IMG/VR virus record: IMGVR_UViG_3300037193_001356
Span: 1 to 44,675 of that record
Strand: one strand, 5' to 3'
Source: a virus
DNA: 44,675 nt
In this document: one piece after another, positions 1-44,675 of the stretch
Numbering within the stretch: position 1 is the first letter of the stretch
How the letters are laid out: every line of letters starts with the position of its first letter
The notes under the pieces: generated by a model
What the model was told of the DNA's origin: nothing
The model's input: only the letters and a program-made list of their open reading frames with translations
Databases searched by the model: none
Translations under genes and position numbers: made by a program

Positions 1-2
1 CA

Positions 3-209
3 CAAGTGATCAATAATTGCCTCGGAAAGAATTTTTTTGAAATGACTGCGGAATACCGGGTGGAAGAGGCCAAGCGACTGCTGAGAGAACAACGAAATGT
101 AAAAGTAGAGGAGATCGCTGAACAAGTCGGCTACAATTCAAAATCGTCATTTAACACTGCCTTTAAAAAAATCACAGGCAAAACGCCCTCCGAATTCCGA
201 GCGGTTTAA
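3..209 (+). CDS. AraC-family regulator, C-terminal HTH fragment (foreign segment)
   Basis: The reading frame is open at the left edge, so only about 68 C-terminal residues are present. They form the second helix-turn-helix of an AraC/XylS DNA-binding domain: EYRVEEAKRLL, then IAEQVGYNSKSSFNTAFKK, ending in the family signature TGKTPSEFRAV. The FNTAFKKITGKTPSEF wording is typical of Bacteroidota regulators (family knowledge). Base composition is clearly lower in GC than everything after about position 703. Its stop overlaps the stop of the convergent hydrolase fragment. It would act as a cytoplasmic transcription factor in its own organism and has no evident role in the phage. Confidence 0.85.
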   Translation, partial: QVINNCLGKNFFEMTAEYRVEEAKRLLREQRNVKVEEIAEQVGYNSKSSFNTAFKKITGKTPSEFRAV

Positions 210-702
210 TGATCGGTATGTTCTTCAGGAATTACTTCATTGAGTTTTTTCCACAGCTCGTTATCAAACGAGGAAGGGCCGAAGATGCTTTCTCCGGTGT
301 CTTCACCCTGGCGTACGATGACAAGGTCCATGCTTGGAACTACATATATTTTCTTGTCGCCCCTGCCCATCGCTGAAACCATGTCTTTTGGAGCCGCAGG
401 TATAAGCGCGCCCTGATGAACAACGCCATCTCCTGGAGCTACATATGACGGCTGGCCATTGATCCACCACAAATATCCGTACGAGCGATTCAGGCTGCTG
501 GAAGGCGATAGCATGGCATGAAAGAACGTGCTGTCTTTCATGATTTGTTCATTCTTCCATTGGCCTTTGGCGAGGATCAGTAATCCAAAGCGTGCCATAT
601 CTCTAGTATTGAGCGAAAGCATGTAGTTATCCCACTTCCAGTTTTGAAGCCCGATCTTCTGAGCGAGTCGCGTTTTTGTGAACTCGTCATAGCTCACACC
701 AG
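206..702 (-). CDS. Serine hydrolase (beta-lactamase/esterase family), N-terminally truncated, foreign segment
   Basis: About 165 C-terminal residues of a class C beta-lactamase-like serine hydrolase. Visible family features are the RDMARFGLLIL helix, SYGYLWWINGQ, and the C-terminal GDKKIYVVPSMDLVIVRQGE strand pair. The N-terminal half with the catalytic SxxK serine is missing because the sequence switches to phage capsid DNA at about 703; the open frame continues upstream only as an out-of-frame reading of the capsid gene. Sequence style and lower GC match the neighbouring AraC fragment, so both come from one Bacteroidota-like genome (inference). The substrate cannot be told. Confidence 0.8.
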
Positions 703-708
703 CGCCGA
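698..708. other. Chimeric junction between low-GC foreign DNA and phage capsid gene
   Basis: Up to about 702 the sequence encodes a coherent serine hydrolase; from 703 rightwards it matches the 44474-44675 copy of the phage capsid gene. The switch is abrupt, has no flanking repeats or mobile-element signature, and breaks both genes. The likely cause is a joining artefact in cloning or assembly rather than a natural insertion. Confidence 0.8.
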
Positions 709-904
709 GAACACCGGGATCTGGATCGGCGCAATCGGCGGGGTGTCGTCCGAGACCTCGGTGAGTTCGGCGTCCCACGACGCCGTGCTGCCGGCCGTGC
801 TCACGCCGTTCCACCGGTTCGCGCCGCCGGTCAGGGAGACCACCCGGGACAGCGTCCGGACCACGTCCTTCGCCCCGGCGTTGGTGAGGATCAGCGTGGG
901 GTCG
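703..904. repeat. Left copy of 202-bp terminal overlap (capsid gene)
   Basis: This stretch is nearly identical to 44474-44675. Comparing the two by eye gives six single-base differences, and the encoded peptide (VVRTLSRVVSLTGG to IPVFSA) is the same in both. The overlap shows that the phage genome is circular or circularly permuted in this record. The differences point to two closely related templates. Confidence 0.9.
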
Positions 905-1512
905 AGGTGGGTCGGCACGAGGTAGCCACCGGCGGTGTTGGTGCCCACCGCGATCGCCGCGCGCTCCACGTCGCTGAGGAAGACGTCCCGACCGACCATC
1001 AGCTTCTCGAACGCGCCGATGTAGTCCGGCGTCATCCGGGACAGCAGGTTCCGCGACCAGCTGATGTCCTTGCGGTGCCGCTTGATGTAGGTCTCGAAGG
1101 ACCCGTTGTAGCCGTCCGGCATCTCAAACTCGTCGAGCGCCTTCAGGTTGGAGTCGGCCAGAGCTCGGATGATCTCGGGCTCGTCCATGTGGCCGGTCGA
1201 GCCGCGCAGGATCTCGAACGGGTCCACGGAGGTCTTGACCTCCGGACCGCGCGACCGCTGGATCGGCGTGGGCCCCGAGACCGGCTCCACAGCGGTCGAG
1301 TACGCGGCGGCCGAACGCACGGCCTCCACCCGGTCTTCGTACTCCTGCGCCTCGGCGAACTCCAGCTGGAGCGCCTCGAAGAGCTCCAGGGCCGCTTCCG
1401 AGCGGGCGATGTCGTCCTCGCTGGGCTCGTCCAGGCCGTCAACCTCGGTGACGATGCCGCGCTGGATCTCCAGCTCAGCCGCGATGTCCGTTGTCTTGCG
1501 CCGCTTTGCCAC
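703..1512 (-). CDS. Major capsid protein, N-terminal part (HK97 fold)
   Basis: About 270 residues. The start is taken as GTG at 1512 (MAKRRKTTDIAAELE), which has a GGGAGTGG-type ribosome site just upstream and overlaps the protease gene by 38 bases. Residues ~1-100 are charged and helical, like the delta (scaffolding) domain that HK97-type prohead proteases remove; the HK97 capsid core then begins (GYNGSFETYIKRH, later GGYLVPTHLDPTLI). The frame runs unbroken to 703, where it is cut by foreign DNA; it continues in frame at 44473-43835 at the other end of the window, giving a full protein of about 482 aa. Confidence 0.92.
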
Positions 1513-2242
1513 GTACCACTCCCATGTCCAGAGCCCTGGCGCGCAGTAGTAGCTGTCGCGCCTTGATCCGGCTGGAGTGCCCCATGGGCGAGTCCCCGGC
1601 GGCGACGGGTCCCGAGGCGGGAGTGTCGCTGTCATCCCCAGGCGAGGCAGTCGGCGTGCCCGGGGGTACTGCTTTGCTGATCATAGACCGAATGAGCTCC
1701 GCGAGGTCCTCCTGGCTGCGAATCGCCACCAGTCCAGCCCCCTCGTAGGCCGGGGAGTGGGTCGGTCCGTACTCCTTCAGGCCAAGTTCCGTGCGCTGCA
1801 CGTACGGGATCCCCTCGCGCTTGCCCTTCTGGCGGGACTGGTACACCGGGCCCCGGAAGCTCTGGCCGGTGATCTGCCCGCCCTCCCACGCGGCCAGGAC
1901 GGCATCGGCTACCTCGCCGTCGTTGTACCGCGACACCGTCAGCAGGCCCTTGCCATCCGGGCGGATCTCCTCCGGCGTGGCGAACGGCACCGCCAGCAGG
2001 CCGTTGGGCTTGCCGGACAGGTCGTAGCCGTGGTTGTAGAACACGCCGACCTTGCCGATCCCGTGGGCAAGGGTGCGGTTGAACGACGAGCGGTGCAGGT
2101 CTTCCCAGTAGTGGCCGTGGGCGTCCCGGATCTCGGCCGGCTGGTCGAACACGGCCGCGTACGCGGTGACGGTCCGGCCCTGGCGAGACCGCTTGACGTC
2201 GAAGTCGGCCACCTCGAAGGTGCGCGTGATGATGTCAGGCAT
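1475..2242 (-). CDS. Prohead protease (HK97 gp4 / S78 family)
   Basis: A 255-aa serine protease expected to cut the capsid delta domain during head maturation. Residues ~1-150 carry the family core: TAYAAVFDQP, the histidine motif FYNHG (His71), and GQSFRG with the probable nucleophile Ser128. The C-terminal ~90 residues are Pro/Gly/Asp rich and then basic, likely a dispensable or self-cleaved tail. ATG at 2242 overlaps the end of the preceding head gene, and the 3' end overlaps the capsid gene, so portal, this protease and capsid are translationally coupled. Confidence 0.9.
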   Translation of the reverse strand: MPDIITRTFEVADFDVKRSRQGRTVTAYAAVFDQPAEIRDAHGHYWEDLHRSSFNRTLAHGIGKVGVFYNHGYDLSGKPNGLLAVPFATPEEIRPDGKGLLTVSRYNDGEVADAVLAAWEGGQITGQSFRGPVYQSRQKGKREGIPYVQRTELGLKEYGPTHSPAYEGAGLVAIRSQEDLAELIRSMISKAVPPGTPTASPGDDSDTPASGPVAAGDSPMGHSSRIKARQLLLRARALDMGVVRGKAAQDNGHRG

Positions 2243-2897
2243 TGCTGACCTCCGATCGGTGCACAGTCGCTATCGGCTTGGCCCTGGTCGGCTTCCGGGT
2301 GTATTCCGGCGCGGCCTTCTTCGCGGGGGCGTTGGCCGCCTTCCGAGCCGCCGCCGCTCGCGCTCGAAGGTCGCTGGCGCCGTTCTTGCGCGCCCCGGCG
2401 CTGGCCACCTTCTTGCGCGCGGCGGCCACCCGGTCGGCGATGCTGGCCTTCTTGGGCGCCTTCTTCAGGTCCTTGGCGCTCTTCGCGCCGGTCAGCTGAC
2501 GCAGCAGAGCCGTCGTGACCACACCGTCGGCCTTGAGGCCCAGCCTGCGCTGGGCCTTTTTGATGGCAGCCGTGGTGCGCGGGCCCAGCTTGCCGTCCAC
2601 CGCCAGAGTCTTGCCGGACCCGTCGGTCAGGCCCAGCTTGTTCAGGGCGTTCTGAAGAGCCTTGACGCGCTTGTCTCCGCCCTTCTTGCCGTATCCGGCG
2701 CCGCGCTTGCCGTCGAAGGACAGGTTGCCGCCGCCGCCCTTGCGCCGGCCGGCGGCCTTCTGCGCGGGGGCCTTGCTCGCGCCACCGGCGGCCACGAACT
2801 GGCCACCCACCGCCCCGGTACCGCGCGGGTGCAGGGCCTCGGTGAAGGCGCGCCGAACATCCAGCTCAGGTCCATGCTCACCCTTGAAGATCATCAT
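2235..2897 (-). CDS. Head-region protein with peptidoglycan-binding (PG_binding_1-like) domain
   Basis: A 220-aa basic protein. It opens with HPRGTGAVGGQF, a phrase of the type seen in capsid-maturation proteins encoded next to phage portals. Residues ~75-136 (DKRVKALQNALNKLGL, VDGKLGPRTTAAIKKAQRRLGL, DGVVTTALL) look like a peptidoglycan-binding repeat. The last 80 residues are Ala/Lys/Arg rich and probably disordered or DNA-binding. ATG at 2897 overlaps the portal stop (ATGA). Position between portal and protease implies a virion or morphogenesis role, perhaps packaged with DNA; that function is inferred. A wall-binding domain in this position is unusual. Confidence 0.75.
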   Translation of the reverse strand: MMIFKGEHGPELDVRRAFTEALHPRGTGAVGGQFVAAGGASKAPAQKAAGRRKGGGGNLSFDGKRGAGYGKKGGDKRVKALQNALNKLGLTDGSGKTLAVDGKLGPRTTAAIKKAQRRLGLKADGVVTTALLRQLTGAKSAKDLKKAPKKASIADRVAAARKKVASAGARKNGASDLRARAAAARKAANAPAKKAAPEYTRKPTRAKPIATVHRSEVSNA

Positions 2898-4480
2898 GCC
2901 GGGGCCACCTCTTCCTCCTCGGCGAGCGCCGGATCCTCCTCGGCCAGGAGGGGATCCTCCTGAATCGCAACCTCAAGCTGGGTCAGGTCACCGGCCTCGA
3001 TCGCCACGACCACGCTCTCCGGGTCGTAGATTCCCGAGGCGGACAGGGTGGCCACGTTGCCAGCCTTGACGCTGGTGGCGTCCAGGGCTTCCTTGGCCTC
3101 ATCCGGGCCCTCATCTCCGGCGCCCGGGGGCTGGAGCTGCACCGACATGAGGCCGGAGTGCTCCAGAAGGTTGAAGTCCTCGGCCAGGACGGCGGCCTTC
3201 GCGCTGTCCGGCGTCCAGCCGGCGGCGATGGCCGCGTTGATGGTGGCCATCGTGGTGGACTGCACCTCGGCGAGATCCTTCATGTCCTCGCGCAGGAAGG
3301 CCACGTCGGCCACGTCATGCCAGAGCTGAGAATTGCTCGGAACGTCCAGGAGGGGCTCCACGGCTCCCGTAAAGCTCTTCCACTGCGGTCGACCCCAGCT
3401 GTCCCCGAATGCTCGCCGCGCCTGGGCGTAGTTGGAGTATGTGGCCGCGCTCAACCCCTCGGACAGGCCCACGATGATCGGTGGCACCCTGCCGGCGGCA
3501 CACAGTCGCGTCTCACCGGCACCCTGGGTGTTGCGGAAGTCCAGTTGCTGCATGTTCGCACCGACCACAGTGACGTCGGCACCACCGCCGGTGTACAGCG
3601 TCTTGTACGCGTTATCCACGCCGACACTGAGCTCGTTCATGACCCGAGCAAATTCCCTGAACTGGTCCGGAGTGACGCTCTCCTTCAGCGAAACAGCCAA
3701 ATTCGGCGTCGCCGCGTTCTCGAAGAACATCAGCTTGTGCGCGGTAGCCGCACCGTCAGCCTGCATTTCCTTGATAACCGGACTAATCCACGACATTCCC
3801 CGGAATTGAGCGTCCGGGTCGGGAATGGGAGACCAGTAGGTGGCGAATCCGTCCCTGTTCATGCCATCGGGCGCGTTGATCGGGTACAGCCGGGACGGAC
3901 CACCGGAGCGCACACCACCGGCGGTGTATTTGATCCCCACCACGTCCGACTCGATCGCCTCATCCGGCGGTGCGGTCAGGATGAACTCGCACCAGTCCGG
4001 GCGTAGGCGCCGCATCCGGTCGCCGTCGCGGGCCACGAAGAACGTGCCGGCGGCCGTGACATCCTGTTCCGCACGCATGAGCAGAGACTGGGTGGTGCCA
4101 CCGGGCCAGGGGCGCTCCAGGGGGCGTAGGGCATCGGTGCCGAACAGGTCGTTGCCGCCGCCGGACTGGCCGTACCGGCGCCACTTGAAGGTGATGTCGG
4201 TGAACAGCATCGCCCTGGCCAGGGAGATGGCGAACACCGGTCCGTTCGTCTTGTACGCGCCCTGCACGTACCCGATGAACGAATCGAGAACCGGTTCAGC
4301 CTTCTGGCCGGCGTAGGTGGTGGTGTAGCCGGGCTGATACACCTGTCCCTGGAATTTGAGGTACGCGTCAACGAACCCCTGCCATTCCTGGTTGTACATC
4401 CGCTCGATTGTATGCGTGGGAATGGCACTCCGGCCGATCAGTTCTCGGCCGAAGCGTGCGATTTCCTGGCCAATCTTCAC
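2894..4480 (-). CDS. Portal protein
   Basis: A 528-aa protein that forms the dodecameric DNA gate at one head vertex. Length, position directly after the large terminase, and central motifs (FRGMSWISPVIKEM, AHKLMFFENAATPNLAVSL, VGLSEGLSAATYSNYAQARRAFGD) fit the HK97/SPP1-type portal of actinophages. The acidic C-terminus (LAEEDPALAEEEEVAPA) is typical. I place the start at GTG 4480, whose bases overlap the terminase stop (GTGA), rather than at a longer in-frame ATG at 4504; the GTGA pattern recurs through this genome. Confidence 0.88.
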   Translation of the reverse strand: MKIGQEIARFGRELIGRSAIPTHTIERMYNQEWQGFVDAYLKFQGQVYQPGYTTTYAGQKAEPVLDSFIGYVQGAYKTNGPVFAISLARAMLFTDITFKWRRYGQSGGGNDLFGTDALRPLERPWPGGTTQSLLMRAEQDVTAAGTFFVARDGDRMRRLRPDWCEFILTAPPDEAIESDVVGIKYTAGGVRSGGPSRLYPINAPDGMNRDGFATYWSPIPDPDAQFRGMSWISPVIKEMQADGAATAHKLMFFENAATPNLAVSLKESVTPDQFREFARVMNELSVGVDNAYKTLYTGGGADVTVVGANMQQLDFRNTQGAGETRLCAAGRVPPIIVGLSEGLSAATYSNYAQARRAFGDSWGRPQWKSFTGAVEPLLDVPSNSQLWHDVADVAFLREDMKDLAEVQSTTMATINAAIAAGWTPDSAKAAVLAEDFNLLEHSGLMSVQLQPPGAGDEGPDEAKEALDATSVKAGNVATLSASGIYDPESVVVAIEAGDLTQLEVAIQEDPLLAEEDPALAEEEEVAPA

Positions 4481-6099
4481 GCGTACATCACCAGCGGCTC
4501 CCATTCCACCTCATGACCCTTGGTGGCCAGACCCCACAGGGCTTTAGTGACGGCGTCGATCGGTGTGATGTCGGTGCCGGCGTTCTTGACGTCCCACGCC
4601 GTGCCACCATCACCGATGTCGCGCTTGTCCGCTCCCCTCAGGGCCAAAGCGATTTCCTCCTGCCCGAGGTGGACCACCGTGCGATCCTCTGGTTTTTCGC
4701 TGGTGGCCGCATCATAGATCATGCCGAACGCCTGAGCCACGTCCCTCGCGGACATGGGGGTTACCTCCACGCCCAGCGCCTCCACATCGGCGATGATGGA
4801 GCCGGCCGGGGATCCGGGGTCGATCACCACCGCGCACGGATTCCGAGACGCCTTCAGCTTGGCCAGCAGGGCGGGGACGCTGGCCGACCCTGCCCCGGAA
4901 ACGACCAGTTCGATGTGCGCTTTCCCGTCGAAGCGCCGCTGGGCCACACCGATGGAGAACCGGACCGGGCCTTTGCCCCGGGAGGAGATGGCCACAGCGA
5001 ACGCCGGCCGACCGATCAGCTGAGTGGGCGGTTTCATGGACACCAGAGAGGTGATCGGCATGGTCGGGGCCGGGAAATCTTTGTCCTGCCACTTCTCAGA
5101 GCCTGAATGCTTGTCAATCAGCGCTTCCCACTGCTTCTTGCTGATCACCGCGTAGCCGTCGGTGAGGTTCGGGGGCCAGGCGCCGCCGCGCTCGCGCGCG
5201 AAACCGACCGGATCCATGGTCGTGCGCTCCCGGGCGATGGCCTCGGGGCCGATCCGGTGCGGATAGGCGGGGTTGGTGGCCGCGTACATCTCCTGGCTGT
5301 CCAGGATGCAGCCCGTTTCGGACGCCCGGTGGCTGCATACCTCGCTCTGGCAGGGGCCGATCTTGTCCAGGCTGGCCTTCATGCCCCAGTCGACCATCAT
5401 GATGCCGGGCAGGCCGTCCTCGGCCGCCGCGCGCGCCCGGAACAGGGCCTCTCCGGTGGCGCTGTCCAGGGGCGGGGAGCTGCCGAGCCACAGTTGGGGG
5501 TTCGGGCGGGCGCTCATGGTGGGCAGAACCGCGTCCACCTGCGCCGCGACTAGGGCATAAGCCTCATTCCAGATGACCTTATCGAAAGAGAACCCTCGGC
5601 CGGCACCCTTGGACCGGGCCAGGAAGCGCATCCGCTGCGCGATGAGTTGACTACCCGCCTGACCGCCGAACCCCGTAATCACGGTGGCACCGGGCAGAAG
5701 CTCAATGCCCTCTTCGCCGTTCGTGTTGACGACCTTCTTGACCTTGCGGCGAAGGTCGTCGGTGTTGGTGATCAGGCTGACCAGCCGGCGGAACGCTTCC
5801 ATCGCCGTCTTGTACTCATGCGCGCTGTGACCGATCAGCCGCTCGCCGGTCAGGAACAGCCAGCCCAGGCCGAGGGCCTCGAAGATGGCGTCCTTACCGT
5901 TCTGCCGGCTGACCACCACCGTGTTCTGGAAACTGGCCCACTTTCCGTCCTCGTGCTCGCCCAGGCCGATGTCCAGCACCCAGGACTGCCAGGGATCCAG
6001 GATCAGCCCGGCGCTCGCGGCGAGCTCCGTGAACTCCGGGCCGGAGGTGAACGGAGCTGGCGGATAGTGGCACAGGTGCGGCATGGGAAAGCTGGACAT
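4477..6099 (-). CDS. Terminase large subunit
   Basis: A 540-aa packaging motor ATPase and nuclease. The adenine/Walker A region is VVVSRQNGKD (residues ~61-70) and the Walker B strand is FDKVIWNEA (~172-180). The second half contains VIDPGSPAGSI and a DxxxAWDVKNAG stretch that would belong to the RNase H-like nuclease. In Walker B the usual Asp-Glu pair reads Asn-Glu, a deviation worth noting. ATG at 6099 lies 4 bases after the 13-bp hairpin at 6104-6136, whose 3' arm holds the only Shine-Dalgarno-like run, so translation may be controlled by folding. Confidence 0.92.
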   Translation of the reverse strand: MSSFPMPHLCHYPPAPFTSGPEFTELAASAGLILDPWQSWVLDIGLGEHEDGKWASFQNTVVVSRQNGKDAIFEALGLGWLFLTGERLIGHSAHEYKTAMEAFRRLVSLITNTDDLRRKVKKVVNTNGEEGIELLPGATVITGFGGQAGSQLIAQRMRFLARSKGAGRGFSFDKVIWNEAYALVAAQVDAVLPTMSARPNPQLWLGSSPPLDSATGEALFRARAAAEDGLPGIMMVDWGMKASLDKIGPCQSEVCSHRASETGCILDSQEMYAATNPAYPHRIGPEAIARERTTMDPVGFARERGGAWPPNLTDGYAVISKKQWEALIDKHSGSEKWQDKDFPAPTMPITSLVSMKPPTQLIGRPAFAVAISSRGKGPVRFSIGVAQRRFDGKAHIELVVSGAGSASVPALLAKLKASRNPCAVVIDPGSPAGSIIADVEALGVEVTPMSARDVAQAFGMIYDAATSEKPEDRTVVHLGQEEIALALRGADKRDIGDGGTAWDVKNAGTDITPIDAVTKALWGLATKGHEVEWEPLVMYA

Positions 6100-6103
6100 G
6101 GAT

Positions 6104-6136
6104 CACCCCCGGTCACAGCGTACGTGACCGGGGGTG
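6104..6136 (-). terminator. 13-bp hairpin between methyltransferase and large terminase
   Basis: Perfect 13-bp stem (6104-6116 with 6124-6136) and a 7-base loop. On the transcribed strand the distal arm is GTGACCGGGGGTG, followed by only four bases before the terminase ATG. There is no U-run after it, so it may be a weak terminator for the methyltransferase unit, a translational gate over the terminase ribosome site, or both. Confidence 0.7.
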
Positions 6137-6153
6137 GGAAGTGGATCAGACGA
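6124..6153. repeat. Direct repeat, copy 1, flanking methyltransferase cassette
   Basis: 30 bases matching 6759-6788 with one mismatch. Each copy consists of the terminator arm plus the final GTC-TGA (Val-stop) of the gene that ends there, so the methyltransferase and the inhibitor share the same 3' end. Confidence 0.85.
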
Positions 6154-6712
6154 GACGTGGGTAGGACTGAATGGCCCGGGAGACGGCGCCGGATCCCGCA
6201 AAGAGATCAGTAACATGATCCGTATCAGGTTCAAAGCTGAGCGCGTCTAGCACCCAATGCGTCCAGCCTTCCGGCTTTTCCCCCATGAATCCCCGGGGGG
6301 CCGTGGCCGTGAAAACGTCCGGAGTGCTGCCCCTGCCGGTTCTGTTGCTCCGTCGCCCGGGGGCCGGGTAGACGATTACGGGCTCCCACAGGTTCCGGAT
6401 CCGATGAGATCCAGGTATCGCGTTCGGCTTGACCCACACCATCAGCCGTGCTCCAACCGGAAGTTCTCCGTACGCGGCGATGCCGTCAGGGGCGGTGGCG
6501 ATGGCCCATCCGTCATAGGTGTCCATCAGCTCAATCAGAAGTCGTCGATGTCTGGCCGGATCATCCCATTCTGCTGCGCCTTCATGTCTGTCTGCCGGCC
6601 GATCCTTGACGGAGCGTTGTCCGGTGCCATACCACCTAGAGGCCCTGTTCTTCCTGCCCCCGCTCCCGATGAACGGTGGATATGGAGGATCTGCGATGGC
6701 AAGCTTTGTCAT
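6146..6712 (-). CDS. DNA methyltransferase (adenine-N6/cytosine-N4 type, beta-class order)
   Basis: 188 aa. The catalytic motif IV DPPY is at residues 8-11 and the AdoMet-binding motif DLFAGSGAVS at 169-178, in the order of beta-class amino-methyltransferases. GEKPEGW (144-150) precedes the cofactor motif. No target-recognition domain or restriction partner is nearby, so it is probably an orphan enzyme that modifies phage DNA against host restriction (inference). ATG at 6712 is fixed by a TATAGT box exactly six bases upstream, predicting a leaderless mRNA; the frame extends upstream without support. It sits in a small cassette with its own promoter and terminator between near-identical 30-base repeats. 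Confidence 0.88.
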   Translation of the reverse strand: MTKLAIADPPYPPFIGSGGRKNRASRWYGTGQRSVKDRPADRHEGAAEWDDPARHRRLLIELMDTYDGWAIATAPDGIAAYGELPVGARLMVWVKPNAIPGSHRIRNLWEPVIVYPAPGRRSNRTGRGSTPDVFTATAPRGFMGEKPEGWTHWVLDALSFEPDTDHVTDLFAGSGAVSRAIQSYPRLV

Positions 6713-6727
6713 ACCACTACTATAGCA
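6713..6727 (-). promoter_or_regulatory. Leaderless promoter of methyltransferase
   Basis: Reading on the minus strand: TGC-TATAGT, six bases, then ATG at 6712. The -10 box is at 6724-6719. The spacing puts the expected transcription start on the A of ATG. Confidence 0.75.
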
Positions 6728-6745
6728 GACGTAGGCAGAGAAGAA

Positions 6746-6771
6746 AACCCCCGGTCGAGTGACCGGGGGTT
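6746..6771 (-). terminator. Rho-independent terminator after peptidase inhibitor gene
   Basis: An 11-bp stem (6746-6756 with 6761-6771) with loop ACTC on the transcribed strand, followed by a TTCTTCTC pyrimidine run. It lies 10 bases after the inhibitor stop and about 20 before the methyltransferase promoter. Confidence 0.85.
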
Positions 6772-6788
6772 GGAAGTGGATCAGACGA
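6759..6788. repeat. Direct repeat, copy 2, flanking methyltransferase cassette
   Basis: Matches 6124-6153 with 29 of 30 bases. It covers the last codons of the inhibitor gene and one arm of its terminator. The unit between corresponding points of the two repeats is 635 bp and contains exactly the methyltransferase, its promoter and terminator. Confidence 0.85.
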
Positions 6789-7161
6789 ACTTGTACGACG
6801 TGTACGTCCGGTCGCCCTGCGCCGTACTCAGCTGCCCGTCGTAGGTGCCCGCGTAGAACAAGTACGAAGTACCGGAGCAGCCGGCGTCCTTGTAGAACCG
6901 GATGTTCCGGGCCGGACTGGCGGAGTTGTTGGCCACGGAGCGGGCGCGGTTGTTGATGTAACTCGGCAGGCTCCGGCACCCGGTCCAGTCGTCGCTGATC
7001 GGGTACGCGGCACCGGTGTACCCGAGGCCCTCCCAGATACTGACGAAGTGGCGCGGGGCGTTGCTGGGCATGGCGGCCTGTGCCGGCGACGCCACGAACA
7101 GCAGGCTCACCAGGGCCACCAGCGAGGCGACGAACGCGGACAGGGCGCGTTGGATGGTCAT
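6781..7161 (-). CDS. Secreted peptidase inhibitor, I36-like
   Basis: 126 aa. Residues 1-29 are a classic signal peptide (hydrophobic core AFVASLVALVSLLFVA, cleavage expected after AQA). The mature ~97 residues resemble the small beta-rich peptidase inhibitor family I36 of actinomycetes (Streptomyces metalloproteinase inhibitor type): SIWEGLGYTG, W-x-GCRSLPSYINNRARSVANN, IRFYKDAGCSG. Two cysteines (62, 95) are visible. It would be exported from the infected cell or lysogen, an unusual phage cargo. ATG at 7161 overlaps the stop of the Cys-rich gene (ATGA), so both are translated from one leaderless message ending at the 6746-6771 terminator. Function as inhibitor is by resemblance. Confidence 0.7.
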   Translation of the reverse strand: MTIQRALSAFVASLVALVSLLFVASPAQAAMPSNAPRHFVSIWEGLGYTGAAYPISDDWTGCRSLPSYINNRARSVANNSASPARNIRFYKDAGCSGTSYLFYAGTYDGQLSTAQGDRTYTSYKFV

Positions 7162-7583
7162 GCGTCGACCTTAACCAGCTCCGCCAGCTGCGGAGATCCG
7201 GGGAGGACATTGGCGATCACCTGGAGCCCCTCCAGGGTTTCTGGATCCCCATCCCAGTGGGCAGCGCAGCAGCAGCATCCAGAATCCGGCATGTACTCCC
7301 GGTACTGCTCCAAGAGCGCCTCCAGTACGGGTCGCGCGGGGACCGCCTCTGGGGCGTCATCCGGCAGAATAAACCGCTTCGCCGCATCCCGGTCGAGGCA
7401 GCATCCACACGACTTCCACACCCCCACGGTCTTCACGCCAGTGGTCGCCCTGAAGGCGCGTTCCGCGTCGCCGCACCAGTCAAGCCGTTCGGCCTGCTGC
7501 TTCACGGCATCGCGCAGGGTGACGAGATTGACCATCGCCGGGGCCTCGGTCACGGTCGATTCCTTTCGGCAGGTATCGTTCAT
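7158..7583 (-). CDS. Cysteine-rich cytoplasmic protein of unknown function
   Basis: 141 aa, not recognised. It contains two Cys clusters, WKSCGCCLDRD and SGCCCCAAHWDGD, plus WCGDAERAFRA; this suggests metal binding. No signal peptide or membrane segment is seen. The start is set by TATAGT plus six bases directly before the ATG at 7583, rather than a longer frame beginning upstream. It is coupled to the secreted inhibitor gene downstream, so the pair forms an accessory cassette between the small and large terminase genes. Confidence 0.7.
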   Translation of the reverse strand: MNDTCRKESTVTEAPAMVNLVTLRDAVKQQAERLDWCGDAERAFRATTGVKTVGVWKSCGCCLDRDAAKRFILPDDAPEAVPARPVLEALLEQYREYMPDSGCCCCAAHWDGDPETLEGLQVIANVLPGSPQLAELVKVDA

Positions 7584-7598
7584 ACAGCCACTATAGCA
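7584..7598 (-). promoter_or_regulatory. Leaderless promoter of Cys-rich/inhibitor cassette
   Basis: Minus-strand TGC-TATAGT (box 7595-7590), six bases, then ATG at 7583. Confidence 0.75.
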
Positions 7599-7602
7599 GA
7601 GG

Positions 7603-7956
7603 TTACCCAGTCTCGCCACGCCGTTCCGCGCGCCTCGCAGCGAGCTCGTCAGCCTTGCTGGCCACCGGCGCCGCCACCTCTTGCCCCAGAGCCTTGCTCA
7701 GTTCGGCCAGCAGGCCCTTGAGCGCGGTCGCCTGCTGGCGCGCCTCGGCCAGCGGGGCGTTGATGACCACCTCGGCATAGCCGGGCGGCATCCGGTCGAG
7801 CACCTGGATCCACGCCGCCGGGTCGCCCTGGAGTACGGCATCCAGGTGCTCCAGGCGCTCCACGATCAGGACCGCCTCATCGGCCAGCGCGCGCGGGATG
7901 CCGGTCAGGGTGTCCCGCTTGATCTCGCCGGCCAGGCGGTTCGCGCGCTCACCCAC
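7603..7956 (-). CDS. Terminase small subunit
   Basis: 117 aa, mostly helical. The pattern LADEAVLIVERLEHLDAVLQGDPAAWIQVLDRMPPG followed by VVINAPLAEARQQATALKGLLAELSKALG is the usual wording of actinophage small terminase subunits, which recognise the packaging site and stimulate the large subunit. GTG start at 7956 lies inside the end of the 58-aa membrane protein gene (8-base overlap). It is separated from the large terminase by the two cargo cassettes, which is unusual since the two are normally adjacent. Confidence 0.75.
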   Translation of the reverse strand: MGERANRLAGEIKRDTLTGIPRALADEAVLIVERLEHLDAVLQGDPAAWIQVLDRMPPGYAEVVINAPLAEARQQATALKGLLAELSKALGQEVAAPVASKADELAARRAERRGETG

Positions 7957-8125
7957 CGAACATCACTCCAGCGATCACCGTGCCGAGCAGAAAAGCCAGC
8001 ATGCCGGCTGCCGCGAACAGGGGCCAGAAGTCGCGCTTGTCCAGCTTGACCGGCCGGCGATCGCCCCGGGTCAGCTTCTCGTCGTAGACGAACGGCCCGA
8101 CCCTGAACCGGAAGCGCAGGCTCAC
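7949..8125 (-). CDS. Small membrane protein
   Basis: 58 aa starting at GTG 8125, which overlaps the preceding stop as GTGA. N-terminal 30 residues are strongly basic (SLRFRFRV, GDRRPVKLDKRD), followed by one transmembrane helix WPLFAAAGMLAFLLGTVIAGVMF. Likely a single-span inner-membrane protein with its basic end in the cytoplasm. Not recognised. Part of the operon that ends with the small terminase. Confidence 0.65.
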   Translation of the reverse strand: MSLRFRFRVGPFVYDEKLTRGDRRPVKLDKRDFWPLFAAAGMLAFLLGTVIAGVMFGG

Positions 8126-8304
8126 CGTTGGTCCTGTCCCGTCGGCTCCAGCGCGATGGTCAGGGTGTGCATGGTCCGGCCCGGGTACGTCGCGCCGGAC
8201 GGCCCGACTGCCCCGGTTTCGGATCGGACCCGCGTGATGGTGCCCCGGACCTCAGTCCCGTCCTGGAGCACCACCGTGACCGGGCCGCGCAGATTCAGGT
8301 TCAC
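8122..8304 (-). CDS. Small beta-rich protein of unknown function
   Basis: 60 aa from GTG 8304, overlapping the upstream stop (GTGA). The alternating sequence (PVTVVLQDGTEVRGTITRV, TMHTLTIALEP) suggests a small SH3- or Sm-like beta barrel. No cysteines, no signal. It lies in a tightly coupled run of four genes leading to the small terminase. Confidence 0.6.
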   Translation of the reverse strand: MNLNLRGPVTVVLQDGTEVRGTITRVRSETGAVGPSGATYPGRTMHTLTIALEPTGQDQR

Positions 8305-8654
8305 AGCTTCTCCCTCAGGGTCTCGACGATGGCCAGCAGGGCGTGCACCTGGGCGCCGGCCAGGGCTTGATCCACGGACAGGGTCACAGTGCCGTCGGAT
8401 CTGCGACTCTGTTGACCAATCTCGTCCATGATCTTGCGCGCTTCGCCAGCGTGCCAGCCGGCATCGCTGACCGGAACGTTCAGCGATGCGATTCGGCCTC
8501 CGGGGCCACGCGGGCGTTCCCGGAACAGGATTCCGGCGTTCTGCATGGAGCTGATCATGTCCTCAACCGTTCCTCCGTCCGCGTCGATGTCCTCCAGAGC
8601 CTCTCGCACTCTATCCATGGTCTTGACGTCATGATACGTCTCGTCGATTGGCAT
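8301..8654 (-). CDS. Hypothetical acidic protein
   Basis: 117 aa, not recognised: MPIDETYHDVKTMDRVREALEDIDADGG at the N-terminus and a helical C-terminus (SVDQALAGAQVHALLAIVETLREKL). The start at ATG 8654 is chosen because a TATAGT box lies seven bases upstream, although the frame remains open further up. First gene of the unit 8654-7603. Confidence 0.65.
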   Translation of the reverse strand: MPIDETYHDVKTMDRVREALEDIDADGGTVEDMISSMQNAGILFRERPRGPGGRIASLNVPVSDAGWHAGEARKIMDEIGQQSRRSDGTVTLSVDQALAGAQVHALLAIVETLREKL

Positions 8655-8670
8655 GCTGCCTACTATAGCA
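8655..8670 (-). promoter_or_regulatory. Leaderless promoter of small-terminase operon
   Basis: Minus-strand TGC-TATAGT (box 8667-8662) and seven bases before ATG 8654. One base longer than most members of the family. Confidence 0.65.
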
Positions 8671-8817
8671 GATGCATGACCACCCGTAGTCACGTTCCGG
8701 GCCCATTTGCTCACGCTGTGAGGGGGGAAATAGCGCGATAGGAGCTGGGGGTCGTACCATGTCCGTTTTGACGCCTTTCCCCCACCCCCCGGGCATTCGC
8801 GCTCCATAGCTATACAC
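8671..8817. other. Non-coding stretch upstream of small-terminase operon
   Basis: About 150 bases without a convincing gene. It holds a small perfect hairpin (CTCAC-GCT-GTGAG near 8712-8724) next to a G-run, and C-runs near 8776-8792. Its place between an HNH nuclease and the terminase genes is where packaging sites (cos/pac) are often found; no site can be defined from sequence alone. Confidence 0.4.
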
Positions 8818-9114
8818 CTATGCGAGCCAATCCTGAGAACGAATAGGAGGAACAGATACCTGTACTATTCCTTTACCCTTCCTCCCATTGCATGACCTAC
8901 ACAGCACAGCAAAGGGACCAGCAGGATCACCACCTTGAGCCACAGGTAGTACGTGGTCAGCGGTGAGGTCCATAGAGGGGTGCCTCGGTACCTGGTACCC
9001 GGGACACCACATACCCTCTGTCTGTATCCACGCCTGCACAGCGGCTCTCCGTAGCACCCGGAGTGCGTTGCTACCCGCTCCGTGCAGATCCTGCCTCCGT
9101 GGACTACCCCCCAT
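8818..9114 (-). CDS. HNH endonuclease
   Basis: 98 aa. The HNH core is LTADHVLPVAQGGDPAGPFAVLCRSCNGRKG (Asp53-His54 pair, Cys72-x2-Cys75-Asn76) with a further Cys at 37. HNH proteins beside terminase genes cooperate with the terminase in DNA packaging in many phages (family knowledge), and the order here fits. ATG 9114 is preferred over an in-frame start at 9123 because GGAGGTG lies exactly six bases upstream. A hairpin terminator precedes it, so it may have its own weak promoter or depend on read-through. Confidence 0.85.
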   Translation of the reverse strand: MGGSPRRQDLHGAGSNALRVLRRAAVQAWIQTEGMWCPGYQVPRHPSMDLTADHVLPVAQGGDPAGPFAVLCRSCNGRKGKGIVQVSVPPIRSQDWLA

Positions 9115-9136
9115 CAGGACCACCTCCGGACAGCAC

Positions 9137-9177
9137 GATGCCCGTGCGCGGACGGGACGGAACGCGGCACGGGCATC
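9137..9177 (-). terminator. Hairpin between 155-aa gene and HNH nuclease
   Basis: Perfect 11-bp stem, 9137-9147 with 9167-9177, loop of 19 bases. Located 11 bases past the stop of the 155-aa gene. No U-run follows. Confidence 0.6.
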
Positions 9178-9187
9178 GGGGTATGGA

Positions 9188-9655
9188 TCACGCTATCAGG
9201 CCCGGATAGATCCATGGCGCGTGCCAGGGAGCGGTCCCTTGGGGCTTACCGATCATCGTCTCGTAGAAGGCGCTCACCGTGGCGCACATCCGGGGCCGCC
9301 CGTCCATGCGCCATACGCAGAGCGTGTCCCAGGCCCACGAGGCGCCATGGTCCACGTACACGGCCACAGCCCGCTGACGCCCATTCTCACGCGCCATACG
9401 GACGGCCAGGCTCTCCCTGGGCTCCGTGCCGGGCGTGCCGAGGCTTCCGTGCGGGATCCAGCCCTTGGCGTAGGTGACCATCACGGACCAGCCGGCCATG
9501 GACATGGTCCGCTCCATGTCCCGAACCGCGCGCTTGACCGGACCGGGCACGCCGTCACGAGAAGAGATCAGGGGCGCCGGGTATCGCTCCACCTCCGGCT
9601 GAGGGGCGGCCGGGCCCAGGCCGATCCCACCACCGGCGTAGAACGCGTCAGGCAT
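9188..9655 (-). CDS. Hypothetical protein
   Basis: 155 aa, not recognised. Mixed alpha/beta with aromatic-rich stretches (GWSVMVTYAKGWIPHGSLG, AVAVYVDHGASWAWDTLCVWRMDGRPRM). ATG 9655 follows the small zinc-finger-like gene after two bases. It belongs to the endonuclease VII operon. Confidence 0.65.
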   Translation of the reverse strand: MPDAFYAGGGIGLGPAAPQPEVERYPAPLISSRDGVPGPVKRAVRDMERTMSMAGWSVMVTYAKGWIPHGSLGTPGTEPRESLAVRMARENGRQRAVAVYVDHGASWAWDTLCVWRMDGRPRMCATVSAFYETMIGKPQGTAPWHAPWIYPGLIA

Positions 9656-9657
9656 GG

Positions 9658-9831
9658 TCAGTGACCAGCATGGTATTCGACCTCACCAGTGCAAGAGCGC
9701 GATTTGTCCAGGTGCTCCGCATCCGGGTGCCCGCACCGACAAACAGAAAGATCATTCCACGTATACCAATGGTGGAATTTGAGGCACGAGCAAAGATCGA
9801 CCGTTGTAGTTGATGCCTGATCAGTGTCCAC
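9658..9831 (-). CDS. Small Cys/His protein, probable zinc finger
   Basis: 57 aa starting at GTG 9831, which lies within the last codons of endonuclease VII (11-base overlap). Residues include DLCSCLKFHHWY and VCRCGHPDAEHLDKSRSCTG: two Cys-x-Cys pairs, clustered His, and a further Cys, in line with a treble-clef or ribbon fold. A longer frame on the same strand over this interval lacks this organisation and is rejected. Function unknown; small zinc proteins of this style are frequent in actinophage replication regions. Confidence 0.65.
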   Translation of the reverse strand: MDTDQASTTTVDLCSCLKFHHWYTWNDLSVCRCGHPDAEHLDKSRSCTGEVEYHAGH

Positions 9832-10324
9832 CGCGATCCACCGTCTTCAGTCCAAGCACGGCGGACAGGTGACCATCCCGATCCGGGAACGGGCGGTTCG
9901 CTTTCTCCTCCCACCAGTTCACGCCGGCCATGGCGGCGAACACCAGCTGGGCGGGCGGCTTCTCCAGGTAGTCCACGGCACGGCGGAGCTGGTGCACGTC
10001 CAGCCAGCCGATGATCCGGTTGCAGGTGCGGTCACCGCCTGTGCAGAGCAGCCCCCGTACGGCCTGCCTGGTGGCGCCCAGGGCGTGGTTGTGGTCCACG
10101 CCGAGCCGGCGCCCACCACGGCCCTGCGGATCGTCCGGGTTCTTGCCCTTGGCGGTCCGGCAGATGTAACAGGCGCCGTGCTGGGCGCGATACAGGTCGC
10201 GGTAGTCCTGCGGCGTGAGTCCGTACAGGGTGAGGGCGCTGGCGTAGAACTTGCGCCACGCCACCACCGTGCGGGCATTCATGCCACGCGGTGGTGTCCA
10301 GGTCAGTCCCGTCTCGGTGGTCAT
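9821..10324 (-). CDS. Recombination endonuclease VII-like (Holliday junction resolvase)
   Basis: 167 aa. Family signature clearly present: HGACYICRTAKGK (Cys52, Cys55), LGVDHNHALGATRQAVRGLLC (Asp77-His78-Asn79-His80, Cys94) and CNRIIGWL (Cys101). The four cysteines bind a structural zinc and the DHNH set is the beta-beta-alpha metal nuclease site. In phages this enzyme resolves branched DNA before packaging. ATG 10324 overlaps the upstream stop as TGATG; the long upstream extension of the frame is a shadow. Confidence 0.9.
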   Translation of the reverse strand: MTTETGLTWTPPRGMNARTVVAWRKFYASALTLYGLTPQDYRDLYRAQHGACYICRTAKGKNPDDPQGRGGRRLGVDHNHALGATRQAVRGLLCTGGDRTCNRIIGWLDVHQLRRAVDYLEKPPAQLVFAAMAGVNWWEEKANRPFPDRDGHLSAVLGLKTVDRGGH

Positions 10325-10668
10325 CACTGCCCCTGCGGCACCCGGTAGAACGTCCGGCGCCGGATGCCCCGCGTGGTGGTGGCGGGCCGGTGGGTGCGCT
10401 CCAGGATGCCGGCTGTGGCCGCCCTGGTGAACAGGGTGACCATGGTGCTGTCCTTGAGGTTGGATACCTTCGCCGAGCGCGCCGCGAGCTCCACGCCGTC
10501 CAGGTACTCCGTGCCGGCGGCGGCCAGCTCCCTCCACGCGGCGGCCCACGCCTTTCCGAGGTCCGTGTTCGGGTCCGGGTACACCCCCGCCGAGGTGGCG
10601 GGACGTGCGCGCCGGGGCGCGTATTCGGGCTTGTTGAAGGTGGGCGGCTCGCTCGTGATTGCGTTCAT
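10324..10668 (-). CDS. Hypothetical protein with winged-helix-like C-terminus
   Basis: 114 aa. The N-terminal 35 residues are Pro/Arg rich and probably disordered. Residues ~55-110 (DGVELAARSAKVSNLKDSTMVTLF, AATAGILERTHRP, RRRTFYRVP) have the layout of a winged-helix domain with a basic wing. The start at ATG 10668 is set by TATAGT six bases upstream. It heads the operon containing endonuclease VII. A DNA-binding role is inferred. Confidence 0.65.
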   Translation of the reverse strand: MNAITSEPPTFNKPEYAPRRARPATSAGVYPDPNTDLGKAWAAAWRELAAAGTEYLDGVELAARSAKVSNLKDSTMVTLFTRAATAGILERTHRPATTTRGIRRRTFYRVPQGQ

Positions 10669-10683
10669 AACGCTACTATAGCT
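10669..10683 (-). promoter_or_regulatory. Leaderless promoter overlapping upstream stop codon
   Basis: Minus-strand TATAGT at 10680-10675, six bases, ATG 10668. The extended -10 reads AGC rather than TGC. A TTGCCG hexamer lies 17 bases further upstream. The TAG in the box is the stop codon of the 147-aa gene. Confidence 0.75.
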
Positions 10684-11119
10684 GGTCAAGGCACGAACGG
10701 CAATCGATCAGGGTCTTGTCTTGGTGGATGCGTACCCGCTTCGGGCCGCGCGCCTCACCCACGACGCGACACGCGCTCACCCACCGCGTGGCATTCCAGG
10801 CGGCGAAGTGAACCGGTGCCGGGATGAGCGCGCCCGTGTGATGGTGCACCACCAGGCCGGTACGGATCATCTCTCTGATCGCGGTGGACAGGAAGGTTCC
10901 GTTCAGGCCGGAGCCTTCCGGGGCGTACCACCGACCGTTGCCGGCCATGTGCATCTCCGCCCCGCGCTCCAGGGCCAGTATGAGGCGGGCGACGAACAGG
11001 TCATCCACACCGTGCGCCCACCGCGCCCCGGGCGTGAGGAGGTCCTCGGGAACGGCATGGGCGCCGGCACGCTCAATCAGCCGGCGGTCAGCATCGGTGA
11101 GGAGGTTCTCGATGTTCAT
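10676..11119 (-). CDS. Hypothetical protein
   Basis: 147 aa, not recognised. Helical N-terminus (LTDADRRLIERAGAHAVPEDLLTPG) and a middle that may be a winged helix (GLNGTFLSTAIREMIRTGLVVHHH); late Cys pair CRSC. ATG 11119 overlaps the preceding stop (ATGA). Its own last two codons are CTA-TAG, supplied by the -10 box of the next promoter. Confidence 0.65.
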   Translation of the reverse strand: MNIENLLTDADRRLIERAGAHAVPEDLLTPGARWAHGVDDLFVARLILALERGAEMHMAGNGRWYAPEGSGLNGTFLSTAIREMIRTGLVVHHHTGALIPAPVHFAAWNATRWVSACRVVGEARGPKRVRIHQDKTLIDCRSCLDQL

Positions 11120-11355
11120 GACTCGCTCACTCGGTACAGCCTTCCGTGCCTGCTCTCCTCGGCCACCTCGACCCCCGCCATGGTGCTGAGGTAGCGACCG
11201 ATCGAAAGAGACGGATCGCGCTTCACCTGCCTTGCTCGCCAGAGACGGGGCGGCAGCTCTCGCAGGACGATGTCCCTGGCAACGTCTACGGCCTTGAACG
11301 GCCGCTCTCCGTAAACCCTCCGCAGCACCGTCAGGAAATCACTCTCATCGCTCAT
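11116..11355 (-). CDS. Small winged-helix-like protein next to origin candidate
   Basis: 79 aa: FLTVLRRVYGERPFKAVDVARDIV, RDPSLSIGRYLSTMAGVEV, RLYRVSES. The layout is that of a small winged-helix domain like those found as DNA-binding appendages of phage primases. It is the first gene after the large inverted repeat at 11406-11541, so it may act there or be regulated from there (inference). A purine-rich GAGAGAGTAGAGAT run precedes ATG 11355; no TATAGT box is in register. Confidence 0.6.
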   Translation of the reverse strand: MSDESDFLTVLRRVYGERPFKAVDVARDIVLRELPPRLWRARQVKRDPSLSIGRYLSTMAGVEVAEESRHGRLYRVSES

Positions 11356-11405
11356 ATCTCTACTCTCTCATTTCCCTCACTTCTTCGCAAGCCAGGCTGG
11401 GCAGC

Positions 11406-11541
11406 GGCGGCCGTGTGACAAGTGACAAGTGAGACAACTCTAGGCACTCTTATCACGCGCGTGGAGATTCAAAATGTCCTGAATTGATAATCACCAGGGG
11501 GCCGCAAAGTTGTCTCACTTGTCACTTGTCACACGGCCGCC
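11406..11541. repeat. 34-bp perfect inverted repeat with iteron-like arms; candidate replication origin
   Basis: Arms 11406-11439 and 11508-11541 are exact reverse complements. Each arm contains the tandem word GTGACAA-GTGACAA-GTGAGACAA. The 68-base centre is more AT rich than its surroundings (around AAAATGTCCTGAATTGATAA) and contains a smaller TTATCA/TGATAA pair. It lies between the terminator of the primase-polymerase operon and a small winged-helix gene, with no coding potential. These are features expected of a replication origin or a protein-bound cruciform; function inferred. Confidence 0.75.
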
Positions 11542-11556
11542 ATGACGTATGCATAC

Positions 11557-11598
11557 AAACCGGGACAGCAGGCCATCGCCGGCAAGCTGTCCCGGTTT
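11557..11598 (-). terminator. Terminator of the primase-polymerase operon
   Basis: Perfect 13-bp stem, 11557-11569 with 11586-11598, beginning 8 bases after the primase stop. The distal arm ends in TTT on the transcribed strand. It separates the operon from the inverted repeat. Confidence 0.75.
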
Positions 11599-11605
11599 GA
11601 TCTTG

Positions 11606-14263
11606 CTAACTGGTCGGTGGCTCACGCCTGTCCACGCGCCAGGTCATACCGTCCCTGGTCTTGCCGTCCATTCGGATGACCAGTTGCGCTCCGTCGTCCA
11701 GGGTGACCCACCTCCCCAGGCGATGCCTGAGCCAGTAACCGAAGCTCTTGCGCCCTTCCGCCTCGGACCGGGACAGCTTCGCCAGAGTGGACACCGGTAG
11801 CCAGTCCCTGGAGTCGAACACCATCTCTCCGGCGTCCGGAGCCAATGCCTGGGCTGAAGTCCAGGTAGACCCCCCAAACTTCTCCCACAGATGATCAAGA
11901 ACTTGCGCCAGGCCGTCATCGTCCCCGCCGCCAGCCGCGCGCTTGCCCGACTCTTGATCGAACCCGCCAGCCACACCCGCCTGTGCCAGGATCCCGCCCA
12001 CGGCCCTCTCCCACGCCGCGAAACCGTCCGACTGGCGCCGCACTGGCCCATCCCTACCCGCGACCACCCACGACCGGATGAGGACCAGCAGGGACCACAA
12101 GATCTCATTGCGGTGCTCCGCCACCCAGCGGGGCAGGTCCTTGATCGCGAAGTCAGTGCGCGCCTCCGGATTGGCCATGTCCGGATCGATCATGATGGTG
12201 ACGGTCCGGCGCACAAGGTCGCCGCCCAGCACCATGTTGTTGCCCGTGACCACCCAGAGCCGGTCGTTGACGTAGCTCAGGTTGCTGCTCTTGCCCAACT
12301 CCCGTTCCTGGATCTCGCCCTGGGCGGTGAGCAGCCCCGCGAGTACCGAGGACCTCAGCTGGCCGGTCACGTTGTCCAGCACCACCACCGGGGCGGACGT
12401 GGTGCTGAGGATCGAGCTGGTCATCTTGCGCCACTCCGCCTCCTCATCCGGCACCTCCGAGCGGAGCACCGAGCCGTGGATGATGCCGGCGATGTGCGCC
12501 AGCAGACTCTTGCCGCTGCCTGGCTGGTGCGCGGAGATGCCGAACATCTTGTAGGTGGGCGGAGTGATCTGGCGCATCAGCGGCGTCAGTAGCAGACCGA
12601 TGTAGTTGGCCCGGTCCTCATCGGTGGCGAACGGGAATCCGTCGATCATTCGGTGCACCATATTGAACGCGGTGGCCAGATCCACTTCGCTGGGCTCATC
12701 CGGCACGGCCGGTACGTTCACCCCCTCGCCCGGCAGGTAGAGGTAGCCCGTGGCGGCGTCGTAACCAGGCTCAGCGAGCACGCTGCCGTCCGCGCGGACC
12801 ATCGGGGTATGCGTGATGCCCCTGAGCTTCCTGAGCCCGCTGAGGGCCTCTGGAGCGTTCACCACGGCCTTGGCGGCGGCGAGCGGGAACATGGCCGGCA
12901 CCTCGATGGTCTCCGGGCTGTCCTTCTTGACCTTCTGGAGCTTGTAGCAGGCGTACAGGAACTGGAGCTTGGCGGCCAGGGTGTCCGGCGTGACCGGCCT
13001 GATCTCCGCCGGTCCGTTGTCCCCGGTCTCCGGGGCCGGAACGTAACCCAGCTCACTGACCCGGGGCGTATGCACCACCTGGCCGGACCGGGCGAAGAAG
13101 CCGGCGAGCCTGCCCTGGCCCAGCTCCTGCTGCAGCCAGTACGCCATCGTGGCCGCGCTCTCCACCAGCAGGCGGGGGTAGGCTCCATCAACGGTTTCAG
13201 TAGACGGCGCACCATAAACCTGGCCAGCTACTCCACCGACCATGTCAGCTGTAACGATGGCTCCGATCGGCTGCACCTCCCACGGCTCCAGCGCACCCCT
13301 GGCCAGGCCCTCCGTGATGACGCCGGCCGCCGTCCACTTCTTGCCGTGGGCCAGATTCCATGCGTCGGAGTGGTGCGGGTTGTCCTTGATCGAGTCGGTG
13401 AGGTACGCGACCGCCTCCTCCTCTTCTAGGTGGCCACCGGCCACGAACCGGCCGAGACACCGAGCCGCGCCGCCGAGCGTGCTGTTGATCTCGCCGGGTA
13501 CGGCGTCGCGCACCCGCTGACACTGCTCGGTGATGATCCGGTCTGCTGCTTCGGAAGTGAGCACGTCAGCGGCCGGCTCGAAGAGATCATCCTCATCTAG
13601 CGCAACGGTAGCGTCCAAGATGGTGCGATCCCCGGTGGGCGCCAAGATGGTCCGGCGTGGCGCCCTCTTCGCCTGGCACAGCTCGATCAGGGCGTCCAGG
13701 GCAGGATCAAAACCGCGTCCGTGGATGAGAATCTGCTGCTCCGGCTCCACCTCCCACCGGTATGCCACGTCCTGGCCCTTGTTCGGCCCGTATTTGCTGG
13801 TGCGCACGGTCGGGGCCAGGAAGATGAACCCTCGCCCCTCGCCCTGGTCATCGCCGGCCTGAAGGTCCACGCCTTTGACCGGCGAACCCTTGACCAGGTG
13901 GGTACGGGCGATAAGCCAGTGATTGCCGTCGCTGGGGGTCGCCTGCTGGCCGTAGGTACGAATGCCGGTCACGGCTGTGCCCGCGAGCGCCGAGATGTCA
14001 CCGCCGTTGCGAGGGTCAAAGTCGAGCACATCGAAGACCACGCCGGTGACCATGCACAGAGCCATCCCGGGCCGCCACCGGTCGATCCAGTTGTGGGAGG
14101 TCTGCCCAGGCCGGGTGTGCTGCCAGTTCTTCGGCAGCATGGTCACGTAGTCGCCGGTGAGGCTGTCCCGGAAGGCGCTGAAGATCGGTGCGCCCATGTC
14201 CGCCAGGTGGTGGGCGACCTTCAGGGCATCTTGCTGTTCTGTTGTCAAGTCGGTCATTGACAC
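11606..14263 (-). CDS. Bifunctional primase-polymerase with C-terminal helicase/ATPase
   Basis: 885 aa, the main replication protein. Residues ~1-190 are a PrimPol domain: VVFDVLDFDPRNGGD (acidic metal ligands near 78-83) and SDGNHWLIA (His115). A linker at 222-230 carries DEDDLFEP, a motif shared with three other proteins here. The C-terminal half has an ATPase: HQPGSGKSLLAH (Walker A, ~581-587) and APVVVLDN (Walker B, ~625-631), with TGNNMV as a sensor. GTG 14263 is preferred to ATG 14257 because AGGAG lies 8-9 bases upstream. It would synthesise primers and unwind at the origin, which probably lies just downstream. Confidence 0.88.
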   Translation of the reverse strand: MSMTDLTTEQQDALKVAHHLADMGAPIFSAFRDSLTGDYVTMLPKNWQHTRPGQTSHNWIDRWRPGMALCMVTGVVFDVLDFDPRNGGDISALAGTAVTGIRTYGQQATPSDGNHWLIARTHLVKGSPVKGVDLQAGDDQGEGRGFIFLAPTVRTSKYGPNKGQDVAYRWEVEPEQQILIHGRGFDPALDALIELCQAKRAPRRTILAPTGDRTILDATVALDEDDLFEPAADVLTSEAADRIITEQCQRVRDAVPGEINSTLGGAARCLGRFVAGGHLEEEEAVAYLTDSIKDNPHHSDAWNLAHGKKWTAAGVITEGLARGALEPWEVQPIGAIVTADMVGGVAGQVYGAPSTETVDGAYPRLLVESAATMAYWLQQELGQGRLAGFFARSGQVVHTPRVSELGYVPAPETGDNGPAEIRPVTPDTLAAKLQFLYACYKLQKVKKDSPETIEVPAMFPLAAAKAVVNAPEALSGLRKLRGITHTPMVRADGSVLAEPGYDAATGYLYLPGEGVNVPAVPDEPSEVDLATAFNMVHRMIDGFPFATDEDRANYIGLLLTPLMRQITPPTYKMFGISAHQPGSGKSLLAHIAGIIHGSVLRSEVPDEEAEWRKMTSSILSTTSAPVVVLDNVTGQLRSSVLAGLLTAQGEIQERELGKSSNLSYVNDRLWVVTGNNMVLGGDLVRRTVTIMIDPDMANPEARTDFAIKDLPRWVAEHRNEILWSLLVLIRSWVVAGRDGPVRRQSDGFAAWERAVGGILAQAGVAGGFDQESGKRAAGGGDDDGLAQVLDHLWEKFGGSTWTSAQALAPDAGEMVFDSRDWLPVSTLAKLSRSEAEGRKSFGYWLRHRLGRWVTLDDGAQLVIRMDGKTRDGMTWRVDRREPPTS

Positions 14264-14274
14264 GTGGTAATCTC

Positions 14275-14805
14275 CTAGCTGCGTGTTGTGCGACGGGCGG
14301 ACTGGGAGACGATTTCCTGGTCCGCCCCTTGTCGTAGATGGGTCCACGCGAGTCCGGCCCGGATCTTGCGCACGGTCTCGGGGGTGACACCGTACCTCTG
14401 CGCCAAGACCTTGTTGGTCATCTCAGGGAGCGGCGCAAGCGCGAGGATCTCTCGCGCTTGCAGATCGGTCAGCTTTGAGCCACCACTGCGCATGCCTCTT
14501 GCCTGCCGTCCGCGCGCTTGACGATCGGCGATGTTCTCGGCTGCGGATCCGGACACGAGGTGATCCGGGTTGACACAGGACGGGTTGTCGCACGTGTGGC
14601 GTGCCTGTTCGCCGGGCCTTAGGTCTCGGCCCAGCTTTCGGACCAACGCCAGGCGATGCGCATAGTCGTATCGGGTAGGTCTTGTCAGTACGAACTTCCC
14701 GTATCCCTTGGCCAGGCGCGAACCAGTCCAAAGATGACAATCTCCAGATCGGTCCACTTTGGCCTCAAAGCGTTCCAGCGCTCCAGGTTCATTTATCCAG
14801 GTCAT
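14275..14805 (-). CDS. HNH homing-type endonuclease
   Basis: 176 aa. N-terminal HNH_3-type core: CHLWTGSRLAKGYGKF, YAHRLALV, ARHTCDNPSCVNPDHLVSG, then ENIADRQARGR. C-terminal helix-turn-helix (MTNKVLAQRYGVTPETVRKIRAGLAWTHL) of the kind that gives homing endonucleases DNA specificity. It is a free-standing gene with its own leaderless promoter inserted 11 bases upstream of the primase, a usual position for selfish endonucleases. Whether it also serves a phage function is unknown. Confidence 0.85.
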   Translation of the reverse strand: MTWINEPGALERFEAKVDRSGDCHLWTGSRLAKGYGKFVLTRPTRYDYAHRLALVRKLGRDLRPGEQARHTCDNPSCVNPDHLVSGSAAENIADRQARGRQARGMRSGGSKLTDLQAREILALAPLPEMTNKVLAQRYGVTPETVRKIRAGLAWTHLRQGADQEIVSQSARRTTRS

Positions 14806-14820
14806 ATGGTAATTCTAGCA
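14806..14820 (-). promoter_or_regulatory. Leaderless promoter of homing endonuclease (variant box)
   Basis: Minus-strand TGC-TAGAAT (box 14817-14812), six bases, ATG 14805. The geometry is identical to the TATAGT family although the hexamer differs. Confidence 0.6.
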
Positions 14821-14849
14821 CGTGTACCATGCGGATGGTGAGACGGTGC

Positions 14850-14881
14850 GGCCCCGGAGCTCGTCACAGGACTCCGGGGCC
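14850..14881 (-). terminator. Hairpin terminator after ParB-like gene
   Basis: 10-bp GC stem, 14850-14859 with 14872-14881, loop 12 bases, 27 bases past the ParB-like stop. Confidence 0.7.
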
Positions 14882-14889
14882 GTTCTCGC

Positions 14890-14898
14890 ACTATAGCG
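14890..14898 (-). promoter_or_regulatory. Orphan TATAGT box facing a terminator
   Basis: CGC-TATAGT on the minus strand (14895-14890) without a start codon in register. Transcription from it would meet the 14850-14881 hairpin almost at once. It may be a chance or relic copy of the promoter family. Confidence 0.35.
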
Positions 14899-14907
14899 GC
14901 GGACGAT

Positions 14908-15717
14908 CTACTTGGGCTGTGGGAAGTTCGCGTTGGTCAGGTCGCCCTTGCGAGTGATCATCATGCGTTCCATGGGCCGCCCCTCGCGGAACGCGTTCCA
15001 CGCCCGAACGAACAGAGCCAGCTGCTCTGATCGCGTCGCGCGGTCGATGCGCAGCCTGGCGATCCTGTTACGCAGGGCCAGCACGGATGCGCGCTCCGGC
15101 AGGTTGGCGCCGCTGATGAACTGGTCATAGAACTGGTGGGTCTGCTCCTGGTCGATGCGCCAGAACAGGTAGTGCGCCACGCCGGCGACCGATCCCGTGC
15201 CCAGTCCGTTACGCCGGCAGTCCTGCGCCCGCTTCGCCGCCGCGTCGAACGCGTCCATGTCGGACAGGTATCGATCCAGAATCTCGCTGACCGTGGGTCG
15301 GATGCTGCCGCTGTGTCCGATGAAGCTGCCGGCATCCCACTGGATCACCCAACGCACGACAGCGGCGGACATCATCCGCTCGGGGGCGCCACTGATCCGC
15401 ATGGCGTCGGCCGCCGTACGGGACGCTCCGGTGTCGATGACCGCCATGGCGCCGGCCGGCACGTCGTAGGCGATGTCGAACGTGATCGGCACGTCGGCCA
15501 GGATGACCGCCTGCAGTCGGTTCTGTCCGTCGACCACGTTGCCGTTGACGTCGATTTTGATGGTCTCCCCGGTGCCCTCCACCCAGCGGCCCGACTTCAT
15601 GTCCCGGGCGTACTGGGGGATGCGGCTCTCCTTCGGCAGGCGGTTGTTCTCGGCGTTCTTGCCCAGCAGGCGCTTGGCGTCCCTGGGCGTGATGACCTCG
15701 GTCTTGTACGTTGCCAT
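14908..15717 (-). CDS. ParB/Srx-like protein
   Basis: 269 aa. The N-terminal ~110 residues hold a ParB-type nuclease-like domain: DMKSGRWVEGTGETIKIDVNGNVVDGQNRLQAV with the DGQNRL motif at 63-68. The remainder is helical (TVSEILDRYLSDMDAFDAAAKRA, RASVLALRNRIARLRIDRATRSEQLALFVRAWNAF). No ParA partner is visible, and many actinophages carry such a gene in the replication region, so a DNA-processing or regulatory role is as likely as partition. Unlike most units it has a ~30-base leader with a GAGAGAGACGGGACCC stretch before ATG 15717. Confidence 0.8.
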   Translation of the reverse strand: MATYKTEVITPRDAKRLLGKNAENNRLPKESRIPQYARDMKSGRWVEGTGETIKIDVNGNVVDGQNRLQAVILADVPITFDIAYDVPAGAMAVIDTGASRTAADAMRISGAPERMMSAAVVRWVIQWDAGSFIGHSGSIRPTVSEILDRYLSDMDAFDAAAKRAQDCRRNGLGTGSVAGVAHYLFWRIDQEQTHQFYDQFISGANLPERASVLALRNRIARLRIDRATRSEQLALFVRAWNAFREGRPMERMMITRKGDLTNANFPQPK

Positions 15718-15750
15718 GGGTCCCGTCTCTCTCTTGGTGGACTTACCTAG

Positions 15751-15759
15751 ACTATAGCA
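15751..15759 (-). promoter_or_regulatory. Promoter of ParB-like gene (with short leader)
   Basis: Minus-strand TGC-TATAGT at 15756-15751, 33 bases from the ATG; the expected transcript has a leader of about 27 bases containing a ribosome site. The box begins 6 bases after the stop of the preceding gene. Confidence 0.65.
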
Positions 15760-15762
15760 GAC

Positions 15763-15951
15763 CTACTGACCGCGCAAGTCCTGACTGGTCAGGTGGTACC
15801 CCCTGCACAGATGACAGGGGTACACCCTGATCGGAATCTTGTCCCTATTGCTGCGACGTCGAATGGTGGCCAGGGAGAGAGACGCCTCCGTCCGGTCCCG
15901 GAATCGATGCTTGCCAGTGGGACAGGTCCGGCCGGCGCGCGGCCTGGTCAT
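15763..15951 (-). CDS. Small zinc-ribbon-like protein
   Basis: 62 aa, very basic. CPTGKHRFRDRTEASLSLATIRRRS and VYPCHLCRGYHLTSQ give Cys10-x3-His and Cys-x2-Cys-x3-His metal-binding pairs. Actinobacteria and their phages carry many small proteins ending in the C-x2-C-x-G-[YW]-H-[LV]-T phrase. ATG 15951 overlaps the helicase stop (ATGA), so the two are co-translated. Confidence 0.75.
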   Translation of the reverse strand: MTRPRAGRTCPTGKHRFRDRTEASLSLATIRRRSNRDKIPIRVYPCHLCRGYHLTSQDLRGQ

Positions 15952-17240
15952 CGCGTCACCGCCACAGTGACCGAGTCAGCCGCCCGGCTCACGGCCGTGT
16001 ACAGCCACCGCCTGGCCGCCGTGGTGGCCTCAGTGATTCCCTTGCGCTGGGCGGTCATGGCCAGCAGGTCTGGTGCCTCATTGACCACGTACACCGACCC
16101 CCACTCCGACCCCTGGGCCTTGTGCACCGTGATGGCCTGCGCGAAGGTGAATAACCCTCGGTTGCCGCGCCCACCCAGAAACGCGCTCTTCGCCCGGTCC
16201 TGCCTGGCCCGCCCCTGGAAACCGTCGGAGAACGCGAGCATGCGGCGCTCGGCCCCGGTGTCGTCGCGGACCATCATCTCCGGGCCCAGCGGGCCTTCCT
16301 GTGCCTCCAGCACGTCGAACTGCTGGCCATTGAAGACGCCCAGCGTCCGGTTGTTGGTCAGGCACATGATGCGGTCACCGGCCTCCACCACGCCCTTGAG
16401 CCGCCCCTGGGCGCCACGGATGCGGTCGATCAGGCTCCACCGGGTGGCGTTCTTCCAACACAGCACCTGATCGTGCTCCAGAGCCCTGGCCAGGCTGCGC
16501 TTCTCTACGTCGTCATCGGTCAGGCCGAGTGTGGCGCCGGTGGACGTGCGCACGCGGGTGGCGAGCTCCAGTACGGGCGATTCCAGGGCCTGGCGGTGGA
16601 TTTCCGTGAGCGCGAAGTCGGGCATGGCATCGATGTAGTACCCCTCGCCACCGACTGGCTCCAGCTGCTCCGGGTCGCCCAGCACCAGCACGGGCACCTC
16701 GAAGCGTTCGATGTCGGCGGCCAGCTTTGCGTCCACCATGGACACCTCATCGCAGATGAGCAGGTCCGCGTCGGCCAGTTCGCTGTCCGGGTTCCACTCG
16801 AACCCGATGGTCTTGGATTCCTTCTCCAGCGCGGCCACCTCCATCTCTAGTTCGGCAATGCGCGTGTCCAGCCCGTCATCCCCGGCCACGCCCTCACTGG
16901 CCAGGCCACGCCGCTCTTGTTCAGCGGCGGTCAGGGTCTCCCGTGCCGCCCGTAGCTTGGCCGCCGTCTCCGCGTTGGCGCGCGGCTTGTACACCAGGGA
17001 GTGCAGGGTTCCAGCCGGCTCGCACCCCTTCTTCCGCAACACGCTCGCGGCCTTGCCGGTGTACGCGGCATAGAACGTGTTGGTCAGACCCAGGGCGGCC
17101 GGCACCGACCGGGCCAGGGTGGTCTTGCCCGTACCGGCGGGGCCGAACAGGCGGAAGGGGTCGATCTCGGCCCCGGGACTGGAGTACCACGCGTCGATGG
17201 CATCGATGGCCTTGTCCTGCTGGGGGGTAAGCTCTGTCAT
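15948..17240 (-). CDS. RecD/Dda-like SF1 helicase
   Basis: 430 aa. Helicase motifs in order: LFGPAGTGKTTLA (Walker A, 32-43), LLICDEVSMVD (Walker B, 160-170), LVLGDPEQLEPV (motif III, 186-195), then TVHKAQGSEWGSVYVV and LYTAVSRAADSV (motifs V and VI). Residues ~88-148 between motif Ia and Walker B are a charged, probably coiled-coil insertion (ETAAKLRAARETLTAAEQE ... RIAELEMEVAALEKESK), not typical of the core fold. It likely moves 5'-3' on single-stranded DNA in phage replication or recombination. ATG 17240 is set by TATAGT seven bases upstream; the longer frame is a shadow. Confidence 0.85.
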   Translation of the reverse strand: MTELTPQQDKAIDAIDAWYSSPGAEIDPFRLFGPAGTGKTTLARSVPAALGLTNTFYAAYTGKAASVLRKKGCEPAGTLHSLVYKPRANAETAAKLRAARETLTAAEQERRGLASEGVAGDDGLDTRIAELEMEVAALEKESKTIGFEWNPDSELADADLLICDEVSMVDAKLAADIERFEVPVLVLGDPEQLEPVGGEGYYIDAMPDFALTEIHRQALESPVLELATRVRTSTGATLGLTDDDVEKRSLARALEHDQVLCWKNATRWSLIDRIRGAQGRLKGVVEAGDRIMCLTNNRTLGVFNGQQFDVLEAQEGPLGPEMMVRDDTGAERRMLAFSDGFQGRARQDRAKSAFLGGRGNRGLFTFAQAITVHKAQGSEWGSVYVVNEAPDLLAMTAQRKGITEATTAARRWLYTAVSRAADSVTVAVTR

Positions 17241-17256
17241 GTTCACCACTATAGCA
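17241..17256 (-). promoter_or_regulatory. Leaderless promoter, left side of divergent pair
   Basis: Minus-strand TGC-TATAGT at 17253-17248, seven bases, ATG 17240. Paired back to back with the 17280-17294 promoter; only 29 bases separate the two -10 boxes, so polymerases would compete. Confidence 0.75.
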
Positions 17257-17279
17257 GACTTCCCCCAGGGCGCCACCCC

Positions 17280-17294
17280 TGCTATAGTCGGTGC
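17280..17294 (+). promoter_or_regulatory. Leaderless promoter, right side of divergent pair
   Basis: TGC-TATAGT (17283-17288), six bases, ATG 17295. Drives the plus-strand early block. Confidence 0.75.
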
Positions 17295-17621
17295 ATGACG
17301 AACGAAGAGAAGGCAGTCATCGAAGCGGCGCGAGCGTTCGTGAACGACGTGGACCGCAGTGGTCGCGATCGACTCGTTGCGCTCCGCAAAGCCGTGCACG
17401 TCCTGGACGAGAAGCCGGCCGCCGAGCGCACGTTCTGGGTGAACTACCAGTTCAACCTGGCCGACGGCCGCAGCGGCGAGGGGAGTGCACAGCTCACCTC
17501 CCGCACGGTCGACGCTCACGCGGTGCTGACGTGGCAGGCGACCATCCAGTCCAGCATCTCCCGCGACACCGGATCCAGCGTCAGCGTGGTCATCCGCACC
17601 TGGATGGAGCTGGAGTCCTGA
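17295..17621 (+). CDS. Hypothetical early protein
   Basis: 108 aa, not recognised. Helical N-terminus (EEKAVIEAARAFVNDVDRSGRDRLVALRKAVHVLDE) followed by beta-rich sequence (TFWVNYQFNLADGRSGEGSAQL, SVSVVIRTWMELES). First gene of the plus block, with a leaderless start. Its stop overlaps the next ATG (TGATG). Confidence 0.65.
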   Translation: MTNEEKAVIEAARAFVNDVDRSGRDRLVALRKAVHVLDEKPAAERTFWVNYQFNLADGRSGEGSAQLTSRTVDAHAVLTWQATIQSSISRDTGSSVSVVIRTWMELES

Positions 17622-17875
17622 TGCCAAAGGTCGAGAAGCCCCTCACGTGGGGTCTGGTGGTCTCCGAGGATGAGGTGTTCTCGGAGAAGACCGGCCGCTG
17701 GATGGAAGTCCTGGAAGCGCGGACCAACGCCGGCCAGACCACCCTGCGGTTCAAGGGTGGCGGCCAGGCGGTGCCCAAGTTCACCAGGCCGGCGAGCACG
17801 CCGTGCCGCGTGCGCCGCAGCGAGACGGGTCGGGTGGTGGACATGTTCCACGTGGTCTTCAGTGGGCCGTCATGA
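17621..17875 (+). CDS. Hypothetical early protein
   Basis: 84 aa, basic, beta-rich: LTWGLVVSEDEVFSEKTGRWMEVLEARTNAGQTTLRFKGGGQAVPKFTR. No recognised domain. ATG 17621 overlaps the previous stop and its own stop overlaps the next ATG (ATGA), so translation is coupled on both sides. Confidence 0.6.
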   Translation: MPKVEKPLTWGLVVSEDEVFSEKTGRWMEVLEARTNAGQTTLRFKGGGQAVPKFTRPASTPCRVRRSETGRVVDMFHVVFSGPS

Positions 17876-18117
17876 TCCTGATCATCGGGGAGATGAACAC
17901 CGCGTTCCAGTACGCCACCCAGGCCGGTCTGTCCCTGGCCGAATACCGCGTGGTGCACGTGGCCAACGCCGCGAAGTTCCTGCCCGGCCTCAGTCCGAAC
18001 GGCATGGTCATCGTGTACGTCAAGGGCGCCGGCGCCGTCCTAAAGCAGCCCAGTGTCCGCAACAACGTGTCGCTCATGATCAGCATGGGTGCGGGAGAGT
18101 TGGTGGTCAGTGCCTGA
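17872..18117 (+). CDS. Hypothetical early protein
   Basis: 81 aa: MILIIGEMNTAFQYATQAGLSLAEYRVVHVANAAKFLPGL followed by GMVIVYVKGAGAVLK. The alternating strands and helices with short hydrophobic beta strands resemble a small Rossmann-like or P-loop-remnant fold, but no motif is complete. Coupled to neighbours by overlaps. Confidence 0.6.
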   Translation: MILIIGEMNTAFQYATQAGLSLAEYRVVHVANAAKFLPGLSPNGMVIVYVKGAGAVLKQPSVRNNVSLMISMGAGELVVSA

Positions 18118-18475
18118 GTACATGGTGATCGCCCCGGGCCAGGAATGGGACCGGCGGTGGATCAAGAACATGGAGCACGCGTTCCGGTTCATGCGCCCCA
18201 CGACCATGAACTTCTCGGCCCTCGTGGAACCCGTGGCGGGGGTAGTCGACGCGCCAGAACAGGCCACGCTGCGCCCGTACTACTCCCCCTCGTGGCGAGT
18301 CGTCCTGCGCTTCTACGTCCATGACCGCCTGGGCTACCCGCCGGAGATCCCGGACGGCTACGTCATGCCCGGATGGATCAAGGGCCTCCCGCTGGAGCGG
18401 TCGTGCCTGGTATGCCGGGGGAGTTACTTGGCGTGGGGCTGCATCCACGAGCAGGGGGCGCGCAAGCCATGGTGA
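18110..18475 (+). CDS. Hypothetical early protein with Cys motif
   Basis: 121 aa from GTG 18110, which overlaps the preceding stop. PEYMVIAPGQEWDRRWIKNMEHAFRFMRPTTMNF at the start; LERSCLVCRGSYLAWGCIHEQG near the end contains Cys-x2-Cys and Cys-x-x-His, a likely metal site. An in-frame GTG at 18089 would extend it but has no advantage. Its end overlaps the helicase start. Confidence 0.6.
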   Translation: MPEYMVIAPGQEWDRRWIKNMEHAFRFMRPTTMNFSALVEPVAGVVDAPEQATLRPYYSPSWRVVLRFYVHDRLGYPPEIPDGYVMPGWIKGLPLERSCLVCRGSYLAWGCIHEQGARKPW

Positions 18476-20097
18476 AACTGAGGGACTACCAGCTACTTGC
18501 CCTGGGCACCCGAAGCGCTCTGGAGCTGGAGCGTCCGCAGGAGAACCGCCAGGCCATCGTGATGGCCACCGGGCTGGGCAAGACGATCACGTTCGGCGCG
18601 GAAGCGGCGGCCGAGCCGGGCCGGAGCCTGATCCTCGTGCACACCGACGAGCTGGCTCAGCAGGCGGAGGCCAAGGTCAAGCTCATGGCGCCGGGCCGGC
18701 ACGTGGGCGTGGTCAAGGCGGAGCGCGACGACGCGGACGCCGAGATCATCATCGGCAGCGTGCAGACGCTGGCCAACCCTGATCGGCGTAAGCGCACTGA
18801 TCAGGTGGCACGTTTGATCGTGGACGAGTGCCACCATGCCATCAGCCCGAGCTACATGGAGACGCTGGCCACGTTCGGGGCGTGGGACAGGGTCCCCGTC
18901 ACCGGCTACACGGCCACCCTGGAGCGCGGCGACAAGCGCTCCCTGGCCGGTGTCTGGCACGACGTCGCGTTCACCCGGGACATCTCCTGGGCCGTCCGCA
19001 AGGGGTTCCTTGTGCCGCCGGTCGGCTACCGGGTCACGATCCCGGAGCTGACCTATCAAGCGTCCGATGCGGCCATGGACACCGCGCTGGTGGACAGTGT
19101 GGCACCGGAACGCGTGGTGGACGCCTGGCTAGAGCACGGCCGAGGGCGTAGCACGGTGCTGTTCGCGCCGCTGGTCAGGTCAGCGCGTATGTTCGCCCTG
19201 GCCTTCAACGACAAGGGCATCAGGGCAGATGTGGTGCACGGCGCCATGCCTGCGTGGCAGCGCAGGGAGGTCTTGGCCGCCTACGAGCGCGGTGATATCC
19301 AGGTGCTCTGTAACGCCATGGTGCTGACCGAGGGGTGGGACAGCCCGCGCACCAAGTGCGTGGTTGTGGCCAGGCCCACCAAGAGCCGGCCGCTGTTCGT
19401 TCAGATGGCCGGCCGAGGGCTGCGTCGATGGCCAGAGGGCGATGTCGACGACTGCGTGCTGCTCTGCGTGGCGGACAGCACCACGGACCTACGATCCATC
19501 GCCGACCTGTCGGATCGTCCGGACATTGAGTCGGAGGATGGCAAGAGTCTGATCGCCCTTGAGGACGAATACGACCTGTCCAGAGACCTGGAGCCGGACC
19601 CGGAGCACGCCTACGCCGGCGCGGTGGACGTCAGCCAGTTCGATCCGCTGGTGGCCAGGTCGTCCAAAGTGTGGACCAAGACCAAGGGCGGTGCGCTATT
19701 CATTCCGGCCGGCAAGGGTGAGTTCGTCTTCCTGGCCCCGGACACCGAAGGACTGTCCATCGCCTACGTGGATCGCACAGGCGGCCGGCGTGTCCACCGG
19801 CGCGTGCCGGACACGGAGCTGGCCATGTCCATGGCCGAGGACTTCGCCGTGGACCATGGCGGGGACATCGGGCGCCTGCTGGCGGACAAGAACAGGGCCT
19901 GGCGTAAGGGTGTGCCATCGCAGGACGCTCGGGCGGAGGCTATCCGGCTGGGTCTGGACCGGGAGCTGGCCAGGATCATGTCCAGCAAGAGCGCCGGCAA
20001 GGCCGGCAAGTTGTCGGACCTCATCAGTACGGTCAAGGCGTCGCGGGTCATTGATCCCGTGGTGGAACGAATCAAGGAAAGGACGGGACGCGGGTAA
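18469..20097 (+). CDS. SF2 DEAD/DEAH-type helicase
   Basis: 542 aa. Motifs in order: LRDYQLLAL (Q-like motif), VMATGLGKTITF (Walker A, 31-42), LILVHTDELAQQ (Ia), LIVDECHHA (Walker B DECH, ~117-124), TGYTATLERGD (motif III), VLCNAMVLTEGWDSPRTKCVVVARPTKS (motif V) and FVQMAGRGLRR (motif VI). The C-terminal ~200 residues lack helicase motifs and may bind partners or DNA. Acts on double-stranded DNA in replication or recombination. ATG 18469 is embedded in the end of the previous gene. Next gene starts directly after the stop. Confidence 0.9.
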   Translation: MVKLRDYQLLALGTRSALELERPQENRQAIVMATGLGKTITFGAEAAAEPGRSLILVHTDELAQQAEAKVKLMAPGRHVGVVKAERDDADAEIIIGSVQTLANPDRRKRTDQVARLIVDECHHAISPSYMETLATFGAWDRVPVTGYTATLERGDKRSLAGVWHDVAFTRDISWAVRKGFLVPPVGYRVTIPELTYQASDAAMDTALVDSVAPERVVDAWLEHGRGRSTVLFAPLVRSARMFALAFNDKGIRADVVHGAMPAWQRREVLAAYERGDIQVLCNAMVLTEGWDSPRTKCVVVARPTKSRPLFVQMAGRGLRRWPEGDVDDCVLLCVADSTTDLRSIADLSDRPDIESEDGKSLIALEDEYDLSRDLEPDPEHAYAGAVDVSQFDPLVARSSKVWTKTKGGALFIPAGKGEFVFLAPDTEGLSIAYVDRTGGRRVHRRVPDTELAMSMAEDFAVDHGGDIGRLLADKNRAWRKGVPSQDARAEAIRLGLDRELARIMSSKSAGKAGKLSDLISTVKASRVIDPVVERIKERTGRG

Positions 20098-20700
20098 ATG
20101 AACATTGAAGAGGCAGTGCACACGATCGTGGCCAGGTGCCGCGAGAATGACGCTGGCGGCACCGAGCAGGCCGGGATCATGGCCCTGGCGGAAGAGACGG
20201 GAGAGTTCGTCGGTGCGATGCGCCGATGGCGCGGCCTGGCCAGGCGGCGCGGCACGGAGCAGGAGGCGCAGGCGGAGCTGGCGGACGTGATCATCTCCGC
20301 CTATGCCATGGCAGAGGTCATGGGATGGGACGCGTCCGCCCTGGTGGGCGCCAAGCTGGAGAAGATCATGTCGCGAGGGTGGAAGGAGTTGGTCGACGTC
20401 GACCGCCCCGACTTCCGGCCAAGTCAGGGGGCCGAGCCTCTCCAGACCGGGGAACCGATGCACTACTGGCCGACCGGCGGAAAGGGATTCGCGTGCGACA
20501 CCGACGCCGGATTTCGCACCAGTCACCAGGGCAGTGTTACTTGCCCGGACTGCCGTGGCACGTTTCGGCCGTCGGACGGGCCGTCCGGGTACTCCGTCCA
20601 CGCGCGCCCCCCATTGCCGGCCATGACGCCTCAACAGGAGCGGGCGGAAATCGCTGCACGCTACTGCGGTTGCGGTTCGCCGGAAGCGCACGGCGCATGA
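20098..20700 (+). CDS. MazG-like nucleotide pyrophosphohydrolase fused to zinc ribbon
   Basis: 200 aa. Residues ~1-100 show the all-alpha NTP pyrophosphohydrolase pattern: ALAEETGEFVGAMRRW (E-E-x-x-E) and AELADVIISAYAMAEV (E-x2-D). Such enzymes hydrolyse noncanonical or signalling nucleotides. Residues ~115-165 add a zinc-ribbon-like module (FACDTDAG, VTCPDCRGTF), and the tail ends YCGCGSPEAHGA. The fusion is unusual; the ribbon may recruit the enzyme to nucleic acid or a partner (inference). Ends with an ATGA overlap into the next gene. Confidence 0.8.
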   Translation: MNIEEAVHTIVARCRENDAGGTEQAGIMALAEETGEFVGAMRRWRGLARRRGTEQEAQAELADVIISAYAMAEVMGWDASALVGAKLEKIMSRGWKELVDVDRPDFRPSQGAEPLQTGEPMHYWPTGGKGFACDTDAGFRTSHQGSVTCPDCRGTFRPSDGPSGYSVHARPPLPAMTPQQERAEIAARYCGCGSPEAHGA

Positions 20701-20894
20701 CCGCCGACGCCGACGACGACCTGCTCAGTCCGGTGGAGTCATCCCCCGGCTCGGTGTTCACGGCACAGTACGCCGGCGAGTGCTCCGAGGGGGACGACAT
20801 CGAGCCTGGGGATCAGATCCGGGCCGATGGGCATGACGGCTATTCGCACGCCTCCTGTTTGCGCCTGGCGAGTCGGCCGGTGATCTGGGAATGA
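20697..20894 (+). CDS. Small acidic protein with N-terminal DDDLLSP motif
   Basis: 65 aa. The N-terminus TADADDDLLSPVESS closely resembles the start of the nuclease encoded next (TDTDDDLFSPAEP). The middle is acidic (ECSEGDDIEPGDQI) with Cys, and the end SHASCLRLASRPVIWE. Overlaps both neighbours by four bases. It may have arisen from the same N-terminal peptide as the nuclease and could compete for the same binding partner (inference). Confidence 0.65.
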   Translation: MTADADDDLLSPVESSPGSVFTAQYAGECSEGDDIEPGDQIRADGHDGYSHASCLRLASRPVIWE

Positions 20895-21808
20895 CCATCA
20901 CCGACACCGACGACGACCTGTTCTCCCCCGCCGAGCCAGACCCGGAGTACGGCGTCCGCGCCGGCCGCTACCGCTTCCCGGCCCCGCCCGGCTACACCGG
21001 GGACTCCTGGATGCGCATGACCAACCTGGCCAGCGCGTTCAGCGACCAGGAGCGCCTGCAGCTCTGGCTGGAGTGGAAGACGCTGATGGGCCTGCGGACC
21101 GGCGACGGCGTGCTCTACGACGAGTGGATGTCCATGCCCGTGGAGCGCTGGGACGCCCCCGCCCAGAAGGAGGAGGCCAACAAGCTGGCCACCCGGGCAC
21201 GGTCGGCGGCCGGCGCGGACATCGCTGGCCGGCGCGGTACGGCACGTCACGCGATGATGGACACCTACTTCTCCACCGATAAGGTGACCGGCACGCGGTC
21301 GATGCGGATGCAGTTGGAGAGCGCGGTCGAGGCGCTCGACCGGTGCGGGTTCGACGTGATCGAAACAGAGTTCAAGGTCTGGCATCCGATCGCAGGCGGC
21401 ACCATGGGGACCTCCGACGCACGCGTGATGTGTCGCAGGACGGGCCAGATGGGCATCCTGGACTGGAAGACGCAGGCGCGGTTCTGGACGTGGCAGGAGA
21501 TCGCCGGCCAGCTCTACGGCTACGACAGCGCCCCGTTCGCCTGGACGGGGCCGCACGACAGCCGGGGTCACTGGGTGGAGAACATGCCGTCCACCCTGAC
21601 CGGCCACCCGAACGGCCTGCTGCCCGGCAAACGCGTGACCCTGGTGGCGCACATGCCCCTGTCCGGGGCGCCGGTGGAGATCCACGAGGTTTCCTTGCAG
21701 TACGGCAAGCAGGTGCTGGAGTGCGCGGCGGAGAACGTGCGGCTACGGTCGATCGGCCGCAGCGTCTCGGAAAAGAGGCGACCGGCGGGGTTGCGCCCCC
21801 CGCTATAG
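20891..21808 (+). CDS. PD-(D/E)XK exonuclease (Cas4/RecB-like)
   Basis: 305 aa. Catalytic set: GTARHAMMDTY (His120), ETEFKVWHPIAGGTMGTSDARV (Glu158/160, Asp176) and GILDWKTQ (Asp191, Lys193). This order is that of Cas4/RecB-family nucleases, which resect DNA ends in phage recombination. Residues 7-13 are DDDLFSP, the shared acidic-Leu-Phe motif. The last codons CTA-TAG are supplied by the following promoter's -10 box. No CRISPR array or Cas1 is present, so a Cas4 role in adaptation is unlikely here. Confidence 0.85.
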   Translation: MTITDTDDDLFSPAEPDPEYGVRAGRYRFPAPPGYTGDSWMRMTNLASAFSDQERLQLWLEWKTLMGLRTGDGVLYDEWMSMPVERWDAPAQKEEANKLATRARSAAGADIAGRRGTARHAMMDTYFSTDKVTGTRSMRMQLESAVEALDRCGFDVIETEFKVWHPIAGGTMGTSDARVMCRRTGQMGILDWKTQARFWTWQEIAGQLYGYDSAPFAWTGPHDSRGHWVENMPSTLTGHPNGLLPGKRVTLVAHMPLSGAPVEIHEVSLQYGKQVLECAAENVRLRSIGRSVSEKRRPAGLRPPL

Positions 21809-21815
21809 TCGGCTA
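21801..21815 (+). promoter_or_regulatory. TATAGT promoter overlapping nuclease stop codon
   Basis: CGC-TATAGT with the box at 21804-21809; predicted start near 21816. The TAG at 21806-21808 ends the nuclease gene. It would transcribe the leader peptide, 51-aa gene and tRNA-like stretch. Confidence 0.6.
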
Positions 21816-21854
21816 AGGTTATCTCATCAGCAAGGCAACAGGGAGGGGGACGAG

Positions 21855-21878
21855 ATGCGGGACCTCGAATGGCAGTAG
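21855..21878 (+). CDS. Possible 7-residue leader peptide (MRDLEWQ)
   Basis: A very strong Shine-Dalgarno-like run (GGGAGGGGGACGAG) stands immediately before ATG-CGG-GAC-CTC-GAA-TGG-CAG-TAG, about 40 bases after the predicted transcription start. Such a short frame with so good a ribosome site could be a regulatory leader peptide for the RNA region downstream. Evidence is limited to the site and spacing. Confidence 0.4.
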   Translation: MRDLEWQ

Positions 21879-22024
21879 CTCTCCCACCACAACTAGCCAG
21901 GTGACAACCCGCATGTCGACGGGGAAGCCTGGGATGGCGGTACACCGCCCGGCGCCGAGCGTATGGCCGTATCGCTCACCGATCAGGCAGCGGCCACCTC
22001 ATCCATCAACAGACGGGACACGTC

Positions 22025-22180
22025 ATGGCCCAGCACAACACCCGCAACGGCGACAGCGGCGCCGTCCACAGCCCGCAGGCGCTCCAGGAGCGCCAGAGCG
22101 CGGCCCGGCGCGAGGACGCGAACGCCAGCGCCCACCCGAACACGGTCACGCTGCGGGAGCTCCAGCAGCGCCAGAGGTAG
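22025..22180 (+). CDS. Small hydrophilic protein
   Basis: 51 aa: MAQHNTRNGDSGAVHSPQALQERQSAARREDANASAHPNTVTLRELQQRQR. Composition is Gln/Arg/Ala rich, probably disordered or helical; no hydrophobic core. An AGACGGGACACGTC stretch precedes ATG 22025, similar to the GACGGGAC words before several other starts in this genome. Function unknown. It directly precedes the first tRNA. Confidence 0.5.
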   Translation: MAQHNTRNGDSGAVHSPQALQERQSAARREDANASAHPNTVTLRELQQRQR

Positions 22181-22192
22181 GCTCCACAGGTT

Positions 22193-22265
22193 TTCCCCAT
22201 AGCTCAACTGGCCAGAGCACCCGCGCGCGTCGGGAGGGATGCCGGTTCGAATCCGGTTGGGGAAG
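22193..22265 (+). tRNA. tRNA-like gene with abnormal anticodon loop
   Basis: Perfect 7-bp acceptor stem (TTCCCCA with TGGGGAA, 22193-22199 and 22258-22264), 4-bp D stem (GCTC/GAGC) with GG in its loop, and a T arm GCCGG-TTCGAAT-CCGGT. The anticodon arm is only 4 bp (CCCG/CGGG) with loop CGCGCGT; read at the standard positions the triplet is CGC (Ala), but position 33 is G instead of the invariant U. CCA is not encoded. It may be a decoy, degenerate or specialised tRNA. Confidence 0.6.
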
Positions 22266-22359
22266 CGGTTCACCCGGACAGGCTTGACCGGCCTTACGTG
22301 TTCCCGCACGTGGCGCCGGGACGAAGATTGGATGGGTGGGGCCCGGCGGGAACCGGGCA

Positions 22360-22425
22360 GCGCGGTGGTGTAAGCAGCACTCCCCATTGAGTGGGGATAG
22401 TCCGGGTGCAAGTCCCGGTCGCGCA
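22360..22425 (+). tRNA. Second tRNA-like gene, anticodon TGA by position
   Basis: Acceptor GCGCGGT/GTCGCGC with two G-T wobbles, a reduced D arm (GTG-loop-CAC lacking the GG pair), a perfect 5-bp anticodon stem TCCCC/GGGGA with loop ATTGAGT (U33 present, triplet TGA at 22388-22390), and T arm CCGGG-TGCAAGT-CCCGG with G instead of T at position 55. TGA would be a serine anticodon, but there is no long variable arm as in real tRNA-Ser. The body resembles a class I (Gly-like) tRNA, so identity is uncertain. Confidence 0.5.
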
Positions 22426-22445
22426 CTAGGTACGGAGGGTTTGCC

Positions 22446-22634
22446 GTGACCCCCTCCCTTTTCAGACGGGGCGGAACGGTGCCGACGTGGAGGCAGGTTC
22501 AGCGTGACGATCCGGAGAGACGGAAGGTTGGCGGCACCATAGCCGTACGAACCGGGAAGGTGCAGGAGGCCCGGCATGATCAGCTAGGGATGAGGCCGAT
22601 CATTGAGGGGGTGGGTCGCCATCCTGGGCAGTAG
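22446..22634 (+). CDS. Doubtful small ORF in the RNA region
   Basis: 62 codons from GTG 22446, with GGAGGG six bases upstream. The product (MTPSLFRRGGTVPTW ... GVGRHPGQ) is basic and shows no domain. A 7-bp inverted repeat and a terminator arm lie inside it, so the stretch may instead be non-coding RNA. Confidence 0.25.
   Translation: MTPSLFRRGGTVPTWRQVQRDDPERRKVGGTIAVRTGKVQEARHDQLGMRPIIEGVGRHPGQ
22478..22538 (+). ncRNA. Possible structured RNA element
   Basis: GGTGCCG (22478-22484) and CGGCACC (22532-22538) are perfect complements 47 bases apart, the size of a small tRNA-like closed domain, but no T-arm signature is present inside. It sits between the second tRNA-like gene and a terminator. 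Confidence 0.3.
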
Positions 22635-22656
22635 CCGCACGCGGGCCCACCCCCTC
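22605..22656 (+). terminator. Hairpin closing the tRNA/RNA unit
   Basis: Perfect 11-bp stem, 22605-22615 with 22646-22656, loop 30 bases. It ends the transcription unit that begins at 21804, before the GTG of the next gene. Confidence 0.55.
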
Positions 22657-22688
22657 ACCCCACATCACTCCCAGAACCTGGAGACGCA

Positions 22689-23252
22689 GTGACCGACACC
22701 AACGTCAACACCAGTCCCGCTGACGACAGCGACGACGGCCTCTTCGACGCAGCCGCCGACACCTTCCCGGGCCGGGTCCACCTCCGAGACCGCCTGGTGG
22801 TCATCTACCCGGACGGCGAGAGCGGCCAGCGGCCCGGCAGCAACGGCAAGCCGTACACGTGGTACAGCTCCACCACCGTGGTCCTGGACGACGGTCCGGA
22901 AGGCTGGCAGGCAGAGGTCCGCGACGACGACGGGGACCTCGTGCCCAACCTCGTGCCCAGCGTGGCCGATGAGGGCCCGCAGGTGCTGAACAAGTTCCAG
23001 TGGTCGGCCAGCGGGATCGCCACCCGGATGGCGCAGAAGCTGCCGGACGCCAAGACGGGCGTGCCCGGCTCGATCCTCGGACGAATCAACGCGATCAAGA
23101 ACAAGGACAAGGGCAAGAACCCGCCCTGGTCCATCGCCAAGCCGACCGAGGCCGACATGGAGACGGCGCGGCAGTACCGCGACACCTGCAAGGCCGCGCG
23201 GGACGCCATCACCGCCGACCGCCTAGCCAAGCAGGACTCCGACGCGTTCTAG
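22689..23252 (+). CDS. Acidic protein, SSB-like tails, unknown core
   Basis: 187 aa from GTG 22689 with GGAG 8 bases upstream. The N-terminus carries DDSDDGLFDAA (12-22), a variant of the DD-x-LF motif, and the C-terminus ends DSDAF, an acidic tail closing in Phe as in bacterial SSB. The core (GRVHLRDRLVVIYPDGES, SSTTVVLDDGPEGWQAEVRDDDGDLV) is beta-rich and could be an OB-like fold; a helical region QWSASGIATRMAQKLPDAK follows. Near nuclease and helicases. A single-stranded-DNA-binding role is a hypothesis, not a family match. Confidence 0.6.
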   Translation: MTDTNVNTSPADDSDDGLFDAAADTFPGRVHLRDRLVVIYPDGESGQRPGSNGKPYTWYSSTTVVLDDGPEGWQAEVRDDDGDLVPNLVPSVADEGPQVLNKFQWSASGIATRMAQKLPDAKTGVPGSILGRINAIKNKDKGKNPPWSIAKPTEADMETARQYRDTCKAARDAITADRLAKQDSDAF

Positions 23253-23340
23253 ACCACCCCTGACAGGCCGGCCCGCAGGCGACGGCGGTCCCTCCAATCA
23301 GCGTGGCCCCGGCTGATGGCCGACTACGGGGCACCTCATC

Positions 23341-23376
23341 GTCAGGCCCGGACAAGGGAAGGTGTCCGGGCCTGAC
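23341..23376 (+). terminator. 14-bp hairpin before the 109-aa gene
   Basis: Perfect 14-bp stem, 23341-23354 with 23363-23376, loop AGGGAAGG. No U-run follows; the next ATG is 22 bases downstream. It may be a terminator with read-through or protect an mRNA end. Confidence 0.6.
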
Positions 23377-23397
23377 CCATATCGAGAGGACGGGACC

Positions 23398-23727
23398 ATG
23401 CCATTCAAGGCGGGACCGACGCACCCGGCGTGGAGCTGGGCGCCTAGAGAGACGGACGGGACCATGGCGGAGAAAGCGTTCCAGTTCCAGATCCAGCTGG
23501 ATCCGAAGCAGGTGCAGGAGCTGAAGGACTTCGTGTGGGAGCAGCTCCGCCGGGAGGCCGGACCGTCCGGCCCCCCGGTCGGCATGGAGCCGATCACCAT
23601 TCCCAGCCCCGAGGGCGAGCGCGTCCTGTTCATCGACGACGCGGCCGATGCGCACTGGCCGCTAGTCAAGAACGTGATCATCGCCAAAGAGCGCGGCTGG
23701 CGCATGGCCTGGGCCAAGAAGGCATGA
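23398..23727 (+). CDS. Hypothetical protein
   Basis: 109 aa. Two in-frame ATGs (23398 and 23464) are both preceded by the same GACGGGACC word, so the start is ambiguous; the longer form begins MPFKAGPTHPAWSWAPRE, the shorter MAEKAFQFQIQLDPKQVQEL. The common part is a helix (QELKDFVWEQLRREAG) then a beta-alpha unit (ERVLFIDDAADAHWPLVKNVIIAKERGWRMAWAKKA). Not recognised. Ends in ATGA overlap with the next gene. Confidence 0.6.
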   Translation: MPFKAGPTHPAWSWAPRETDGTMAEKAFQFQIQLDPKQVQELKDFVWEQLRREAGPSGPPVGMEPITIPSPEGERVLFIDDAADAHWPLVKNVIIAKERGWRMAWAKKA

Positions 23728-24455
23728 GCCGGATCGAGGGGCTGGCCGATCTACGCCCCGGCGACATCATGTTCGGGCCGATCGGCGGAGCCGTGGGCCT
23801 CGGAGTGGGCCTGGGTCAGCTGGCCCTGGGCGAGGCGTTCCGGGTCGGCCGGCTGAGCATCCGGCACGTGGGCATCGTCGTGGAGGCGGGACGCGCTGAG
23901 CCTGTGCGGGTGACCTACGTGCACGGCCCCGCGCGAGCCGAGACTCTGGCACCCGCGTCAGGCCCCCGCCTCGTGCAGGCCATGCCAGGCGGCGCGGAAG
24001 AGATCGAGCTGACCGAGGCCACCCACTGGACGGACCGGCACGCGTACGTGCGGCTGCCGGAGGACTGGCCCGGTCAGGCAGGGGATGCGGCGGCCATCGC
24101 CCGGCTCATGGTCCGGGAAGGCGTGGCGTACAGCTTCGCCAGCTACGCCGCGCTGGCGCTGTGGCGGTGGGGCGTGAAGACGCCCCGACTGGAGAAGTGG
24201 ATCGGCCGGCGGCGCCGGGGGGCGATTCGACTAGAGCGATGGAGTAACGGGCCCAACCATCCATCACCGGGGCAGGGGCGCGGCGGCTGCCTCCCCGTGG
24301 AGGCCATCTGCTCCGTGCTGGTGGATCAGGCATGGTCGCTGGCCGGCAAGCGCGTGGTGGATGGCACCAAGCCCCAGATCGTCACGCCGGGCATGCTCGC
24401 CGGCCAGCTCTGGCGGCAGCCAGGGGTTGTCTGGGCTGGGCCTGGCCTGCTATAG
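23724..24455 (+). CDS. Permuted papain-like (NlpC/P60-type) hydrolase
   Basis: 243 aa. Early residues LRPGDIMFGPIGGAVGLGVGLGQ and IRHVGIVVEAG give the GD-strand and the likely catalytic His; a later GGCLPVEAICSVLVDQAW gives a Cys-containing helix, so the nucleophile follows the His as in circularly permuted NlpC/P60 (YebB/YiiX-like) enzymes. These hydrolyse amide or thioester bonds in lipids, peptides or cell wall. It lacks a signal peptide. The last codons CTA-TAG overlap the next promoter's -10 box. Confidence 0.65.
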   Translation: MSRIEGLADLRPGDIMFGPIGGAVGLGVGLGQLALGEAFRVGRLSIRHVGIVVEAGRAEPVRVTYVHGPARAETLAPASGPRLVQAMPGGAEEIELTEATHWTDRHAYVRLPEDWPGQAGDAAAIARLMVREGVAYSFASYAALALWRWGVKTPRLEKWIGRRRRGAIRLERWSNGPNHPSPGQGRGGCLPVEAICSVLVDQAWSLAGKRVVDGTKPQIVTPGMLAGQLWRQPGVVWAGPGLL

Positions 24456-24462
24456 TCGGGGT
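24448..24462 (+). promoter_or_regulatory. Leaderless promoter overlapping hydrolase stop codon
   Basis: TTGTCT, 18 bases, TATAGT (24451-24456) with TGC before it, six bases, ATG 24463. TAG of the hydrolase gene lies at 24453-24455 within the box. Confidence 0.8.
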
Positions 24463-24645
24463 ATGCCGAGAATCATGCTGGTGGGTAAGGTGGCTCAGGT
24501 GCAGCTGATCAGGCACCCTGAGGATGACGTGGTGATGGCATTGTGCCGGATGCACGTGGGCCAGCCGCGCTGCACCTGGACGGAGCGCTACGACACCACG
24601 GACGACGCGGCGGAGTACGCCAGCAGCCACGCGGACGCCGAGTGA
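24463..24645 (+). CDS. Small hypothetical protein
   Basis: 60 aa: MPRIMLVGKVAQVQLIRHPEDDVVMALCRMHVGQPRCTWTERYDTTDDAAEYASSHADAE. Two Cys and His could bind metal; short beta strands then a helix. Leaderless start. Its stop overlaps the GTG of the next gene. Confidence 0.65.
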   Translation: MPRIMLVGKVAQVQLIRHPEDDVVMALCRMHVGQPRCTWTERYDTTDDAAEYASSHADAE

Positions 24646-24842
24646 GCATCTTCGTGGCCATCATGCTGGCCCTGTGCGTCATCACCACCGGCCTGATCAT
24701 CCTGGCGTGGGCGGACGAGCGGTGGCGTGAGATCCGGCAGGAGCCGGACCGGCCGTACCAGCCCCTGCACTCGCGGGCCGCGATGGACAAGAAGACGGTC
24801 AAGATCGGACCCGAGCAGCGGCAGAGGGCCGTCCAGGAATGA
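24642..24842 (+). CDS. Small single-span membrane protein
   Basis: 66 aa from GTG 24642 (GTGA overlap). Residues 2-23 (SIFVAIMLALCVITTGLIILAW) form one membrane helix at the N-terminus; the remainder is a charged cytoplasmic tail (ADERWREIRQEPDRPYQPL). Unknown role; the preceding hydrolase and this gene could act at the envelope. Confidence 0.65.
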   Translation: MSIFVAIMLALCVITTGLIILAWADERWREIRQEPDRPYQPLHSRAAMDKKTVKIGPEQRQRAVQE

Positions 24843-24860
24843 TGATCTACAGTGCGGATG

Positions 24861-24889
24861 CGGCCCGGGGATTCGAAACCCCCGGGCCG
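24861..24889 (+). terminator. Terminator after membrane-protein gene
   Basis: 10-bp stem CGGCCCGGGG/CCCCGGGCCG, loop of 9 bases containing TTCGAA, followed by TCGTTTCG. Ends the 24463-24842 unit. Confidence 0.8.
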
Positions 24890-24902
24890 TCGTTTCGATC
24901 CT

Positions 24903-24918
24903 CCGAGAGAGCGCTCTC
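24903..24918. promoter_or_regulatory. Palindromic element, left copy
   Basis: Contains the perfect 12-base palindrome GAGAGCGCTCTC (24907-24918) within a 16-base word repeated in inverted orientation at 25193-25208. The two copies flank the 50-aa minus-strand gene. Confidence 0.6.
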
Positions 24919-24936
24919 CCGGGAGGGCGAAAGAGA

Positions 24937-24952
24937 GGGGGCCGGAGCCCCC
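24937..24952 (-). terminator. Terminator of the 50-aa minus-strand gene
   Basis: Stem GGGGGC/GCCCCC with a 4-base loop, starting five bases after the stop; the transcribed strand continues TCTCTTTC, a pyrimidine-rich tail. Confidence 0.65.
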
Positions 24953-24957
24953 TTCCC

Positions 24958-25110
24958 CTACTTGGCCCTGTCGACCTTGACCTGCTCACTGCCTCCGGTC
25001 TTGAAGGTCGCCTTGATCCGCTCCCGGAGCCGGTTGGCGTGCGCCTCGTTCCTGGCGGTGAAGGTCTTGACGGTCTGGCCGGCGGATCCGATGTGCTTGA
25101 CCTGGAACAT
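24958..25110 (-). CDS. Small basic protein in palindrome-flanked control region
   Basis: 50 aa: MFQVKHIGSAGQTVKTFTAR, then NEAHANRLRERIKATFKTGG, ending KVDRAK. Charge is strongly positive; two short strands and a helix. GAGGGAGACAG precedes ATG 25110. It runs against all surrounding plus-strand genes and has its own promoter and terminator. The layout, a small basic protein transcribed divergently from the DUF2637 operon across several palindromes, suggests a regulator, but no known DNA-binding motif is recognised. Confidence 0.65.
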   Translation of the reverse strand: MFQVKHIGSAGQTVKTFTARNEAHANRLRERIKATFKTGGSEQVKVDRAK

Positions 25111-25137
25111 TTTCTGTCTCCCTCGTTTGCCTGTACC

Positions 25138-25148
25138 TAGAGTCTAGC
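25138..25148. promoter_or_regulatory. Palindrome CTAGA-G-TCTAG near minus-strand start site
   Basis: An 11-base odd palindrome located just downstream of the minus-strand -10 box, where a repressor could block initiation. Confidence 0.45.
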
Positions 25149-25151
25149 ACA

Positions 25152-25160
25152 GCTATAGCA
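25152..25160 (-). promoter_or_regulatory. Promoter of the 50-aa gene
   Basis: Minus-strand TGC-TATAGC (box 25157-25152), a one-base variant of the family; start expected near 25145, leaving a ~35-base leader with a ribosome site. Confidence 0.55.
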
Positions 25161-25171
25161 GACGTAGCAAG

Positions 25172-25187
25172 TGTCAGGTACGTGACA
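25172..25187. promoter_or_regulatory. Operator-like inverted repeat TGTCA-N6-TGACA
   Basis: Imperfect 16-base palindrome (14 of 16 symmetric, centre GTAC) between the two divergent promoters. Typical size for a dimeric HTH repressor site. Confidence 0.5.
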
Positions 25188-25192
25188 GTTCT

Positions 25193-25208
25193 GAGAGCGC
25201 TCTCTCGG
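25193..25208. promoter_or_regulatory. Palindromic element, right copy, next to DUF2637 promoter
   Basis: Inverted copy of 24903-24918. It ends nine bases before the TGC-TATAGT of the DUF2637 gene, overlapping the expected -35 region. Confidence 0.6.
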
Positions 25209-25216
25209 CCTACGCC

Positions 25217-25231
25217 TGCTATAGTTGGGGT
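25217..25231 (+). promoter_or_regulatory. Promoter of DUF2637 gene
   Basis: TGC-TATAGT (25220-25225), six bases, then ATC instead of ATG; the transcript would have a ~21-base leader with GAGGAG before ATG 25253. Shows the same promoter used in a leadered unit. Confidence 0.75.
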
Positions 25232-25252
25232 ATCAGCAACGAGGAGGACACC

Positions 25253-26146
25253 ATGTCGCACCGCCGCTCCATCATCGCCGCCACCGCCACCCTAATCACC
25301 GGGGCCGTGGCCAGCCTGGCCGGCAATCTCCAGGCCATCAACCTGGACAACGCCAACCCCGGACTGGGCGAGCACGCCTCGGCCATCCTGTGGCCGGCGC
25401 TGCTGCTGCTGACCGTGGAGACGCTCATCCATACGCCGTGGTTGGCCACCTGGCGGGACAACCTGACCAAGCTGGCCATCACCGCCCTGGTGTTCGCGGT
25501 GGCCGCGTGGGTGTCCTACTGGCACCTGGCCAATGTCCTGTCCCACTACGGCTACGACGTGGCCAGCCGGTACGCCGGGCCGCTGTCCATCGACGCGGCG
25601 ATGGTGTTGGCCACGATCGCGCTGAACCGCGTTGGCCAGGCCCGCCGTGACGAGATGTCCAAGAACGTGGTCACCGCTGAGGGCGTGGACAAGTGGCACG
25701 CCGAGGAGCTGGCCAAGGGTGATGTCCTGGCCGAGCCGGCTCAGCCAGTCGAGATGTTGGACAACGTCATGCAGGGCGTGATGTCCCGCATCGATGAGTC
25801 CATCGCCGAGCGCAACGAAGAGGCGGACATGTGGGCCCGCCTGGAGCAGGAGTTCGCCGGCAGCGACGCCCCGGTCAGCCCCGCGCCGATCGTGCGCCCC
25901 GAGGTGCCGGCCATGAGGACCATGCAGGAGGCGCTCGGCGGTCCTCGGGGCGGCAAGGCGCGGCTGAGCGCCCAGGACAGCGCCGAGGCGCACACCCTGG
26001 CCGTCGAAGGGCGCCGGCACGGCCTCAGCGCCGGAGACATCTCGGAGATCCTCGCTGGCTACTACGGGGTCAGCGCGCGGACCATCCGGCGGCAGTCCTG
26101 GTGGGTGCCGACCATGGCCGGCAAGCTTGACTCACAAGCTGGCTGA
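25253..26146 (+). CDS. DUF2637 (Spd-like) membrane protein with C-terminal HTH
   Basis: 297 aa. Residues ~5-125 contain about four membrane segments (IIAATATLITGAVASLAG, ILWPALLLLTVETLI, LAITALVFAVAAWVSYWHL, GPLSIDAAMVLATIAL), the DUF2637 pattern of actinomycete conjugative plasmids, where it sits with spread (Spd) and TraB genes. The rest is cytoplasmic and acidic, ending in a helix-turn-helix (HGLSAGDISEILAGYYGVSARTIRRQSWW, ~255-283). A membrane-tethered DNA-binding protein is plausible. Strong GAGGAG site before ATG. The gene ends at a 30-base palindrome terminator. Confidence 0.85.
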   Translation: MSHRRSIIAATATLITGAVASLAGNLQAINLDNANPGLGEHASAILWPALLLLTVETLIHTPWLATWRDNLTKLAITALVFAVAAWVSYWHLANVLSHYGYDVASRYAGPLSIDAAMVLATIALNRVGQARRDEMSKNVVTAEGVDKWHAEELAKGDVLAEPAQPVEMLDNVMQGVMSRIDESIAERNEEADMWARLEQEFAGSDAPVSPAPIVRPEVPAMRTMQEALGGPRGGKARLSAQDSAEAHTLAVEGRRHGLSAGDISEILAGYYGVSARTIRRQSWWVPTMAGKLDSQAG

Positions 26147-26157
26147 GCTGGGGATTT

Positions 26158-26187
26158 AGAGGCCCGAGACTTAAGTCTCGGGCCTCT
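26158..26187 (+). terminator. 30-base perfect palindrome terminator
   Basis: 15-bp fully symmetric palindrome centred on TTAA, 12 bases after the DUF2637 stop and 20 before the next -10 box. It can fold on either strand. Confidence 0.75.
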
Positions 26188-26207
26188 TGCGTGCCCGGCC
26201 CTACGTC

Positions 26208-26222
26208 TGCTATAATAGTGGT
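26208..26222 (+). promoter_or_regulatory. Leaderless promoter with consensus TATAAT
   Basis: TTGCGT, 18 bases, TATAAT (26211-26216) with TGC before, six bases, ATG 26223. Probably the strongest member of the family. Confidence 0.8.
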
Positions 26223-26399
26223 ATGACGAAGAACAAGGACCAGGACAAGGGCTACACCACGGAGCGCGTGCTCAAGGCCGCGATCAAGGCCCAGCACGAC
26301 CAGGCCGAGCGGATCAAGGCCGGCGGCGCGCACGACGTGGTCGCCAACCTCTCCAGCCGGGACCAGCGCACCGTGATGGAGGTGATCAACGAGCGCTAG
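26223..26399 (+). CDS. Small basic hypothetical protein
   Basis: 58 aa: MTKNKDQDKGYTTERVLKAA, IKAQHDQAERIKAGGAHDVV, ANLSSRDQRTVMEVINER. Mostly helical and charged; no motif. A monocistronic leaderless gene whose end abuts the convergent translocase gene (4-base overlap at 26396-26399). Confidence 0.65.
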   Translation: MTKNKDQDKGYTTERVLKAAIKAQHDQAERIKAGGAHDVVANLSSRDQRTVMEVINER

Positions 26400-28216
26400 T
26401 CGGACAGCTGAAGGATTTCCTCCCGCCAGGACACCAGAGAGGCCAGGTCGTAGAGCCTGGCCTCTGTCCTGCCGTAGGGCTGGCCATCCAGCTTGGCCAG
26501 CGGCTCCGGGAAGCCAGGACGGCCGGCGGCCGTCCTCAGGCCGGACATGGACAACGCGCGCGGACCGTCCTGGCCAGGAAGCATGTCCAGCGCGGTGGCC
26601 AACGTGACCGCCGAGGTTATGGCCGGCTGGACATCGGTCTTGTCCACTCGGACGCGCTGGCCAAAGATGGCCGTGTCCACTTGTCCAGAGGTGGCCAGCT
26701 GGACAGCATCGGCGTTGGACATGTCCGGGACGCGCACGATCTTGAAGTCGGCGCCCTGGACAAAGCCCCAGAGGCCACGCGGTCCGCCTGGCCACGACAC
26801 GTAGTCGTGTCCACTGGCCAGCATCTTCCACAGCGCCCTGTCCCATCGGGACATCAGACGCAGGGCGAAGGACTCTCGGACCGCGCCGCCGGAGTTGCTG
26901 CCGAACACGTTGGCCTCCAGGCGCTGGGCGGCCACATGCATGTGGATCTGCAGTTCGCGGCCCATGTTGACCGCGAACTGCATGGCGGCCACGGCCGGCG
27001 ACAGCGTTGGCGGATCGAGGTCCGCTTCGTCGTAGTCCATGTCCTGCTTCTGAAGCGCCTTGGCCTCGTTCATGATCCGCTTGCGCTCACCGCGCCAATA
27101 GGCGGTGAGCATCTTGATCAGGCTGTTGATCTCCTCCACCACCACGTCCACCGTGCGGAAGGTACCCAACTCCTCCTCATCGCACTCGATGCGCCGCTGC
27201 AGCTCGTCGCCGAGCGCCACCAGGGCTTTGTGGATGTCCGGGATCCGATACCAGTACTGTGAGCGTTCCTCAGGCAGCTTGTGGGCCCACCGGTGGCTCC
27301 ACCGCTTGGCGTCCAGGAAGATCACGCCCACACCGTGGCTCATGCGCTGGGCCAGCAGGAAGCGCAGCAGGGTGGTCTTGCCCGTGCCGGCCGCGCCGGA
27401 CACGGCCACGTGCGGGCTGTCCTGTTCGTAGTCGATGTGCTCCGGGCCCTCGGCGCCCCATCCGACGACCGGGCGAGTGGGGCCGGCTTCTCGCATGGCC
27501 GCGCGGAGCATGTCCAGCGTGACCACCTCTGGCGGCAGGGGCGTGCCCACGATCTCCACGCGCACGGCCGGTCCGGTCCTGGTCCATGACCCTTTCGCGT
27601 CCACGATGCCCATGCGCCCACCCACGGCCTTGACCAACTGCTTTTCCTTGGCGGTGGTCAGGGGCATGTCGGTGGGCAGGGTGACCACCACGGGCTGCCC
27701 GGGCTCCCAGTCCGGGGCCAGGGCGATCCTGTCCCGCGCCGCCCGCTTGTCGTAGCGCGCCCCGCACATCGCGTACAGCGTGCGCGCGGCGGGGTCCACG
27801 TACCGGCGATTGACCCCGCGATCCTTCAGGGCGCGGGTCATCGCCCAGGTGGCCCACACCAGGCCGCCGCACACCAGGACGAGCACGTACGCCACCAAGC
27901 CGGCCAGGGACGGGCGGGGACCGGGCAGGTCCCGCCCGAAGAGCTCGACCGCGTTCTGTACGCCGGCCCACGCGCCGTACATCACCGGCACGGTGATGGC
28001 GCCGTTGCGCCTGGCCAGCCGCTGCCACTTGGGCCCGGTCAGCCGGATGTACGGGCGCGCCCGATAGTCCACCGTGGCCCGGTGGAACAGGGTGGCGTTG
28101 TCGCCCGGCCCGCGCAGAGCCTGGCCGGTGACGAAGTACCGCCCCAGGACGCGCAGGGGCAGCGGGAACTTGGCGTGCTCTCCATGGAAGCTGATCAGGG
28201 GGGCGTTGGCAGGCAT
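26396..28216 (-). CDS. FtsK/TraB-like DNA translocase
   Basis: 606 aa. An N-terminal region of ~100 residues precedes one clear membrane helix (LAGLVAYVLVLVCGGLVWATWA, ~104-125); the motor domain follows with Walker A SGAAGTGKTTLLRF (273-286), Walker B TVDVVVEEIN (355-364) and a sensor-like HMHVAAQRLEAN (425-436). This resembles the septal translocases (TraB/TraSA) of Streptomyces plasmids more than chromosomal FtsK, which is longer. It could move double-stranded DNA between mycelial compartments. The only long minus-strand gene in the plus block, with its own divergent promoter region. Confidence 0.85.
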   Translation of the reverse strand: MPANAPLISFHGEHAKFPLPLRVLGRYFVTGQALRGPGDNATLFHRATVDYRARPYIRLTGPKWQRLARRNGAITVPVMYGAWAGVQNAVELFGRDLPGPRPSLAGLVAYVLVLVCGGLVWATWAMTRALKDRGVNRRYVDPAARTLYAMCGARYDKRAARDRIALAPDWEPGQPVVVTLPTDMPLTTAKEKQLVKAVGGRMGIVDAKGSWTRTGPAVRVEIVGTPLPPEVVTLDMLRAAMREAGPTRPVVGWGAEGPEHIDYEQDSPHVAVSGAAGTGKTTLLRFLLAQRMSHGVGVIFLDAKRWSHRWAHKLPEERSQYWYRIPDIHKALVALGDELQRRIECDEEELGTFRTVDVVVEEINSLIKMLTAYWRGERKRIMNEAKALQKQDMDYDEADLDPPTLSPAVAAMQFAVNMGRELQIHMHVAAQRLEANVFGSNSGGAVRESFALRLMSRWDRALWKMLASGHDYVSWPGGPRGLWGFVQGADFKIVRVPDMSNADAVQLATSGQVDTAIFGQRVRVDKTDVQPAITSAVTLATALDMLPGQDGPRALSMSGLRTAAGRPGFPEPLAKLDGQPYGRTEARLYDLASLVSWREEILQLSD

Positions 28217-28228
28217 GTTCCCAACCTA
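28217..28228 (-). promoter_or_regulatory. Putative leaderless promoter of translocase
   Basis: TAGGTT (28228-28223), six bases, ATG 28216 on the minus strand; no TGC extension, so weaker than the family consensus and possibly tightly regulated. Confidence 0.45.
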
Positions 28229-28229
28229 C

Positions 28230-28260
28230 CGTACGTCTGACGTTATCGTCGTACGTTACG
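28230..28260. promoter_or_regulatory. Repeat cluster in translocase control region
   Basis: GTACGT occurs at 28231 and 28251, exactly 20 bases apart, with ACGT-CTG-ACGT and CGTACG palindromic words between. Placement between divergent starts fits an operator. Streptomyces tra genes are controlled by GntR-type repressors at comparable sites (established); homology here is inferred. Confidence 0.5.
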
Positions 28261-28268
28261 ATGTCCAC
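28257..28268 (+). promoter_or_regulatory. Putative leaderless promoter of 49-aa gene
   Basis: TACGAT (28257-28262), six bases, GTG 28269. Same spacing as the TATAGT family, divergent from the translocase. Confidence 0.45.
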
Positions 28269-28418
28269 GTGACTGGACATCGGGACATGACGGCTGCCAA
28301 CTGGGCGCGTACCGTGCGCATGCTCCGGCGCATGATGGCCAGGCTGCGAGAGCATGACGTGCAGGTGATCGAGCCCCCGAACTTCGACGTCCCGCCAGCC
28401 TTGCGCAAGCCTCAATAG
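28269..28418 (+). CDS. Small basic protein divergent from translocase
   Basis: 49 aa from GTG 28269: TGHRDMTAANWARTVRMLRR, MMARLREHDVQVIEPPNFDV, PPALRKPQ. Arg-rich amphipathic helix followed by a Pro-rich end; could bind nucleic acid. An internal ATG at 28287 is the alternative start. Confidence 0.5.
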   Translation: MTGHRDMTAANWARTVRMLRRMMARLREHDVQVIEPPNFDVPPALRKPQ

Positions 28419-28421
28419 CCC

Positions 28422-28436
28422 TGCTATAGTTGGGGT
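28422..28436 (+). promoter_or_regulatory. Leaderless promoter of 45-aa gene
   Basis: TTGCGC, 18 bases, TATAGT (28425-28430) with TGC before, six bases TGGGGT, ATG 28437. Confidence 0.8.
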
Positions 28437-28574
28437 ATGGAGAAGAAGGTTATCCACCACTGGGAAGAGATCAACACCGGACAATGGGCCGGATGGTCCA
28501 AGTGTCGGTCCTGCTTTTTGGCGCATAAGCGCTCAACGGCAGAGATTCGGGCCGAGATGTTGGCAAGGGCCTGA
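28437..28574 (+). CDS. Small protein with Cys-x2-Cys knuckle
   Basis: 45 aa: EKKVIHHWEEINTGQWAGWS, KCRSCFLAHKRSTAEIRAEM, LARA. His-His pair, Cys-x2-Cys and a further His suggest zinc binding. Start fixed by promoter spacing. Confidence 0.65.
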   Translation: MEKKVIHHWEEINTGQWAGWSKCRSCFLAHKRSTAEIRAEMLARA

Positions 28575-28579
28575 ACGTC

Positions 28580-28594
28580 TGCTATAGTTGGGCT
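28580..28594 (+). promoter_or_regulatory. Promoter of the transfer-like operon (28.6-30.2 kb)
   Basis: TTGGCA, 17 bases, TATAGT (28583-28588) with TGC before; six bases later ATC, so start near 28595 and a ~65-base leader before ATG 28660. Confidence 0.75.
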
Positions 28595-28659
28595 ATCCCG
28601 GACGGGGGTCCTGTCGAACGGAGACGGGGCCCCTGACCGGCTAAGACGGGAGACGGGAC

Positions 28660-28833
28660 ATGAGGATCATCAGGACCATCCTGTTCCTGGCCGGCGTACT
28701 GACCATGGCCGGCGGCGTTGACCGGTACGCGCTGGGGGCAGTCATCATGGGGTCGTTGTCCACGACGCTCGGGCTCAATCTGGTGATCAACGCGGCCATC
28801 GATAAGGCGAGGAAACAGCCACATGTCAGGTAG
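28660..28833 (+). CDS. Small membrane protein
   Basis: 57 aa: two hydrophobic stretches, IIRTILFLAGVLTMAGGV and ALGAVIMGSLSTTLGLNLVI, with a short charged tail. GGGAGACGGGAC precedes ATG 28660. Its stop overlaps the next gene. First gene of a five-gene coupled operon. Confidence 0.7.
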   Translation: MRIIRTILFLAGVLTMAGGVDRYALGAVIMGSLSTTLGLNLVINAAIDKARKQPHVR

Positions 28834-29023
28834 CTTCCTGGACGCCCTCAAGTCCGGTGAGATCGGCGGATACCAGAACCTGATCAATGAGGTCTACGAC
28901 ACCGCCTGCGCCGAGAACGAGCTCCGGGACAAGATCGCCGACATCCTCCGTCAGCACCGCGTCAACCTCAGGGGCAAGATCACCCAGCTCGTGGAGCTGA
29001 TCGAGCAGACGAAAGGATCATGA
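28823..29023 (+). CDS. Small helical hypothetical protein
   Basis: 66 aa: SFLDALKSGEIGGYQNLINE, VYDTACAENELRDKIADILR, then RVNLRGKITQLVELIEQTKGS. Two long amphipathic helices, likely a dimeric coiled coil. Overlaps the preceding and following genes, so expression is coupled. Confidence 0.6.
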   Translation: MSGSFLDALKSGEIGGYQNLINEVYDTACAENELRDKIADILRQHRVNLRGKITQLVELIEQTKGS

Positions 29024-29271
29024 TGGCCATAACGATGTTCAACCCGCCCACCTTCCTGGACGGTCAGAAGTTCGAGACCGAGACCCGTGGCTACGCCGAG
29101 GGCGTCATCACGCTGAAGGCGACTCATGACCAGATGCTGTGGGCATGCACTCGCCTCGGCCAGTACGTGGACGGCCGGCGGGGCGACCGCACGTTCCGCG
29201 CGTACGTGTACGTGGTCAGCGCCACAGCCGAGGAGGGCAACACCATCACCGTGAAGGTGGAGCCGGCGTGA
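29020..29271 (+). CDS. Small beta-rich hypothetical protein
   Basis: 83 aa: MFNPPTFLDGQKFETETRGY, AEGVITLKATHDQMLWACTR, RTFRAYVYVVSATAEEGNTI, TVKVEPA. Compact alpha/beta composition. ATGA overlap at the start, GTGA overlap at the end with the GIY-YIG gene. Unknown function. Confidence 0.6.
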   Translation: MMAITMFNPPTFLDGQKFETETRGYAEGVITLKATHDQMLWACTRLGQYVDGRRGDRTFRAYVYVVSATAEEGNTITVKVEPA

Positions 29272-29738
29272 GGTTCATCGTCCGGGCCAAGCGGCGGCGC
29301 GCGGGGATCTACCTCGCGCGCACGCGCCGCCACCGGGGCCGGCGGCGCGAGAACGGCTACGTGGGCCGGTCCAACAACGTGCCCATTCGGATCAAACAGC
29401 ACCTTGGTATGGACTCTCGGCACGTTGCTAAGCCCTGGGCCGACCTAGACCCCCGATGGTTCGTTCTGCGCCTGCCGTGGTGGCTGTCCTGGAAGTGGGT
29501 GCAGGTGCCCCTGGAAGCCCTGGGCATCTGGCTGCTCCTGCCCCGGTACAACCACCAGCTCAACCAGGGCAACCCTCGCCGCGTGCCGCTGTCCGTGCAG
29601 GCCAGGAAGCGCGCGGCCAGGGACGGTGTGCGCATCACCATGCGCCGGCACTTCCCGCGCCCGTCCGGCTATCGGATCACGGGCGTCCTGTTCATCCTGT
29701 CTGCCGCCGCGATGACGATCTGGAGCTTTGTCCGATGA
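29268..29738 (+). CDS. GIY-YIG nuclease-like protein with C-terminal membrane anchor
   Basis: 156 aa from GTG 29268. AGIYLARTRR (GIY at 13-15), NGYVGRSNNVPIRIKQHLG (YVG at 31-33, Arg41, His45), VPLEALGIWLLLPRYNHQLN (Glu83, Asn95, Asn99) and GNPRRVPLS give the catalytic set of a GIY-YIG nuclease. The last ~22 residues (YRITGVLFILSAAAMTIWSFV) form a membrane helix. A membrane-tethered GIY-YIG enzyme inside a transfer-like operon could nick or cut DNA at the translocation pore (inference). Basic throughout, fitting DNA contact. Confidence 0.75.
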   Translation: MRFIVRAKRRRAGIYLARTRRHRGRRRENGYVGRSNNVPIRIKQHLGMDSRHVAKPWADLDPRWFVLRLPWWLSWKWVQVPLEALGIWLLLPRYNHQLNQGNPRRVPLSVQARKRAARDGVRITMRRHFPRPSGYRITGVLFILSAAAMTIWSFVR

Positions 29739-30208
29739 CCACCGACCTGTCCCGCAAGCGCCCCGCCGAGGTCCTGCGCGCCGCGCCCATCCCACCGTCC
29801 CGGGTCCGCCGCGTCACCGACCTGACCGCGCCCTCCATGGCCATGCTGCGCGCGGAGCTCAAGCGCCGCACGCTGTCCGGTGAGGTGGAGAAGGCGTGGA
29901 ACATGCGGATGATCACCGAGGGTCGGATGGCGGGCCGGTTCGCCGTCCGCGTGGTGCTCGTCCCGCCGCGTCCGCACCGCGCCCGCGAAGGCGTCCGCCG
30001 CGCCCTGCTGGCGGTCGGGGCCGCCCTGGGCGGCCTGGCGTCCCTTGTCGCCTCCCTGGCCTGGCTGCTGACCGCGCTGACCGGCCCAGCGCTGCTGGCC
30101 TTCCTGGGTACGGTGCTGATCGTGTTCGGGGCTCTGGTATGGGCCAAGTACGGCCGGCGGCGCACGGAGGTCAGCGTTACCACGACGACCACTGTGCACG
30201 TCCGCTAA
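29735..30208 (+). CDS. Two-span membrane protein, Spd-like position
   Basis: 157 aa. The basic cytoplasmic N-terminal ~85 residues (SRKRPAEVLRAAPIPPSRVRR, MLRAELKRRTLSGEVEKAW) precede two membrane helices (ALLAVGAALGGLASLVASLAW, LLAFLGTVLIVFGALVWAKY) and a short tail VSVTTTTTVHVR. ATG 29735 overlaps the GIY-YIG stop. Small two-span proteins encoded next to TraB act in plasmid spreading in Streptomyces (established for Spd proteins); equivalence is inferred. Confidence 0.65.
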   Translation: MTTDLSRKRPAEVLRAAPIPPSRVRRVTDLTAPSMAMLRAELKRRTLSGEVEKAWNMRMITEGRMAGRFAVRVVLVPPRPHRAREGVRRALLAVGAALGGLASLVASLAWLLTALTGPALLAFLGTVLIVFGALVWAKYGRRRTEVSVTTTTTVHVR

Positions 30209-30212
30209 CGTC

Positions 30213-30227
30213 TGCTATAGTTGAGCT
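30213..30227 (+). promoter_or_regulatory. Leaderless promoter of 123-aa gene
   Basis: TGTGCA, 17 bases, TATAGT (30216-30221) with TGC before, six bases TGAGCT, ATG 30228. Confidence 0.8.
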
Positions 30228-30599
30228 ATGACAGACGTTGAGGAACTACTGAAGGCGAAAATCGAGGCGGTCACCGCACTCCAGACCCACGTGGACGCCT
30301 ACGTGACCGCACACGGAGTCTCCAGCGCGGAAGGCGTCATGCGAATGATCGCCACGTGGGTGGACGCGATGAAGGGAATACTGCCGGCGAAGGACGATGA
30401 GCCGAAGAGGGCGGCTCGTCGCTGGGTCGCTGGAGACCCCGACCCGGGAAGCGACGTGAAGATGATCCGAGACAAGGACGGGGATCTTCAATACCGCGCG
30501 TTGGACGGTGACTGGACTACCAACTTGGGCGCGGAGACCGGCTCATGGTCGTGGAGTCACCTAGTCGCCCGCTGGGGCCCGGTCACCGAGGCCAAGTGA
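30228..30599 (+). CDS. Hypothetical protein, last plus-strand gene
   Basis: 123 aa: helical N-terminus (VEELLKAKIEAVTALQTHVDAYVTAHG) and Trp-rich C-terminus (GDWTTNLGAETGSWSWSHLVARWGP). No recognised family. Monocistronic, leaderless, and closed by the 30604-30637 terminator. Confidence 0.65.
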   Translation: MTDVEELLKAKIEAVTALQTHVDAYVTAHGVSSAEGVMRMIATWVDAMKGILPAKDDEPKRAARRWVAGDPDPGSDVKMIRDKDGDLQYRALDGDWTTNLGAETGSWSWSHLVARWGPVTEAK

Positions 30600-30603
30600 C
30601 AGC

Positions 30604-30637
30604 GCAGGGCCCGGACCGTAACCGGTCCGGGCCCTGC
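30604..30637. terminator. Bidirectional terminator between convergent early and late blocks
   Basis: Perfect 14-bp stem, 30604-30617 with 30624-30637, six-base loop. It is 4 bases after the plus-strand stop and 13 before the minus-strand one, so it can end both transcripts. Confidence 0.85.
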
Positions 30638-30649
30638 TGCCTGACGTCC

Positions 30650-30832
30650 CTAGCCCTGCTCGGGGGGTGGCATGGGGACAGCGACTTCGATGTTACCGTC
30701 GGTCTGAACATTCGGTCGCAACTTCAGTTCAGCCGCCAGGGACTGAAGTTCAGCCAGGGCGCCGGCCGCCGCGCGGATGACCAGCTGGCCCGACATGTTG
30801 TTGGGGTCGCCGGTGAGCTGCTGGGTGAGCAT
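30650..30832 (-). CDS. Hypothetical protein at end of lysis block
   Basis: 60 aa: LTQQLTGDPNNMSGQLVIRA, AAGALAELQSLAAELKLRPN, VQTDGNIEVAVPMPPPEQG. ATG 30832 overlaps the preceding stop as TGATG, preferred over an in-frame ATG at 30862 that would overlap by 31 bases. No membrane segment. Function unknown. Confidence 0.6.
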   Translation of the reverse strand: MLTQQLTGDPNNMSGQLVIRAAAGALAELQSLAAELKLRPNVQTDGNIEVAVPMPPPEQG

Positions 30833-31065
30833 CAGCTTTCCACCCTCTCCGGCCAGTGCCACGTGCCGCCAGCCTTCCCGTCTTCGTCGTGCTCCACCGC
30901 CGTGTTAAAGAACAGGCCGGTGGGATTCATGACGCACAGAGCTACGGCCGTTTCGTCGCCCCCGTACACCTCAGCCACCACGGCCGCCCGGCACTGCTGG
31001 CGGTACTTACCATCCGGCGTGCCGTATGAGACGTAGTGCACGACACGTCCGACGCTCGGCTTCAC
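30832..31065 (-). CDS. Conserved actinophage-type hypothetical protein
   Basis: 77 aa from GTG 31065 (GTGA overlap with the holin-like gene). VKPSVGRVVHYVSYGTPDGKY, CRAAVVAEVYGG, ALCVMNPTGLFFN and GGTWHWPERVES match the wording of a small protein very common at the end of structural/lysis blocks in actinophages and in actinobacterial genomes. Biochemical role unknown. Confidence 0.7.
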   Translation of the reverse strand: MKPSVGRVVHYVSYGTPDGKYRQQCRAAVVAEVYGGDETAVALCVMNPTGLFFNTAVEHDEDGKAGGTWHWPERVES

Positions 31066-31304
31066 AGCGTCTTCCTGTTCCTGGTCACGTACGCCGTGAG
31101 CAGACCGATGACCGTGGTCACCGCGTACGTGGCGGCGCCGGCCGCCCACCCGGGCACCGTGGACAGGTCCAGGTCGGCCAGGTAGCCGAGCGCCCCGGTC
31201 GCGGCCACCGTGAGCACGAACGTCGTGATGAGGCCGTAGCGGCTCTCGCGCGCCAGGCTTCTGCTGCCGTCTCGGTGCGGACCGGCCGTCTCTGGTTGGG
31301 TCAT
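31062..31304 (-). CDS. Holin-like two-span membrane protein
   Basis: 80 aa. Hydrophilic N-terminus (TQPETAGPHRDGSRSLARESR), then two membrane helices (YGLITTFVLTVAATGALGYLA and PGWAAGAATYAVTTVIGLLTAY) and a basic tail TRNRKTL, the usual plan of small phage holins. AAGGAG lies five bases before ATG 31304; GTG 31310 is the alternative. In the lysis cassette after the amidase, it probably makes the lethal membrane lesion. Confidence 0.65.
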   Translation of the reverse strand: MTQPETAGPHRDGSRSLARESRYGLITTFVLTVAATGALGYLADLDLSTVPGWAAGAATYAVTTVIGLLTAYVTRNRKTL

Positions 31305-31306
31305 GG

Positions 31307-31609
31307 TCACTCCTTATCGCAACCGAACGCGCGGGCCACCCGGGTCCACGCCTCGGCCACGTTCTTGCCGGCGGTGGAGACGGGTGGATCTTCCTTGTAC
31401 GCGTTGTTGATCTGATTGATGAGTAGGCAGGATGCCTTGCGGGCCTCCTGCCGGGACTGCCGGTCGCGCTCGATCGCCCGGTCGCTGGCCTGCACGGAGA
31501 TCAATACGGCGATCGCCATACAGGCCAGCATGCCGACGGCCAGGGTGAGCATGCTGTACGCCGTGGGGTGCTTCGCGCCATGCTCGGCGTACCACCGACG
31601 AAACGGCAT
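31307..31609 (-). CDS. Lysis-cassette protein with one N-terminal membrane helix
   Basis: 100 aa. After FRRWYAEHGAKHPTAYS comes one membrane helix (MLTLAVGMLACMAIAVLISVQ), then a charged helical domain outside the cytoplasm (DRAIERDRQSRQEARKASCLL, NNAYKEDPPV) with two Cys (one near the C-terminus, FGCDKE). The plan recalls Rz-like spanin or antiholin proteins. ATG 31609 overlaps the upstream stop (TGATG). Confidence 0.55.
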   Translation of the reverse strand: MPFRRWYAEHGAKHPTAYSMLTLAVGMLACMAIAVLISVQASDRAIERDRQSRQEARKASCLLINQINNAYKEDPPVSTAGKNVAEAWTRVARAFGCDKE

Positions 31610-31887
31610 CAGCTACCCCCCGATGGCGGCGCGGATGAGGGCGGCGACGGCGACGCCGGTACCGGCGGCGGCGGCGGCGAGGATGGCGACCCGGTACCGA
31701 ACCGCAGCGACAGTGCCTGGATCATGACCGGGCCGTTGCAGAAGAGTCCGCCAAGGATGATCAGTTCGATGGACGGTCCGCCCTCGGGTGCGGCGAACCC
31801 GATCCCCGCTTGCTTGAGCACGATCGCCAGACCCACCGCGAAGATGATCGTGTCCCGGACGTACGTGCCCCAGCCTGGCCTGCTCAC
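31609..31887 (-). CDS. Holin-like membrane protein with Pro/Ser tail
   Basis: 92 aa from GTG 31887. SRPGWGTYVRDTIIFAVGLAIVLKQ and IELIILGGLFCNGPVMIQALSL give two membrane helices; the last 30 residues are Pro/Ser repeats (SPSSPPPPPVPASPSPPSS). The W-G-x-Y-V-R-D-x-I-x-F opening is common to small membrane proteins of actinophage lysis cassettes. GAGG stands about ten bases upstream. Confidence 0.6.
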   Translation of the reverse strand: MSRPGWGTYVRDTIIFAVGLAIVLKQAGIGFAAPEGGPSIELIILGGLFCNGPVMIQALSLRFGTGSPSSPPPPPVPASPSPPSSAPPSGGS

Positions 31888-31933
31888 TCATGATCCGCCT
31901 CTCCAGTGCCGGTCACGCCGGGTATAGATGATC

Positions 31934-32785
31934 TTACGGGGTGGGCGGGTTGATCACATTCCGCACGGCCTGTTCCACGTCGGCCATGGTCAGTTCCGGC
32001 TGTGCGGCCAGGGCGTCCAGCAGGGCGCGCGTCTCGGCGTCCCGACCGGCCTCGGCGACGTCCTCGGCCGCCTCGGTCTCCCGCCCGGACTGAGCGCCGG
32101 CCGCGCCCTGGCGTACGGCCAGCAGGATCAGGGACAGCATCGGGTTGATCTTCGCGAGGACCTTCTCAGCGACTTCGTCGGCGGTGGGTGCGGCCACTTC
32201 CTCATCTCCATCCATCTCATCCCGGACCATGTCCAGGAAAACATCCCACGGGAACTCTCGGCCCGGATCGGTGTGGTCTCCGCCGTCCTCCGGGAAGGCC
32301 AGCGTGCAGTCGACGTGCCCCACAATGCCCCGGGGGCCGTCCGGGTACTCCGTCCACGCGCGCCGCGTCTCGGCGACCGAGAGCCGGCGCACGGGGATGC
32401 GGTACTTCTTGCAGTCCCGGGCGACCTGTTTGGCTCCCTGCCTGAGCGTGCCCAGGCTGGCCTCATCCAGCCACTGCGCGCGGGTCTGTACGGTCCCGCA
32501 GAACTCATGCTGGATCCCCAGCCGGTTGCCACGGTGGCGCGCGGCGTTGGCCCGGTCCTTCGTGAACACGCACTGCACGGTGCTGTTGCGGTCATGGAAG
32601 TAGTGCGTGGACGTACCGTCGGTGCGGCGCGCGTCGTAGGCGGCGCCGTCCTCGGCGGACGTAGAGCGCTCGCTGCCGGCCGTGTAGTGGATCACGATCA
32701 AGCGCACACTCTTACCGTCGCGGCCATTGCCGTACGCGCGCGCCTCCACGAACTTCAGGTCCGGGTATTCCTTGGACTGAGCCAT
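31934..32785 (-). CDS. Endolysin, N-acetylmuramoyl-L-alanine amidase (Amidase_2)
   Basis: 283 aa. Zinc ligands appear as VIHYTAG (His33), RGIVGHVDC (His157) and DHTDPGREFPW (Asp173), the order of the T7-lysozyme/PGRP amidase fold, here with Asp replacing the commoner Cys/His third ligand. It cleaves the bond between muramic acid and L-alanine. The C-terminal ~95 residues (PTADEVAEKVLAKINPMLSLI, LAAQPELTMADVEQAVRNVI) are helical, not a known wall-binding domain, and could oligomerise. No signal peptide, so export depends on holins. ATG 32785 is preferred; two in-frame ATGs lie just upstream. Confidence 0.85.
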   Translation of the reverse strand: MAQSKEYPDLKFVEARAYGNGRDGKSVRLIVIHYTAGSERSTSAEDGAAYDARRTDGTSTHYFHDRNSTVQCVFTKDRANAARHRGNRLGIQHEFCGTVQTRAQWLDEASLGTLRQGAKQVARDCKKYRIPVRRLSVAETRRAWTEYPDGPRGIVGHVDCTLAFPEDGGDHTDPGREFPWDVFLDMVRDEMDGDEEVAAPTADEVAEKVLAKINPMLSLILLAVRQGAAGAQSGRETEAAEDVAEAGRDAETRALLDALAAQPELTMADVEQAVRNVINPPTP

Positions 32786-32801
32786 GCGTCCCATCCTCTT
32801 T

Positions 32802-33236
32802 CTAGACAATCTCGTAGACGACCAGAGACAGCACTGAGTACAGGTTCACGCCGCCGTTGGCCGGCGTCGTCGCCTGGATCTTGATCGTGTGGCTGCCGGC
32901 CAGAGGAATGGTGTACTTGTGCGTGCTGCCCGTGCTGCCCCGGTCGGTGGCTACCTCTGCAGCGTACGTGGCGAACGTGTCGCTGGCCGTCACACCGTCC
33001 AGCAGGACCCGACTGGAGTGCAACGAGGTGGTCGCCCCGGACAGGTCGAAGTCGACGAACCATGTCACCTGCACCTCGGCGCCATCGGTCTCGGTGTCGA
33101 AGGTGATGGTCGCGCCCGGCACGTCGGCGGTGGTCACGCCAGCTCCCAGCGTGCCCGTGGCCGCCTTCGTGTACGGGGTCGGCCGTAGCCGATTCACCCG
33201 CTGGGCCGTCAGCAGGTCGCCTGCGAGAAACGACAT
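32802..33236 (-). CDS. Small tail-tip/baseplate-associated protein
   Basis: 144 aa. MSFLAGDLLTAQRVNRLRPT is the standard opening of short tail proteins encoded after the tail-tip gene in Streptomyces-type phages. The remainder is a beta sandwich (ATITFDTETDGAEVQVTWFVDF, THKYTIPLAGSHTIKIQATT). TAGAGGAG precedes ATG 33236. Likely an accessory virion protein contacting the host surface. Confidence 0.7.
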   Translation of the reverse strand: MSFLAGDLLTAQRVNRLRPTPYTKAATGTLGAGVTTADVPGATITFDTETDGAEVQVTWFVDFDLSGATTSLHSSRVLLDGVTASDTFATYAAEVATDRGSTGSTHKYTIPLAGSHTIKIQATTPANGGVNLYSVLSLVVYEIV

Positions 33237-33247
33237 GATCCACTCCT

Positions 33248-35944
33248 CTACAGGGCCAGTCGTGCCGGGTAGGCCAGGGAGACGGCGTCTCCCGCGTCAT
33301 GGGTGGTGCTCACGCCGTTGACCGCCCGCGCGCCCAAGTTGAGCGTCTGCCCGGGACCGGCTCCGGTGATGGACGAGACGCTGACGATCTCACCGCCGCA
33401 CTTCATCAGGATCGGGAAGGTGGTACTGGGGTTCCACGAGGGTCCCTCAGTGGTGGTCACCGCCCACGTCAATGTGCTGGCGTTGACCGCCCCGGTCAGC
33501 TCACAGCCGGCCGTGTCCAGGCGCGCATCCGCGTCGTCCAGTACGCCCACGTCCCACGGGCTGGCGCCGGAACAGCTGAGCGTCACTCTCCAACCGTCCG
33601 GATGGAGCTCCGCCTGATACCCCTCGGCGATCACGTCCGCTTCGGCACCCACCACCTGATCCAGCCCCGTAGTGGCGGTGAACCGGAAGCCGTAGGTCCG
33701 GCTCAGCCAGAACGGGATCAGGCTGGGGTTGCGCGTGAAGTCCAGGGTGATGGCTGGCCAGCGAAGATCCTCCTGCGTTCCCAGCATCACCCGCCAGCCG
33801 GCGTGGTTGGTGAGTACCGCGTCGCTCGCGGAGTTGATGGTCGCCGAATCCGGGCTCTCGCCCTCCAACATCACCGACGCGTCATCGACCACGGTGGCGC
33901 TGGACCCCCCGGCCCGGGACACCGTCCACACGTTGCGCAGCCGTTGATCATCGTAGATCGGCTCTGGTGGGGCTCCGATCTGGCCCGCCGTCATGGACAG
34001 CGTCAGGAGGACGGGCGGGTTGTACCGGGCCGTGCGTGGCCGGAAGCCCAGCCCGGTGCCACTCTCGTACAAGATCCCGTAGTCGGTGATCTCGCAGCTG
34101 CGGAGCGCCTCCAGGGCCCGGCTCTCCGTCTGCGCGCCCATGGCCTCGGACGTGCCTGGTTCCACGGTGAGCAGGATCCCCACCTCACCGGCCACGCGCT
34201 GTGCACGTGCGGATGCAAGTTCCCCCACGTACCCGGACGACACTAGAGAGAAGCTGTCGGTGACGAACGGCAGCGTGTTCGGGCCGATCCACATCATGCT
34301 GAACGCGGCGCCCTGGAGCAGGGTCCCGCCGAGCAGAAGGCTCCCGGCGATGCTGGCCGTGCTGGATGCGTAGCTGCCGTTCTGGGTGTAATAGGTGACG
34401 TCGCCGACCGCATGCGTCAGCAGCGACCAGAACGTGGTGGCGCCGATCGTCTCGGTCTCCAGCTGGATGGCGAACCACTCCAGGGGGTTCACCTCCGTCC
34501 CGTACAGCGCCGTGTTCGTCACCACGGGCGTGCTGACGCCACCTTCGTAGCCGTCGATCCGGATGGACGCGTTGTCCATGTAGATCTCCCACCGGGTGAT
34601 GCGCCCGGTGGATCGGATGTACGCCACCCGCGTGGTCGCGCCCGGCAGGGCGGCCATCTTCATCAACCACATGACGGAGAACCCCGTCTGGCCCACCGTG
34701 CTCTTACTAGTCCGCACCATGATCGACGACGTGGCGTTGTCGAAGGTCGGCGCTCGGAACGCCCCAGGCAGATCAGTGGCGGCGCCCGGCGTCACGCCCT
34801 CCAAGATGGCCGTCTGCTGACCGGTGACCGCCGACGCCAGCGTGGTGGCGCCCTCCTCATCCTCGGCCGGAATGAACGCCGACGGGCCGTACGCGGCCAG
34901 CTGGCGCCGCAGCGGGGACTGAAGGTCGCCCCGGGTCTGACGCAGCCGCCGCAGGATGCCGGCGGCCTGGATGGGCGCCCACGAGTTGTTGCCGTCCATG
35001 GACCACCGAGTGGGCCACTGCGCGACCGCGCCCGTCCACTCCTCGGCCTCGCACGACCAGTCATCGGCGTGGATGAGCGGCGAGACGTTGGTGTTGCCCA
35101 CCACGCGCCACGCCCACAGCCCGACGCCGGACCCGTCCATGGTCGTGTCGGTGCCCGTGGTGTTCCACGCGTCCGGCTCATCGGCGTCGGGATCGGCGGG
35201 GTTGGCCGGCTTCCAAATCTTCATGCGCAGGGCCTGGCCGTCGCCCTGGCAACGCACCCGGATCTTCTCGTTCGCGGTGTAGCTGAACACGGCCAGGGCG
35301 GAACTGATCGTGTCCACGGCGCCGGTGACGTGTCCGATGCGCGCGTCCACCGTGCCGGCGGTGTTGAACTCGCAACGGAAGATCAGAGCATCGGATGTGC
35401 TGGTGAACCGGGCGTTACCCGCCATCACCAGGGACGCCCCGGTGGCCACCGCCGACACCCAGCACGTGTACCGGATGTCGAAGTTGCGGCAGTCCGCGCT
35501 CGCCAGGGTCGCCCGGGACAGCACGTTGGCGGCGAGGGAGCACTGGGCTGAGGAGCCGTTCACCGACCACGCGCTGCTGGCCGTCCACGCCTGCCCGGAA
35601 GGGGCGGACCCCAGTCCGGAGGCCACTACCCGGGTGAACGCGTCCGATCCGGTGGGCATGGTCAGCTGGATCGGCGTGTTGCGCTTCAACTGGCCGTAGT
35701 AGGGACCCAGCACGTTCTGATTGGTCCACCGACCGTCCCGGTTGTCCAGGGTGAGGTTCATGGACCCGGCGTCGATCTGGTTGCCCTCATCCTGGCGGCC
35801 GGAGGAGTAGGACACCACCTGTCCGCCGTCGTTGCCAGGACGGCGGACATAGCCGGTGATGTTGACGCCGACCCCCCACGTGGCCGCGTCGGTCGACGCG
35901 TTCTTGCCCGGCCAGAGCCGGAAGGCCGGCTCGAAGGTACTCAC
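33248..35944 (-). CDS. Minor tail / tail-tip protein
   Basis: 898 aa. The N-terminal ~110 residues (PAFRLWPGKNASTDAATWG, DAGSMNLTLDNRDGRWTNQN, GPYYGQLKRNTPIQLTM) are a widespread actinophage tail-tip domain. Residues ~400-500 (FDNATSSIMVRTSKSTVGQ, TGFSVMWLMKMA, RWEIYMDNASIRIDGY) resemble a LamG/concanavalin-like carbohydrate-binding sandwich. The C-terminal part (EPIYDDQRLRNVWTVSRAGG, FWLSRTYGFRFTATTGLDQV) is typical of proteins at the distal tail. GTG 35944 overlaps the tape measure stop. Host recognition or baseplate hub is the expected role. Confidence 0.8.
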   Translation of the reverse strand: MSTFEPAFRLWPGKNASTDAATWGVGVNITGYVRRPGNDGGQVVSYSSGRQDEGNQIDAGSMNLTLDNRDGRWTNQNVLGPYYGQLKRNTPIQLTMPTGSDAFTRVVASGLGSAPSGQAWTASSAWSVNGSSAQCSLAANVLSRATLASADCRNFDIRYTCWVSAVATGASLVMAGNARFTSTSDALIFRCEFNTAGTVDARIGHVTGAVDTISSALAVFSYTANEKIRVRCQGDGQALRMKIWKPANPADPDADEPDAWNTTGTDTTMDGSGVGLWAWRVVGNTNVSPLIHADDWSCEAEEWTGAVAQWPTRWSMDGNNSWAPIQAAGILRRLRQTRGDLQSPLRRQLAAYGPSAFIPAEDEEGATTLASAVTGQQTAILEGVTPGAATDLPGAFRAPTFDNATSSIMVRTSKSTVGQTGFSVMWLMKMAALPGATTRVAYIRSTGRITRWEIYMDNASIRIDGYEGGVSTPVVTNTALYGTEVNPLEWFAIQLETETIGATTFWSLLTHAVGDVTYYTQNGSYASSTASIAGSLLLGGTLLQGAAFSMMWIGPNTLPFVTDSFSLVSSGYVGELASARAQRVAGEVGILLTVEPGTSEAMGAQTESRALEALRSCEITDYGILYESGTGLGFRPRTARYNPPVLLTLSMTAGQIGAPPEPIYDDQRLRNVWTVSRAGGSSATVVDDASVMLEGESPDSATINSASDAVLTNHAGWRVMLGTQEDLRWPAITLDFTRNPSLIPFWLSRTYGFRFTATTGLDQVVGAEADVIAEGYQAELHPDGWRVTLSCSGASPWDVGVLDDADARLDTAGCELTGAVNASTLTWAVTTTEGPSWNPSTTFPILMKCGGEIVSVSSITGAGPGQTLNLGARAVNGVSTTHDAGDAVSLAYPARLAL

Positions 35945-37917
35945 TGGCCCTCTGGCTGGAGCAGGTTGGCTTTGCGGATCAGGCTGCGGACCAAGGTGAC
36001 CACCTGCTGCTCCCCCACCACTTCTAGCTGTAGCACCCCACCCCCGGCGGAGCTCACGCCACGCCCGGACGTCGACCGCGCCGCCGCCTTACTGGCCCCC
36101 GCGCTCAGCACGTGACCATTATGCTCCGGCATGATCAGCTCTGGGCCTTCTTCGCCCACCCAGTACGGCACGCCCCTCTGCACCGGGCCGCCGCTGGCCC
36201 GCGCCTCGTACTGCTTGTTGATGGCCGCGCGAGCCTTGCTGACATTGGTCACGCCGGTGATGCGCATGGCGATGGTGATGGCGCGGGGAATGTCCGAGGC
36301 GATCTCCCGGACGGATCGGAGGTCACCCTTGGCCTTCGCCACACCGTTGACCTTGACGTTCGCGGAGTAGGTCTTGGCGAACTGGTCACCGCTGCGCTTG
36401 GCGTTGCGGAACTGTCGGCCAAGCTCGCTGATCTGCTTGTCGGTCAGACCCGCCGTCTTCAGGGTGGCGCGCAGCTGCGGAGTGACCTCCCCGGAGAAGG
36501 CGTCACCCAGCGCGCCCGCGCGCCCCTGCAGGTTCAGTGCGGCGGCGGCCAGCTCACGCAACGCCGTCTGCGCCTCATCGCTCTTCTCGCCGTGCTCCTC
36601 AATGGCCTTGCTGGACGCCTTCTGTGCCCTCTTCAGCTGGTCCTGCGCGTCCAGGAGGGCGAACACGGGGTCAGTCTCCGCGCGTAGCGCCTTATTGAGC
36701 TCGTCCAGGGCGTTCCGCTGACCCTGGGCCGCCTCGGCGGCACCCTCCATGGCGTCCTTGGCGCCCTTGGTGTGGCGCGAGAAGACGCCGGTGGAGTCGG
36801 CGGCGTCCACGTAGTGCTGCCGCAGGGCGGGCAGGAGCGGTCCAGTGATCCACGGGTTGCCGGACAACTTGTTCAGCTCCGATAGCGCTACCCCGGTATA
36901 CCTGGCCAGGTCGGCGGTGGCCCCCGCCACCAGCTGCAGGTTGGCCGCCGCTTCCGGGCTGCCGTCCGCCAGGGTCTCGACGAAGTCACCGGCGCCGTCC
37001 GCCAGCAGGCGCAGCGATCCTCCCAGCCCCTCCACCGCCGGGCCGCTCTTGCGGGCCGTGTTGACGAAGGCGTCTTCCATGCGCTCGGCCGAGGCGACCA
37101 CATCGCGGGTGAACGGGACCAGGCTCGGGGCCAGGGAGCGGAACGCCCTGTCCATCTTCTTCACGGACCGGTCCGCCGCGCCCTCAAGGATCCCCAGGGA
37201 TCTGGTGATCGGGACGCCGAGGTTGTTGCTGGCCGCGCCGGCCAGCGCGCCGATGAACTTCTGCCCCAGCAGGGAGCCGGCGTGCTTGATCTTCTCGTCC
37301 TTGCTGACGGCCAGGGCGATACCCGCCCCCAGCACACCCAGGCCGGCTCCGGCGGACAGCGCGCTCGCCATGCTGGAGACCAGCACGGGCGCGGCGGCCA
37401 CGCCGATCGCACCACCGACGACCGGACCCACCGAGCCACCGGCGGCGGATGCCACCGATCCCCCGGCCGATCCGATTCCCATCGACAGCTTCTTGAAGAA
37501 TCCGGGCATGTCCGGTTCGATCTCGACCGGAACATCGATCTTGATCAGTCCGCGACTCTTGGTGAGCCGGCGAATATCGTTCTCTGCCTTGCGAATGGCC
37601 TTGGACAGGTCGAGTCGCTGGGCCGCGTCATCGGTATCGGCAAAGCTCTTCGCCAGAACCTGCAGTTCGGCATTCGCCAGGGCTATTTCCCGGTCGAGCT
37701 TGGCGATGGACTTCGCCGCCCCGTCGGCCTGGTCGCCAAGCTCGTCGGCCCCCCGACCGGCCTTCTCGGTGCCCTCGCCGAACTTCTTCGTGGACGCGCC
37801 CGCTTTGTCGGCGGCATCGCCGGCGTCTTTGATGCCCTTGGCGAACCCCTTGACGGCCGGGCCCGACCTGTCCCGGGCCAACAGGTCGAGGATCAGTTCG
37901 CGCTTGTCGCTAGCCAT
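35941..37917 (-). CDS. Tape measure protein
   Basis: 658 aa. Long N-terminal coiled coil (KSIAKLDREIALANAELQVLAKSF, QRLDLSKAIRKAENDIRRLTK), a hydrophobic Gly/Ala-rich middle (~150-205) that would insert in the membrane, further helices (ALLDAQDQLKRAQKASSKAI), and the hallmark C-terminal WVGEEGPELIMPEHNGHVLS. By the usual 0.15 nm per residue rule the tail would be about 100 nm long. ATG 37917 overlaps the end of the chaperone extension. Confidence 0.88.
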   Translation of the reverse strand: MASDKRELILDLLARDRSGPAVKGFAKGIKDAGDAADKAGASTKKFGEGTEKAGRGADELGDQADGAAKSIAKLDREIALANAELQVLAKSFADTDDAAQRLDLSKAIRKAENDIRRLTKSRGLIKIDVPVEIEPDMPGFFKKLSMGIGSAGGSVASAAGGSVGPVVGGAIGVAAAPVLVSSMASALSAGAGLGVLGAGIALAVSKDEKIKHAGSLLGQKFIGALAGAASNNLGVPITRSLGILEGAADRSVKKMDRAFRSLAPSLVPFTRDVVASAERMEDAFVNTARKSGPAVEGLGGSLRLLADGAGDFVETLADGSPEAAANLQLVAGATADLARYTGVALSELNKLSGNPWITGPLLPALRQHYVDAADSTGVFSRHTKGAKDAMEGAAEAAQGQRNALDELNKALRAETDPVFALLDAQDQLKRAQKASSKAIEEHGEKSDEAQTALRELAAAALNLQGRAGALGDAFSGEVTPQLRATLKTAGLTDKQISELGRQFRNAKRSGDQFAKTYSANVKVNGVAKAKGDLRSVREIASDIPRAITIAMRITGVTNVSKARAAINKQYEARASGGPVQRGVPYWVGEEGPELIMPEHNGHVLSAGASKAAARSTSGRGVSSAGGGVLQLEVVGEQQVVTLVRSLIRKANLLQPEGQ

Positions 37918-38049
37918 CTGACCCCCTCTCCGCCTGCAGGTACTGTACGTGATTGATCATCTGGATGACGGAAAGATCGGGCAGGCGGTGGGGAGGAATG
38001 TGCATGGTGACGCTGAACATCGGCTCCCACACCTCCACCAGGGCGGCTA
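37910..38049 (-). CDS. Tail assembly chaperone extension reached by -1 frameshift
   Basis: After slipping at the G7 run the ribosome reads 46 more codons (VAALVEVWEPMFSVTMHIPP, HRLPDLSVIQMINHVQYLQA, ERGSDG) to TAG 37912-37910, giving a 179-aa fusion. This is the lambda gpG/gpGT arrangement: the long form links the chaperone to the tape measure. No start codon with a ribosome site serves this frame alone. Confidence 0.85.
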
Positions 38050-38448
38050 CCCCCCCACCGGCAAAGTCGGCAAAGAGACCGTATCCGTTGCGTCCGTAGC
38101 GGGCGCCGGGGTATCCGATTCCCCGGCTGCGGCTTTTCCCTCGGGATTCGCTTCCCATTCCAGGAGCATGGAGCACGGATTGAACTCGCTCCACGGTGTG
38201 TGCTTGCCCGCGAAGTACATGGCCAGCCAGGCGGCGCCGGTGTCCCCCAGAACGGACGAATTACGAACGCCGTCCATGACGTCGGTAATCGCCATTTCCA
38301 TCTCCCTTTCCAGGGGGATGAGAACCCGGGCTGGCGCGGTGATGATATTCAGTTCGTCATACACGTACCAATCCGATCCGTACTTTTCGACGTCCCTCTG
38401 CTCGGTGAATCGGAATCGCAGGGGTGAGATGACGGCGTTCTTGTCCAT
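38047..38448 (-). CDS. Tail assembly chaperone, short form
   Basis: 133 aa: PLRFRFTEQRDVEKYGSDWY, VYDELNIITAPARVLIPLER, SVLGDTGAAWLAMYFAGKHT, WSEFNPCSMLLEWEANPEGK. A helical N-terminal core with an acidic Thr/Ala/Pro linker before the slip site is usual for gpG-type proteins. GTAAGGA stands upstream of ATG 38448. It coats the tape measure during tail assembly and is absent from the virion (family knowledge). Confidence 0.8.
   Translation of the reverse strand: MDKNAVISPLRFRFTEQRDVEKYGSDWYVYDELNIITAPARVLIPLEREMEMAITDVMDGVRNSSVLGDTGAAWLAMYFAGKHTPWSEFNPCSMLLEWEANPEGKAAAGESDTPAPATDATDTVSLPTLPVGG
38050..38056 (-). other. Programmed -1 frameshift slippery site (G7)
   Basis: Seven consecutive G on the transcribed strand directly before the TAG of the short chaperone frame. 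Both tRNAs re-pair perfectly with GGG after slipping back one base. The frame reached continues to just inside the tape measure gene. Confidence 0.85.
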
Positions 38449-38460
38449 CGGCAGGTTTCC

Positions 38461-38970
38461 TTACTTGATCAGTTTCGCGGAAAACTCACGGAGAACGACC
38501 AGCATCTCCTTTTCCGCGCTGTCGGCCGCTTTGTCGGTTCCGCGCTTGTGGAAGTCACCCTTGACCCGGGTGACGGCCCACGGATTGGCCAGGGAGTTGC
38601 CGGCGTACGGGCCGACCTTGAGTCGCCGACTCCGGCCGTACACCGGGTGGCGCAGGCGACCCCCCTCCAGCGCGTCGATGTCGCGGCGCTGGGCAGTGCC
38701 GTCCGCGAACGTGGTCAGACGGAACGACGCCGTGCGCGACGCGGCCCGGGACTCCGTACGGAACCGCAGGCTCTTGGAGAACAGGGCCTGGTATCCACCG
38801 CTGGCCGGCAGGCCGGCGTACTCCTCACGGATGGAAGCCTGAACCGGCCTGGCCACCTTACGCAGACCGGCCGCCATCTCCCGCCCCAAGCCCTTGTCTC
38901 CGGACGCCTTGATCTGGGCGGCGAGCTTCTTCAGCTCAGCGCCGCCATCGATCCGGACGTCCAGGCTCAT
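38461..38970 (-). CDS. HK97 gp10-like head-tail/neck protein
   Basis: 169 aa, basic. MSLDVRIDGGAELKKLAAQIK, GDKGLGREMAAGLRKVARPVQASI and GGYQALFSKSLRFRT fit the HK97 gp10 family; the end AADSAEKEMLVVLREFSAKL is the usual C-terminal helix. In most phages gp10 precedes the tail terminator; here it follows the tail-tube genes, an order sometimes seen in actinophages. The start at 38970 follows the previous stop by three bases. Confidence 0.65.
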   Translation of the reverse strand: MSLDVRIDGGAELKKLAAQIKASGDKGLGREMAAGLRKVARPVQASIREEYAGLPASGGYQALFSKSLRFRTESRAASRTASFRLTTFADGTAQRRDIDALEGGRLRHPVYGRSRRLKVGPYAGNSLANPWAVTRVKGDFHKRGTDKAADSAEKEMLVVLREFSAKLIK

Positions 38971-38973
38971 GGG

Positions 38974-39399
38974 TCAGTACGTCCCCACCGTGACGACGCC
39001 GTCGATTTGGAAGGACGCCGAGATCGGCACCTTCTCACTGTTGCTGGCGTCCACGGTCAGCTGGGTGACCCAGCACTCCCCGGTGTACTTGACCTTGCCG
39101 GAGGCGCTGCCCTCGGGGCCGTAGATGAACGACGCGGTGGCCGTGGCCGAGCGCAGGCCGTTGAGCACCGTGGCGGTACCGACCGTGGCCGCCGAGTCGA
39201 ACATGCCCGCGATGGAGAAGGTGCCGTTCTCCAGCGAGGGAGCGTAGCGCTGGCCCTGGTCGCCGAACGCGGTGACCTCGGTCAGGCCCCGCGCGCCGGG
39301 CAGTCCTTGGATGCTGTTCAGGCCGCCCTTGACGGCCCGGATGGTGCCGGACGCGTCGTCGAGCTGGAAATCGATGTCCTTGCCGTGCACGAACGTCAT
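38974..39399 (-). CDS. Tail tube (major tail) protein
   Basis: 141 aa, all-beta: MTFVHGKDIDFQLDDASGTI, GLTEVTAFGDQGQRYAPSLENGTFSIAGMFD, then ECWVTQLTVDASNSEKVPISASFQID. This is the common wording of short siphovirus tail-tube proteins. AAAGGGCAC precedes ATG 39399. It would stack as hexameric rings around the tape measure. Confidence 0.75.
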   Translation of the reverse strand: MTFVHGKDIDFQLDDASGTIRAVKGGLNSIQGLPGARGLTEVTAFGDQGQRYAPSLENGTFSIAGMFDSAATVGTATVLNGLRSATATASFIYGPEGSASGKVKYTGECWVTQLTVDASNSEKVPISASFQIDGVVTVGTY

Positions 39400-39411
39400 G
39401 ACGTGCCCTTT

Positions 39412-40128
39412 CTAACGGGGAGCGAAAGCCACCAGGAAGGTGACCGATCCGGTTCCCGTCACGTCGGTGACGGTCCGTACGTATCGGCTGACGGTGGTAC
39501 CGGCCGCCACTACCTTGTGCTCCCAGCCCACGGCGGTCGCGGTAGTGAACGAGGTGAGATCGGACCAGGACGAGTTGTCCGTGGAGTGCTGGATCTTGAT
39601 AGCTGCCGACGTGAGCCCGGAGTACGCGGTCACGTGCAGAGCGGCCACCGCGCCGTTGGTGCTGCCTGCCCCCCGATCGATGGACGTGCCGTTACCGTCG
39701 GCCGTCTCGGCGGTCAGGGCGTGGGCCAGGAAGCCCATGTCCACACTGGTGTCGGGTGTGGCGGTGGCGGTGAAACCGACCGCCTCGCTGACGCTCGCGT
39801 CCACGGTGTGCGCGGAGATGTCACACAACGCCGTCATGGCGAACATCCCGATGGCCGTACCGTACGGGCACAGGGTGGCCAGGAAGACGTTGTCGGTGCC
39901 AACGGCCGAACGGATCTCCGCGTCCAGCCCCTGGTCCACGCTGTCCTGCGGGCCCCGCAACGCGATCGAGCCGGACATCAGGCCCGGCACCCATCGGGTA
40001 CCGGTGTCCAGGATCGTGTCCACCTGGCCATAGGCGCGCTGGTGACTGGCCGACCACCCGGACACCGTGGCGGACACGTGCTTCTCGTTGACCAGCACAC
40101 GGGTGGCGTTGCCGGGCGTGAACGTCAC
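39412..40128 (-). CDS. Second tail-tube-like protein with Ig-like C-terminal domain
   Basis: 238 aa from GTG 40128 (GTGA overlap). The N-terminal ~120 residues (NATRVLVNEKHVSATVSGWS, GTRWVPGLMSGSIALRGPQ) resemble tube-like virion proteins; residues ~150-238 (HVTAYSGLTSAAIKIQHSTDNSSWSDL, TVSRYVRTVTDVTGTGSVTFLVAF) form a beta sandwich of the kind displayed on tails. Two adjacent tube-like genes may supply a main tube and a decoration, or one may be a head-tail joint; which is the major tube is not certain. Confidence 0.65.
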   Translation of the reverse strand: MTFTPGNATRVLVNEKHVSATVSGWSASHQRAYGQVDTILDTGTRWVPGLMSGSIALRGPQDSVDQGLDAEIRSAVGTDNVFLATLCPYGTAIGMFAMTALCDISAHTVDASVSEAVGFTATATPDTSVDMGFLAHALTAETADGNGTSIDRGAGSTNGAVAALHVTAYSGLTSAAIKIQHSTDNSSWSDLTSFTTATAVGWEHKVVAAGTTVSRYVRTVTDVTGTGSVTFLVAFAPR

Positions 40129-40568
40129 TGCGCCACCACCTCAATCGCGATCGTGGCCCCCTGGTAAGGGATGCCGTTGTAGATGATGTTGCCGATGGTA
40201 CGGGTACCGGTGGCCACGGCATAGGACACAAGACCGCCAAGCGTGGTGTCCTCCTCCAGGGCATCCTTGACCCGGCCAGCGGTGCCGCCGCTGGACAGGA
40301 GCTGGCGGACAAGCCGCTGGCCAGATGGGCTATCCGCGCTGGACACGATCAGGTAGGCCAGGAAGACGAAGCTGTCCGAACCTCTGGCCATCGTCATGTC
40401 CCAGTCGACCGTGTCCAGTTCAATGGCCAACGCCGGCATGTTGGCCACACCGGGCGCGTCCCCGGTGGCCGTCAGCCCCTCCTGCTGGCCGTAGATGACG
40501 TTCGTGTCCAATCCCTGGCAAGCGCTGGCCAGGGCGTCGGCAATCTCGTTCAGATCGTAGTCGGCCAT
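40125..40568 (-). CDS. Tail terminator-like protein
   Basis: 147 aa: DLNEIADALASACQGLDTNVIYG, PALAIELDTVDWDMTMARGSDSFVFLAYLIVS, GQRLVRQLLS, then IGNIIYNGIPYQGATIAIEVVAQ. The alpha/beta plan with a central strand pair and the final V-x-V strand fits the tail terminator (lambda gpU-like) family at this map position. ATG 40568 overlaps the connector stop (TGATG). Confidence 0.7.
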   Translation of the reverse strand: MADYDLNEIADALASACQGLDTNVIYGQQEGLTATGDAPGVANMPALAIELDTVDWDMTMARGSDSFVFLAYLIVSSADSPSGQRLVRQLLSSGGTAGRVKDALEEDTTLGGLVSYAVATGTRTIGNIIYNGIPYQGATIAIEVVAQ

Positions 40569-41464
40569 CAGGTGGCCGCCTTCACGGGCTCGCGCCGGTA
40601 CGGTTCCAAGAGCTCGGCCGCCCTGGGGTTGGTGCGGACTCGCACCACGTAGTCACCGAAGCCGGCCACGCCAAACGGAGCGTCGGCGGACTTGACTCCG
40701 TCTGCGGCCAGCAGGAGGCAGGCGCTCTCGACGTCGTCCGGAATGGCCGCCCATCCCCATAGGGCGGTGACGGTGACCAGGGCGCCCGCGCGCGCGAGGC
40801 TGGACATGTAGATCGGGTGCGTGCCCCACCCGGTGGACAGCCGCTCGTACGGCCAGCCGGGGACACCGTCCCGGATTCCGTCCAAGGGTTCGGCTGTCCA
40901 GATGGTGGTATCGAACGCCACGCCGTCGATCAGCAGGCCGGTCAGGTCGTAGACGTCGTGGATGTCGATCCCGCTGCGGCCGGCGTAGAACTGGCGCTCG
41001 CTGGCCACGTCCACACGTCCGAACTGACGGTTGCAGTACTTGTTGATGGCCAGGGACGCACTGGACAGCTCCCGGTCGAGGTCCGCGTCCTTGGTCGTGG
41101 TGGCGTCCGGGATGCCCATGCGCCGCTTCAGGGTGGCCCGGTCCGCGTAAGGCCCACCAAGCGCGCCACCGGCCACCACGGTCAGGACCTCGGTGGCCGT
41201 GACCGTCTCCAGGTCCGGATCCGTACCTGTCCAGGTGATCAGGTACTCGCCCGGCGTCAGGGACGTGGACGATGTCCACGTGTAGGTGTTCACGCCCGTG
41301 CTGGGGTAGGTCACCCCAGTGGTGGCGGTGGCCAGGGTGGTGCTCGCGTCCGCCAGGGAGACGATGCCCCGCGTCACGCCGGTCACGGCCACCACCGGCC
41401 CGCCCGCGTACTGGCGCCACTCGACCACCAGCGTGGCCGGTACTCCCCGGTTAACTGTGGTCAT
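40568..41464 (-). CDS. Head-tail connector with N-terminal Ig-like domain
   Basis: 298 aa. The C-terminal ~190 residues (YADRATLKRRMGIPDATTTKDADLDRELSSASLAINKYCNRQF, then ESACLLLAADGVKSADAP) are the gp6-like head-completion connector. The N-terminal ~95 residues (ATLVVEWRQYAGGPVVAVTG, TYTWTSSTSLTPGEYLITWTGTD) are an immunoglobulin-like beta sandwich fused to it, which may be exposed at the neck. Fusion of surface and connector domains is a less common arrangement. ATG 41464 lies inside the end of the fibre-like gene. Confidence 0.75.
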   Translation of the reverse strand: MTTVNRGVPATLVVEWRQYAGGPVVAVTGVTRGIVSLADASTTLATATTGVTYPSTGVNTYTWTSSTSLTPGEYLITWTGTDPDLETVTATEVLTVVAGGALGGPYADRATLKRRMGIPDATTTKDADLDRELSSASLAINKYCNRQFGRVDVASERQFYAGRSGIDIHDVYDLTGLLIDGVAFDTTIWTAEPLDGIRDGVPGWPYERLSTGWGTHPIYMSSLARAGALVTVTALWGWAAIPDDVESACLLLAADGVKSADAPFGVAGFGDYVVRVRTNPRAAELLEPYRREPVKAAT

Positions 41465-42455
41465 TGCGGGCCCTCCACCGGAACGGGTAGTTCGCCGAGG
41501 CGAACACCTTGCTGGAGCCGGAGCCCTTGTGCGCCAGACCGAACACCACGTTTCCGCCGTCCAGGTCGCCGGCCTCCACTTCCAGACTCATGAACATCGC
41601 GCTTCCTCGGAAGCGCACCCCCGTGGATGGGTACAGCCCGGGATCGCCCTCGCCGGCCGCCGCCGGACTGCCCGTCCCCGTGCTGCCGTACCGAACAATG
41701 CTGCCCCCCACCAAGACGACGGGGTCGAAGAAGTCGGTCGCGGCCACGCCCACATCGATCAGGCACTGCCCGGACAGCTCCACCTGATCTCCCACGGCCG
41801 CCGCGATGGACAGCGTCAGCCCGGTGACCGGCGTCCAGGACCCCTCGGCGGCCTGCGTGATGTCGCCGGAGGTGACCGAGGCCCGGACCACCGTGGGAGT
41901 CGTGCCGCCGCCCCCGCCGCTCTCCAGAGCGGTGATGGTGCCGGCGGGGTTGATGTACTTCAGCGCGCCCGACTCCACGTACAACACGCCGCCGCCGGAC
42001 GGTGTGGCCGGGGCGGAGCTGTTGTAGATCTTCGTTCCGCCGTCGGGCAGGACCTCTACGCGCGCGTAGTAGTCCACGCCGTCATAGTGGATGAACCGCA
42101 CCGACCCCACGCCGGGGTCTCCGGCGCCGTAGACGAACGATGCCCCCCCGGGGCGGGTGGCGTGATCGTCCTTGTACAGCTCCACGCCGGCCCCCCGGGC
42201 CGCGCTGCTGAATCCGATGTCGGCGCGCGACGCTCCGGCGGTCGCTATGGCGGCATCGTTGGACATGGTGAACCCGGACCCGCCGGTGATGGCCATCTTC
42301 AGCGCGAGGCCGTCGGTGAGCTCCGCGTCGGTGGCCTTGTCCGCCAGGGCGGCCGTCAGGCCGGTGATGTCCGACTGGCCGAGGACGACCGCGCCAGTCC
42401 GGCCGGCGACGCTGACCACGCCGCCCGGACTGCCCGTGTACCCGTTGGCGGTCAC
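41451..42455 (-). CDS. Fibre-like surface protein in the head region
   Basis: 334 aa from GTG 42455 (GTGA). GGVVSVAGRTGAVVLGQSDITGLTAALADKA is the standard opening of phage tail-fibre and minor tail proteins. Middle residues contain YDGVDYYARVEVLPDGGTKIYN repeats; the C-terminal half (SVTSGDITQAAEGSWTPVTGLTLSIAAAVGDQV) is a beta sandwich similar in plan to the 144-aa tail protein. Located between capsid-side genes and the connector, it may be a head or neck fibre rather than a tail fibre. Confidence 0.7.
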   Translation of the reverse strand: MTANGYTGSPGGVVSVAGRTGAVVLGQSDITGLTAALADKATDAELTDGLALKMAITGGSGFTMSNDAAIATAGASRADIGFSSAARGAGVELYKDDHATRPGGASFVYGAGDPGVGSVRFIHYDGVDYYARVEVLPDGGTKIYNSSAPATPSGGGVLYVESGALKYINPAGTITALESGGGGGTTPTVVRASVTSGDITQAAEGSWTPVTGLTLSIAAAVGDQVELSGQCLIDVGVAATDFFDPVVLVGGSIVRYGSTGTGSPAAAGEGDPGLYPSTGVRFRGSAMFMSLEVEAGDLDGGNVVFGLAHKGSGSSKVFASANYPFRWRARNDHS

Positions 42456-43231
42456 GCGGCCACACCCAGGGGACTGGCGTTGCGGATCAGTCGTTGAACA
42501 CGGTAGGTCTCCTCATCCAAGAAGATCCCACCCTTGGCGTGGGTGGTCTTGATCGAGGTGTCAACACCCACCGCGATGTCCACGTTGGCCAGGCGGGCAC
42601 AGAAGGAGAGGTCCTCGCTGAACTCCCTGGCGCCGCCGTTGGCGAGCGCGCCCGGGACGATGATCGGTCGGAACGGGTCCGGGCCCACCTTGAGTAGGGC
42701 GCTCCGGTGCATGAGTAGGCAGGCGGCACCCGTGCCGTCCACCCACTGGAACGCGTCGGAGATGTAGTCCTCGATCGGGCGGAAGCCCTTCTCGCCCGTC
42801 TCCAGCTCCAGGTAGTGATACAGGGTGGGGATGAGCTTGAGCCGGCGGGCGTGCAGGTCGGTTTCCACGTGCTGGGCCGACTTCTGGGCGAAGCATAGGC
42901 CGCCGATCACTAGGGCGTCGTTCTCGGTGGCGCTGGCGACCAGCCGGTCAACGGTGTCGGCGGCGAAACCCATGTCCGTGTCGACCATGAACAGCCACTC
43001 CGGGCGGTGCTCCAGCGCCAGGAAGTTCGCCACGATCTGATTGCGGGCGGCGGCCACCCCCCCGGTGCCGGCCACGTTACGCAGATACTGGCCACCGGGG
43101 CGGAAGATCCGCTGGCTACCGGCCTGGTCGAGCAGCAGCATGTCCGCCCAGCTCAACCCGAAGCAGCTGGCCCAGCTGCCGCCGTCGACCATGGAGGGGA
43201 TGACCGCCCCCACGCCGTTGATGTCGCTCAT
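42452..43231 (-). CDS. Glycosyltransferase (GT-A fold)
   Basis: 259 aa. The nucleotide-sugar metal motif is FMVDTDMGFAADTVDRL (DTD at ~84-86), preceded by VAAARNQIVANFLAL as in GT-A/GT2-type enzymes; VDGTGAACLLMHRSAL and FSEDLSFCARL give the acceptor/catalytic region (Glu-Asp pair). It may decorate a virion protein, most simply the adjacent fibre-like or capsid proteins (inference). Two consecutive ATGs (43234 and 43231); the second has better spacing from GGAGAG. Its ribosome site is adjacent to an RNA fold at 43241-43304. Confidence 0.8.
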   Translation of the reverse strand: MSDINGVGAVIPSMVDGGSWASCFGLSWADMLLLDQAGSQRIFRPGGQYLRNVAGTGGVAAARNQIVANFLALEHRPEWLFMVDTDMGFAADTVDRLVASATENDALVIGGLCFAQKSAQHVETDLHARRLKLIPTLYHYLELETGEKGFRPIEDYISDAFQWVDGTGAACLLMHRSALLKVGPDPFRPIIVPGALANGGAREFSEDLSFCARLANVDIAVGVDTSIKTTHAKGGIFLDEETYRVQRLIRNASPLGVAA

Positions 43232-43240
43232 CATCTCTCC

Positions 43241-43304
43241 GCACTCGGCAGGTACGGCAGGTGGAAGACCGGGGCGCCGGCAACCTGCCGAGTGCCGGCG
43301 CCCC
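43241..43304 (-). promoter_or_regulatory. Hairpin with loop complementary to a downstream element (pseudoknot/switch)
   Basis: 12-bp GC hairpin (43293-43304 with 43271-43282), 6 bases past the stop of the upstream gene. Its 10-base loop (43283-43292) is perfectly complementary to 43244-43253, just before the glycosyltransferase ribosome site; pairing extends to 13 bp if the hairpin opens. The geometry is that of an H-type pseudoknot or of two mutually exclusive folds. Confidence 0.6.
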
Positions 43305-43310
43305 GGGGCA

Positions 43311-43709
43311 TTACTCGGTCCCGCGCGCCCGACGGCCGCCGCGCGGGCGGGCCGCTTCCTGGTCGCCGGACTGGGCCGCGTCCTGTTTGTCGTCCTTGGC
43401 CGACAGCTTGTCCAGCTCCTCCGAGGACTCGACCTTGCCGAGGTTGTTGACCGGGACGCTCGCCGCGTCGTAGGTCTGCACCTCGGATTCCTCCTTGGCC
43501 ACCTCACCGGGGACGGGGCGGTTGTCGGTGGCGTCGCCCTTGATGTCGTCCAGGTTGGCGTGCGTGCCGTCCAGGTTCTGCGGGCCGTTCGCCTCGGTGA
43601 GGCGGACCTCGCGGCCGTCGCCGGCTGTGACCGTGACCATGCCGTGCCGGTCGGCGGGAACCTTGTCGTCGTAGTCCGGGTCGCCGCTCCTGGCCTTCTC
43701 GTGAACCAT
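43311..43709 (-). CDS. Small acidic protein after capsid (decoration or scaffold candidate)
   Basis: 132 aa, highly charged: VHEKARSGDPDYDDKVPADR, GMVTVTAGDGREVRLTEANG, then AKEESEVQTYDAASVPVNNL and a basic end GDQEAARPRGGRRARGTE. Short beta part, then a disordered tail. The second ATG at 43709 has AAGGA seven bases upstream and is preferred to 43715. Position directly after the major capsid suggests a decoration or head-stabilising protein, not shown by homology. Confidence 0.6.
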   Translation of the reverse strand: MVHEKARSGDPDYDDKVPADRHGMVTVTAGDGREVRLTEANGPQNLDGTHANLDDIKGDATDNRPVPGEVAKEESEVQTYDAASVPVNNLGKVESSEELDKLSAKDDKQDAAQSGDQEAARPRGGRRARGTE

Positions 43710-43768
43710 GCTCATGTCCTTCCGATTGATTTCGATGGAGGGCGGCGCACCGGACGTGTTGCCGGGTA

Positions 43769-43799
43769 ACCCCGCGATTCGGCCTGTTTAGCGCGGGGT
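43769..43799 (-). terminator. Hairpin after major capsid gene
   Basis: 8-bp stem, 43769-43776 with 43792-43799, loop 15 bases, 36 bases after the capsid stop. Could moderate read-through so that capsid is made in excess. Confidence 0.55.
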
Positions 43800-43834
43800 G
43801 TGCTCTTACCTGGCCGTGACCCTCCACCGAAAGA

Positions 43835-44675
43835 TTAGGCGGTCGTCTTGTCCTGGAGCAGACGGAACGCCAAGTCGTTGACGCTGTCCGAGCCGTTGCG
43901 GAAGTGCATGTACCACGCGCGCCGGCCGTCGGGCAGGTTGTTGCTGGTGTTGAACAGGTGCGGGATGAACTCGATCGACGTCGACCCCGGCTTGTCCACG
44001 ATCACGAAGTTCGAGAAGAGCCCGAACACCAGCAGGTTGTCGATCGTGGTCGTCTGGAAGACGTTGGGCGCGGTGAACGAGGTTTCCACCGGGAAGCCCA
44101 GCAACTGCGTGGCCGGCTTCTGGGTCATGTCGACCGAGTAGCTGGCGCCCAGCGCGGTACCGAGCGCGGCGATGCGCTCGGCCATGGCCGGGTGCATCAG
44201 CCACTTCGCGCCGTCGGTCCACCGGTCGCCCAGGGCGTTGGCGATGCCAGCCAGGTCCGCCCGGGTGAAGGTGCTGCCCGTGGTGAGGGACACCTCGACG
44301 TTGGTGTTGGCGTCCAGGGCGGTGAAGATGCCGCAGGGTGCCGTGGTGCCGTTGCCGGTCATGTGCGCCGCCGCTTCGAGCCGGATGCGCGAGTCCTGGA
44401 GCAGCATCTGTACGTCGCTGGCCAGGCCGGTGATGTCCTCGAACGACTCGATCGACGCCTGGATCAGGCTCTTCGCCGAGAACACCGGGATCTGGATTGG
44501 CGCGATCGGCGGGGTGTCGTCGGAGACTTCGGTGAGTTCGGCGTCCCACGAGGCCGTGCTGCCGGCCGTGCTCACGCCGTTCCACCGGTTCGCGCCGCCG
44601 GTCAGGGAGACCACCCGGGACAGCGTCCGGACCACGTCCTTGGCCCCGGCGTTGGTGAGGATCAGCGTGGGGTCG
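43835..44675 (-). CDS. Major capsid protein, C-terminal part (HK97 fold)
   Basis: About 280 residues to TAA/TAG at 43835, open at the right edge; residues from VVRTLSRVV on repeat the left-end copy, and the remaining 213 codons complete the 482-aa protein. IQASIESFEDITGLASDVQ, LQDSRIRLEAAAHMTGNGTTAPCGIF, AKWLMHPAMAERIAALG and LLGFPVETSFTAP are standard HK97-fold phrases of the A and P domains; the end is SDSVNDLAFRLLQDKTTA. No lysine cross-linking claim can be made from sequence. Confidence 0.93.
   Translation of the reverse strand, partial: DPTLILTNAGAKDVVRTLSRVVSLTGGANRWNGVSTAGSTASWDAELTEVSDDTPPIAPIQIPVFSAKSLIQASIESFEDITGLASDVQMLLQDSRIRLEAAAHMTGNGTTAPCGIFTALDANTNVEVSLTTGSTFTRADLAGIANALGDRWTDGAKWLMHPAMAERIAALGTALGASYSVDMTQKPATQLLGFPVETSFTAPNVFQTTTIDNLLVFGLFSNFVIVDKPGSTSIEFIPHLFNTSNNLPDGRRAWYMHFRNGSDSVNDLAFRLLQDKTTA
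44474..44675. repeat. Right copy of 202-bp terminal overlap (capsid gene)
   Basis: Same stretch as 703-904 with six base differences, all synonymous in the capsid frame. Marks the closing point of the circular phage map. Confidence 0.9.

Follow-up and report, generated by a model that had tools for sequence, protein, structure and literature searches.

In the 44,675-nucleotide stretch of viral DNA that was analysed here (the window), one short box, TGCTATAGT, recurs immediately in front of start codons on both strands, and the question is whether it is a promoter giving rise to mRNAs without a leader, the binding site of a regulator, or an element of translation. With up to one mismatch, the box is present in 16 copies as against 1.4 expected (mean of 100 shuffles, none of which reached 16). 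Ten of the 16 sit six or seven bases (N6 or N7) before an ATG (P(≥10 of 16) = 9e-13; for N6 alone, P(≥8 of 16) = 9e-12), and none is intragenic, contrary to the equal density inside genes that the first-pass annotation had named as speaking against its leaderless interpretation. That annotation had also proposed a weight matrix scan; a matrix trained only on promoters of relatives, with the start codon left out, gave 21 matches above 12 bits in the window (including the reverse strands of some dyads) as against 0.4 expected, none of them intragenic, and found all TGCTATAGT-type leaderless sites. The set is restricted to the non-structural region (6.7-30.2 kb) and the structural module has no copy, so that the genome-wide distribution claimed earlier shrinks to the early/replication half.

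Predicted leaderless and leadered sites in the window

On the reverse strand, TGCTATAGT stands with N6 at 6719..6727 before ATG 6712, where an 11-bp-stem terminator-like hairpin precedes it, and at 7590..7598 before ATG 7583 (ORF 7158-7583, 141 aa), and with N7 at 8662..8670 before ATG 8654 (ORF 8301-8654, 117 aa) and at 17248..17256 before ATG 17240. The product of the first of these genes (6146..6712, 188 aa, MTKLAIADPPYPP) is DNA-methyltransferase-like, with weak matches to phrog_67 (E 5e-4) and N6_N4_Mtase (E 0.008, under the cut-off of that profile). The gene starting at 17240 (15948..17240, 430 aa) encodes a Dda-like helicase (phrog_325, E 1e-73), and its box forms a divergent pair with the forward-strand copy at 17280..17288, N6 from ATG 17295 (ORF 17295-17621, 108 aa). 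The reverse-strand box at 10675..10683, N6 from ATG 10668, reads AGCTATAGT and precedes the gene of a predicted winged-helix protein (10324..10668, 114 aa), a candidate regulator by its AlphaFold2 model and PadR/MarR-like matches. Also with N6, the forward strand carries TGCTATAGT at 24448..24456 (ATG 24463, 60 aa), 28422..28430 (ATG 28437, 45 aa) and 30213..30221 (ATG 30228; ORF 30228-30599, 123 aa, the ortholog of which in relative G027 is leaderless too), and TGCTATAAT at 26208..26216 (ATG 26223, 58 aa), the last having a hairpin with a 13-bp stem upstream. The TAG of the box at 24448..24456 doubles as the stop codon of ORF 23724-24455.

At all these starts the spacing given in the first-pass annotation, including its two cases of seven bases and TATAAT before 26223, was seen again. 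The variants listed there fared unequally: 14805 belongs to the set, with TGCTAGAAT at 14812..14820 (reverse strand, N6) before the ORF of an HNH endonuclease (14275-14805), whereas 28216 and 28269 have other boxes, the former being TAGGTT-N6-ATG, which shares just TANNNT and the distance, and the latter TACGAT-N6-GTG, again TANNNT at equal distance, in front of a frame of 49 codons. An A or G had been allowed as first base of the start codon, but the box sites use ATG exclusively and never GTG.

The leadered use of the box, reported earlier at 15751, 21804, 25220 and 28583, is present as described. For TGCTATAGT at 15751..15759 on the reverse strand, the inferred transcription start is 15744, and a Shine-Dalgarno sequence and ATG 15717 follow (ORF 14908-15717). 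On the forward strand, the boxes at 25217..25225 and 28580..28588 both have ATC from +1, followed by GAGGAGG and ATG 25253 (ORF 25253-26146) in the one case and by a Shine-Dalgarno sequence and ATG 28660 in the other, and CGCTATAGT at 21801..21809 lies upstream of a tRNA-containing stretch; its TAG doubles as the stop codon of ORF 20891-21808. Two leadered box-like sites come in addition to those reported, both on the reverse strand: the variant TGCTATAGC at 25152..25160, before ORF 24958-25110, and CGCTATAGT at 14890.

Promoter architecture and its conservation among relatives

A TTG is found 16-19 bp upstream in 56 of 138 promoters as against 2 of 138 in the control, and the -35 is often TTGCGN with a spacer of 17-18 bp, which agrees with the TTG-type elements noted earlier at that distance. 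With TANNNT, TGN and a TTG -35 at 16-19 bp, the sites have the features of sigma70/sigmaA promoters with an extended -10, and as in bacterial leaderless genes the -10 lies some 12 bp ahead of the start codon and there is no Shine-Dalgarno sequence. The promoters without a TTG -35 (the rest of the 138) depend on the extended -10. The searched proteins of the window included no RNA polymerase and no sigma factor. The elements would be promoters of the host sigma70/sigmaA type, presumably used by sigmaA, in which a TTG -35 is combined with the extended -10 TGCTATAGT, and their spacing would put the transcription start on the A of the ATG. About ten genes of the early/replication region would then give leaderless mRNAs that are translated from the 5'-terminal AUG, a mode of initiation common in Actinobacteria, while other copies of the promoter would start at an A outside an ATG and produce a short leader with a Shine-Dalgarno sequence. 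In leadered promoters of the same family there is an A at +1 in 37 of 43 and a T at -1 in 35 of 43, +2 and +3 are unconstrained with no excess of G at +3, and a Shine-Dalgarno sequence and a start follow within 85 nt in 41 of 49 leadered sites.

The virus is uncultured and its hosts, the phylum of which we infer, are most likely soil actinobacteria. When its first 20 kb were compared with the phage collection by megablast, no match came up. The box is common to about 20 related uncultured phages, with about 50% identity across shared proteins. In these relatives, mostly collected with a search pattern that includes ATG, 94 exact boxes from 13 genomes have an ATG at N6 in 57 and at N7 in 7 cases and a GTG in none; in a motif-independent sample, the six portal relatives having boxes, an ATG stands at N6/N7 after 14 of 21. 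Gene calls made without a bonus for the box give an N6 peak in all members of the clade and none in four structural relatives. Portal relatives inside actinobacterial genomes have only 40-47% identity, one more is found in a Gemmatimonadaceae bin, and the box is absent from all of these stretches; as the box-less structural relatives carry a different early module, they are uninformative on gain or loss within one module.

The arrangement is kept at the Dda-like helicase gene in 9 of 12 relatives, and in most of them the helicase N-terminus can be aligned from residue 1, at the box-spaced ATG. Helicase relatives from a protein search have TGCTATTGT and TGCTATTCT, each with N6-ATG. Also the winged-helix gene keeps the arrangement in most relatives, with CTATAGT, CATAGT or CATACT and N6-ATG in nearly all orthologs, and orthogroup 10676, whose protein model gave low-probability matches only, has TGGTAGGAT or TGGTATTCT in place of the box and retains N6-ATG. 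As distant relatives share the arrangement at the same genes, it is, judged by the sequences, a maintained strategy of gene control and not a coincidence. Because of the ATG spacing, the conservation at orthologs, the A at +1 of leadered sites and the TTG -35, leaderless initiation is the best reading, and host-type extended -10 promoters producing leaderless mRNAs are very probably the explanation of the set.

The dyad in the box and rival explanations

In addition, an imperfect dyad of 22 bp, tacgtcTGCTATAGTagagGTA, is centred on the box. The complementarity of the arms is 0.50 in the CTATAG-centred register as against 0.19-0.34 in other registers, this register is found in every genome, and the arms GTCT/AGAC persist in helicase relatives where the dyad centre differs. 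Dyad symmetry at the promoters of one genome, as in a phage operator regulon, is thus present, though imperfect. Covariation of the arms was positive at first and gone after shuffling within genomes, so that covariation between genomes may reflect shared ancestry and it is register specificity that carries the case for the dyad. The T/A preference at -1/+1 of the leadered sites possibly belongs in part to a dyad arm and not to the start site. The dyad suggests that an operator coincides with the -10. A plain sigma-factor reading leaves the dyad unexplained, and the leaderless interpretation of the first-pass annotation, which stands as regards a dispersed set of sigma70-type extended -10 promoters kept at orthologous genes, the leadered members having apparently the same start of transcription, was incomplete in overlooking it. 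A dimeric phage regulator might bind tacgtcTGCTATAGTagagGTA and control the whole set together, a step that we put slightly below an even chance. The leading candidate is the winged-helix protein of the leaderless gene 10668, modelled by AlphaFold2 with pLDDT ~90 within the domain and with PadR/MarR-like matches (E ~0.03, prob 0.98-0.99). More tentative still, and rather unlikely as a whole, is a composite element, about ten per genome, in which 22-bp operator, -10, transcription start and start codon would be superimposed and the winged-helix protein would regulate the early set.

The element could instead be chiefly a phage repressor operator, the dyad tacgtcTGCTATAGTagagGTA containing a -10 by chance, the ATG distance following from operator placement and leaderless expression being secondary. 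The dyad register fits this, as do the box of the winged-helix gene itself and the nearly invariant TATAGT with C at -13, which is tighter than the typical actinobacterial leaderless TANNNT (PMC3160421), but the TTG -35 at 17-18 bp, the TG at -15/-14 and the leadered versions with Shine-Dalgarno sequences indicate real promoters, and orthologs hold N6-ATG despite other -10 boxes. Such an operator is improbable as the main function, and it would be compatible with leaderless use, not exclusive of it. That the promoters are ordinary leadered ones, with a start at least 10 nt upstream or initiation downstream, and the N6 ATG a by-product of an initiator (TATG), is very improbable: the leadered class also has TA at -1/+1, and at a few sites of relatives a downstream start is favoured (AAGGAG and an ATG 21 nt in at G030 34862; frames of only 7 codons at G030 23567, where a Shine-Dalgarno sequence and ATG soon follow, and 19 codons at G027 28463), but 86 of 89 ATGs at leaderless sites open frames of at least 40 codons, as against 56% for ATGs overall, helicase N-termini match up at the box-spaced ATG in most relatives, and the leadered sites lack the excess of G at +3. 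Least probable of all, with hardly any weight, is a translational start-associated element of the SAS kind known from Cluster K mycobacteriophages. The box is likewise a short conserved motif adjoining start codons and scattered across one genome, but the real SAS is a 13-bp repeat 3-9 bp from the start that extends the ribosome-binding site (PMC11373665), whereas the box has no Shine-Dalgarno-like sequence, is built into a -35/-10 architecture, and is also found 16-65 nt or more from starts that have a separate Shine-Dalgarno sequence.

Meaning and comparison with known systems

If host-type promoters do produce leaderless mRNAs here, this phage group commits much of its early expression to 5'-terminal AUG initiation and is a small, naturally occurring model in which to test leaderless translation and the way this pathway is shared between cells and phages; if the composite reading were true, transcription and 5'-terminal translation initiation would be switched jointly. 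For annotation, the warning is that in such genomes the -10 box and not a Shine-Dalgarno sequence marks starts, and a simple gene caller overlooked leaderless genes such as 6712 and 28437.

Actinobacterial leaderless genes carry TANNNT roughly 12 bp upstream of the start codon (Zheng 2011 PMC3160421, Shell 2015 PMC4633059), and the phage sites resemble them in that the -10 hexamer ends 6-7 nt before the start codon and no Shine-Dalgarno sequence is present; the host machinery used is probably the same. In place of the loose TANNNT, the phage has a single extended -10 box that hardly varies and contains a dyad, and its box sites have ATG only, whereas both ATG and GTG are functional in mycobacteria. 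The contrast with other phages drawn in the first-pass annotation was too strong, as three leaderless SigA promoters (PL1, PR2, PL2) have been predicted in Cluster O mycobacteriophages (PMC4351075). These likewise are SigA-like phage promoters whose +1 coincides with the first start-codon base, and they include a divergent pair. There are three per genome in Cluster O and about ten with one shared box in the present phage, and the 17-bp palindrome of Cluster O is a separate repeat, whereas the present dyad coincides with the -10. Comparable sets were found in Actinoplanes phage phiAsp2 and Tsukamurella phage TPA2, with 16 and 11 TANNNT-N6/7-ATG starts, respectively, in excess over background; several sites of phiAsp2 have TTGACA and TAAGGT, TPA2 has diverse TACNCT-type boxes, and neither has the CTATAG dyad. 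The searchable papers contain no description of these two phages as leaderless. Predicted leaderless promoter sets are thus not unique to the present phage, and the survey suggests such sets, built on other promoters, in several actinophages that exist as isolates and lend themselves to direct tests. With the SAS/ESAS of Cluster K the box shares the dispersal of short repeats at gene starts, and the ESAS includes a SigA-like promoter and an inverted repeat, but the genes there are leadered (PMC11373665). As with Cluster A stoperators and the operators of BPs, in which phage-wide DNA sites are bound by one repressor (PMC9283540, PMC4557955), the present sites would have a common repressor, here a putative one; the BPs operator OR is located between -35 and -10 (PMC9283540, PMC4557955), and the stoperators are asymmetric and dispersed, whereas in the present sites the -10 forms the middle of the putative operator.

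The promoter box in the window and in its relatives

The window takes in an entire virus record, 44,675 bases of an uncultured tailed phage with genes for a portal, large terminase, helicases, exonuclease, a primase-like protein and tail. The large terminase has at most about 34% identity to named actinophages, a tail protein distantly matches Streptomyces phages, and portal relatives within cellular genomes are almost all found in Actinobacteria, from which we infer that the host belongs to this phylum.

With at most one mismatch, TGCTATAGT occurs in 16 copies in the window (1.4 expected; no shuffle reached 16). The first-pass annotation had placed this extended -10 box six (N6) or seven (N7) bases before start codons, and the contexts bear this out for ATG at N6 at starts 6712, 7583, 10668, 17295, 24463, 26223, 28437 and 30228 and for N7 at 8654 and 17240; for 16 boxes, having ATG at N6 in at least eight has a chance probability of about 1e-11. 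Of its variants, 14805 holds as TGCTAGAAT-N6-ATG, whereas 28216 and 28269 are weak and have only TANNNT at N6 in common. A weight matrix trained only on promoters of the relatives, with the start codon left out, recovers all ten TGCTATAGT-type starts and gives 21 hits above 12 bits (0.4 expected), a number that includes some dyads hit on both strands. None of the 21 lies within a called gene.

At 21801-21809 and 24448-24456 the preceding gene ends inside the box, with the TAG of the -10 as its stop codon, an arrangement found in 12 of 142 boxes of the clade. The box at 21801 is a leadered one and is followed by genes for tRNA-Ala(CGC) and tRNA-Ser(TGA) at 22193-22426. Long hairpins immediately 5' of some boxes (6680-6760 and 26150-26210, and also in the related phage genome G004; stem of at least 10 at 14% of boxes vs 1% of random stretches) make terminator-promoter-gene cassettes. 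The transcription unit starting at the leaderless gene 7583 includes a gene for a peptidase inhibitor I36 domain protein (6781-7161, minus strand; Pfam E 3e-9), which is unusual in a phage.

A search with the promoter-plus-start pattern returned 49 stretches, 12 of whose records were fetched, and one further relative, G001, was found via its terminase; every one of these has genes in common with the window, most of them about 40-60% identical. In a set of 13 genomes, including the window and leaving out one near duplicate, the exact box TGCTATA(A/G)T occurs 94 times, with ATG at N6 in 57 cases, at N7 in 7 and at any other offset in 0-5. GTG never occupies N6 or N7, and one of the 94 boxes lies within a called gene. 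Because the search pattern contains ATG, relatives gathered by protein alone were also examined. In G001, five of eight boxes are leaderless, and of 30 further records found by portal alignment, six, all with at least 61% portal identity, have boxes, 14 of 21 being followed by ATG. None of the 30 with less than 60% identity contains the box, which is also missing at 60-65% from one 92-kb record and from some fragments that are short. Four full-length structural relatives have neither the box nor an excess of TANNNT-N6-ATG, and they carry a different early module.

Start point and orthologous promoters

Where no ATG stands at N6 or N7 (43 boxes), an A is still found at the start-codon position in 37 and a T one base before it in 35, with the two bases after the A unconstrained. 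The start point is probably the A of the ATG. Leadered boxes have a Shine-Dalgarno sequence and a start within 85 nt in 41 of 49 cases, TTG, most commonly as TTGCG, precedes the -10 by 16-19 bp at 56 of 138 sites vs 2 in a control stretch, and a frame of at least 40 codons begins at 86 of the 89 leaderless ATGs vs 56% of all ATGs. From these sequence patterns we infer the transcription start, leaderless translation and use of the host sigmaA.

Counting the window, nine of 12 clade members carry the box at N6 or N7 ahead of the Dda-like helicase gene (17240), and the protein alignment begins at residue 1. The helicase promoter of the relative G030 (sequence L070, 37566 and 37598) has ATC at +1, then AAGGAG and a later ATG, and would be a natural leaderless-to-leadered change at an orthologous promoter; the helicase there has an N-terminal extension alongside this leader. 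A divergent leaderless pair beside the helicase is present in several genomes. In nearly all orthologs of the winged-helix gene (10668), CTATAGT, CATAGT or CATACT stands six bases before ATG, the exception in G001 probably being a miscalled start. Orthogroup 10676 has TGGTAGGAT in the relative G002 and TGGTATTCT in G008 with unchanged spacing, and the helicases of L249 and L256, fetched sequences found without reference to the motif, have TGCTATTGT and TGCTATTCT at N6-ATG. That the distance is kept despite a changed box is what a leaderless start would require.

The dyad and a candidate regulator

Sigma contacts can account for the TG, the -10, the G at -5 and the initiator, and leave the conserved spacer TACGTC unaccounted for. 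The consensus around the box, tacgtcTGCTATAGTagagGTA, is symmetric about CTATAG except for a G/T pair at -14/-7. In this register the arms (-21 to -15 vs -6 to +1) have a complementarity of 0.50, compared with 0.19-0.34 in eleven shifted ones (inner pairs alone 0.47 vs 0.21-0.31), and the value is at least 0.35 in every genome. At about nine sites in the window the matrix registers a hit on the reverse strand as well, partly because CTATAG itself is palindromic. Covariation of the arms is present between genomes and, as it is absent within genomes, could reflect shared ancestry; L249 and L256 retain the GTCT/AGAC arms around a centre that is no longer palindromic. It is quite possible, if a little short of probable, that the 22-bp dyad is an operator. 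A candidate regulator of the box set is the leaderless 114-aa product of 10668, for which a winged helix is predicted (pLDDT about 90 in the domain), with PadR/MarR-like matches (E about 0.03, probability 0.98-0.99) and viral matches that include replication proteins.

Comparison with other phages

The extended -10 form TGNTANANT-N6-ATG has a single occurrence across 17 isolated actinophages. Counted more loosely, as TANNNT-N6/7-ATG starts minus background, the excess is 16 in the Actinoplanes phage phiAsp2, 11 in the Tsukamurella phage TPA2, 6 in ReqiPine5, 6 in CMP1, whose genome is AT-richer (background 5.0), 4-5 in Min1 and phiC31, and 2-3 in R4, VWB and GTE2; in the remainder of the 17 it is near or below zero. 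The about 17 such starts of phiAsp2 (e.g. 35055, 40302, 56901), often with TTGACA and TAAGGT, resemble a leaderless-type set, and ribosome-binding sites annotated near them may be misread -10 boxes. TPA2, with thirteen starts and varied -10 boxes, apparently has a leaderless set without a shared box. Three leaderless promoters, a divergent pair among them, have been predicted in Cluster O mycobacteriophages (PMC4351075) and one in Adephagia (PMC11373665), so leaderless phage promoters were already known; what is new is the large conserved set on one near-invariant, dyad-containing box.
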